Shown: positions 1 to 40,328 of the stretch, one piece after another
Numbering within the stretch: the first letter of the stretch is position 1
How the letters are laid out: every line of letters starts with the position of its first letter
Assembly (NCBI RefSeq): GCF_024710765.1
Contig: NZ_JANJUE010000009.1
Coordinates: forward strand, 1-40,328
Direction of reading: 5' to 3'
DNA: 40,328 bases
DNA from: Pseudoxanthomonas sp.
Lineage (GTDB): Bacteria; Pseudomonadota; Gammaproteobacteria; Xanthomonadales; Xanthomonadaceae
Position numbers and translations under genes: made by a program
Notes under the pieces: generated by a model
Database searches by the model: none
What the model saw: the letters and a program-made list of their open reading frames with translations, nothing else
Told to the model about the DNA's origin: nothing

Positions 1-1
1 C

Positions 2-24
2 CTATTCCGTTGAAAAACTCTGTT
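2..24 (+). repeat. Left terminal inverted repeat of the IS
   Basis: This 23-bp segment, beginning CTATTCCGTTG, is the exact reverse complement of 1538-1560. It lies 59 bp before the transposase start. Confidence 0.9.
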
Positions 25-83
25 GAATCGGCCGGCTGATGCTGATTCACTGACGTCCCATCGATCGAGCGGAAGTTCACGCG

Positions 84-1445
84 ATGATGGGACGTCAGGA
101 AGTCGGCCAAGTGCCGCTGTTCTACGCCTTCAACCTGGAAGACCACGTTCCAGCGAACCATCTGCTCCGCAGGATCGATCAGTTCCTGGACCTCGGCGAG
201 CTGCATCGGCACCTCGCCCCGCACTACAGCCACACCGGCCGCCCCTCCGTTGATCCGGCGCTGCTGATTAGGATGCTGATCGTGGGCTACTGCTTCGGCA
301 TCCGCTCCGAGCGTCGGCTGTGCGAGGAAGTGCATTTGAACTTGGCCTACCGCTGGTTCTGCCGGTTGGGGCTGGAGGATGCAGTGCCGGACCATTCGAC
401 CTTTTCAAAGAACCGGCATGGACGGTTCCGCGACAGCGACACGCTGCGCTTCGTGTTCGAGAAGGTGCTGGAGCGCTGCTTGGCTGAGGGCCTGGTCGGA
501 GGCGAAGGCTTCGCCATCGATGCCAGCGTCATCAAGGCCGACGCAAACCGCCAGCGCGGCGTCCCGGGCAGCGATGCCAGCTGGGACCGGGAGTCGTCGC
601 TCACGCGCCCGGTACGCGAGTACCTGGAAGCGCTGGACGCCGCAGAGGAAGCGCGTAAGCCTCCGAAGAACGTGTCGCTCACCGACCCGGCTGCGCAGTG
701 GACCGCCGCGCCCGGCGGCCCGGCGTTTTACGCCTATTCGACCAACTACCTGATCGACACCAAGGCCGGCGTCATCCTCGACGTCGAGGCCACGCCCGCA
801 CACCGCACGAACGAGGTGAACGCCACCAAGGTCATGGTGGATCGCGTCGAGGAACGGTTCGAGATCAAGCCGACGCATCTGATCGGCGATACGGCCTACG
901 GCACCGCCGAGATGCTGGGCTGGATGGTGGACGAGAAAGCGATCGAACCGCACGTTCCGGTGTGGGACAAGGCCGAGCGCAAGGATGGTTCGCTGGGACG
1001 TACCGACTTCCGCTGGGAGGCCGAAGCCGACGAATACCGCTGCCCACAGGGCAAGCCGTTGCGCTCAACTGGCAAGCCTACGGCGGACGACACGCTGATC
1101 TATCGCAGCAGCGTCTACGACTGTGCCGGCTGCGAGCTCAAGTCGCAATGCTGCCCCAACACCACGCATCGGAAGATCGCCCGCCAGGTCAACGAATCCG
1201 CACGCGACGTGGCCCGCCAGTTGGCATCAACACCTCGATACGCACGATCGCGGCGACATCGAAAGAAGGTCGAGATGCTGTTCGCACACCTCAAGCGCAT
1301 CCTGCGGCTGGATCGCTTGCGGCTTCGGGGCCTGAAGGGTGCCCACGACGAGTTCCTATTGGCGGCGACTGCGCAGAATCTACGAAGAATGGCCGCGTGG
1401 TTGATGCCGAAAGGCCAGGAAGCGGGAATTGCGATACCCATCTAA
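84..1445 (+). CDS. IS transposase, DDE type (IS1182-like)
   Basis: The 453-residue transposase catalyses cut-and-paste movement of the surrounding element. The N-terminal part (about residues 12-115) resembles the DUF772-type transposase domain. The DDE triad is read as D146 (FAIDAS), D269 (LIGDTAYG) and E397 (KKVEMLFAHLKR). Between the second D and the E lies a cysteine cluster (C347, C350, C356, C357), typical of IS1182-like DDE domains. Two ATGs stand side by side at 84 and 87; the upstream purine-rich GAGCGGAAG could serve either. There is no frameshift and no passenger gene. IS5-group assignment is the main alternative; that it is a transposase is secure. Confidence 0.95.
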   Translation: MMGRQEVGQVPLFYAFNLEDHVPANHLLRRIDQFLDLGELHRHLAPHYSHTGRPSVDPALLIRMLIVGYCFGIRSERRLCEEVHLNLAYRWFCRLGLEDAVPDHSTFSKNRHGRFRDSDTLRFVFEKVLERCLAEGLVGGEGFAIDASVIKADANRQRGVPGSDASWDRESSLTRPVREYLEALDAAEEARKPPKNVSLTDPAAQWTAAPGGPAFYAYSTNYLIDTKAGVILDVEATPAHRTNEVNATKVMVDRVEERFEIKPTHLIGDTAYGTAEMLGWMVDEKAIEPHVPVWDKAERKDGSLGRTDFRWEAEADEYRCPQGKPLRSTGKPTADDTLIYRSSVYDCAGCELKSQCCPNTTHRKIARQVNESARDVARQLASTPRYARSRRHRKKVEMLFAHLKRILRLDRLRLRGLKGAHDEFLLAATAQNLRRMAAWLMPKGQEAGIAIPI

Positions 1446-1537
1446 AGGCATCATGGCGCTTGCGCGCCCCATTTTGCTTCATCCCTTATCGAACAACCTT
1501 GGCTCCAGCTGCTTGGTCACATGGCACTCCGCTCAAG

Positions 1538-1560
1538 AACAGAGTTTTTCAACGGAATAG
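1538..1560 (-). repeat. Right terminal inverted repeat of the IS
   Basis: Exact 23-bp reverse complement of the left end at 2-24. It marks the right boundary of the element, 23 bp before the lysR stop codon at 1584-1586. Confidence 0.9.
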
Positions 1561-1583
1561 ACCCTAAGCGGACATTTTCGCTA

Positions 1584-2468
1584 TTACATCCGCAGCGCAT
1601 CCACGACCAGCGAAAACGCCGGCGAGTGCTGGCGTCGGCTCGGGTAGTAAAGGTGGTATCCCGAGAACGGCGGACACCAGTCCTGGAGGACGCACACTAA
1701 GCGACCTTCTTCGATGTGAGGCGCAAATTCTTCCTCCGGTAGGAACGCGATGCCCGCGCCGCCGAGGGCTGCCAGCACGATATGCGGCGAGGTATTGAAG
1801 ATCGCCTGGCCCTGGACACGCACGTTCACTTGTCGGCCGCGGCGCTCGAATTCCCAGACGTACACGCCGCCGGAAGGGAAACGGATGTTGATGCAATTGT
1901 GTCGCGTCAGGTCCTCGGGAACCTTTGGCGCGGGATGCTTGGCGAAGTAGGCAGGCGATGCCACAGCCGCCATACGCAGCTTGGGACTGATCGGTATCGC
2001 GATCATATCCTTGTCGATGCTCTCGCCCAGACGCACACCGGCATCGAAGCGGTCGGCGACGATGTCGCGGAGCCCATAGCTGACGTCGAATTCGATGCGG
2101 ATGTCCGGATAGTGATCCATCACCGGCATGAGCTTGGGCAACAGGATCGTGCGCAGAACCCAGTCGCCGCAGGTGATGCGTACCGACCCCGCGGGTTTGT
2201 CCCGCAGTTCGGTCAGGGCGTCCAGTTCCGCCTCGATCTCGTCGAATCGATTGCCGATGGCCTGAAGCAGTCGTTCGCCGGCTGGCGTCGCCGACACGCT
2301 GCGCGTGGTGCGGGTCAGCAGGCGGATCTCCAGCCGCTCTTCCAGGGCCTTGATGGCTTGGCTCAGTGCCGACTGGGATACCCCCAGCACCGCGCCGGCG
2401 CGGGTGAAGCTCCCTTCCCGGGCAACGGTGACGAAGGTCAGCAGGTCATTAAGGTTGCGTCGCGCCAT
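1584..2468 (-). CDS. LysR-family transcriptional regulator
   Basis: A 294-residue LysR regulator of standard length. The winged helix-turn-helix occupies about residues 4-62 (FTRAGAVLGVSQSALSQAIKALE is the recognition region) and is followed by a LysR substrate-binding domain (about 90-290) of the CrgA/AaeR-like type. It is transcribed divergently from the alcohol dehydrogenase gene across a 126-bp gap holding a perfect ATTAG-N5-CTAAT palindrome, the classic arrangement for a LysR protein regulating its neighbour and itself. The inducer is unknown. The downstream operon suggests an aldehyde or another reactive small molecule, which is inference. The start at 2468 lets the HTH begin at residue 4, as usual. 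Confidence 0.93.
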   Translation of the reverse strand: MARRNLNDLLTFVTVAREGSFTRAGAVLGVSQSALSQAIKALEERLEIRLLTRTTRSVSATPAGERLLQAIGNRFDEIEAELDALTELRDKPAGSVRITCGDWVLRTILLPKLMPVMDHYPDIRIEFDVSYGLRDIVADRFDAGVRLGESIDKDMIAIPISPKLRMAAVASPAYFAKHPAPKVPEDLTRHNCINIRFPSGGVYVWEFERRGRQVNVRVQGQAIFNTSPHIVLAALGGAGIAFLPEEEFAPHIEEGRLVCVLQDWCPPFSGYHLYYPSRRQHSPAFSLVVDALRM

Positions 2469-2493
2469 GGGCCTAGTCTGGCACGGCCAATTA

Positions 2494-2508
2494 ATTAGTA
2501 AAGCTAAT
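2494..2508. promoter_or_regulatory. Putative LysR-box between lysR and the adh operon
   Basis: ATTAGTAAAGCTAAT is a perfect inverted repeat with 5-bp arms and a 5-bp centre, and it contains the T-N11-A motif of LysR sites. A looser relative, ATTAATCCACTAAT, lies at 2522-2535 nearer the dehydrogenase, as expected for an activation half-site. The position between two divergent start codons (2468 and 2595) supports autoregulation plus control of the operon. Confidence 0.65.
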
Positions 2509-2594
2509 ATGGTCTAAAAGCATTAATCCACTAATCAAGCGAATCGCGCGAGGGGAGAATTTCCGGACCCTGCTTCCTGGCCCGGAGAAACCCC

Positions 2595-3644
2595 ATGTCT
2601 GTCAAAGCGTACGGCGCCTACGCCGGCGACAAGCCCTTGGAGCCGATGGAGATCACCCGTCGTGCGCCCGGTCCGCACGACGTGCAGATCGAGATCGCCT
2701 TCTGCGGCATCTGCCACTCCGACCTGCACCAGGTCCGCGCCGAATGGGCGGGTACCCGGTTTCCGTGCGTACCTGGCCACGAGATCGTCGGATGGGTCTC
2801 GGCCGTGGGCGCGCATGTCACTGGCTTCCAGCCCGGCGACCTGGTCGGCGTCGGCTGCATCGTCGACAGCTGCAAGCACTGCGAGGACTGCGCCAGCGGC
2901 CTGGAGAACTACTGCGATGGCATGGTCGGGACCTATAACTTCCCGACGCCGGACGCCCCCGGCTGGACGCTCGGTGGCTACTCCCAGCAGATCGTCGTCC
3001 ACGAGCGTTACGTGCTGCGCGTGCGCCACGCGGAAGAACAACTGGCGGCGGTCGCGCCGCTGTTGTGCGCCGGCATCACCACCTGGTCGCCGCTGCGGCA
3101 CTGGAATGCCGGTCCCGGCAAGAAGGTCGGCGTGGTCGGCATCGGCGGCCTCGGGCACATGGGCATCAAGCTCGCCCATGCGATGGGCGCGCACGTCGTG
3201 GCCTTCACGACCTCCGAGTCCAAGCGCGAAGCCGCCATGGCCCTCGGCGCGGATGAAGTCGTGGTTTCGCGCAACGCAGGCGAGATGACCGCGCACGCGA
3301 AGAGCTTCGACCTGATCGTCAATACGGTGGCCGCGCCGCACGACCTGGATGCCTTCCTCGTCCTGCTCAAGCGCGACGGCGCGATGGTGCTGGTCGGCGC
3401 GCCTGCCACGCCGCATCCGTCTCCGGGCGTGTTCAACCTCATCACCAAGCGTCGCACGCTGGCCGGCTCGATGATCGGCGGCATCCCGGAAACCCAGAAG
3501 ATGCTCGATTTCTGTGCCGAGCACGGAATCGTGGCCGACATCGAACTGGTCCGGGCCAACGAAATCAATACCGCCTACGAGCGAATGCTCAAGAGCGACG
3601 TCAAGTATCGCTTCGTGATCGACAACGCCACGCTTGCCGCTTGA
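2595..3644 (+). CDS. Zinc-dependent NAD(P) alcohol dehydrogenase (YahK/CAD type)
   Basis: A 349-residue medium-chain dehydrogenase of the cinnamyl-alcohol/YahK group, which usually reduces aldehydes with NADPH. Catalytic zinc ligands are C37 (CGICHSDLH), H62-E63 (GHEIVG) and probably C158. The four structural-zinc cysteines are C93, C96, C99 and C107. The Rossmann glycine motif is at 182-187 (GIGGLG). The start ATG is preceded by GGAG. It is the first gene of a plus-strand run with the exported hydrolase, an MFS exporter, a cyclophilin-like lipoprotein and a cupin, opposite a LysR regulator. The substrate is not evident; aldehyde detoxification is a reasonable inference. Confidence 0.95.
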   Translation: MSVKAYGAYAGDKPLEPMEITRRAPGPHDVQIEIAFCGICHSDLHQVRAEWAGTRFPCVPGHEIVGWVSAVGAHVTGFQPGDLVGVGCIVDSCKHCEDCASGLENYCDGMVGTYNFPTPDAPGWTLGGYSQQIVVHERYVLRVRHAEEQLAAVAPLLCAGITTWSPLRHWNAGPGKKVGVVGIGGLGHMGIKLAHAMGAHVVAFTTSESKREAAMALGADEVVVSRNAGEMTAHAKSFDLIVNTVAAPHDLDAFLVLLKRDGAMVLVGAPATPHPSPGVFNLITKRRTLAGSMIGGIPETQKMLDFCAEHGIVADIELVRANEINTAYERMLKSDVKYRFVIDNATLAA

Positions 3645-3670
3645 TTGCGGCACAACTCGAAGGAACCGCC

Positions 3671-4750
3671 ATGAACAAGCACAAAGTCGGACGCCGCGGC
3701 CTGATCAAACTGGCCAGCCTGGCTGTCTTGGTCGGCGCGTCGCCGGCCTTTGCCCAATCCAATCCGTCCGTAACCGGAGCAAGCACCATGCAATTGACTC
3801 AGGAGTGGGACAAGGTCTTCCCCAGGAGCAACAAGGTCGACCACCGGAAGGTGACGTTCAAGAACCGCTATGGCATCACCTTGGCGGCTGACTTGTACGT
3901 GCCAAAGAATGCCGATGGAAAGCTGGCCGCGATCGCCGTGGGTGGCCCCTTCGGCGCGGTGAAGGAGCAATCATCCGGCCTGTATGCGCAAACGATGGCC
4001 GAACGCGGTTTCGTCACTTTAGCGTTCGATCCGTCGTATACCGGCGAAAGCGGCGGCGAACCGCGCAACGTCGCCTCGCCGGACATCAACACCGAGGATT
4101 TCAGCGCTGCCGTCGATTTCCTGGGCCTGCAGCCCAATGTTGATCGTGAGCGCATCGGCATCATCGGCATATGCGGCTGGGGCGGCATGGCGTTGAACGC
4201 CGCCGCCGTGGACAAGCGCGTCAAGGCCATCGTGACCAGCACCATGTACGACATGACCCGCGTCATGTCCAGAGGCTACAACGACAGCGTGACCCTCGAG
4301 CAGCGTACGCAGAGCCTGGAGCAACTGAGCCGGCAGCGTTGGCAGGACGCGGCGAATGGAATGCCCGCGTACGGCCCGCCTATGAACGAACTGAAGGGCG
4401 GCGAAGCGCAGTTCCTGGTGGATTACCACGACTACTACAAGACGCCGCGCGGATTCCACCCGCGCTCGGTCAACTCGAACGGATCGTGGACGCTGACCAA
4501 CCCGCTGTCGTTCATGAACATGCCGCTGCTGACCTACATCAAGGAAATCTCGCCACGCCCGATCCTGTTCATCCATGGCGAGAAGGCCCACTCGCGCTAC
4601 TTCAGCGAAGCCGCCTACGCGGCCGCAGCGCAACCGAAGGAGCTGATGATCATTCCCGGCGCCAATCACACGGATCTGTACGACCGGGGGGACGTGATTC
4701 CGTTCGACAGGATGACGGCCTTCTTCCAGCAGAACCTGGCCGCGAAATGA
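3671..4750 (+). CDS. Exported alpha/beta hydrolase (YcjY/DLH-like) with Tat-type leader
   Basis: A 359-residue alpha/beta hydrolase of the COG1073 YcjY/dienelactone-hydrolase-like group. The first 29 residues form an export leader with a twin-arginine pattern (GRRGLIK) and a cleavage region at PAFAQ. The nucleophile elbow is GICGWGG with C168 in the nucleophile position. The likely catalytic histidine is in the conserved GANHTDLYD near the C terminus. An ATG start at 3671 after AAGGA is preferred over an in-frame TTG at 3641. An internal GGAG at 3776-3779 and ATG at 3788 match the usual leaderless family start (MQLTQEWDKVF). The stop overlaps the MFS start by ATGA. The substrate is unknown. 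Confidence 0.9.
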   Translation: MNKHKVGRRGLIKLASLAVLVGASPAFAQSNPSVTGASTMQLTQEWDKVFPRSNKVDHRKVTFKNRYGITLAADLYVPKNADGKLAAIAVGGPFGAVKEQSSGLYAQTMAERGFVTLAFDPSYTGESGGEPRNVASPDINTEDFSAAVDFLGLQPNVDRERIGIIGICGWGGMALNAAAVDKRVKAIVTSTMYDMTRVMSRGYNDSVTLEQRTQSLEQLSRQRWQDAANGMPAYGPPMNELKGGEAQFLVDYHDYYKTPRGFHPRSVNSNGSWTLTNPLSFMNMPLLTYIKEISPRPILFIHGEKAHSRYFSEAAYAAAAQPKELMIIPGANHTDLYDRGDVIPFDRMTAFFQQNLAAK

Positions 4751-5958
4751 CTGCGCCGGTGGATATCCGTGTAGGTGCTGGCCAATACGAGGCTGCGACG
4801 ACGCCCGCCCGCTGGGGCGGCGTTTTCGCGATGTCGCTGTGCGTCTTCGCGCTGACCGCGTCGGAGTTCATGCCGGTCAGCCTGCTGACGCCGATCGCCG
4901 CCGACTTGCGCGTCAGCGAAGGCCTGGCAGGGTATGGCATCGCCATTTCCGGTGCGTTCGCGGTATTCACCAGCCTGTCCATCTCCACGCTGGCCGGCAG
5001 CATGAACCGCAAGGCGCTGCTGCTGGTGCTGACGGGATTGATGGCGCTGTCCGGCGCCGTGGTCGCGCTGGCGCCGAACTACTTCGTCTACATGGTCGGG
5101 CGTGCCCTGATCGGCGTGGTCATCGGCGGTTTCTGGTCCATGTCGGCTGCGACTGCGATGCGACTGGTGCCGGCAGCGCATGTGCCGCGCGCCTTGGCGA
5201 TCTTCAACGGCGGCAACGCGCTGGCGACGGTGATCGCTGCGCCATTGGGGAGTTATCTCGGATCGGTGATCGGCTGGCGCGGTGCCTTCTTCTGCCTGAT
5301 CCCGGTGGCGGCCATCGCCCTGATCTGGCAGTGGGTCAGCCTGCCGAGCATGACCGTCGACCGCACCGGTAATTCCGGCAACGTGTTCCGCCTGTTCAAG
5401 CGCCGGTCCGTCGCGCTGGGCATGGCCGCCTGTGGTGCGTTCTTCATGGGGCAATTCGCGTTGTTCACCTATGTGCGGCCTTTCCTGGAAACGGTGACGC
5501 GGGTAGACGTGTCCACGCTCTCGCTCATCCTACTGGGCATTGGCGTGACAGGCTTCGTCGGCACCTTGGTCATCGGCAATTTCCTTGGAAGGGGCCTGTA
5601 TCGCACCCTGATCGTTATTCCCGTCCTGATGGCAGTGATCGCGCTGGCGTTGATCCCCTTGGGCCCGTGGGCGTGGTCTGCTGCAATCCTCTTCGCGTTG
5701 TGGGGACTTCTGGCCACCGCGGCGCCCGTGGGCTGGTGGAGCTGGATCGCCCAAGCGCTGCCGGCCGATGCCGAAGCTGGCGGTGGGTTGTTGGTGGCAG
5801 TGATCCAGTTGGCCATTGCCCTGGGCTCCACCGTGGGCGGGGTGCTGTTCGACCACAGCGGCTACCGAAGCACCTTCGTGGCAAGCGCGATGGTGCTGTT
5901 GCTCGGCGCCTTTGTGACCTTGCTGACCTCGCGCGCGCAAACGCCGTGCGCAGTCTGA
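4747..5958 (+). CDS. MFS transporter, drug/nucleoside efflux type
   Basis: A 403-residue major facilitator protein with about 12 hydrophobic helices and the DHA1-type signature region (ALTASEFMPVSLLTPIAADL in helix 1), as in the NepI, YdhP and arabinose-efflux group. It starts at an ATGA overlap with the hydrolase stop, so translation is probably coupled. These transporters use the proton gradient to export small molecules across the inner membrane. Next to a dehydrogenase and a hydrolase it may export the product or the toxic substrate of the pathway, which is inference. Confidence 0.92.
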   Translation: MTAPVDIRVGAGQYEAATTPARWGGVFAMSLCVFALTASEFMPVSLLTPIAADLRVSEGLAGYGIAISGAFAVFTSLSISTLAGSMNRKALLLVLTGLMALSGAVVALAPNYFVYMVGRALIGVVIGGFWSMSAATAMRLVPAAHVPRALAIFNGGNALATVIAAPLGSYLGSVIGWRGAFFCLIPVAAIALIWQWVSLPSMTVDRTGNSGNVFRLFKRRSVALGMAACGAFFMGQFALFTYVRPFLETVTRVDVSTLSLILLGIGVTGFVGTLVIGNFLGRGLYRTLIVIPVLMAVIALALIPLGPWAWSAAILFALWGLLATAAPVGWWSWIAQALPADAEAGGGLLVAVIQLAIALGSTVGGVLFDHSGYRSTFVASAMVLLLGAFVTLLTSRAQTPCAV

Positions 5959-5985
5959 GCGCGATGCCGATCTTCGAGGAGCGTC

Positions 5986-6507
5986 ATGACTCATAACCAC
6001 CTTTGTTCACGCTTCGGCCTGCCATCCAGACACCGACTCATGCGTGGGCTAGGCTTGGCGCTCGGGCTGTTGGCGTTGACCGGGTGTAAGGCCAGTCAGC
6101 CGGCGGCGTCCGCAATTGCGGCCCAGGATGCTGGCAGAGCATCCACCAATACGGAGGAAACCCGGATGTGGATGACTGTCGGCGAACGTCGCTTCGCCAT
6201 CAATTTGGCCGACAATGAAACCGCCCGCGCGTTCGCGGCTCACTCGCCGTTGACGCTGGAAATGGCCGAACTCAACGGCAACGAAAAGCATGCCGACCTG
6301 TCAGAGCCGCTGCCCACCCATCCGAGTCGGCCTGGAACCATCCGCAACGGTGATCTGATGCTTTACGGATCGAGTACGGTGGTCATCTTCTACGAGACCT
6401 TTCGTTCCTCTTACGCCTACACGCGCCTAGGGTGGGTGGATGAGCCGGATGACCTCGGTCGAATATTGGGCCGTCATGATGTTCGAGTGTTTTTTTCAGA
6501 GCAGTAG
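5986..6507 (+). CDS. Cyclophilin-like fold lipoprotein
   Basis: A 173-residue protein. Residues 22-34 form a lipoprotein signal ending in LTGC, with C34 as the lipidated cysteine. The rest, from about residue 60, matches the small cyclophilin-like domain family (PF18050 type): TVGERRFAINLADNETARAF, the SRPGTIRNGDLMLY turn and a closing beta strand RVFFSEQ. These proteins have the fold but no established isomerase activity. An internal GGAGG at 6153-6157, eight bases before ATG 6166, could start a leaderless 113-residue form beginning MWMTVGERRF, the usual family start. It lies 27 bp after the MFS gene, probably in the same operon. Confidence 0.83.
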   Translation: MTHNHLCSRFGLPSRHRLMRGLGLALGLLALTGCKASQPAASAIAAQDAGRASTNTEETRMWMTVGERRFAINLADNETARAFAAHSPLTLEMAELNGNEKHADLSEPLPTHPSRPGTIRNGDLMLYGSSTVVIFYETFRSSYAYTRLGWVDEPDDLGRILGRHDVRVFFSEQ

Positions 6508-6552
6508 ATGCGGGTTGTCAGCCGGGAATTGGCCCGGCGAGGAGAAATGACC

Positions 6553-7074
6553 ATGCCTATCCCGAAGCAGCGCTTGCTGCGCTCAACGTTTTCCATTCTC
6601 TTGATCAGCGCGGCGATTATTCCACTCTCGCTTGCATCAACCAAAGGAGCTGGCACTATGCACATAGATCGAAACGGATCTCTGCCATCCAGCAAGGGTC
6701 CTCCGGAATATTTCACCGGAAATGTCAGGATCGACATGCAATTCCAGCGGGCAGCACCATCGCGCGTTGCCGGGGCCACGGTGACCTTCGAACCGGGCGC
6801 GCGCACCGCCTGGCATACCCACCCGCTGGGACAGACTCTGATTGTCACGTCCGGGAAAGGGTGGACGCAGTGCGAAGGTGGCCCCGTCGTCGAGATCAAT
6901 GCCGGGGACATCATATGGTGCCCGCCCGGCCATCGTCATTGGCACGGCGCGACGCCCACAACCGCCATGACACATATCGCCATCCAGGAGGCGCTAGACG
7001 GAAAGGTGGTCACATGGATGGAACACGTGAGCGATGAGCAATACCGCGCGAGATCCTCAACGCCTCTCGAATAG
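6553..7074 (+). CDS. Exported cupin, (R)-mandelonitrile lyase-like
   Basis: A 173-residue single-domain cupin. The core (about residues 36-165) contains the metal-binding motif [12 protein letters not shown] and a second motif around [10 protein letters not shown], close to cupins annotated as (R)-mandelonitrile lyase or carboxymuconolactone-decarboxylase-associated cupins. The N-terminal 30-odd residues are a hydrophobic export leader. ATG 6553 is eight bases from GAGGAG and preferred over ATG 6547. A second start is equally good: AAAGGAG at 6643-6649, eight bases before ATG 6658, gives the usual leaderless family start MHIDRNGS. It is the last gene of the LysR-linked operon. Enzyme activity is not certain. 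Confidence 0.87.
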
Positions 7075-8055
7075 GTCGGGTTCGAATGGTCGCTTCTGGC
7101 CGAAAGCCGCCCTCAGATCTGTTTGTCCTGCATCGACCGGCTGGCCCTGGCGGATCGGTCTTGGTGATCAACCCCACTGGCGCGCGCGGGAGTCGGCGAG
7201 AACCGAGATGTACGGGCTGGGAGGCGGGTGCTGTTGCCGTCGAGTTCGCAGAGCACCCACGAGCGACACTGGCGTGCTTGGCCGCAGGTGGCTTTGCCCT
7301 CAAAATGTCCGAGGTTGTCCAATGAAGTCCGATTCACACCGACCCAAAAGTGAGTCAAAAAGTGAGTCGGATTTCAAGTGATTTCAAGACAATTCTCGCC
7401 AGAACAAGTAGATGCGTTATCTATTCGTGTGCTGGTGGGCCACCAGATAGACACCAGTGTTCCCGTCAGTTTTTCTTGGAACCATAAGTTGGCCGTTCGC
7501 CGTACGGAGAACGAGCGCCAACCCTTCAGACAGTCGGTTACTGACCCAGGAAAAAGGGGAACGGGTCAGCCCTGGCGAAGGTTGCTTTTGTCTATCCAAT
7601 GAGTCGTACGGCTGGCGCGAAGTTGGACCTGGATTGGGCTCCATCACACGCTCGAATACCTCCCAGGTTTCATGTGGCAGGAGTCCGGGCTAGGGAGTCG
7701 GGACTTCTTTAGGATCGATCGAGCGAGCAACATGGATTGGCATGGTTGCAAGCTGGGGCACAAGCCTATCAACTGCCGCGCAGTCATGTTTCGTCAAGGG
7801 TAAGCTAGCGTGCGAATAGCAGCGATTGCCCCGCCGGTTCGACCTCCCCGCCTCGCCTATGCTTCCATTCCCGGTACTTGTGGGAAGATGAGCAAGAAGG
7901 CGGTAGTTTTACCATGCGCCTCTTGTTGATGAATTTCTTGCGCCTTGCGCCTAGCACCGCGCAGGAGGTGCCAATGGACATTTTCCACGCCGATGGCAGT
8001 GCGACTCGAACTGTCGAGGGCTGGAAGAATGGTGCGGCGGACTGGCTTGGGGGAA
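7075..8055. other. Gene-poor interval, no convincing coding sequence
   Basis: This stretch of nearly 1 kb has several short open frames on both strands, but none has a recognisable domain, a good ribosome-binding site or consistent codon use. It may be decayed coding sequence or an untranslated region. The only structure I see is a small repeat and hairpin block around 7328-7388. Confidence 0.6.
7328..7388 (+). repeat. Short tandem repeats with a hairpin
   Basis: AAAAGTGAGTC occurs twice (7346-7356 and 7358-7368, 12-bp period) and ATTTCAAG twice (7371-7378 and 7381-7388, 10-bp period). TCCGATTCAC at 7328-7337 can pair with GTGAGTCGGA at 7362-7371, allowing one G-U pair, followed by three T. 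It could be a weak terminator for the operon ending at 7074, although it lies 250 bp downstream. Confidence 0.4.
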
Positions 8056-8433
8056 ATGCAGGTGTCAATCAAGTTCTGGTCGAAGCAGCTGTCTCTTCTT
8101 GTCTTTATCGGGATGATCGCCTACCTGCCGGCGCGCATTTCTGGCGAGCTATTTTCCATTGTCGCCAGGCATTACGGGCCACCGGAAAGTGACGTGGCGT
8201 TTTCCATGGTGGGTACGTTGTTTGGGTTCTGCGTAATCTCTCTGCTTCTGATAGGGGTAATTGCCATTCCGGGAGAGCTGTCCGGCTTGATTAGGTCGTA
8301 CAGGCAAGCGGACTCGAATGTTGCGGAGGCCCGGTCGATATCGCGCAAGGTCCTTCTTGTCGCGGTGTCCGTGCTTGCCTGGGGGGCGTTTCTTACGCTT
8401 GTGGTATCGGTGTTCTACTTCCGACGTGGATGA
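8056..8433 (+). CDS. Small membrane protein of unknown function
   Basis: A 125-residue hydrophobic protein that I do not recognise. Three likely membrane segments are visible: about residues 9-30 (LLVFIGMIAYLPA region), 48-70 (VGTLFGFCVISLLLIGVIAIP) and 100-120 (LLVAVSVLAWGAFLTLVVSVF). A charged loop (IRSYRQADSNVAEARSISRK) joins the last two. I chose ATG 8056 because the longer in-frame extension to 7945 has no membrane or domain character. A G-rich ribosome-binding site lies just upstream. It converges on the lysR gene at 8539. Confidence 0.6.
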   Translation: MQVSIKFWSKQLSLLVFIGMIAYLPARISGELFSIVARHYGPPESDVAFSMVGTLFGFCVISLLLIGVIAIPGELSGLIRSYRQADSNVAEARSISRKVLLVAVSVLAWGAFLTLVVSVFYFRRG

Positions 8434-8538
8434 TGGTTGGCCAGGTCAGTCCGACAGGGTTTGGCCGACGCATCCGCAAGACAGCCACCCGGCATGGCGC
8501 ACGCTACCGGACAGCGGCACGCCCGCCACGGCCTGCGG

Positions 8539-9441
8539 TCATGTGGTGCCGCCGCCGCGGATTTCGCCGAGGACCTTGGAAAACATCGAGATGAACTGGG
8601 TCGCCGCCTTGGACGGTGGCCGGTCCTCCAGGTACACGCATTGCACGTTGAAGCGCAGCGGGGGCGCGAACGGGCGGAAGTCCATCGTGTCGTCGACGCT
8701 GGCGCGCGCGGTGAATTCATCCACCACCGCCATGCCCGCGCCGCAGCGGGTCAGCGCGGCGGCCACGTAGAACGTCTGGTTGGAAACCACTTCGCGCACG
8801 CTGATGCTCTGGCGCTGGATTTCGCGATTGAACAGTTCGCCGACCGGGCCGCCCATGGTCAGGCCCACCATGTCCTGGCCATCGAGCTGCTTGAGCGAAA
8901 CGCGCTCGGCGACGTGCGGCATGCTGTCCTTGCGGAACAACAGGGTCAGTTCCGCGCTATCGAGGTCGCGCCGGCGGACGCGGGGATGCGAAGGCGGGTC
9001 GTAGGCGATGGCGATGTCGCAGGTGCGTTCGTACAACGATTCGAACAGGGCATCGTGGTGCAGCGTCTGCACCTCGAAGGTCGCGTCGGGGTATTGCTTG
9101 CGGAAACGCGCGATGGCCAGTGGCGCGGCGTGCAAGCCCAGGGAAGGCACGACCGCCAGCCGGATGTGGCTGGCCGTGAGGCTGCGCAGGTTGCCGACGG
9201 TCTTCTGCAGTGACGTCAGGCGGTTGAACACTTCCGAGACTTCGATGAACAACGCGTGCGCTTCGTCGGTGGCGATCAATCGCCCGCGCACCAGCCGGAA
9301 CAGCTCCAGCCCAAGCTGCTGCTGGGTATGGTGCAGCACCTTGCTCACCGATGGCTGCGAGACGTGCAGTGACCGCGCCGCCGCGCTGATCGAGCCGGTG
9401 GTGTAGACGGCGTGGAAGACTTCGATCTGTCGAAAACGCAT
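8539..9441 (-). CDS. LysR-family regulator, candidate D-glutamate/gamma-glutamyl regulon controller
   Basis: A 300-residue LysR protein. The HTH spans about residues 3-60 (GSISAAARSLHVSQPSVSKVLHH), followed by a periplasmic-binding-like effector domain to about residue 290. It lies 60 bp downstream of ggt on the same strand, so it is probably cotranscribed. A LysR-type palindrome at 11344-11360 lies upstream of ggt, and three related sites lie before the M23, TonB and dgcN genes. I infer that this protein binds them all and may correspond to the LysR regulator (DgcR) described for D-glutamate catabolism, but sequence alone does not prove either point. Confidence 0.93.
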   Translation of the reverse strand: MRFRQIEVFHAVYTTGSISAAARSLHVSQPSVSKVLHHTQQQLGLELFRLVRGRLIATDEAHALFIEVSEVFNRLTSLQKTVGNLRSLTASHIRLAVVPSLGLHAAPLAIARFRKQYPDATFEVQTLHHDALFESLYERTCDIAIAYDPPSHPRVRRRDLDSAELTLLFRKDSMPHVAERVSLKQLDGQDMVGLTMGGPVGELFNREIQRQSISVREVVSNQTFYVAAALTRCGAGMAVVDEFTARASVDDTMDFRPFAPPLRFNVQCVYLEDRPPSKAATQFISMFSKVLGEIRGGGTT

Positions 9442-9501
9442 GCTTTTTCCGAAGAAGGACTGGATGCCAGTATCGCCGTCGCGTCCGGCGATGTCCCGTG
9501 C

Positions 9502-11238
9502 CTAGAGTCCTGCCGCGACGCCCTCTCGGCGCGGATCGGCGGCGCCGGCCAGCTTGCCGTCGCGCCATTCCACGCCATGCAGGCCCGAATCCTCGCCCGA
9601 CCCGGCGACGATGTCGACGCCCAGCTTCGACAACGCCTCGCGCAGGCCGGGTGCAAAGGCATCGGCTTCGCCGTTGAAGTTCTTCCCGCGCGCGACGAGG
9701 TTTGGCAACGCGACCGCCTGTTGCAACGGCATTTCCCAGTACAGCCAGCCGACCAGGGTCTTGGCCACGTAGGCGGGAATGGCGTTGCCGCCGGGTGAAC
9801 CGAGCGCACCGACCAGGCGGCCCTCTTGGTCGAGCACGATCACCGGCGACATCGACGAACGCGGGCGCTTGCCCGGCGCGATCGCGTTGGCCGCGCCGGC
9901 GGCCTCGCCCCATGAAAAGTCGGTCAACTGGTTGTTCAGGAACATGCCGCCGACCGTGCGCCCCGAACCGAAGAATGATTCGATGGTCGTGGTCATCGAG
10001 ACCGCGTTGCCCGCCGCATCCACCACCACCAGGTGGCTGGTGCCGGCGGGCTCGTCGGTGGCGTCGCCACCACGCCAGGGCGCGCCACCGGGTTCACCAT
10101 GCAGGGGCGGCCTGGCGGCGGCATGCGAGCCGATCAGTGCCCGCCGCGCGGAGATGTAATCCGGCGCGAGCAAACCGTCGACGGGCACGTCGACGAAGCC
10201 TGGGTCGCCGACGTAATGGTCGCGGTCGGCATAGGCGAGTCGACTGGCTTCGGCGAACAACAGCCACGCGCGGGGATCGTCCGGGCCGCGGTCGGCGATG
10301 TCGGTGCCGTCGAGGATCATCATCAGCTGCAGCAAGCCCACTCCGCTGGCCGGCGGCGGTGGCACGCAGACCGTGTAGACGCGCAATGGGCGGCAGATCG
10401 GGGCAGTGTGTTCGGCGACCTGCTGCTGGAGGTCTTCCGCGGTGACGCGGGCTCCGTTCGGCGCCTCGGCCAAGCGCGCGATGAGCGCGTCAGCGAGCGG
10501 ACCGGTGCGCAGAGCCTCGGCGCCACGCGCGGCCACCACGCGAAGGCTTTCCGCATAGGCGGGATTGCGGAAGGTGTCCCCGGGCTGCAACTGCGTGCCG
10601 TCTTCGCGCGCAAACATCGCCTTCACGTCTGGCGCCGACGCTTGCGGGAACGTGCCGGCGATGTGCCGGTGCATGCGCGGCGTCACCGCGAAACCCTGTT
10701 CGGCGCGTCGCTCGGCCGCACCGAACAGGCCCGACCATGCCAGCCTGCCGTGCGCCGCGTGGGCCATGGCCAGCGCCGGCAAGGTACCGGGCACGCCGGT
10801 CGCGTGGCCGCTGAGCATCGCGTCGCCGCGCGACAACGGTCGGCCTTCGGCATCGTTGAACATCCCGGGTCCGGCGGAGGCCGGCGCGCGCTCGCGGCCG
10901 ATGTAGCTGTCGACGCGCCCGGAGGTGGCGTCGTAATGCAACAGGATCGCCCCGCCCATCAGGCCGGAGCTCTGCGGTTCGACCAGGCCCAGCATCGCCT
11001 GTACCGCAACCGCGGCATCGATCGCGCTGCCACCGCGCCGCAGCACGTCCAGCCCGGCTTCCGTGGCCAGCGGATGCGCGCTGGCAACGAAACCGGTGGT
11101 GGCCGGGGCTGGCGGGACCGCGGACGCCGACGGCACGACGGGGGGGCGTGCGCCACCGGCACAGGCGGCGAGGGTGGAGAGCGCGACCGCAACGAGCAAT
11201 CCGTGCAGTGCGCGGGGGAGGTTGGAAGTGAAGGCCAT
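9502..11238 (-). CDS. ggt: Gamma-glutamyltransferase, lipoprotein form
   Basis: A 578-residue gamma-glutamyltranspeptidase/hydrolase that cleaves gamma-glutamyl bonds outside the cytoplasm. ATG 11238 places a lipoprotein signal at residues 8-26 (LSTLAAC, C26 lipidated); a longer in-frame start at 11289 is less likely. The proenzyme cuts itself before the nucleophile T400 (PAGTSHLVVVDAAGN). Other family marks are GRERAP near residue 115, the PRSSMSP segment and the LGSPGGN oxyanion region. The large and small subunits would be about 375 and 179 residues after signal removal. It probably heads an operon with the downstream lysR. A second, divergent ggt lies 6 kb away. Confidence 0.95.
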   Translation of the reverse strand: MAFTSNLPRALHGLLVAVALSTLAACAGGARPPVVPSASAVPPAPATTGFVASAHPLATEAGLDVLRRGGSAIDAAVAVQAMLGLVEPQSSGLMGGAILLHYDATSGRVDSYIGRERAPASAGPGMFNDAEGRPLSRGDAMLSGHATGVPGTLPALAMAHAAHGRLAWSGLFGAAERRAEQGFAVTPRMHRHIAGTFPQASAPDVKAMFAREDGTQLQPGDTFRNPAYAESLRVVAARGAEALRTGPLADALIARLAEAPNGARVTAEDLQQQVAEHTAPICRPLRVYTVCVPPPPASGVGLLQLMMILDGTDIADRGPDDPRAWLLFAEASRLAYADRDHYVGDPGFVDVPVDGLLAPDYISARRALIGSHAAARPPLHGEPGGAPWRGGDATDEPAGTSHLVVVDAAGNAVSMTTTIESFFGSGRTVGGMFLNNQLTDFSWGEAAGAANAIAPGKRPRSSMSPVIVLDQEGRLVGALGSPGGNAIPAYVAKTLVGWLYWEMPLQQAVALPNLVARGKNFNGEADAFAPGLREALSKLGVDIVAGSGEDSGLHGVEWRDGKLAGAADPRREGVAAGL

Positions 11239-11343
11239 GAACGCGGGTCCCCGGTGGAACGGATATGCGCGTCGGCGGGTGACGCGCATGCGACAGGGTA
11301 TCTCCGTCGTCGCGCGCGCACCCGACCTTTTGATGAGGTCCAG

Positions 11344-11360
11344 GATAGCCCGGGGTTATG
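11344..11360. promoter_or_regulatory. LysR-type operator before ggt-lysR
   Basis: GATAGCCCGGGGTTATG has the same layout as three other sites in the window (six-base arms, five-base centre, T-N11-A). It is the weakest copy: the arms differ from a perfect palindrome at the outer base and at one inner base. It lies 106 bp upstream of the ggt start, where a LysR regulator binding its own operon would be expected. Confidence 0.55.
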
Positions 11361-11553
11361 GCATGAATCTTCCGCCGACGCGTCCCGCGATTGCAGGACG
11401 CGTGCAGTGTTCTCCAGCGGATTCATGGGGCGAGGTGCTTTCCACCACCTGCCCCGGGCCCGTCATCGACAATGATGCGGGACAGCGATCGCCGGCCATG
11501 GGAGGTCCGTGGCGGACGCGGCCTGCCCCAAGCCGTCGTTTGTGAACCGGAGT

Positions 11554-11571
11554 GCCCATCCCATGATGGGC
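11554..11571 (-). terminator. Hairpin terminator candidate after the D,D-carboxypeptidase gene
   Basis: GCCCATC-CCAT-GATGGGC is a perfect 7-bp stem with a 4-base loop, 10 bp beyond the carboxypeptidase stop codon. No T-run follows on the minus strand, so it may be only a 3'-end stabilising stem. Confidence 0.42.
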
Positions 11572-11581
11572 CTGGGCGGGT

Positions 11582-12502
11582 TCAGTGAGCTTGTACCGGA
11601 ACGATCTGCTTCCATGCCCAACGGAAAAGGTCCTTGCTGTCCGTGAAGCGGGATTGGTCCGAGGAGGAGCCCAGGGTGACGACGATGAGGCGCCTGCCCG
11701 CATGGGTCCCGCTGGCCACCAGGCAGTTCTCGGCCAACTTCGTACTGCCGGTCTTGATGCCGTCGTAGCCGTCGATTTCCAGGAGACGATTGGTGTTCGC
11801 CCAGGCCAGCCGACGCAGGCTGCCGTCCGGTAGATGGACCCTGATGGCCTTGTCCGTGGTGGCCACCACTTCGCGGAACAAAGGGTGCTTGCGGGCGGCC
11901 ACCGCCAGGGTGACGAGGTCGCGGGCGGTGGTGGTTCGATCCTCCGGGGTGCCCCCGTCCCCGTAGGGGCTGCGGTAGTGCGTACCGTTCATGCCAAGCC
12001 GCCTGGCCGTGCGATTCATCTCCGCGATGAAATTCACGCGCGTTGCGTTGGCCTCCGTCTTGGCGTTTTCCGGAGTCTCGTCGCCGGGCGCCGCAAGGCG
12101 CGCATTGAAATGCTCGGCAAAGGCGTTGCCCATGTCGTTGCCCGACGGCAGCATCAGGGCATACAGACCGTCGCGGATCCCGATTTTCTCGCCTTGCCTG
12201 AGTCCGGCAATGGAGCCGGTGGTGGATGCGGCCAGCGGTGAAACCTCTATCTGTTCGTCGAGCACCGCGGCATCCCGGGCCAGTTCCAGGACCACGTAGG
12301 CGGCCATCATCTTGGTGGTGCTCGCCGCCTTGCGTGGTTCATCGGGCAGGTGCGCCCAAAGCAGTTTGCCGCTGTCCGCATCGGCGATGGCCCAGGAACG
12401 GGCGGTGACCACCGGCGGTGCCTCCGGATTTCCCGCCGCGTAGGCGATATTCGCGACGGCCAGCAGGCCGGTGACCAGGGTGACGAAAACGTGTCGGATC
12501 AT
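11582..12502 (-). CDS. Exported D-alanyl-D-alanine carboxypeptidase (S11 family)
   Basis: A 306-residue serine peptidase of the PBP5/PBP6/DacC group, which trims the terminal D-Ala from peptidoglycan stem peptides. The signal peptide covers residues 1-22 (ends AYAAG). The three penicillin-binding motifs are present: S61-T-T-K64, S120-G-N122 and K250-T-G252. At about 306 residues it is shorter than PBP5 and lacks most of the C-terminal beta domain and the amphipathic membrane anchor, so it is probably periplasmic or secreted. The start at 12502 was chosen to expose the signal peptide. It lies 52 bp downstream of the M23 peptidase gene and is probably cotranscribed with it. Confidence 0.92.
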   Translation of the reverse strand: MIRHVFVTLVTGLLAVANIAYAAGNPEAPPVVTARSWAIADADSGKLLWAHLPDEPRKAASTTKMMAAYVVLELARDAAVLDEQIEVSPLAASTTGSIAGLRQGEKIGIRDGLYALMLPSGNDMGNAFAEHFNARLAAPGDETPENAKTEANATRVNFIAEMNRTARRLGMNGTHYRSPYGDGGTPEDRTTTARDLVTLAVAARKHPLFREVVATTDKAIRVHLPDGSLRRLAWANTNRLLEIDGYDGIKTGSTKLAENCLVASGTHAGRRLIVVTLGSSSDQSRFTDSKDLFRWAWKQIVPVQAH

Positions 12503-12554
12503 GTGATTCAGGCTCGTGGGAAACAGGGAAGTGGACGGAAATTCGGGCGAGTGC

Positions 12555-13820
12555 TTATTGCGATCCTGCCGTCTGCCACCCCCGTATCCATCCGATCTGG
12601 CCACTGAACTGGAACTTGTACCAGCCGTTGCGGGTGCCGGTGACGGTGATTCCACTTCCCAGGCCAAGGGTGCCGATGATGGTGGATAGATCGCGCATGT
12701 CCTCGCCGCCGACCACCTGGTTCGCATAGACGGATATGCTGCCCCTTATGACCCTGACGCGGAAGTTGTCCGTCAGGGTGGCGGGTACCCCGACCCAGCC
12801 ATACTTGTTTCCGTAGTAGCCGTTCGAGCACCCGCCCACGTCACTCGCGTTGTCCGACGCGTCGGTGCTTCGGTTGCTCGTGCCGTTGCACCACCACTGC
12901 ACCTTGTACCATTCGCTACCTGAGAAATCGAACCCCGTCAGCAACGTGCCCGCGGGCACCACGCCGATCTCGGGATGCGCGGCGCTTGGGCCTTTTCTGA
13001 TGCTGATGACGCTCGCGCTGGTGACACCGAAGATATTGGATCGGGAAGGGACGGTGGAGGAATGCGTGATCCAGCCCAGGCTGTTGTCAGGCAGCATCAC
13101 CTTGTACGCACCAGCCTGGCTGTCGATGACATCCAGATCGGTCCCGTAGGCAACGGAGCCTGTGATCGTGGACAGGGCGCTCGAGGAGTAGATGCTGGCG
13201 CCCAGGGGTTCCGACACGACCACATCGAACGTTCTGGCCGCTTCCCCCGCCAGGGGCGCCAGTCCGGAGAACACGCCGGGAATGAACTTGCCGTTCTTGA
13301 TCCAGTCGCCCCGGCTGATCGCGGGAATCGACATGAGCTCGCTGGTGGTGCTTCCGTCCGGTGTCCGCCTGATCGAGAAGTGCACGTGGGGACCGCCGAG
13401 ATCCGCGTTTCCAACCCGTCCCACGTAGCCGATCACCGTGCCGCCGCCGGCGGTGGCGTCGACGACGTCGTTGACCTGGACGACCGGCTGCTCGATGAAA
13501 TGGGTATAGCTCGTCGTATACGTGTATCCAGTCCCGGGATGGCTGATGGTGACACTCCATCCGCCGTTGTTGGTATAGGCGACCTTGGTGACGGTGCCGG
13601 ACCGGGCCGGTCGAACGGGCGTGTAATGCGGTGCGGACAAGTCGGCGGTGCCGTTATGGGGCTGGCCGCTTTGATAGGTATCGCTCGTCGCGACCCATCC
13701 ATCGATCGGCCACAGGAATTGCTCTCCGGCACCCGGGTCCGCGGGGACGTGCTGGGAAAAGCATACTGCCGGCCAGGACATCGCCGTCAGTGCAAGTGCG
13801 AGGACGACGCGATTCTTCAT
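12555..13820 (-). CDS. Secreted M23 (LytM) metallopeptidase with SH3b repeats
   Basis: A 421-residue secreted protein. The signal peptide is residues 1-22 (ends CFSQ). The LytM-type zinc peptidase domain covers about residues 33-160, with ligands H55 and D60 (HNGTAD) and H147 in HVH (145-147), plus the family YTHF histidine at 107. The first motif has four residues between H and D, not the more common three. Three SH3b-like units follow, each closing in a GW motif (GWITHSS, GWVGVPA, GWIRGWQ), and would bind cell wall. Such enzymes cut peptide cross-links in peptidoglycan. The start at 13820 exposes the signal peptide. A LysR-type site lies 280 bp upstream. Confidence 0.9.
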   Translation of the reverse strand: MKNRVVLALALTAMSWPAVCFSQHVPADPGAGEQFLWPIDGWVATSDTYQSGQPHNGTADLSAPHYTPVRPARSGTVTKVAYTNNGGWSVTISHPGTGYTYTTSYTHFIEQPVVQVNDVVDATAGGGTVIGYVGRVGNADLGGPHVHFSIRRTPDGSTTSELMSIPAISRGDWIKNGKFIPGVFSGLAPLAGEAARTFDVVVSEPLGASIYSSSALSTITGSVAYGTDLDVIDSQAGAYKVMLPDNSLGWITHSSTVPSRSNIFGVTSASVISIRKGPSAAHPEIGVVPAGTLLTGFDFSGSEWYKVQWWCNGTSNRSTDASDNASDVGGCSNGYYGNKYGWVGVPATLTDNFRVRVIRGSISVYANQVVGGEDMRDLSTIIGTLGLGSGITVTGTRNGWYKFQFSGQIGWIRGWQTAGSQ

Positions 13821-14099
13821 GGTGTTTCTCCAGTTGTCTGCGCGGGTATCGGGTCGTGCGGTATTCAGATGCTTGCTGGATTTCCTGGCGGTTCTGATCG
13901 AGATTGCTTTGCGGGACCGGCTCCGCCGGACCGGTCGATTTCGATATCGGATCGTGCGCGCTGCAAATGAGGCCAACGCAAGGGTCTGGGATGGCTGGGG
14001 AGAGGCAGGCATACGCGGCAAACTTTCGTGGCCGCGGCGGGAAGAATTTCATCTTCCATCCTGTGTACGCGCTCCGCCATTGAAAAAATGGACGTCGGG

Positions 14100-14116
14100 C
14101 ATAGCATCAGGCTATG
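14100..14116. promoter_or_regulatory. LysR-type operator (M23 side)
   Basis: CATAGCATCAGGCTATG has perfect six-base inverted arms around ATCAG and contains T-N11-A. It differs from the site at 14367 at one base. It lies 280 bp upstream of the M23 peptidase start on the minus strand. Confidence 0.75.
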
Positions 14117-14366
14117 TCATCGTGCCTAGGGCCACGCGTGCGCTTCTCCGCCCGGATCATTGCCGCGGAAACGGCATCCTTCGCGCCCATCCGGCTGCCA
14201 GCGCACGATGGGCTGTCGCCTGCGATGAGCGTCGCATGGGGAAGTGGATGATCGCGTTCGCCGGCGGCACGACGGGAAATGGCCCCCGCAGCTCCAGTAC
14301 AGGAAAACGCGCGGCTGACAAGCTGCGCGGAATCATCGTCCAGGCGCGCTCGTCGATCAGTCCGAC

Positions 14367-14383
14367 CATAGCATAAGGCTATG
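14367..14383. promoter_or_regulatory. LysR-type operator (TonB receptor side)
   Basis: CATAGCATAAGGCTATG has perfect six-base inverted arms and T-N11-A. It lies 147 bp upstream of the TonB receptor start. With the site at 14100 it could allow DNA looping or separate control of the two divergent genes. Confidence 0.75.
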
Positions 14384-14530
14384 GCCTGGCAATGCATTTG
14401 TACTGGTGGCAATGGGGATAACGTCTTAGCGTTCGGCCATGGGAGCAGAAGCTCCAACGAGGCTCGGCCGTGACGCGAAGTGCGGCCGACCGATTCCAAA
14501 TACATTCAAAAACGGTCGGGGGTGGTCGTG

Positions 14531-17332
14531 ATGCGCGGATTGAAGGGTTCAAGGAAACATCTCGGCAACACCCAACCGCGTCGCGCCCGGCTGGCCCGGT
14601 GTTGCCTGATCGCGATGGCGGTGATGTCTGCGGAGACGGCCGCGCAAACCGCACCGGAACAGCCGGTTGGCGATGCGGTGAAGGAAAAGGCCACGGAACT
14701 CGACAGCGTGCAGGTGACCGCGTCCCGGGTCGCGCGCGAAGGCTTCTCGGCGCCCACGCCGACCACCGTGCTCGACCGCGAAGCACTTGACGTGGCCGGC
14801 AATGCCAACATCGCCGATACCATCAACGAGCTGCCTGCGGTGCGGCCGTCGATGACCCACACCAGTACCACCAACAATACCGAGTTCACCGGTGGCAATT
14901 TCATGGACTTGCGTGGTCTTGGCTTCCGTCGCGCGCTTGTGCTGGTCGACGGCAAGCGCTTCACGCCGACCAGTGCGCAGGGCGCGGTCGACATGAACAT
15001 GATTCCGCAGGGCCTGATTTCCAAGGTCGAAGTGGTGACGGGCGGCGCATCCGCGGCCTGGGGTTCCGATGCCATCGCCGGCGTCGCCAACATGGTCTTC
15101 AACCACGACTTCATCGGCCTGAAGGGCACCGTCCAGGCGGGCACGACAACCTACGGCGACCGCAACACCCGCGGGCTGTCGTTGACCTGGGGCAACGAGT
15201 TCGCCGATTCGCGCGGCCATTTCATCATTTCGGCCGACATGGACAAGAACGACGGCATCCGCTGGATGCGCGAACGCAAGTGGGGTGGCTGGAACAAGAT
15301 CGCCAATCCGGCCTATACCGCGACCAATGACGAGCCCCGCCAGTTGCTGGTCTACGGTGGTCGTTCCTCGGCAATGGCTTACGGTGGCCTGATCAACAGC
15401 GGGCCGCTGGCGGGCACCGCCTTCGATGCCAATGGCAATCCGTACCGGTTCACCTACGGCGACCTGCGGACGTCTTCCACCATGCGCGGCGGCGACGGCA
15501 GTGCCGACATCGAGAACCTGCCGTTGCAGGCGCCGGTCGATCGCTATACGGCCTATTCGCGCGCCTCGTTCGATTTCACCGACAAACTCACCGGCTATCT
15601 GGAAGCGTCATGGGGCAAGTCCAGCGGCGTCAGTCCGTCGCTGACCCGCACGGATTCGGGCCTGACCATCCGCCGCGAGAATCCGTTCATCCCGGACGCC
15701 ATCGCCGAGCAGATGGACGACCTGGGATTGGCCTCGATCCGCGTCGGCCGCTACAACCGCGACTACGGCACTTCGATCGTCGATCGCAGCACCGAAACCA
15801 AGCGCGTGGTCGCCGGGCTGGAAGGCGCGTTCGGTGACAGCTGGACCTGGGATGGCTATTACACGGCCGGCAAGACCGCCATCGAGCGCAATACCCGCGA
15901 TCACCGCATCACGGCCCGGCTCGCGCCCGCCGTCGACGCCATTGCCGATCCGGTGACCGGGCAACCAATCTGTCGCAGTGCCGCGGCGCGCGCGGAGGGC
16001 TGCCATCCGATCAACCTGTTCGGCGAACACCAGATGTCGCAGGAATCCCTCGACTACCTGCTGGGCACGGCGTGGACCCGGGTCAAGCTGCGCCAGCAGG
16101 CGGCGGCGTTCAGCCTGCGCGGCGAGCCGTGGACGCTGCCGGCGGGCCCGGTATCGGTCGCCACGGGTGCCGAGTGGCGTCGCGAGACACTGGATCAGGA
16201 TACCGACCCGATGTCGCAGACGCAGGCGTTCGCCACCGGCAACGCACTGCCGTATTCGGGCTCGGAATCCGTCAAGGAGGCATTCGGCGAAGTCGTCGTG
16301 CCGTTGCTCTCCGGCCGCGCCATGGCGAAGAACGTCGAACTCAACCTGGCCGCGCGCATCACCGACTACGGCCTGTCGGGAACGGTGAACACCTGGAAGG
16401 CGGGCCTGACCTGGGCGTTCAACGACGTGTTCCTGCTGCGCGCGGCCAAGTCGCGCGACATCCGCGCGCCTTCGCTCAGCGATATCTATTCGCGGGGCTC
16501 CACCTCGCTGCTCAGCGTGTTCGACCCCCAGCTCAACATCCAGTACCAGGTGAGCAACGTGTCCTCCGGCAACAAGGACCTGGTGCCCGAAGAAGGAGAC
16601 ACGCTGACGGTTGGCATGGTCATCACGCCTAGCGAGGCCTTCGGCTTCTCGCTGGACTACTACGACGTGAAGCTGGACAAGGCGCTGATCACCCTGGCGG
16701 CCGCGGAAACCGTCGAGCGCTGTTACTCGACCCAGCCGCAGTTGTGCGGGCTCCTGGATCGCGACCCGACCACGGGGCGCATTACCGCGGTCCATGTCAC
16801 CCCGCAGAACCTGGAGCAGTTGCACCTGAGCGGCGCCGATTTCGAGGCCACCTGGCGCATCCCCCTGCCCAAGTCGCGCCTGACCCTGCGCAGCCTGATC
16901 TCGTACATCGACACGCTGACCATGGATGACGGCATGACATTGACCCAGATGGCCGGCCAGACCACCCAGCCGACCGTGAGCGGTATCGGTGGCCAGCCAC
17001 ACTGGCGCGGCAGTGTTTCGGCCAGCTATTCCCGTGGCCCGCTCCACTTGAATGCGAGCGCACGCTATGTGGGCGGTGGCGTGATCGACCATACCTACAC
17101 CCACAAGGATCTGAACATCCTCGAACATTCGGGCCGCACCTATCTCGATCTGGGTGCAAGTTACGACTTCATCCGCGACCGTGAAGGCCGCCGGCTCACC
17201 GCGTTCGTCACCATCAAGAATGCGGCCAACAAGGATCCGCCGATCAACGGCGTGGGCGGTTACGCGACCACGCGCGCCTTGTACGACGTGATCGGTCGGC
17301 AGTACCTCGCCGGAATCCGCTTCGGATTCTGA
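14531..17332 (+). CDS. TonB-dependent outer-membrane receptor
   Basis: A 933-residue receptor. After a long, basic signal region ending about residue 40 (SAETAAQ), a TonB-box-like DSVQVTASR precedes the plug domain (about residues 60-190, with LVLVDGKRF and VEVVTGGASAAWGSDAIAGVANMVF). A beta-barrel follows and ends in the aromatic C terminus IRFGF. Length and plug style match the large peptide/oligosaccharide receptors common in Xanthomonadaceae. ATG 14531 follows a GGGGTGG ribosome-binding site; a GTG at 14480 is possible. Two LysR-type operators upstream link it to the glutamate genes. Its cargo may be muropeptides or gamma-glutamyl peptides, which is inference. Confidence 0.93.
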   Translation: MRGLKGSRKHLGNTQPRRARLARCCLIAMAVMSAETAAQTAPEQPVGDAVKEKATELDSVQVTASRVAREGFSAPTPTTVLDREALDVAGNANIADTINELPAVRPSMTHTSTTNNTEFTGGNFMDLRGLGFRRALVLVDGKRFTPTSAQGAVDMNMIPQGLISKVEVVTGGASAAWGSDAIAGVANMVFNHDFIGLKGTVQAGTTTYGDRNTRGLSLTWGNEFADSRGHFIISADMDKNDGIRWMRERKWGGWNKIANPAYTATNDEPRQLLVYGGRSSAMAYGGLINSGPLAGTAFDANGNPYRFTYGDLRTSSTMRGGDGSADIENLPLQAPVDRYTAYSRASFDFTDKLTGYLEASWGKSSGVSPSLTRTDSGLTIRRENPFIPDAIAEQMDDLGLASIRVGRYNRDYGTSIVDRSTETKRVVAGLEGAFGDSWTWDGYYTAGKTAIERNTRDHRITARLAPAVDAIADPVTGQPICRSAAARAEGCHPINLFGEHQMSQESLDYLLGTAWTRVKLRQQAAAFSLRGEPWTLPAGPVSVATGAEWRRETLDQDTDPMSQTQAFATGNALPYSGSESVKEAFGEVVVPLLSGRAMAKNVELNLAARITDYGLSGTVNTWKAGLTWAFNDVFLLRAAKSRDIRAPSLSDIYSRGSTSLLSVFDPQLNIQYQVSNVSSGNKDLVPEEGDTLTVGMVITPSEAFGFSLDYYDVKLDKALITLAAAETVERCYSTQPQLCGLLDRDPTTGRITAVHVTPQNLEQLHLSGADFEATWRIPLPKSRLTLRSLISYIDTLTMDDGMTLTQMAGQTTQPTVSGIGGQPHWRGSVSASYSRGPLHLNASARYVGGGVIDHTYTHKDLNILEHSGRTYLDLGASYDFIRDREGRRLTAFVTIKNAANKDPPINGVGGYATTRALYDVIGRQYLAGIRFGF

Positions 17333-17341
17333 CCCGGGGCG

Positions 17342-17366
17342 AAGGAGGGGCCGGGCGCCCCTCCTT
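17342..17366 (+). terminator. Strong hairpin after the TonB receptor gene
   Basis: AAGGAGGGGC and GCCCCTCCTT form a perfect 10-bp stem around a 5-base loop, 10 bp after the receptor stop. Only three T follow. It could end transcription or reduce read-through into the ggt gene at 17461. Confidence 0.65.
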
Positions 17367-17460
17367 TGCGCTGATTGCAGCGGGAGCTTCTGCGGACGGA
17401 TGCGCCGAAGGGCGCGTGCATGCGGAAGGCCAATAGACGCGACTGTGCGGGGAGACAAAC

Positions 17461-19200
17461 GTGGGATCCATCAAGCGCCTTGAAGCGGCCTTGCACCGGT
17501 ACGCAGTGCTGCTGGCATTCGCGCTGCTCCCCTCGGCGGCGGCCACGGCGCAGACCGTGCAGTTGCTCAATTACGAAGAGATCCACAAGCCGGTGGTCTC
17601 CGAAGGCGGCATGGTGGTCAGCCAGAGCGGCTACGCCAGCGATGTCGGCGCGCAAGTGTTGCGTGACGGCGGCAACGCGGTCGACGCGGCGGTGGCGATG
17701 GGCTTCACCATGGCCGTGACCTTGCCGCGCGCCGGCAACATCGGCGGCGACGGCTACCTGTTGATCCGCCTGGCCGATGGCCGTGCCGCGGCGGTCGACT
17801 TCCGCTCGATGGCGCCGGCACTGGCGAAGCTGGATTTATATGTAGACCAGACGGGCAAGCTGCAAGGGCACAACGCCGGTATCCGTACCGCGGGCGTTCC
17901 GGGCACCGTTGCCGGCCTCGCGCTGGCGCACCGGAAGTACGGACGGTTGCCATGGAAACGACTGCTGGCGCCGGCGATCCGGTTGGCGGACGAAGGCATG
18001 GTGCTGACGCCTGACGAAGCCTTCGCCCTGGACTGGGGCAGGCGGCGTCTGGCGCGCAGTGATGCCGGAGCGAAGGTGTTTCTGCACGGGGACGGTTCCG
18101 CGCTGCGCGCCGGCGAGCGGCTGGTGCAATCGGACCTGGCGTGGTCGCTGCGGCAGATAGCCGAACACGGCGCGGATGCGTTTTACCGCGGCGAGATCGC
18201 CAATCGAATCGACGCAGGCATGCGCGCGAACGGCGGTCTGCTGCGCAAGGAGGATCTTGCCGCCTATCGCGCGATCGAACGCGAGCCATTGCGGTCCAGC
18301 TACCGTGGCCATGAGCTGCTGACCATGCCGCCATCCAGCGGCGGCGGGCCCGGCGTGGCGATGACCCTGAACATCCTGGAGAACTTCGACCTGGCATCGA
18401 TGGGCGCGGGTTCGGCCGATGCCCTGCACCTGATCGCCGAGGCCAGCAAGCGCACATGGCGCGACCGGCAGGCTTATGTGCGCGATCCGGCGACCGGACG
18501 GATACCGCTGGAAGGTATCGTGTCCAAGGCCTATGGTGCGTCACGAGCGAAGGAAATCCGCATGGATCGCGCGACGCCGGCCAGGCAGGTGCGCGCCGGC
18601 GACCTCTGGGACCAGGAAAGCCATGAGACCACGCAGTTCTCGGCGGCGGACCGCGAAGGCAACGTGGTCAGCGCGACCTATACGATCGGTGCGGACTTCG
18701 GTTCCGGAATGATGATGGAAGGCACCGGTTTCCTGCTCGGCAACTTGATCGGCAATTTTTCGCTGCAGGCGCAGCTGGACGCCGCCCACGCGGGAAGCAA
18801 GCCACCGGCGAACGCACTGCGCGCCGGCGCCCGCCCGGTGTCGAGCATGTCGCCGACGATCCTGCTGCGCGACGGCAAGCCATGGCTGGTCACCGGCAGT
18901 CCGGGCGGCAACACCATCCCGGGCACGGTCGTGCAGATGATCGTGGACGTGGTGGATTTCGGCATGAACATCGCCGAAGCCACCAGTTTCCCGCGCATCC
19001 ACCAGACCATGGGCGCGGACGGCGAACTCCAGATCGAACGCGGCTTCAGCCCGGACACCTTGCGCATCCTGCGCGGGCGCGGCCACGCCATCAAACAGGG
19101 CCAGACCATCGGCAGCACGCAGACCTTGCTGCTGACGGGGAATCACGTCGAAGGCGCGGCCGATCCGCGCCGGCCCGGTGCGGCGGCCGCGGTCCAGTGA
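17461..19200 (+). CDS. ggt: Gamma-glutamyltransferase, secreted form
   Basis: A 579-residue gamma-glutamyltransferase/hydrolase. It starts with GTG 17461 after a GGGGAG ribosome-binding site. The signal peptide covers residues 1-30 (ends ATAQ). The self-cleavage and nucleophile site is T390 in SHETTQFSAADREGN, matching the family TTHYSVVD segment. Also present are DFRSMAP (equivalent to the substrate-binding REMAP arginine), PVSSMSPT and TGSPGGN. It resembles E. coli Ggt more than the lipoprotein copy at 9502-11238 does, so the two are probably not recent duplicates. It lies downstream of the TonB receptor and may be transcribed by read-through past the hairpin. Confidence 0.95.
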   Translation: MGSIKRLEAALHRYAVLLAFALLPSAAATAQTVQLLNYEEIHKPVVSEGGMVVSQSGYASDVGAQVLRDGGNAVDAAVAMGFTMAVTLPRAGNIGGDGYLLIRLADGRAAAVDFRSMAPALAKLDLYVDQTGKLQGHNAGIRTAGVPGTVAGLALAHRKYGRLPWKRLLAPAIRLADEGMVLTPDEAFALDWGRRRLARSDAGAKVFLHGDGSALRAGERLVQSDLAWSLRQIAEHGADAFYRGEIANRIDAGMRANGGLLRKEDLAAYRAIEREPLRSSYRGHELLTMPPSSGGGPGVAMTLNILENFDLASMGAGSADALHLIAEASKRTWRDRQAYVRDPATGRIPLEGIVSKAYGASRAKEIRMDRATPARQVRAGDLWDQESHETTQFSAADREGNVVSATYTIGADFGSGMMMEGTGFLLGNLIGNFSLQAQLDAAHAGSKPPANALRAGARPVSSMSPTILLRDGKPWLVTGSPGGNTIPGTVVQMIVDVVDFGMNIAEATSFPRIHQTMGADGELQIERGFSPDTLRILRGRGHAIKQGQTIGSTQTLLLTGNHVEGAADPRRPGAAAAVQ

Positions 19201-19411
19201 CGGGCCCCGGGGTTGCCGGGCATGCCGGATTCCGCCTCCCCGCTTCACGGTGCGCCCGACCGCGGCGACCGCCTGGCGGCGCCCCGGCACCGCGACTGAT
19301 CGGCCCTTCATTGTGTTGTCGAACCACTTTGCGACGACAGCGCGGCGAGTGCCCTGCCATGCGGCGCATGCCGGTCGGCGCCGCGAACCCTCAACCCCGC
19401 CGGAGGTGACC

Positions 19412-20584
19412 ATGAACCGATGCATCCGCCACGATCGCGCGCTTTCGCTGTGCGCGGCTTTCCTGTTGCTCCTGCTGAGCCTGCCGGCGCTGGCCGGCGA
19501 GATCGAGGACCGCCTGCACTCGCTGATGCGGGAATACGACACCGTCGGCCTGGCGGTAGTGGTGGTCCGCGACAACGGCATCGTGTATCGCAACAGCCTC
19601 GGCTGGAAGGATCGCGATGCGAAGATCCCGCTGGAACAGGACGACCTGTTCCGGATCGCATCGATTTCCAAGTCGTTCGCGGCCGTTTCGATCCTGCAGC
19701 TGGTCGAGCAGGGCCGCCTGTCGCTGGACGACGACGCCGGCACGCTGGTTGGGTTCCCGGTACGCAATCCCGCGTTCCCGGACACGCCAATCACGCTGCG
19801 GATGTTGCTGAACCATACCTCGTCGATCACCGACGCCCAGAAGTACAAGAGCCTGGACGTCATCAATCCGGACACCAACGCAAACTGGCGGGGCAGCTAC
19901 GCCGGCCGCGCGCCGGGCGAAACCTACGAATACTCCAACCTCGGCTACAACATGATCGGCACCATCGTCGAACGCATGTCGGGCCAGCGCTACGACGCCT
20001 ACGTCAAGCAGCACGTGCTGGATCGGCTCGGGCTGCGAGCCGGCTACCTGCCCGAGGCGCTGGACGCGAACCGCTTCGCGCAGATCTACCTGTGGAACGG
20101 GGAGCGGCAGGCGTACCTGCGTTCCGAGGCGGCCTATGCGCCGCTGGGCAAGCGCCTGGACGGTTATCGCCCGGGCTACGACACGCCGATGTTCTCCCCG
20201 ACCGGCGGACTCAAGATATCCGCGCCTGACCTGGCCACCTGGATGCTGCTGCACATGAACCGCGGCGAGTGGAACGGCGTGCGCCTGCTCTCGGCCGAGC
20301 ACTCGGCGCTGATGCAGACGCGATCGACCCCCTCCGACGAGAACGGCGACTACGGCATGGCCATCCGCCTGGACCGGGCGCTGATTCCCGGCGTGGAAAT
20401 GATCGGGCACACCGGTTCGGCCTACGGCCTGTTCAGTTCCATGTATTTCAATCCGGAAAAGAAGTACGGCTTCGTGGTGATCACCAACGGGGCCCGCGAC
20501 GTCCGGCTGCGCACCGAAGTCAATCGGGCCCTGTACCAGCACTTCATCGTCGATGCGGCGCCACCGGCGCAAGCATCGAACTGA
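19412..20584 (+). CDS. Exported serine hydrolase, beta-lactamase/D-peptidase fold (S12-like)
   Basis: A 390-residue protein of the class C beta-lactamase / R61 D,D-peptidase / D-aminopeptidase superfamily. Signal peptide residues 1-28 (ends ALAGE). Active-site motifs: S84-I-S-K87, Y174-S-N176 and H333-T-G335. The HTG in place of KTG is typical of esterase, D-aminopeptidase and D,D-peptidase relatives, not of true AmpC enzymes. ATG 19412 follows GGAGGTG. It lies 211 bp after ggt on the same strand. In this setting a D-amino-acid peptidase or amidase role fits, but substrate cannot be read from sequence. Confidence 0.88.
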   Translation: MNRCIRHDRALSLCAAFLLLLLSLPALAGEIEDRLHSLMREYDTVGLAVVVVRDNGIVYRNSLGWKDRDAKIPLEQDDLFRIASISKSFAAVSILQLVEQGRLSLDDDAGTLVGFPVRNPAFPDTPITLRMLLNHTSSITDAQKYKSLDVINPDTNANWRGSYAGRAPGETYEYSNLGYNMIGTIVERMSGQRYDAYVKQHVLDRLGLRAGYLPEALDANRFAQIYLWNGERQAYLRSEAAYAPLGKRLDGYRPGYDTPMFSPTGGLKISAPDLATWMLLHMNRGEWNGVRLLSAEHSALMQTRSTPSDENGDYGMAIRLDRALIPGVEMIGHTGSAYGLFSSMYFNPEKKYGFVVITNGARDVRLRTEVNRALYQHFIVDAAPPAQASN

Positions 20585-20593
20585 GGCGATTGC

Positions 20594-20619
20594 GGATCGG
20601 GCCTTCGCCGACCCGATCC
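20594..20619. terminator. Hairpin between convergent genes
   Basis: GGATCGGG and CCCGATCC form a perfect 8-bp stem around a 10-base loop, 9 bp after the serine hydrolase stop and 121 bp beyond the gltS end on the other strand. There is no T-run, so confidence is moderate. Confidence 0.45.
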
Positions 20620-20740
20620 ACTCATGCGTTCTGAGGTGAGCCGGGATCTCCGGATCCGCAGGCGATGGTTTGCCGCCCGCGCGTGCGCGCCGCTTCCCGG
20701 CCTGCACGGAAAAGAACCGATCACGACGGTCCTGCGCCCC

Positions 20741-21934
20741 TCATTTCCAGAAGTTGATGAATCCGGTGATGATGAGCGCGTTGGTGAAGTCGATGAAGAA
20801 CGCGCCGACCAGCGGCGCGACGAGGAAGGCGCGCGGAGCGGCGCCATAGCGCTCCACCAGGGTGCGCATCACCGCCATCGCATTGGCGGTGGTGCCGAGC
20901 ATGAAGCCGATGAAGCCGCCGCCCATCACCGCCGCGTCGTAATCGCGGCCCATCACCCGGAAGATCACCCCGCAGAACGCCACCACCATGATCACCTGCA
21001 GCCCCAGGTTGACCATCAGCGGCAGCGCCAGCCCGGCCAGCTCCCATAGTTTCAGGTTCATCAGCGCCACCGACAGGAACAGCGCCAAACAGACGTTGCC
21101 GATCAGGTCGGTGGTCGGCACCGACATGCCGATCCAGCCGGTCTGGTCGTCGATGTTGCGGATGACCGCGCCCACCAACATCGCCCCGACGTAGGCGGGC
21201 AGGGTGACGCCGAAGGACGAGATCAGGCCGCTGACCCAACTGCCCGCCCACATGGCGACCAGGATGACGACGATGCTCTTCAGCGCGCCGAATTCGCGCT
21301 GCGCATCGGTCTGCATCGGCAGCGTGGTTTCTTCACCGGGCGCGGTATGGTCCTGCGGCCGCGTGGATACCAGCCGGAAGCGGCGGATCAGCACGGTGAT
21401 CGCGGGGCCACCGACCAGTCCGCCCAGCACGATGCCGGCCATCGCCGCGGCCACCGCGACCGATTCGGCGCCTTTCACGCCAGCCGCCTCGAACAGCGGC
21501 GCGAACGCCAGGCCGGTGGCGGGGCCGCCGGTCAGCGTGGTCGAGCCGGCCAGTACCCCGAACAGTGGATGCAGGTCGAAACCCGTCGCGACCGCCATGC
21601 CCAGCAGGTTCTGCGCCACCGCGAACATGCTGGCCAGGATCAGGAACACCAGCACCTGCTTGCCGCTGATCTTCAACAGGCGCAGGCTGGCGTTGACCCC
21701 GATGGTGGTGAAGAACGCGATCATCAGCGGGTTCTGCAGGCTGGTGTCGAGCACGAACAGGGTGGCGCCGCGATGATGCGCGAACCAGGCCGCCAACGCG
21801 AATACCAGTCCGCCGATGACCGGCGGCGGCAGGTTGTAACGCCCCAGGACAGGAATGACGCGGCACAGCGCGTAACCCAGGAACAGGGCGAGCCCGGCGA
21901 AAGCCAGGGTCTGGACGGCATCGAGTTGCAGCAC
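20741..21934 (-). CDS. gltS: Sodium/glutamate symporter GltS
   Basis: A 397-residue inner-membrane symporter of the ESS family, close in length to E. coli GltS (about 400). It has two homologous hydrophobic halves with re-entrant loop segments (STTLTGGPATGLAFA and GTTANAMAVM are the characteristic glycine-rich stretches). Family members import glutamate with sodium; E. coli GltS also accepts D-glutamate. The start is GTG 21934, five bases after a strong GAGGAGG. It is the last gene of the dgcN-dgcA-deacylase-gltS run, 50 bp after the deacylase, which fits uptake of glutamate released outside the cytoplasm. Confidence 0.95.
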   Translation of the reverse strand: MLQLDAVQTLAFAGLALFLGYALCRVIPVLGRYNLPPPVIGGLVFALAAWFAHHRGATLFVLDTSLQNPLMIAFFTTIGVNASLRLLKISGKQVLVFLILASMFAVAQNLLGMAVATGFDLHPLFGVLAGSTTLTGGPATGLAFAPLFEAAGVKGAESVAVAAAMAGIVLGGLVGGPAITVLIRRFRLVSTRPQDHTAPGEETTLPMQTDAQREFGALKSIVVILVAMWAGSWVSGLISSFGVTLPAYVGAMLVGAVIRNIDDQTGWIGMSVPTTDLIGNVCLALFLSVALMNLKLWELAGLALPLMVNLGLQVIMVVAFCGVIFRVMGRDYDAAVMGGGFIGFMLGTTANAMAVMRTLVERYGAAPRAFLVAPLVGAFFIDFTNALIITGFINFWK

Positions 21935-21984
21935 GGAACCTCCTCGGTCTTACGTGGATGGCGCCCGCGCGCGGCAGGCGACCG

Positions 21985-23658
21985 TCACGGGCAGGTGCCG
22001 GATGGCGGACGATGCTGCAGCACCTTCCCCGGCAATGCATCGGTCGCCTGGCCGTCGACGATCATCGGCGTGCCGTTGACGAACAGGTGGACGACACCTT
22101 CCGACAGGACGTGCGGATGCACGTAGTCGGCCTTCGGCGCATAGGTGTCCGGGTTGAACACCAGCACGTCGGCGAATTGCCCGGCGCGCAGGAAGCCCCG
22201 ATCCTCGATGCCGAAGGTCGCGGCCGTCAACCCCGAGGATCGGTGGATGAACGCGGCCAGGTCGATCACGTGGTCGGTCTTCACGAAGCGCGCGTACTTT
22301 TCCGGGAAGGTGGCGTACTGGCGCGGATGGCCGTCGCCGCCGTCCGACGCGGTCATCACCCACGGTTGGCGCATGAGCCGGTCCACGTCGTCGCGCCGCA
22401 TGTTGAACGAGGCGATCCGTTGCGCCGAGCCGATCGGACCGGTGCCGCCTTCGCCGATGATGCGCAGCGCGGCTTCGATGGGATCGACGCCGGCCTGGTC
22501 GGCGTAGCGTTGCAGGGTGAGCGCGCTCCACGGCCAGCCGGTGCCGGTCATGAGGATCGAATCGGCGCCGCCACGACGCTTGAGGTTGTCGCGCATCTCG
22601 TCGCGGATGCGCTGGGCGGTGGCCGGGTCGGCGAGGCGCTTGAACAGGGCCGGACGTCCGCCATCCACGGCCCAGCGCGGCAGCAGCGCGGAGCCGAGGC
22701 CGGTCGAGGACGCCAGCCAGGGATACTGGTCGGCGGTCACCGCCTGGCCTTCGGCGCGCGCGCGCTCGATGCGCGCGATCACGTCGACGGATTGGCCGTG
22801 CACGTCCGCGCCCAGCGCCTTGATGTGGGCGAAGTGCACCGGCAGGCCGGCGCGCCTGCCGATCGCCAGTGCCTCCTCGACCGAGCCCATCAGGCCGATG
22901 CTGTAGTTGGATTCGTCGCGCTGGTGGCTGTCGTACACGCCGCCGCGCACGGCCGCTTCGCGGGCCAGCGCGACCACTTCGTCGGTGGTGGCGAAACTCT
23001 GCGGGGCATAGAACAGGCCGGTGGACAGGCCCAGCGCGCCCTCGCACATGGCCTTGGCGACCAGGTCGCGCATGGCCTGCAGTTCCCGTGCATCGGGCGC
23101 GCGCGCGTCCTGGCCCAGCACCCGCGCACGTACGGGTCCCAGCCCGACGTAGGCGGCGACGTTGATACCGATGCCCGCGGCCTGCAGCCTGGCGCGATCC
23201 TCGGCGATCTCGGGTTTGCCGTTGCCGTCGATGCCGATGAAGACCGTGGTCACGCCCTGGTGCAGCCACGGCAGGATGCGCCGCATCGCCGGATCCCGCG
23301 AGCGCAGGTAGGTCTCCGGATGGGTGTGCGAGTCGATCAGGCCGGGCGACACGACCATGCCGGTGGCGTCGATCCGGCGTGCTGCGCGGTAGCGCGCGCG
23401 CAGGCCGGGGCCGACATCGAGGATGCGGTCGCCGCGGATGGCGACATCGGCCACGCGGCCCGGGCCTTCGCCACCATCGAACAACAGCCCACCGAAGATC
23501 AGCGTGTCCGCCTCCTCGGCGGGAACGGCCGGCGTGACCTGCGCCACGCGCGGACCGGCGCAACCGGCCAGCAGCAGCAAGACGGCAGAGACGGAGCGTG
23601 CCAACCCGCGTTGCGGCGATGCGATCTCCGGCGCGCGGGAAGGCTTGCGATCGGTCAT
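21985..23658 (-). CDS. N-acyl-D-amino-acid deacylase, lipoprotein
   Basis: A 557-residue amidohydrolase of the D-aminoacylase family, which removes an acyl group from N-acyl-D-amino acids, N-acyl-D-glutamate being one known substrate class. A lipoprotein signal ends LLLAGC, so C33 is probably lipidated and the enzyme faces the periplasm or outer surface. Metal ligands include H111 and H113 (DSHTHPE). Further family motifs are HQRDESNY, HFAHIKALG and the late ASDGGDGHPR segment. The start overlaps the dgcA stop by ATGA. Many D-aminoacylases are cytoplasmic, so the lipoprotein form beside a glutamate importer suggests release of D-Glu before uptake, which is inference. Confidence 0.93.
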   Translation of the reverse strand: MTDRKPSRAPEIASPQRGLARSVSAVLLLLAGCAGPRVAQVTPAVPAEEADTLIFGGLLFDGGEGPGRVADVAIRGDRILDVGPGLRARYRAARRIDATGMVVSPGLIDSHTHPETYLRSRDPAMRRILPWLHQGVTTVFIGIDGNGKPEIAEDRARLQAAGIGINVAAYVGLGPVRARVLGQDARAPDARELQAMRDLVAKAMCEGALGLSTGLFYAPQSFATTDEVVALAREAAVRGGVYDSHQRDESNYSIGLMGSVEEALAIGRRAGLPVHFAHIKALGADVHGQSVDVIARIERARAEGQAVTADQYPWLASSTGLGSALLPRWAVDGGRPALFKRLADPATAQRIRDEMRDNLKRRGGADSILMTGTGWPWSALTLQRYADQAGVDPIEAALRIIGEGGTGPIGSAQRIASFNMRRDDVDRLMRQPWVMTASDGGDGHPRQYATFPEKYARFVKTDHVIDLAAFIHRSSGLTAATFGIEDRGFLRAGQFADVLVFNPDTYAPKADYVHPHVLSEGVVHLFVNGTPMIVDGQATDALPGKVLQHRPPSGTCP

Positions 23659-24665
23659 GCGCTACCGGTCTCGTACAGGTGCTTGCCGCCGCCCCAGAGC
23701 GTTGCCGCCGGTGGTTGCAGCAGGCCGTCGCGCATCACCGCGCCGCCGGGGTGATCGTGCTTCAGCCATAGCGGGCCGTCGAGGTCGACGAATTCGGCGT
23801 GGCGGGCGATGTGCCAGGCGGGCGCGATCGCCAGCGAGGAGCTGATCATGCAGCCGACCATCACCCCGAAACCCTGCGCGCGGGCCGCGCCCAGCAGATC
23901 CAGCGCGGTGGTCAGGCCGCCGGTCTTGTCCAGCTTGATGTTGATCACCTGGTAGCGCCCCTGCAGGCGCGGCAGGTCGGACGCGACGTGGCAGGACTCG
24001 TCGGCGCACAGGCGCGCGACCGAGTCGAAACCGGACAGGGCTTCGTCCTCGCCCGCCGGCAGGGGTTGCTCGATCAGGTCGATGCGGGTTTCGGCCAGCA
24101 CCGGTTGCAGCGAACGCAGCAGTTCGAGGTTCCAGCTTTCGTTCGGATCGACGATCAGGCGCGCGTTCGGCAATTCGCTGCGCACGGCGCGGACCTGCGC
24201 GGCCGGATCGACGGCATCGACCTTGATCTTGACCAAGTCGAGGTGCGCCAGCGCGCGCGCGGCGCTGGCCATGCGTTCGGGGGTATCCAGGCCCACGGTT
24301 TGCGCGCTGATCAGCGGCGGCAGGGTTTCCGGCTGGCCGAGCAGGGCCGCGACCGATACGCCCGCCTGTCGCGATTCGAGGTCCCACAGCGCGCAATCCA
24401 GCGCATTGCGCGCGGCGCCCGGAGGCAACAGGTCGCGCAACTGCCGGCGTTCGAAGCCATCGCCGATGGCCCGCGAAAGCGTGTTCGCCTCGTCGAGTAC
24501 CGATGCCACGCTCTCGTTGTAGCGGGCGTAGGGCAGGGATTCGCCGCGGCCGGTGAACCCGTTGCTGCGGATCGTCGCTTCCACCACTTCGGCCGAGGTG
24601 CGTACGCCGCGCGAGATGCGGAAAGGCGTGGCGAGGGGGTGGCTGACGTGCGCCAGGTTCAGCAC
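23655..24665 (-). CDS. dgcA: Enolase-superfamily epimerase: N-acetyl-D-glutamate racemase DgcA or L-Ala-D/L-Glu epimerase
   Basis: A 336-residue enolase-superfamily enzyme of the muconate-lactonizing/dipeptide-epimerase type. Catalytic features: K146-I-K148 (general base), metal ligands D173 (DPNESW), E199 (EQPL) and D222 (ADES), and the opposite base K247 (KLDKTGG). Start is GTG 24665 in the overlap GTGCTGA with the dgcN stop, so the long upstream extension of the open frame is not real. Direct pairing with a DUF1611/DgcN gene favours DgcA, which converts N-acetyl-D-Glu to N-acetyl-L-Glu. The close relative YcjG, an Ala-Glu epimerase of peptidoglycan recycling, remains an alternative, and either fits the locus. 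Confidence 0.92.
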   Translation of the reverse strand: MLNLAHVSHPLATPFRISRGVRTSAEVVEATIRSNGFTGRGESLPYARYNESVASVLDEANTLSRAIGDGFERRQLRDLLPPGAARNALDCALWDLESRQAGVSVAALLGQPETLPPLISAQTVGLDTPERMASAARALAHLDLVKIKVDAVDPAAQVRAVRSELPNARLIVDPNESWNLELLRSLQPVLAETRIDLIEQPLPAGEDEALSGFDSVARLCADESCHVASDLPRLQGRYQVINIKLDKTGGLTTALDLLGAARAQGFGVMVGCMISSSLAIAPAWHIARHAEFVDLDGPLWLKHDHPGGAVMRDGLLQPPAATLWGGGKHLYETGSA

Positions 24666-25705
24666 GGGAAGGCTTCCAGCAGCCGGTCGATGATGCGTGC
24701 GGTGCCGTCGCGCACGGGATCCTGCACCGGCAGGCCGAGCAGGTCCTCGGCGTCGCGGCAGGCGCGCGCGGCCCCGGCGTCGTCCAGTTTCGAGGTGTTC
24801 AACGCCACGCCCACCGCGATCACGGCCGGATTGGTCAGGCGCGCGGTGGCGAGGTTCGCTTCCAGCGTGGTGCGCAGGTCCGGTACCGGATAGTGCTTGA
24901 GGCCGCGCATGTGCGGGCGGCCCGGCTCGTGGGTCAACACCAGCGCGTCGGGCTGGGCGCCGTGCAGCAGGCCGGTCGACACGCCGGCGAAGGAGGGATG
25001 GAACAGCGAGCCCTGGCCCTCGATCAAATCCCAGCCGCCATCGTGGCGATCGGGCGAGAGCCATTCGATACCGCCGGAAATGAAGTCGGCGACCACCGCG
25101 TCGATCGGTATGCCGCGCCCGGCGATGAAGATGCCGGTCTGGCCGGTGGCGCGGAAATCGGCCTTCAGGCCGCGCGCGCGCATTTCGGTTTCCAGCGACA
25201 GCGTGGTGTACATCTTGCCGGTCGAACAATCGGTACCGACGGTCAGCAGCCGGCGCCCGGCGCGCTTGAGGCCATTGCCCACCGGCGTGGCCGGCGGATT
25301 GCGCGCATCGAACAGGTGCTTGCCGTTGCGGCGCGCGGCTTCGACGATCTGCGGATGCGCGGTCAGGCGCTCATGCAGGCCGGAGGCGACGTTCATGCCC
25401 GCGTCGAGCGCGGCGACGATGTCCGCCACCGTTTCCGGGCCGAACCGGCCGCCGGCATTGGCCACGCCGACGATCATGGTGTTGGCGCCGGCCGCGCGCG
25501 CTTCGGCGAAACCCATGTCCGGCACGTGCACGCTGGTCCTGCAGTCGGGGCCACGGAATTGGCCCACGCACCATTCGGGGCGGAACTGCACCAGCCCGCG
25601 CGCGGTCTTGGCGGCGAGATCGTCCGGTGCGTTGCCCAGGTACAGCAGGAACGGCGGCGGCCAGTGTGAATCGGCGAGGGAGGCAGACGGGGGGAGCGGG
25701 TTCAT
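24659..25705 (-). CDS. dgcN: DUF1611 protein, D-glutamate N-acetyltransferase DgcN
   Basis: A 348-residue DUF1611 protein. The N-terminal domain (about residues 18-140) has a Rossmann-like pattern. The C-terminal P-loop-like domain carries GTDCSTGK (157-164). From memory of recent work on D-glutamate use in marine Proteobacteria and haloarchaea, this family acetylates D-Glu to N-acetyl-D-Glu, which DgcA then racemises. Adjacency to the epimerase, overlapping by 7 nt, supports this. It is the first gene of the four-gene operon. The ATG at 25705 has a weak ribosome-binding site, and a perfect LysR-type palindrome lies 82 bp upstream. Confidence 0.92.
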   Translation of the reverse strand: MNPLPPSASLADSHWPPPFLLYLGNAPDDLAAKTARGLVQFRPEWCVGQFRGPDCRTSVHVPDMGFAEARAAGANTMIVGVANAGGRFGPETVADIVAALDAGMNVASGLHERLTAHPQIVEAARRNGKHLFDARNPPATPVGNGLKRAGRRLLTVGTDCSTGKMYTTLSLETEMRARGLKADFRATGQTGIFIAGRGIPIDAVVADFISGGIEWLSPDRHDGGWDLIEGQGSLFHPSFAGVSTGLLHGAQPDALVLTHEPGRPHMRGLKHYPVPDLRTTLEANLATARLTNPAVIAVGVALNTSKLDDAGAARACRDAEDLLGLPVQDPVRDGTARIIDRLLEAFPC

Positions 25706-26017
25706 GGGGGCGAATGGGTCGAAAAGGGTTCATGGCCATCTTCGTGCCTGCCCGGTGCCGGCGCCATTGAAAAGACGCCGACCACGCATAACTGCAGGTT
25801 ATGGCTGGGGCACGTCGCCGTGACGAACGGGCGGGTCGCCGGACGTCCACGCGCACGCCTGCGAGGGGTTGGGTCACTGCTGGCCTGAGTCGGGCACCGA
25901 TGCGGGGACCACGACATATCAATATGCCCGTCGGAGATCGTGCCTGCGAATGAGCAGCCTACGTATCATCGTCCCACCCGGGCGGTGTGCTCCGGCGCGT
26001 GGGAGCGGTTGCCGGGT
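25706..26017. other. Promoter region of the dgcN operon
   Basis: No gene is seen in these 312 bp between proC and dgcN, both on the minus strand. It contains the operator at 25787-25803 and, further up, a small AT-rich palindromic patch (CATAT-CA-ATATG near 25916) that could belong to a promoter. No clear terminator for proC is visible. Confidence 0.55.
25787..25803. promoter_or_regulatory. LysR-type operator before dgcN
   Basis: CATAACTGCAGGTTATG has perfect six-base inverted arms with T-N11-A and matches the sites at 14100 and 14367 in layout and in the central AGG. It lies 82 bp upstream of the dgcN start, a usual distance for a LysR activator. Confidence 0.75.
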
Positions 26018-26839
26018 TCAACCGAAGTGTTCGGCCAGCGTTCGTCCGCGTGCATGCGCGGCATCCACGGCCTCATCGACCAGTTTCGCCCAGCCACCCT
26101 GGTCCAGGGCCTGCATGGCCGCTTCGGTGGTGCCGCCGGGGGAGGTGACCCGTCCGCGCAACTGTGCGGGTGATGATCCCGGGACCTCCAGCATGCGCGC
26201 GGCGCCCAGCAGCGTTTGCACCACGAGCTGGCGCGCGACCGCGGGCGACAGGTCGCGTGTGCAGGCGGCGTCCTCCATGGCCTCGGCCAACCGGTACAGA
26301 TAGGCCGGGCCACTGCCGGAGATCGCCGTGACCATATCCATCTGTGTCTCGCGCGTGATCCAGACGGTCGTGCCCGCGCCACGGAACACCGTTTCGGCAA
26401 CGGTCCGCAGGGTGACGTCCAGCGAGGGATCCGCATACAGCGCGGTGATGCCGGCGCCAATCGCCGCAGGCTGGTTCGGCATGCTGCGCACGAGGGTGTC
26501 GATTCCCAGCCATTGCTTCAACTGCGCGTGGGTGATGCCGGCCATGACCGAGATGACCAGCGGTCGCGTCCGCGCCGCTTGTCCGGCCAGCGCCTCGCAC
26601 ACCGCGCGGGCCACCTGGGGTTTCACCGCCAGCACCCACACCGGCGCGGTGGCGACGGCATCAATGCCCTGCTCGAACACGTTGACGCGCAACTGCGTGG
26701 ACAACGCATCGCGGGTGGCGGCGACGGGATCGGCCACGGCGATCCGCGCCGGATCCCGACCCTGGCTCAGCCATCCCTCCACCAGGCAGCGCGCCATCTG
26801 CCCGCCCCCGACGAAGGCGACCTCACCGCCGGCACTCAT
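26018..26839 (-). CDS. proC: Pyrroline-5-carboxylate reductase
   Basis: A 273-residue P5C reductase, which reduces pyrroline-5-carboxylate to proline with NAD(P)H. The N-terminal Rossmann motif is VGGGQMARCLVEGWL (about residues 9-24), and the C-terminal signature SPGGTTEAAMQAL is intact. The ATG at 26839 overlaps the S9 peptidase stop by ATGA and removes an unlikely 29-residue extension. Housekeeping proC usually sits near yggS in gammaproteobacteria. Here it is the last gene of a TonB/APC/amidase/peptidase operon, so it may be a paralog serving a catabolic pathway or reducing a different cyclic imine. That role is inference. Confidence 0.93.
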   Translation of the reverse strand: MSAGGEVAFVGGGQMARCLVEGWLSQGRDPARIAVADPVAATRDALSTQLRVNVFEQGIDAVATAPVWVLAVKPQVARAVCEALAGQAARTRPLVISVMAGITHAQLKQWLGIDTLVRSMPNQPAAIGAGITALYADPSLDVTLRTVAETVFRGAGTTVWITRETQMDMVTAISGSGPAYLYRLAEAMEDAACTRDLSPAVARQLVVQTLLGAARMLEVPGSSPAQLRGRVTSPGGTTEAAMQALDQGGWAKLVDEAVDAAHARGRTLAEHFG

Positions 26840-28836
26840 GGCGACGGCTCCACTCGCAGTTGCAGATCCAGCCAGTCCAGCACGCGTTGCTGCACATCGC
26901 GGCCGTGCGCGGTTTCGAAGAACCAATGCGGTCCTCGCGGGTAGGTGACCATAGTCACCGGCGTACCGTTGAAGACCAGTGCGCGATGGAACATCTCGCC
27001 CTGCGACAGCGGCACGCGCTTGTCTTCTTCGCCATGCAGGATGAGCACCGGGACGTTGACCCGGTCGGCGTAGCGAATCGGCGAATGCGCGTCATAGCGC
27101 GCCCGCTGCGTGACGGGATCCCCGAAGTAACCGGGAAGATAGTCGGGCGTGTCGGTGGTCAGGGCCATGGCGCCGATGTCGATGACACCCGCGCCGACGA
27201 TCGCGGTGCGGAAGCGATCGCTCTGCGTGACCGCCCAGGCCGCCATGTAGCCACCGTAGCTCCAGCCACCGATGGCCAACCGCTGCGGATCGGCCACGCC
27301 CTGCTTCTCCAGCATGTCCAGGCCGTCGAGGATGTCCTGGAAATCCCCGCCGCCCCAGTCGCCACGCGCCATTTCGGCGAAGGCATGGCCGCCGCCTTCC
27401 GAGCCGCGTGGATTGGGCAGGAACACCGCATAGCCGCGGGTCGCCAGCAACTGCGCCCAGTCATGCCAGGAGCCCAGCCAGCCCGACCACCAGGCCCAGG
27501 CCGGACCCCCGTGGCCCTGCACCAGCGTGGGCAGGGGCGTGCCCCGCTTCCAGCCCGGCGGCGTCACCAGCAGGCCGGTGATCTCCAGGCCATCGCGCGA
27601 GGACGTCCACGCCAGTTCCTGCACCTGGCCGTGCGCCCATCCGGCGACCTGCGGATGGGTGTCGGTGCGCGCGGCGAGTTTGCCGCCATCCAGTGTCCAC
27701 ACCTCGGCCGGCTGGTCGTCGCGAATACCGAGATAGGCGGTTCGGCCGGATCCCGTCGTGGTGAAGGAAGCAAACGGAATCTGCGGCCGCGCGATCTCGC
27801 GCACATGACCGGTCGCCGCGTCCAGGCGCAGGAAGGCGCCCCGGACACCACGCTGGCCCAGGCCCAGCAGGACGCGATCATCCTGCCAGCGCGCCAGCCA
27901 TAAGGTGCCATTCCAGCCAGGCGCCAGCGCCGTCTTCCGATCCCGCGCGATGTCGTGAACGGTGACGTCGGCGACCATGCCGTATTCGCCCAGATGGCCA
28001 TACAGCAAACGCGTCCCGTCGGGTGACCATTGCAACGGATGCGCCGACGCGCGTGCTTCCAGCACCCTGGCAAGCTCGCCGGTATCGGCGTCCACCAGCA
28101 CCACGCGCGAGCGATACCAGTAGTCATTGAGGGTGGTGCCCTGGGAGACCCGCAGGGCGAGCCTGCGGCCATCCGGGGACCAGGCCAGATCGTGGACCTG
28201 GAGATCCGGCGCGGTCAGCGCACGGGCTTCGCCGCCGCGCAGGTCACGCAGCCACACACGCGAGAACCGGGTGGGGTGATCCGCCAGCACGGCGTCATCC
28301 TTGGCCTCGCGCGCGGCGACGCTGGTGGCCGTGGGTGCGTCCGTGGCCAGATAGGCGATGCGGCTTCCGTCGCGCGTCACGTCGAACGCACTGACGTCAC
28401 TTTGCGAATGTGTCAGGACGGTTGGATGGTCGCCGTTCGCATCGACTCGCCATACCTGGCTAGCGGCCACGCCTTCCGCGACGTCGGCCGCAAACGAAGA
28501 TCGATTGGAAATGAAATACAGGGAGCGGTCGTCCGCACTCCAGCGCGGATGCTCCTCGTGCGCGCCTGCGGGCGCAGGAATTTCACGGGCGCCGCCTTTT
28601 CCGGTCGCCGACACACGCCAGATGCGGCTGAGCGGTCGCTTGCCGTGGCTTTGGGGAGTGCCCACGGTATAGGCGATCCAGCGGCCCTCGCGACCGATCT
28701 GCGGATCGCCGACGACCTTGAGCGCCATGATCATTTCCGGCGTAGGAATCACCGGCGTTGCCTGCGCCAGGGCCAAGATCGGTAGCGCCAGCATCATCAG
28801 GCCGATGACGATCAGGCGGTGAAGCATCGGCCTCAT
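26836..28836 (-). CDS. S9 family prolyl oligopeptidase-like peptidase, exported
   Basis: A 666-residue serine peptidase of the prolyl-oligopeptidase (S9) family, probably of the dipeptidyl- or acylaminoacyl-peptidase type. Signal peptide residues 1-25 (ends ALAQA). The beta-propeller (about 35-420) shows WSPDGRRLAL and WSPDGTRLLYG repeats. The C-terminal alpha/beta hydrolase domain has nucleophile S526 in GGWSYGGYMAAW, an acid near LHGEEDKRVP and a histidine at GPHWFFE. The start at 28836 is at an ATGA overlap with the esterase stop, preferred over the longer frame. Its place before proC suggests processing of proline-containing or small peptides, which is inference. Confidence 0.93.
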   Translation of the reverse strand: MRPMLHRLIVIGLMMLALPILALAQATPVIPTPEMIMALKVVGDPQIGREGRWIAYTVGTPQSHGKRPLSRIWRVSATGKGGAREIPAPAGAHEEHPRWSADDRSLYFISNRSSFAADVAEGVAASQVWRVDANGDHPTVLTHSQSDVSAFDVTRDGSRIAYLATDAPTATSVAAREAKDDAVLADHPTRFSRVWLRDLRGGEARALTAPDLQVHDLAWSPDGRRLALRVSQGTTLNDYWYRSRVVLVDADTGELARVLEARASAHPLQWSPDGTRLLYGHLGEYGMVADVTVHDIARDRKTALAPGWNGTLWLARWQDDRVLLGLGQRGVRGAFLRLDAATGHVREIARPQIPFASFTTTGSGRTAYLGIRDDQPAEVWTLDGGKLAARTDTHPQVAGWAHGQVQELAWTSSRDGLEITGLLVTPPGWKRGTPLPTLVQGHGGPAWAWWSGWLGSWHDWAQLLATRGYAVFLPNPRGSEGGGHAFAEMARGDWGGGDFQDILDGLDMLEKQGVADPQRLAIGGWSYGGYMAAWAVTQSDRFRTAIVGAGVIDIGAMALTTDTPDYLPGYFGDPVTQRARYDAHSPIRYADRVNVPVLILHGEEDKRVPLSQGEMFHRALVFNGTPVTMVTYPRGPHWFFETAHGRDVQQRVLDWLDLQLRVEPSP

Positions 28837-29825
28837 GCGGAGAGTCCTTGCGAAGAGAAAACCTGGGTGTGCCGGCGTATCCATTCTGCCCCACGGGCGA
28901 TGGCATCGCGCGCCTGCTCGGAGACCGACATCGCTTCGATGAAGCTGTGCGGCGCGCCGGGATAAACATGGGCATGCACCTGCACGCCCGCCTGCACCAG
29001 CCGTCGCGCCATCGCCTGGTTCTGCTCGGCCAGCACGTCGCGATCTCCCCAGAGCAGCAGCGCCGGTGGCAAATCCTGCAGTTCCGCAAGAAGCGGCGCC
29101 GACAACGGAGTGACAGCGCGCTCGGCCTCGGGTCCCAGATACGCGGTCCAGAATTCGTCCATCTCCGCGCCGCTGAGCATGTCCTCGGAGGTCCCAAGGC
29201 TCTGGCGCGCAAGCGCGGAAAGAACCGGCGTCCAGGCGCCGTAGTTGAGGACCAGCGCGGATACGCGCGCCAGTTGTCCGGCCAGGCGAAGGCGCAGCGC
29301 CGCCGCCACGGCAAGATTGGCGCCGGCGGAATCACCGCCCAACGCAATACGCTGGGCATCGATACCCGCATCCGCGCCGTGCTCGTGCAGCCAGTCCAAT
29401 GCGATGACGGCCTGGTCGAGCGCCGCCGGGTAGGGATGCTCGGGGGCCAGGCTGTAGTCGATCGCAACCACCACCCGTTGCGACGCATCGGCGTACTCGC
29501 GCAGAAGACGGTCATGCGTATCGAGCCCGAACATGCACCACCCGCCACCGTGCAAGTACACCAGCGCGGGGGATGGCTGCGCCTCCAGGGTTCGCGGATA
29601 CAACACACGGAGGCCGAATTCCCCGTACGGAGAGGCTAGGCGGTAGTCCCGCGTGGCGACCATGCGCGGGCCGCCTTCACGCCAGGGCGCGCGCGCCTGG
29701 GCGGCGATGAGCCGGCGTTCGGGCCAGTCGAGTTCGCGGCCACCGCGCAGGCGGGCGCCTTCCCGGCAGACGTCTTCGATGAAACCGCGGATCTGCGGAT
29801 CCAGCGCCTCCAGGCTGCGGCTCAT
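28833..29825 (-). CDS. Alpha/beta hydrolase, hormone-sensitive-lipase type
   Basis: A 330-residue cytoplasmic esterase-like protein of the HSL/GDXG family. The oxyanion motif is HGGG (92-95), the nucleophile S166 lies in GGDSAG, the acid is in LLLWGDRDVLAEQN near residue 263, and the histidine is in GAPHSF near residue 293. It overlaps both neighbours by ATGA, in the middle of the Lrp-linked operon. Members hydrolyse short-chain esters, and some act on amides or lactones; the natural substrate is not visible. Confidence 0.92.
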   Translation of the reverse strand: MSRSLEALDPQIRGFIEDVCREGARLRGGRELDWPERRLIAAQARAPWREGGPRMVATRDYRLASPYGEFGLRVLYPRTLEAQPSPALVYLHGGGWCMFGLDTHDRLLREYADASQRVVVAIDYSLAPEHPYPAALDQAVIALDWLHEHGADAGIDAQRIALGGDSAGANLAVAAALRLRLAGQLARVSALVLNYGAWTPVLSALARQSLGTSEDMLSGAEMDEFWTAYLGPEAERAVTPLSAPLLAELQDLPPALLLWGDRDVLAEQNQAMARRLVQAGVQVHAHVYPGAPHSFIEAMSVSEQARDAIARGAEWIRRHTQVFSSQGLSA

Positions 29826-30460
29826 GCGCGCTCCTTCGCATCACCCGCGAACTCGCGCATCCAGCCCACCAGTGCGTGCTCGCCACCGGCCTCCAGTCCG
29901 ATCAGGAGTTGGGCGAAGTCATGCCGCGCCTCGTCCTGGCCAAGCTTGAACGTGGCACGCGCCTCGAGCACCGCGCCGCGCAACGAAACCACGCCGGCGG
30001 CCAATCGCGCATAACGCTCGCCCATTTCATCCAGCGACCAGGCATGCGGACGACCGGACTCCATCTGCGCCGTCAGTGCCTCCAGTTCAGTGCGGATATC
30101 TGCTTCTTCCGAACTTACGCGGACCTCCAGATCGAAAACCGCGGCGGCATAGTTCCAGCTCGGCGCCTGGGTCCGGTCATCGAGCCAGCTGGGAGACACA
30201 TAGGCCTGCGGCCCCATCACCAGCGCCTGCGCGCGGCCGTCGCGTTGCAGGCGGGCGACGTGCGGATTGCGCTTGGCCAGATGGCCACGCAGCGCCACCA
30301 GCGTGCCGTTGGCGTCGCATTCCGCCCGCAGCGGAAGCGGGGTAAACGCGGCATCCTCGCCGCCGGACGACACCAGCCAGGCTAGCGGTTGGGTGGCGAG
30401 CAGGCGCAGCACGTCTTCCTGCGTTCGGGCCGCGTAGCGGCTGTCACGGACATGTCCCAT
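29822..30460 (-). CDS. PaiB-like FMN-binding protein
   Basis: A 212-residue protein of the FMN-binding negative regulator (PaiB) family with a split-barrel flavin-binding fold. Characteristic stretches are LPLRAECDANGTLVALRGHLAKRNPHVARL, SPSWLDDRTQAPSWNYAAAVF and the C-terminal KLGQ segment. Bacillus PaiB represses sporulation and protease genes, but many homologues are better viewed as flavin enzymes or sensors. ATG 30460 overlaps the amidase stop (TGATG). Inside a catabolic operon it may modify or sense the substrate, which is inference. Confidence 0.9.
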   Translation of the reverse strand: MGHVRDSRYAARTQEDVLRLLATQPLAWLVSSGGEDAAFTPLPLRAECDANGTLVALRGHLAKRNPHVARLQRDGRAQALVMGPQAYVSPSWLDDRTQAPSWNYAAAVFDLEVRVSSEEADIRTELEALTAQMESGRPHAWSLDEMGERYARLAAGVVSLRGAVLEARATFKLGQDEARHDFAQLLIGLEAGGEHALVGWMREFAGDAKERA

Positions 30461-31899
30461 CAGCGCAACTCCTTCAGCGCGGTGGCGGTGGAAACATCGG
30501 GCCAGCGGTCGTGCCAGGGCGCCGCCTGTTCCAGCTCGGCGGCCAGCTGCAGCAGCAGCGGCTCCTGTCCGCGGTCGGCGGCGAACTGCACGCCGATCGG
30601 CAATCGATCGCGCTGTCCCAACGGCAGCGATATCGCCGGGGTGCCCGCCAGATTCTGCAGCGGGGTATAGCTCATCCAATGGAACATCGCGGGAAGCAAT
30701 GCCTCGAAGTCGCGATCCGGCGTCAGTTCACCCAGCCGGGGAGGAGGGCTGCGGAGGGTGGGTGTCAGCAGTACGTCGACCTGTTGATGAAGCGCGGCGA
30801 ACGCGGTGGGCAGCGCGGCCACGGTCGCGTAGGCCTGCTCCAGTTCCGCCACGCCGCAATGCGTGCGGTGGTAGTGGGCGAGGCCGTGCGTCCACGGTTC
30901 CAGCGACAGGGCGGCGAATTCATCACCGCCCTGCGCGGCGGCGATCTCCACGGCATCCAGGCCCAGCCTGGACCACAGCGTGTACAACGCCTGCCATACC
31001 TCCGGACCGGGCAGCGGATACGCGGTGGTCTCGACCTGATGGCCGAGCGAAGTACACAGCGCGACTGCCTTCTCCAACACATGGGAAACCACGGGGTCCG
31101 GCGCCAAGCCGGGCAAGGAGGTTTCAATCACGCCGATTCGCAGACGCCGGGGCGGGCGCGTCAGCCCCTGCACGCTAAAGTCCGCATCCGGGTAGGCGGC
31201 CGCGAATGCCCAGGCCGTATCGCGCACGCTGCGCGACATCAGGCTATCGGCGACGATCAGATCCTCGATGGCATGACGGCCGCGCACCGCCACGGTGGCG
31301 CCCCGCCCGGGCTTCAGGCCGACCACGCCGCAGGCCGAGGCCGGAATACGGATCGACCCGGCCCCGTCGCTGCCATGGGCCAACGGCACGATGCCGGCGG
31401 CGAGCGCGGCGCCCGCGCCACCGCTGGAACCGCCGGGCGAATGCTCCAGGCTCCAGGGATTGCGCGTGACCGGGCCGAGCAGCGGCTCGGTGGATCCCAT
31501 CAGGCCGAACTCGGGCATGGCGCTCTTGCCGATGGCCACCAGTCCGGCCGCATCGAACCGCTGGACGAAGGGCGGCGCATCGGTCGCCGGGATGCCGCTG
31601 CGCGAACGCGAGCCGCCGCGCGTGGGCATGCCCGGATAGCGCAACGAATCCTTGGGCAGCCACGGCACGCCGGCCATCGGCGCATCGGCAGGAACGCGCG
31701 CGGCGCGATCCAGCGCACCCTCGAAGTCGGCATGACTGAGCGCGCCCAGCGTGGGATCCAGATGGCGTGCGCGCACGATGCCGGCCGCGGTCAACTCGCG
31801 TGGCGAGAGCTCACCGCGGCGCACCAGCGCGGACTGGTCGTGCGCATCCAGGCAGCCCAGCTGCAGCGCCTGGGCCAGGGGAAAAACGTCTGAAGTCAT
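30460..31899 (-). CDS. Amidase, amidase-signature family
   Basis: A 479-residue amidase-signature hydrolase. The catalytic Ser-cisSer-Lys triad is K83 (PWLPKDS), S158 (SPGGSSGGAG) and S182 (GSDGAGSIRIPASACGVVGLKP). The start at 31899 forms an ATGA overlap with the permease stop; the open frame continues far upstream only as a shadow of the permease gene. The enzyme lacks a signal peptide and probably acts in the cytoplasm on an amide imported by the adjoining receptor and permease. The family cannot be split by substrate from sequence alone. Confidence 0.93.
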   Translation of the reverse strand: MTSDVFPLAQALQLGCLDAHDQSALVRRGELSPRELTAAGIVRARHLDPTLGALSHADFEGALDRAARVPADAPMAGVPWLPKDSLRYPGMPTRGGSRSRSGIPATDAPPFVQRFDAAGLVAIGKSAMPEFGLMGSTEPLLGPVTRNPWSLEHSPGGSSGGAGAALAAGIVPLAHGSDGAGSIRIPASACGVVGLKPGRGATVAVRGRHAIEDLIVADSLMSRSVRDTAWAFAAAYPDADFSVQGLTRPPRRLRIGVIETSLPGLAPDPVVSHVLEKAVALCTSLGHQVETTAYPLPGPEVWQALYTLWSRLGLDAVEIAAAQGGDEFAALSLEPWTHGLAHYHRTHCGVAELEQAYATVAALPTAFAALHQQVDVLLTPTLRSPPPRLGELTPDRDFEALLPAMFHWMSYTPLQNLAGTPAISLPLGQRDRLPIGVQFAADRGQEPLLLQLAAELEQAAPWHDRWPDVSTATALKELR

Positions 31900-33449
31900 G
31901 CGTTGGAATCCTGCATTTGCCGGCGTGCCCGGCGCTGGCCATAACCGAGATAGAGCAGGGCGCCGGCCAGGATGTAGGCCACCAGGATGGTCGCGGGCAG
32001 CACATCGCCACGCCGCACCTGCGCCACCATGTCGCCAATGACCGGGGCCATCATCGCCAGGCACATCACGATGCCCAGCACGGGAACCACGCCAATCCAC
32101 GTGCGGCCTATCCACACGCCACCCAGCGGCACCCGGAATCCGCCGCGCAGATCCGGGCGCCGGGAGCGCAGCCACATCACCGCGATGCACACCACGATGA
32201 AGGCCGAGGCGATGCCCAGGCAGATCAGATCGCCCAGGATGCTGATGGGCAGCAGCGCCGCCAGCAGCGCGCTGGCCGCGCCAAAGGCCACGCTGGCCAG
32301 CCAGGGCGTGCCCAGCTTCGGATGCACGCGGGTGAAGAACGCCGGCAGCAGACCGTCGCGGGCGATGCTCAGGCTGATGCGGGAGGCGCCATAGGCATTG
32401 GCCAGCAGCACCGAGCCCAGTCCGGTCAGCGCCCCGATCTTGATCAGCACGGCGAAGCCGGGCCAGCCGATGCGATCGACCGCCAGCGCCACCGGATCCG
32501 GAACGCCGAGTTCGCGGAAAGGCACCAGGCCGGTCAGCACCGCGCCCGCGGCGATATAGAGCACCGTGCAGACCACCAGCGAGCCGAGGATGCCCACCGG
32601 CACATCCCGGCGCGGTTGGCGCGCTTCGGCGGCCGCCATCGAGACGGTCTCGAACCCGAGGTAGGCGAAAAACAGCATGGCCGCGGCCCGCAGAACACCG
32701 GGCCAGCCATAGGCAAAACCGCCTTCGTTCGGCGGAAGGAACGGCCGCCAGTTGGCCGCATCGATGAACTGCGAACCCACCGCCACGAACGCCAGCAACA
32801 CCGCGATCTTGATCAGCACCAGCACCAGGTTCGCCCAGGCCGAGCGCCCGACGCCGGCAATCTGCACGGCCGCCGCGGCCAGCACGGCCAGCAGGGCGAC
32901 CAGGTTGATTCCACCGCTGAACGCCAGTTCGGTATGCCCGCCCTGCTGGCTGGCGGTGACGCTGGAGGTGGCCAACGCCAGCGGCACCGCGACGTGCCAG
33001 TCGCCGAGCAGGCTGGTGAGATAACCGGCAAACCCCGCCGCGACCGCCGCGGCGGCGAGCAGATACTCCAGGATCACCATCCACGCCAGCGCCCACGCCG
33101 CGCCCTCGCCCAGGGTCACGTGGCAGTACGAATACGCCGATCCCGACACCGGGATGACCGAGGACAGCTCCGCATAGCACAGCCCGGTGAAGCCGCAGGC
33201 CAACGCCGCCAGCACGAAGGCCAGCACCACGGCGGGACCGGCGAAGCTGGCCGCCGCCGTGCCCGTGACGACATAGATGCCGGCACCCAGAATGTTGGCC
33301 ACGCCCAGCACCAGCAGGCTGCCGGCGCCCAGCCGCCGGTGCAGGCCGGCGCGCTCGCCATCGGCCACCACCGCTTCCAGCGATTTGCGGCGGGCGGCCA
33401 GCTGCCAGCGTCCGATCGAACGCGCTTTCACGACGGCACTCCCTTCCAT
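31896..33449 (-). CDS. APC-family amino acid permease
   Basis: A 517-residue inner-membrane permease with about 12 hydrophobic segments. The helix-1 motif LGVANILGAGIYVVTG and helix-6 motif FFAYLGFETVSMAAAEARQPRRDVP are those of the APC superfamily, cationic-amino-acid-transporter/YfnA group. It begins 4 bp after the TonB receptor stop and ends in an ATGA overlap with the amidase, implying a continuous route of outer-membrane import, inner-membrane import and hydrolysis. The substrate is an amino acid, amine or amide. Confidence 0.93.
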   Translation of the reverse strand: MEGSAVVKARSIGRWQLAARRKSLEAVVADGERAGLHRRLGAGSLLVLGVANILGAGIYVVTGTAAASFAGPAVVLAFVLAALACGFTGLCYAELSSVIPVSGSAYSYCHVTLGEGAAWALAWMVILEYLLAAAAVAAGFAGYLTSLLGDWHVAVPLALATSSVTASQQGGHTELAFSGGINLVALLAVLAAAAVQIAGVGRSAWANLVLVLIKIAVLLAFVAVGSQFIDAANWRPFLPPNEGGFAYGWPGVLRAAAMLFFAYLGFETVSMAAAEARQPRRDVPVGILGSLVVCTVLYIAAGAVLTGLVPFRELGVPDPVALAVDRIGWPGFAVLIKIGALTGLGSVLLANAYGASRISLSIARDGLLPAFFTRVHPKLGTPWLASVAFGAASALLAALLPISILGDLICLGIASAFIVVCIAVMWLRSRRPDLRGGFRVPLGGVWIGRTWIGVVPVLGIVMCLAMMAPVIGDMVAQVRRGDVLPATILVAYILAGALLYLGYGQRRARRQMQDSNA

Positions 33450-33453
33450 CGCG

Positions 33454-35703
33454 TCAGTAGCGCCAATGCACGGTCACGCCGTAGGTGCGCGGTCGCACCA
33501 CGCCCTGGCCAATGCCATTGGTTTCGGGCACGGTGCGGGTAATGCCGCGCTTGTCGGTGAGATTGCTGCCGAACAGGGTCACCTCGGTGTTGCCGAAGGT
33601 CATCCGGTAGCGCAGATCGAACAGGTTGTAGTTGCCCTGGCGATTCGGGGCGACGCCCGGCACCGCGGAGTTGAGATCGCTGATGCCGCCGCCGACATAC
33701 TGATGCGACAGCGACACGGTCGGCGAGAAGCGCGTGTCGAAGTGGTAGCTCAGCAGATTGCTGACCGTCCAGTCGGCCGAACCCGGCAGCTGCGAGCCGG
33801 CCGGCGCGGTGCCGTAGTAGAGGATGAACAGATCCTCGTCCAGCCGCGCATGCTGCCAGGTGGCCGAGCCCTGCCATTCGAACGCATCCGTCGGACGCCA
33901 GGTCGCCGCCACCTCGATGCCGCGGCTGTAGGCCTTGCCGCCATTGCTCGCATAGTTGAACAGGTCCGGCGTCTGCAGACGCAACTGGATGTCCTTCCAG
34001 TCCACGTAGAACAGCGTCGCGTCCAGCAACAGGCGGCCATCGGCCCAGGTGGTACGCGTACCGAGTTCGTAGTTGACCAGGCTGTCGCTCCTGGAACCCG
34101 ACGGCACCGGATACGCGCTGAGGCCGGCGGTGTTCGGCTCACCAAAGCGGAAGCCTTCCGAGACCAGGCCATAAACCATCACATCGGCGCTGGGCTGCCA
34201 GGTCAGCGACAGCTTCGGGTTGAACCCGTCCTCCTCGGTCTGCTGCCGGGAAATGATCGGGTTGCCGGGATAGGTCGAGAAGCCGACCTGGGTGCTCGTG
34301 GTGCGCACCTTGTTGCGGAACAGGCGGCCGCCGGCGGTGAGCTTCCATTGCGCGTTGAAATGAAAGCTGGCCTCGCCAAAAAGCGCGGCCTCCGAGCCGG
34401 CGAGATCGGTCAGGAAACTGTTGAATATCTGCCCGTCCGGCGCGATGACCGCACCGCTGCCCGGACCGAACAGCGGCGACCGGTCGAACGCTCCCGCCGC
34501 GCCTTCGGCGCCGATGCGCTCGTACAGATCCTTGTCCGAGTCGAAGTACATGCCGCCGATCAGCCAGTCCACGCGGCCGCCCGGTTTGGACGCCAGACGC
34601 AGTTCGATGCTCTTGCCCCGGCTTTCGCCACCGGACACGATGTACAGCGGCGTGCTCAGGTCCAGGCCCAGGTCGGCGTTGTAGGCCGCGCGGATCGGCG
34701 TGTAGTCGAACCGCCAGTCCTGCTGCTTCTTCTGGTGCGCCAGCAGCGCCGTCAGATCCGCAAAGCCCAGATCCTGGTCCAGCCGCAGGCTGTGCACGGC
34801 AATCTTGGTGTTGGTGAACTCCGGCAGCGCGGTGTTGCGCTCCAGATCGCCCAGGCCGACGATCTGATAGCTGTTGTCGTCGCTGTCGCTGTTCTGCAGC
34901 AGGCTCAGCCAGGTCAGGGTGGTCGCTTCGCTCGGGGTGAGCACCACCGACAGGCGGCCGCCCTCCAGCGTGCTGTCATTGGCGCCTTTCCGGCCCGTGC
35001 CTATGTTGTCGAGGAAGCCCGGCGCATCGCGGTACTGCGCCACCGCGCGCACCGCCAGCAGATCCTCCTTGAGCGGCACGTTCACCATCGCCTTGGCGGC
35101 AAAACCGACGTCGGCGTTCTTCGTCTGGCTGACGGTGAGCTCGGCGGAGGCATCAAACCCGCTGGCATCGGCCACGTTGGCCACGTAGTTGACCGCGCCG
35201 CCCATCGAGGCCGACCCGAACAGCGTGCCCTGCGGCCCGCGCAGCACCTCGACGCGGTTGAGGTCGAAGACATCCACATCGGGAATGGCGATGGTCCAAC
35301 CCGGCTCGGTCAGCGGGACTTCGTTGAGGAAGTAGCCCGTGGTCGGCTGGCCCTGCACATTGCCCGCGCTGGTGGCGATGCCGCGCATCACCACATGGGA
35401 CACGCCGGGCTGGTAGCTGTTGAAGACCACGCCGGGGGTGCGCTGGATGTAGTCGGCCAACGACTGCGCGCCCAGGTCCTGCAACTGCTGGTCGGTGACC
35501 GCCGAGACCGAACCGGCAATCTCGCGGACGGACTCGTTCAACTTGCCGGCGGTGACCACCACGGTTTCCAGGTTGGTGGCGGAGTCGGGGTCCGCCTGCG
35601 GCGCCGCGTCCTGTCCCCAGGCAGGCGTACTGGCCATCAGGCCGAAACAGCAACCGAAACGGATGGCGCGGGTGAGCTTGCGAAGACGCGGATGCGATGA
35701 CAT
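33454..35703 (-). CDS. TonB-dependent outer-membrane receptor
   Basis: A 749-residue receptor. Signal peptide residues 1-31 (ends PAWGQ), TonB-box-like ETVVVTAG near residue 47, a plug domain with VMRGIAT, VDVFDLNRVEVLRGPQGTLFGSASMGGAVNYV, and a barrel ending in VTVHWRY. The style matches the iron-siderophore/small-molecule receptor group of Sphingomonas and Xanthomonas. I chose ATG 35703 because the signal peptide begins there and GGGGAA lies upstream; a start at 35766 is less likely. It heads the seven-gene operon and diverges from the Lrp/AsnC regulator. Confidence 0.94.
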   Translation of the reverse strand: MSSHPRLRKLTRAIRFGCCFGLMASTPAWGQDAAPQADPDSATNLETVVVTAGKLNESVREIAGSVSAVTDQQLQDLGAQSLADYIQRTPGVVFNSYQPGVSHVVMRGIATSAGNVQGQPTTGYFLNEVPLTEPGWTIAIPDVDVFDLNRVEVLRGPQGTLFGSASMGGAVNYVANVADASGFDASAELTVSQTKNADVGFAAKAMVNVPLKEDLLAVRAVAQYRDAPGFLDNIGTGRKGANDSTLEGGRLSVVLTPSEATTLTWLSLLQNSDSDDNSYQIVGLGDLERNTALPEFTNTKIAVHSLRLDQDLGFADLTALLAHQKKQQDWRFDYTPIRAAYNADLGLDLSTPLYIVSGGESRGKSIELRLASKPGGRVDWLIGGMYFDSDKDLYERIGAEGAAGAFDRSPLFGPGSGAVIAPDGQIFNSFLTDLAGSEAALFGEASFHFNAQWKLTAGGRLFRNKVRTTSTQVGFSTYPGNPIISRQQTEEDGFNPKLSLTWQPSADVMVYGLVSEGFRFGEPNTAGLSAYPVPSGSRSDSLVNYELGTRTTWADGRLLLDATLFYVDWKDIQLRLQTPDLFNYASNGGKAYSRGIEVAATWRPTDAFEWQGSATWQHARLDEDLFILYYGTAPAGSQLPGSADWTVSNLLSYHFDTRFSPTVSLSHQYVGGGISDLNSAVPGVAPNRQGNYNLFDLRYRMTFGNTEVTLFGSNLTDKRGITRTVPETNGIGQGVVRPRTYGVTVHWRY

Positions 35704-35970
35704 GACACGGTTCCCCGGGATGGCGATGGAAAGGGCCGGCGGCGGCTTTCGCGCCTCGGCCAACATGGCTGACCCGAGTGAAAGTGAAAAAGGCTACCGC
35801 TGTCCAGCAGAATCAACGGGCGCCAGAGTCGCGCTAACTGGTTGATTCAAATGATGCTGCTGTGCGGGAGGCCGAAGATGTGGTTGGTCTCCCGCAAAAA
35901 ATATGCAGAATCTGCGGCGAGGACCGCCAAATGGTGAACAACCTGCGGCCCCCCCAACCACCGGACGCCC
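35704..35970. promoter_or_regulatory. Divergent promoter region, TonB operon and Lrp regulator
   Basis: This 267-bp spacer holds the promoters of both directions. GCGGGAG (35864-35870) and CTCCCGC (35889-35895) form a perfect 7-bp inverted repeat with an 18-base gap, next to an AT-rich stretch (AAAAAATATGC at 35896-35906). It may be an Lrp-type operator; the arrangement does not fit a terminator. Confidence 0.45.
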
Positions 35971-36474
35971 ATGACCGCCAAAACGCCGGACCGCATCGAC
36001 CTGAAGATCCTGGATGTGCTGCAGCAGGACGCCCGCATCACCAACCAGGCCCTGGCCGAACGGGTCGCGCTCTCGCCCAGCGCCTGCCTGGCCCGCGTAC
36101 GCACGCTGGAGGCCAGGGGACTCATCCGCGGCTACCGCGCCCACGTCGCCGTGGACCGCATCCGCTCGGCGACCGTCGTGCTCGCCCAGGTCTCGTTCAA
36201 ACAGCACGCCCTGGAAGAATTCACCGAATTCGACCGCCGCATCCTGGCCATGCCCGAAGTGGTGGAGGCCTGCCGGATTTCAGGCGCCTACGACTACCTG
36301 CTGCGGGTCATCGTCAACGACGTGCACCACTGGAAAGACATCGCCCGCCTGCTGCTCGGCGGCGACTACGGCGTGGAGAAGATCGTCTCGTACTTCCTGA
36401 TGGACGAGGTCAAGCCGTTCAGTGGGTATCCGCTGGTGGAGGCGGCGACGACGCGGGGTGGGGGGCGGGGGTGA
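35971..36474 (+). CDS. Lrp/AsnC-family transcriptional regulator
   Basis: A 167-residue feast/famine regulator. The AsnC-type HTH is at about residues 8-57 (ILDVLQQDARITNQALAERVALSPSACLARVRTLE), followed by the RAM ligand-binding domain (about 68-150, VVEACRISGAYDYLLRVIVNDVHHW). Family members bind an amino acid and regulate adjoining transport or catabolic genes. It lies divergently next to the TonB/APC/amidase operon, so that operon is its probable target and an amino acid or derivative the probable signal. Confidence 0.94.
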   Translation: MTAKTPDRIDLKILDVLQQDARITNQALAERVALSPSACLARVRTLEARGLIRGYRAHVAVDRIRSATVVLAQVSFKQHALEEFTEFDRRILAMPEVVEACRISGAYDYLLRVIVNDVHHWKDIARLLLGGDYGVEKIVSYFLMDEVKPFSGYPLVEAATTRGGGRG

Positions 36475-36569
36475 TCTGAGGGATTCCAGAAATCAGCCAC
36501 TTGCGACAGGTGGGTCGCCGGTGGGACCGAGCAGCTCGCTGAGGTTATTTAAAAGGATGTGCGAGGGGG

Positions 36570-36605
36570 TTGACAATTATTTGCTATATATCAAATATCG
36601 CAAAT

Positions 36606-36606
<1 letters not shown>
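36570..36606 (+). promoter_or_regulatory. AT-rich palindromic promoter/operator at the hsdM start
   Basis: TTGACA at 36570-36575 is a perfect -35 element. The next bases are strongly AT-rich, with AAATAT at 36593-36598 at 17-bp spacing as a poor -10 match. The inverted repeat ATTTG (36580-36584) / CAAAT (36592-36596) and a second CAAATA at 36601-36606 surround the expected start of transcription. No ribosome-binding site precedes ATG 36606, so the mRNA may be leaderless or nearly so. The helix-turn-helix of HsdM is the likely ligand. Confidence 0.6.
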
Positions 36607-38419
<1,813 letters not shown>

Positions 38420-38423
<4 letters not shown>

Positions 38424-39715
38424 TGGAATTGCCGGAAAGCTGGACGGTCGAGCCGTTTAGTGATGTCGCACGCTACGCGACGGGGCGCACGCCTGCCCGT
38501 GCAAATCCTGCGTATTGGGCGGAGGGCGCTAATCAGGTTCCATGGGTGGCGATTTCGGACATGGAGGAATACGGCACTCTCATTGAAACGGCGGAGTCCA
38601 TTTCGGAAGCTGCTTTCAAGAATGTTTTCCGCGAACGCATCGCTCCTGCGGGTACGCTGCTGATGAGCTTCAAGCTCACCATCGGGCGCGTGGCGACGCT
38701 TGGTGTTCCGGCATGCCACAACGAGGCCATCATCTCGATCTACCCGAGGCAAGGCGTCGATCAGCGGTATCTGGGGTATTTCCTGTCGCAGGTCGATTAC
38801 ACCGACCACCAAGACCGGCAGATCAAGGGCAATACGCTCAATCAGTCCAAGATCGACCAGATTCAGGTCGCGTTGCCGCCGCCCGACGAACAGGCCCGCA
38901 TTGCGGATGTTCTCGACAGGTGCCGTCTCGGCATCGATACCGAGCGCACGGCAGAAGCAACCGCGCAAGAACTCAAACGCGCCGCCATGCGCGAACTGTT
39001 CACGCGCGGCCTGCGCGGCGAGGCGCAGAAGGAAACCGAGATCGGGCTGGTGCCGGAGAGTTGGGAAGTCGCTGAGTTCCAGTCGGTACGCGAGTGGTTG
39101 CAATACGGCACATCCATTCACTGCTCCGTTGAAAAGCGCCGCTATCCCGTGTTGCGCATCCCGAACGTCGAGCCGGGTCGCGTGAATGCCGCAGACTTGA
39201 AGTATTGCGACCTCACCGCTGAAGACGCCGCCAAGTACGTCCTTCAGAGCGGCGACCTTCTCTTTATCCGCACCAATGGCGTTCTGGAACGGCTGGGCTC
39301 TTGCGCCGTCTATCAAGGCGAACCTGCGGAGGCACTCTTTGCGTCCTACCTGATTCGCGCTCGCCTCAAGTCGGGTATCGAACCGCGATATGTCGCGTAC
39401 TTCTACGCCTCCGATATGGGAACGTCCTTGGTGGCGGGCCGGGCAACCCCGGCCGCTGACGGCAAATACAACTTGAACACCGGCACGATTGATTCGCTGC
39501 CCTTGCCGTTGCCGCCCACACTCGACGAACAGCGCGAAATCGTCGCCATCCTCGATGCCATCGACCGCAAGATCGACCTGCACCGGCAAAAGCGCGCCGT
39601 GCTCGAAGAACTGTTCCAGTCCCTGCTGCAAAAGCTGATGGCCGGTGACATCCGCGTCGCCGACCTCGACCTGTCGGCGCTGGAGCAAGCGCAAGCCTCG
39701 GAGACCACAACATGA
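38420..39715 (+). CDS. hsdS: Type I restriction-modification specificity subunit HsdS
   Basis: A 431-residue specificity subunit with two target-recognition domains (about residues 5-160 and 205-375). Each is followed by a helical conserved region: [17 protein letters not shown] near 155 and [43 protein letters not shown] near 365-410. The two domains read the two halves of a bipartite DNA target, which cannot be predicted here. The ATG overlaps the hsdM stop by ATGA and its stop overlaps hsdR the same way, so subunits are made in a coupled order. It is complete, without truncation or internal stop. Confidence 0.94.
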
Positions 39716-40328
39716 ACAAGCCCCTCAAAATCAGCGAAGCGGGCACTGTGCAGTTTCCGATGGTCAAGCACGCCGCCGAAATCGGCTGGACGACGATCAC
39801 GCCCGACGATGCCCGCGCCAAGCGCGGCGGCGACGCAGGTACCTTCTTTCGCGACGTACTGGAAGCCAAGCTTGCTGCCTTTAACCCTTGGCTGACGGCC
39901 GATGCTGTTCGTTCGATCGTCGAAACCTTGGACGCCTTCCCGGCGACTATCGACGGCAACCGCGAATTGCTCTCCTGGTTGCGTGGAGAGCGCTCCTGGT
40001 ACGACGAGGACGAAAAGCGGCACCGTCCTGTCACGCTAATCGACTTCGATCATCCGGCCGCGAATGAATTCCACGTAACTTGGGAATGGAAGATTAAGCC
40101 GCCTGCACGACCCAAGGGCAACCGCGCCGACGTGATGTTTGTGATCAACGGTATCCCCGTGGTTATCGTCGAGCACAAAAACCCGAAAGACGGGGGCGCT
40201 ATCGAGCGTGCGATCAAGCAACTGCGCCGCTACGAGATCGAAACGCCCGAGCTGCTGGCAACTGCTCAGTTGTTCAACGTCACTCATCTGCTGGATTACT
40301 GGTATGGCGTAACGTGGAACGCCACCCG
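39712..40328 (+). CDS. hsdR: Type I restriction endonuclease subunit HsdR (N-terminal part, cut by window edge)
   Basis: The frame opens at ATG 39712, overlapping the hsdS stop (ATGA), and is still open at the window end, giving about 205 residues of a protein usually near 1000. The visible part is the PD-(D/E)xK nuclease domain: an aspartate in GNRADVMFV, then [11 protein letters not shown], whose E-x-K supplies the catalytic pair, and IKQLRRYE. The helicase-like ATPase motifs lie beyond the edge. No disruption is seen in the visible part. Confidence 0.93.

What the first reader, a model, noticed from the sequence alone, without database searches (positions are those of the whole stretch)
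8539..25803. A 17-kb LysR regulon that looks like a complete D-glutamate / gamma-glutamyl harvesting system
Seen: two gamma-glutamyltransferases, a secreted M23 wall peptidase with SH3b repeats, a D,D-carboxypeptidase, an S12-type hydrolase, a TonB receptor, and an operon of dgcN, dgcA, a lipoprotein N-acyl-D-amino-acid deacylase and gltS, all in one block with a shared LysR-type operator. Known: GGT cleaves gamma-glutamyl bonds; GltS imports glutamate; DgcN/DgcA convert D-Glu to N-acetyl-L-Glu. Inferred: the block dismantles peptidoglycan stem peptides or poly-gamma-D-glutamate, frees D-Glu outside the cytoplasm, imports it and inverts it. The combination of wall hydrolysis, receptor, double GGT and DgcNA is not a system I know as described.
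Basis: partly seen in the sequence, partly recalled or inferred. Interest (0 to 1): 0.88.

Follow-up and report, generated by a model that had tools for sequence, protein, structure and literature searches.

The report
D-glutamate scavenging gene regulon
A block of bacterial genes, tied together by one DNA switch sequence, looks like a kit for cutting the unusual "mirror-image" glutamate out of other cells' walls or polymers, importing it and turning it into ordinary glutamate; the parts are known singly, and I found no description of this combination.

Summary
A LysR-type palindrome (core ATARC-N5-GYTAT) lies in all three promoter regions of the block; the genome holds it at four places, all here. 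DgcN, DgcA and GltS pass NCBIfam equivalog cut-offs.

Comparative genomics supports one system. LysR, two GGTs, TonB receptor, gltS, a D-aminoacylase-like lipoprotein, dgcA and dgcN are linked in one same-genus relative and four Luteimonas genomes. A reduced set, with a non-homologous (SDF) symporter in place of GltS, is shared with Sphingomonadales and Caulobacterales.

One part weakens: the M23 peptidase and S11 carboxypeptidase occur in none of these relatives' blocks; wall cutting is a local addition, though behind an operator. Other relatives lack GGTs or dgcA at the locus.

New detail: the two GGTs differ. One is lid-less and canonical; the other has a rebuilt amino-group pocket (Asp433 to Asn).

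Best reading: a regulon that frees D-Glu from gamma-D-glutamyl/N-acyl-D-Glu oligomers, most likely peptidoglycan stem peptides, imports it and inverts it by DgcN/DgcA. No activity was measured; the substrate is inferred.

The parts
8539..9441 (-). LysR-type regulator, presumed to bind the shared palindrome (called LysR2 here)
   Evidence: Pfam HTH_1 + LysR_substrate; relatives 62-76% identical in G037, G083, G107, G131 and Luteimonas loci, 41-51% beside dgcN in sphingomonad/Caulobacter-type loci
9502..11238 (-). GGTa: gamma-glutamyltransferase, lipoprotein-like N-terminus (my reading), lid-less Bacillus type, canonical alpha-amino pocket
   Evidence: PF01019 444 bits; TIGR00066 330 bits, below its cut-off 358; best solved relative 4y23; residues
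11345..11359 (.). operator 1, 107 bases upstream of GGTa-LysR2
11582..12502 (-). S11 D,D-carboxypeptidase-like protein (STTK, SGN, KTG present); lineage-specific insert
   Evidence: Pfam; motifs; a better-scoring S11 lies elsewhere in the genome; absent from relatives' loci
12555..13820 (-). secreted M23 peptidase with SH3 domains; lineage-specific insert
   Evidence: Pfam; HNGTAD and HVH motifs; weak LytM match; no match at 1e-40 in 197 other family genomes
14101..14115 (.). operator 2, 281 bases upstream of M23 (facing M23-S11)
14368..14382 (.). operator 3, upstream of TonB receptor-GGTb-S12
14531..17332 (+). TonB-dependent receptor (start uncertain, 14480-14615)
   Evidence: Pfam Plug + barrel; relatives over 300 bits are 29-67% identical, others more distant
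17461..19200 (+). GGTb: secreted gamma-glutamyltransferase-like hydrolase with altered alpha-amino pocket (positions 411/430/432/433 = G/L/G/N)
   Evidence: PF01019 523 bits; TIGR00066 492 bits, cut-off 358; alignment to E. coli GGT; conservation
19406..20584 (+). S12 (beta-lactamase fold) secreted hydrolase, D-peptidase/carboxypeptidase type
   Evidence: Pfam; solved relatives include an alkaline D-peptidase and D-Ala-D-Ala carboxypeptidases; SISK/YSN/HTG
20741..21934 (-). gltS, sodium/glutamate symporter
   Evidence: PF03616 342 bits; TIGR00210 over cut-off
21985..23658 (-). AmH3: D-aminoacylase-like amidohydrolase with a lipobox-like N-terminus (LLAGC)
   Evidence: Pfam; D-aminoacylase 1m7j 218 bits, N-acyl-D-glutamate deacylase 3gip 179 bits; residues
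23655..24665 (-). dgcA, N-acetyl-D-Glu racemase
   Evidence: NF042940 432 bits, cut-off 400; L-Ala-D/L-Glu epimerase model 308, below cut-off 343
24659..25705 (-). dgcN, D-Glu N-acetyltransferase (DUF1611)
   Evidence: NF041892 505 bits, cut-off 480; solved relative 7xrj 347 bits
25788..25802 (.). operator 4, 83 bases upstream of dgcN

Best explanation
A LysR-controlled catabolic regulon for bound D-glutamate. Extracytoplasmic hydrolases free D-Glu from oligomers in which its amino group is acylated and its gamma-carboxyl is amide-linked. GGTa is read as a hydrolase of gamma-D-glutamyl residues with a free amine. GGTb, whose amine pocket is rebuilt, is read as a hydrolase of gamma-D-glutamyl residues whose amine is blocked. 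The D-aminoacylase-like lipoprotein is read as removing the N-acyl (for instance L-Ala) group, and the S12 enzyme as trimming D-peptides. The TonB receptor brings oligomers through the outer membrane; GltS takes free D-Glu through the inner membrane; DgcN acetylates it; DgcA racemises N-acetyl-D-Glu to N-acetyl-L-Glu, which enters the L-Glu/arginine pools. The LysR protein switches the units on through a 17-base palindrome. The likeliest natural substrate is peptidoglycan stem peptide (L-Ala-gamma-D-Glu-mDAP); in this strain an M23 peptidase and an S11 carboxypeptidase were added behind an operator to open walls. Shown by computation: gene identities, operator, linkage, pocket residues. Inferred: every enzymatic step, that LysR2 is the protein bound to the palindrome, induction, and the substrate.
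For: DgcN, DgcA and GltS over equivalog cut-offs. Operator: 4 of 4 genome places in the block; 67 exact sites against 1 for the reversed pattern in 80 named dgcN loci, 36 of 80 dgcN upstream windows hit, 29 of 37 loci with a LysR2 of >=40% identity hit against 7 of 43 without; 33 of 52 sites in 15 related genomes lie within 20 kb of a dgcN (my count); 26 sites against 29 reversed in 15 of the genus genomes without a window-like locus. C and G flanks outside the search pattern are conserved in 42 and 45 of 67 sites. Linked block in G037 and four Luteimonas genomes. Of the 37 named loci with LysR2 of >=40%, 34 have AmH3, 32 an SDF-type symporter, one GltS, none both symporters (SDF family itself checked for one protein). 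Partners in relatives that fit D-amino acids or peptidoglycan: lysA over cut-off in 2 loci and a third by position, S13 D,D-carboxypeptidase, M19 dipeptidase, DAO-type oxidoreductase; D-amino acid dehydrogenase-, D-amino-acid transaminase- and AmpG-like matches are all below their NCBIfam cut-offs.
Against: No transcript, binding or enzyme data. AmH3 has Asp where characterised D-aminoacylases have a metal-binding Cys; the anchor Ser is not kept in most relatives; its side-chain loop is not BbDam-like. lysA is a partner in three distant loci only, none in the window. M23/S11 are not conserved. G003 and G173 loci have no GGT; G131, G107 and G083 loci have no dgcA; G203 has a lone dgcN and no operator. 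Receptors vary widely, so the ligand may differ between strains. GGTa fails the TIGR00066 cut-off. L059, L063, L064, L227 and L228 carry only a canonical GGT, so the GGTb change is not general. 8 of 37 loci with LysR2 of >=40% lack an exact site just upstream of dgcN; three close DgcN loci of the genus (L047, L048, L051) have no exact site at all.
Confidence: 0.65

Rival explanations
1. The polymer is poly-gamma-(D-)glutamate from Bacillus-like neighbours rather than peptidoglycan: lid-less GGTa as exo-hydrolase, GGTb (blocked-amine type) as endo-hydrolase, AmH3 splitting the last gamma-Glu-D-Glu bond.
For: GGTa has the short, lid-less loop, and lid-less GGTs are the ones proposed to act on PGA (PMC8062742, passages); B. 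[quoted passage not shown] An internal PGA residue has a blocked amine, which fits GGTb.
Against: GGTb has the loop length of lid-bearing GGTs, said to disfavour polymers. Relatives' loci carry partners that fit peptidoglycan (LysA, S13, M19, AmpG-like), and the window adds M23 and S11, which PGA does not need. No dedicated PGA hydrolase family was among the Pfam hits of the block.
Confidence: 0.17
2. A general regulon for N-acyl-D-amino acids and D-peptides (antibiotic-type or cyclic peptides), with D-Glu only one of several products.
For: AmH3 has Leu, the AfDam residue, at the ungapped position of the BbDam Arg; penicillin-amidase, M81/MlrC and DAO-type partners occur in relatives; receptors vary.
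Against: The intracellular end is specific for D-Glu (DgcN/DgcA over cut-offs, GltS or SDF symporter); two GGTs point to gamma-glutamyl bonds.
Confidence: 0.12
3. GGTs serve ordinary glutathione or gamma-L-glutamyl peptide use, and sit beside dgcNA by accident of linkage.
For: GGTs are common: all 38 genus genomes searched have at least one, and some window-like dgc loci lack a GGT.
Against: The third GGT of this genome is elsewhere, canonical, and without window-block relatives around it; both block GGTs lie in transcription units with an upstream operator and stay linked in five other genomes.
Confidence: 0.06

Closest known systems
DgcN-DgcA-DgcR D-glutamate catabolic pathway (marine Proteobacteria, haloarchaea; original paper not held, recalled; pathway seen in passages of PMC10845958 and PMC12363236)
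   Same: dgcN and dgcA orthologues over NCBIfam cut-offs, adjacent genes, a regulator in the block
   Different: Here extended outwards by secreted hydrolases, two GGTs, a TonB receptor and a symporter under one palindrome; whether LysR2 is the published DgcR could not be checked
Muropeptide/stem-peptide salvage of E. coli (AmpG, MpaA, L-Ala-D/L-Glu epimerase; recalled)
   Same: Same presumed substrate; enolase-superfamily epimerase/racemase
   Different: There the dipeptide is imported and epimerised; here DgcA beats the epimerase model, and D-Glu would be freed outside the cytoplasm and acetylated
N-acyl-D-glutamate deacylase BbDam (3gip/3giq) and D-aminoacylase AfDam (1m7j)
   Same: Clear homology; two metal His and the Tyr, Lys, Tyr, Asp, Arg anchors conserved
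   Different: Cys metal ligand replaced by Asp; different side-chain loop; anchor Ser not kept in most relatives
Class IV cephalosporin (glutaryl) acylases and E. coli GGT D433N (PMC8062742, passages)
   Same: Asn at position 433 of the GGT fold; loss of the amine-binding Asp
   Different: GGTb is a natural dgc-linked enzyme with further changes at 411, 430 and 432
TonB-linked nutrient clusters, e.g. Caulobacter GlcNAc clusters (PMC13046382, passages)
   Same: Outer-membrane receptor, inner-membrane transporter, catabolic enzymes and local regulator
   Different: LysR-type palindrome instead of GntR-type regulators; D-Glu as product

Membership tests
DgcN-DgcA pathway | DgcN over NF041892 cut-off | tested here: met
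   505.4 against 480
DgcN-DgcA pathway | DgcA over NF042940 cut-off and better than Ala-Glu epimerase | tested here: met
   431.9 against 400; epimerase PRK15129 308.3, below 343
DgcN-DgcA pathway | N-acetyltransferase and racemase activity on D-Glu | not testable with these tools
   no assay
GltS glutamate symporter | TIGR00210 over cut-off | tested here: met
   329.6 against 310.75
Gamma-glutamyltransferase (GGTa) | Thr391, Arg114, Ser462/463, Gly483/484, Asp433 (E. coli numbering, partly recalled) | tested here: met
Gamma-glutamyltransferase (GGTa) | TIGR00066 equivalog cut-off | tested here: not met
   330 against 358; PF01019 passed
Gamma-glutamyltransferase (GGTb) | TIGR00066 equivalog cut-off, Thr391, Arg114 | tested here: met
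   492 against 358; residues
Gamma-glutamyltransferase (GGTb) | Asp433 binding the alpha-amino group | tested here: not met
   Asn in 9 of 9 distinct loci with a GGTb of >=54% identity; L104 (46%) also has Asn but lacks Arg114. Of 29 unlinked GGTs held (28 from other genus genomes, one of this genome; 88 matches exist), 13 keep Arg114 and all 13 have Asp
N-acyl-D-Glu deacylase (BbDam type) | Arg295 contacting the gamma-carboxylate | tested here: inconclusive
   Leu at the ungapped position in 52 of 58 rows, Arg in none; the loop may differ in length, so the alignment is uncertain
Subtype V D-aminoacylase | Cys/His/His metal site | tested here: not met
   both His in 58 of 58; Cys position is Asp in 46, Gly in 10, His in 2 (gappy alignment); without the 10 type-B rows it is Asp in 46 and His in 2 of 48
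Subtype V D-aminoacylase | acetamido and alpha-carboxylate anchors | tested here: inconclusive
   Tyr, Lys, Tyr, Asp and Arg in 58 of 58; the Ser column is Ser in the window but in only 3 of 58; the two Leu were not checked
LysR regulon | T-N11-A palindrome in the promoter regions of all units, with regulator linked | tested here: met
LysR regulon | binding and co-induction | not testable with these tools
   no experiment
AmpG/epimerase muropeptide salvage | AmpG permease and Ala-Glu epimerase in the block | tested here: not met
   neither in the window block; an AmpG-like protein in L085 scores 322 against 350

The most novel reading that the evidence does not exclude
GGTb founds a new class of gamma-glutamyl hydrolase that cleaves gamma-D-glutamyl bonds whose amine is blocked (L-Ala-gamma-D-Glu-mDAP, or internal poly-gamma-D-glutamate), working beside a free-amine GGT and a D-aminoacylase so that D-Glu is cut out of peptidoglycan from both sides before import: an extracellular route of peptidoglycan peptide use, defined by one LysR operator across alpha- and gammaproteobacteria.
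Probability: 0.3. Interest if true: 0.8.

Novelty: new variant of a known kind. Interest (0 to 1): 0.62.

Why it matters
D-Glu in peptidoglycan is a pool of carbon and nitrogen held in bonds that ordinary peptidases do not open (established knowledge, recalled). The DgcN/DgcA pathway explains what happens to free D-Glu inside the cell, but not how it is released. This regulon proposes the outer half, names the operator, and gives two unusual enzymes (GGTb, AmH3) whose substrate can be tested directly in environmental strains. The operator also gives a cheap way to look for further members of the system in other genomes.

Tried and rejected
Wall hydrolases as part of the general system: rejected as a general feature. 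M23 and S11 have no match among the called genes of 123 annotated loci (these include overlapping loci and some without dgc genes) and, by tblastn at 1e-5 over 207 loci, only the window's own loci plus one weak M23 hit (34% over 124 aa, L121) (rows of L236, a window locus, were left out of the print).

DgcA as L-Ala-D/L-Glu epimerase: rejected on model scores. AmH3 as a plain BbDam-type N-acyl-D-Glu deacylase: not supported at the metal Cys, inconclusive at Arg295. Loose operator scan of the window: weak by itself. Type-B dgc loci of the genus (S12, DgcA, POT transporter, amidohydrolase, receptor, DgcN, S12; 10 loci) as members of the same regulon: no exact operator core in any of the 10, and in the one locus tested (L036) DgcN and DgcA fall below the cut-offs.

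The run at 26018-35766 (ProC, S9, hydrolase, FMN-binding, amidase, permease, second receptor) was considered and left out: no operator core there, and no counterpart in the fetched stretches beside the Luteimonas and G037 blocks. lysA as a dgc-specific gene: only partly. In L060, L063 and L064 it is the best-scoring lysA of its genome, with a second over the cut-off elsewhere; but L059's genome also has a high-scoring lysA, at coordinates away from its dgc locus.

Structure prediction and fold searches were not used. Of the literature I saw passages (PMC10845958, PMC8062742, PMC11421214, PMC4497714, PMC12363236, PMC13046382) and, for PMC12017989, passages plus the whole of section 10; other papers only as search listings. 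'No description found' rests on searches of an open-access library (45, 79 and 80 were background on GGT and PGA); the original DgcN paper is not held.

Confidence moved from 0.66 to 0.65 (and a rival from 0.05 to 0.06) for these.
Full report
What is there. NCBIfam puts DgcN (505 bits against 480), DgcA (432 against 400) and GltS (330 against 311) over their equivalog cut-offs; the rival L-Ala-D/L-Glu epimerase model scores 308, under its 343. GGTb passes TIGR00066 (492 against 358) and GGTa does not (330), though PF01019 covers both from position 2 to 512 of 512. The amidohydrolase is closest to solved D-aminoacylases (218 bits), N-acyl-D-glutamate deacylase scoring 179. The window's genus appears to be Pseudoxanthomonas: G003 contig 32 has the length of NZ_LDJL01000007.1, P. 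dokdonensis.

The operator. A palindrome scan of intergenic regions of the window and of one relative showed the same 17-base element, CATARC-N5-GYTATG (one site departs by one outer base), upstream of dgcN, upstream of GGTa-LysR2, and twice in the divergent region between M23-S11 and the receptor operon. In the whole 4.63-Mb genome the 15-base core is found at four places, all of them these; the reversed pattern is found once. This count is partly circular, because the pattern came from these promoters. Further counts: in 80 named loci fetched with DgcN, 67 exact sites against 1 for the reversed pattern, with 36 of the 80 dgcN upstream windows hit; 29 of 37 loci with a LysR2 relative of at least 40% identity are hit, 7 of 43 without (four of those 7 are Luteimonas loci whose LysR2 lies outside the first stretch). 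The flanking C and G, which the core pattern did not specify, are present in 42 and 45 of 67 sites. In 15 genomes chosen because they carry a window-like DgcN or locus there are 52 sites, and by my reading of coordinates 33 lie within 20 kb of a dgcN; G203 has none. In 15 of the genus genomes without a window-like locus there are 26 sites against 29 for the reversed pattern, that is chance level. The loose two-mismatch scan of the window alone is weak: 5 of 100 shuffles do as well.

Linkage in relatives. In G037, of the same genus, the order is LysR2, a DAO-type oxidoreductase, GGTa, receptor, GGTb, S12, gltS, AmH3, dgcA, dgcN, with operators at 6432, 6525 and 18071 of L194. Four Luteimonas genomes carry dgcN, dgcA, AmH3, gltS, receptor, GGTb, GGTa and LysR2 together (L052/L222, L054/L225, L055/L223, L057/L224); S12 is in two of the four. 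Luteimonas salinisoli (L056) shows only the core with LysR2. Reduced forms exist: G003 and G173 have dgcN-dgcA-AmH3-gltS, a distant LysR (28-30%), receptor and S12 but no GGT there; G131 and G107 show only LysR2, gltS and dgcN; G083 lacks dgcA; G203 shows dgcN alone. In 37 of the 80 named loci a LysR2 of at least 40% is present, mostly sphingomonads and Caulobacter relatives: 34 have AmH3, 32 an SDF-type symporter, one GltS, none both. Caulobacter and Brevundimonas loci also hold two GGTs (L084, L086, L104). In the family, 39 of 198 sampled genomes have DgcN at E<=1e-60; in the genus 16 of 38 pass the DUF1611 cut-off, two of them barely, and 10 of the 14 with strong matches carry another arrangement (type B) without the operator core.

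The wall-hydrolase arm. The M23 protein matches none of the other 197 sampled family genomes at 1e-40, and neither it nor S11 is found in the relatives' blocks. G+C there is 0.61-0.66 per kilobase, against 0.64-0.72 in the rest of the block, a modest difference. In G037 the divergent region between GGTa and the receptor holds two operators, one 237 bases from GGTa; in the window M23-S11 sits where GGTa would be, 281 bases from operator 2, and GGTa has its own operator. I read this as an insertion behind an existing operator, which would put wall cutting under the same control. This is inference.

The two GGTs. Aligned to E. coli GGT (numbering partly recalled), GGTb keeps Thr391, Arg114, the Ser pair and the Gly pair but has Gly411, Leu430, Gly432 and Asn433. 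Asn433 is found in all nine distinct loci with a GGTb of at least 54% identity (window, G037, G083, G227-G230, L084, L086); the last two differ at 430 and 432. L104 (46%) has Asn433 but no Arg114. Of 29 unlinked GGTs that I held (88 matches exist in the genus), 13 keep Arg114 and all 13 have Asp433, while 16 belong to a different subfamily without Arg114. In E. coli GGT the D433N change abolishes transpeptidation, keeps about 82% of hydrolysis and gives glutaryl-7-ACA acylase activity; class IV cephalosporin acylases have Asn there (PMC8062742, passages). GGTa has the short loop (15 residues against 23) and the canonical amine pocket; lid-less GGTs are the ones proposed to take large substrates such as poly-gamma-glutamate (same source). 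E. coli GGT accepts D-glutamine as donor (same source), so gamma-D-glutamyl substrates are plausible. Hence the proposal that GGTb cuts gamma-D-Glu whose amine is blocked and GGTa cuts it when the amine is free. Against a general rule: loci L059, L063, L064, L227 and L228 have a single, canonical GGT.

The amidohydrolase. Of 61 rows from the loci, three off-family rows were dropped; [quoted passage not shown] residues as listed in PMC12017989, section 10). The anchor Ser is present in the window but in 3 of 58 rows only; the metal Cys is Asp in 46 of 58; the residue at the ungapped place of BbDam Arg295 is Leu in 52 of 58 and Arg in none, but the loop may differ in length. So it should act on N-acyl-D-amino acids with a free alpha-carboxylate, and its side-chain preference is open; a pocket without that Arg could suit a gamma-substituted D-Glu.

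Which substrate. Peptidoglycan is favoured by partners in relatives: lysA over its cut-off between GGT and S12 in L063 and L064 and, by position, between dgcA and S12 in L060, each in a genome with a second lysA over the cut-off elsewhere; S13 D,D-carboxypeptidase in L085 and L110, M19 dipeptidase in L110, an AmpG-like transporter in L085 below its cut-off, and M23/S11 here. Poly-gamma-glutamate remains possible. A broader D-peptide diet is suggested by penicillin-amidase relatives (17 members by clustering, one scanned by Pfam) and by an M81/MlrC protein at an operator in L229.

Novelty. Each enzyme family is known, and the DgcN/DgcA route is known. The targeted searches of the open-access library (listed in Tried and rejected) found no description of the joined system or of the operator; subscription papers, among them the original DgcN paper, could not be seen. 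I file it as a new variant of a known kind: an outward extension of D-Glu catabolism under one LysR-type operator.

Noticed in passing
L036:10368-11507 (and same place in L037, L038, L040, L042, L043, L045, L046, L049): A 379-aa protein between dgcN and S12 in the genus's other dgc arrangement (9 of 10 such loci), no Pfam or NCBIfam match for the one scanned; 48-90% identical. That arrangement also has a POT-type transporter.
   Followed up: partly
window 26018-35766: Tightly packed minus-strand run: second TonB receptor, amino-acid permease, amidase, FMN-binding protein, alpha/beta hydrolase, S9 peptidase, pyrroline-5-carboxylate reductase. Looks like a separate peptide-use operon; no operator core of this regulon.
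   Followed up: partly
L137-L157 (16 of the 29 loci L132-L160): 16 GGT-fold proteins of the genus lack Arg114 and have Met at position 433: a second GGT-like subfamily of unknown substrate.
   Followed up: no
L068, L075, L079, L085, L110, L130 and others: A ~790-aa family (17 by clustering; the one scanned is a penicillin amidase) stands beside the TonB receptor or the D-aminoacylase in sphingomonad dgc loci, in several with an operator in between.
   Followed up: partly
L229:6260-9168: M81/MlrC-type protein divergent from an unscanned gene that by eye resembles a D-amino-acid transaminase and precedes dgcN, with an operator between; two more operators upstream of a receptor.
   Followed up: partly
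L070, L071, L077, L192, L193, L195: dgcN with gltS but no dgcA found at the locus, which raises the question of what racemises N-acetyl-D-Glu in these strains.
   Followed up: no
L053: A contig binned as Opitutaceae carries a DgcN 79% identical to the window's, with two operators; mis-binned or recently transferred.
   Followed up: no
L234:259-2820: Closest relative of the window's receptor (67%) lies on another contig than dgcN in G083, with an operator-like site 2.2 kb off.
   Followed up: no
window 84-1445 and 36606-40328: A transposase at the left end and a type I restriction-modification set (hsdM, hsdS, start of hsdR) at the right end.
   Followed up: no
window 1584-7074: LysR, alcohol dehydrogenase, alpha/beta hydrolase, MFS transporter, cyclophilin-like and cupin genes; unrelated to this block as far as seen.
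   Followed up: no
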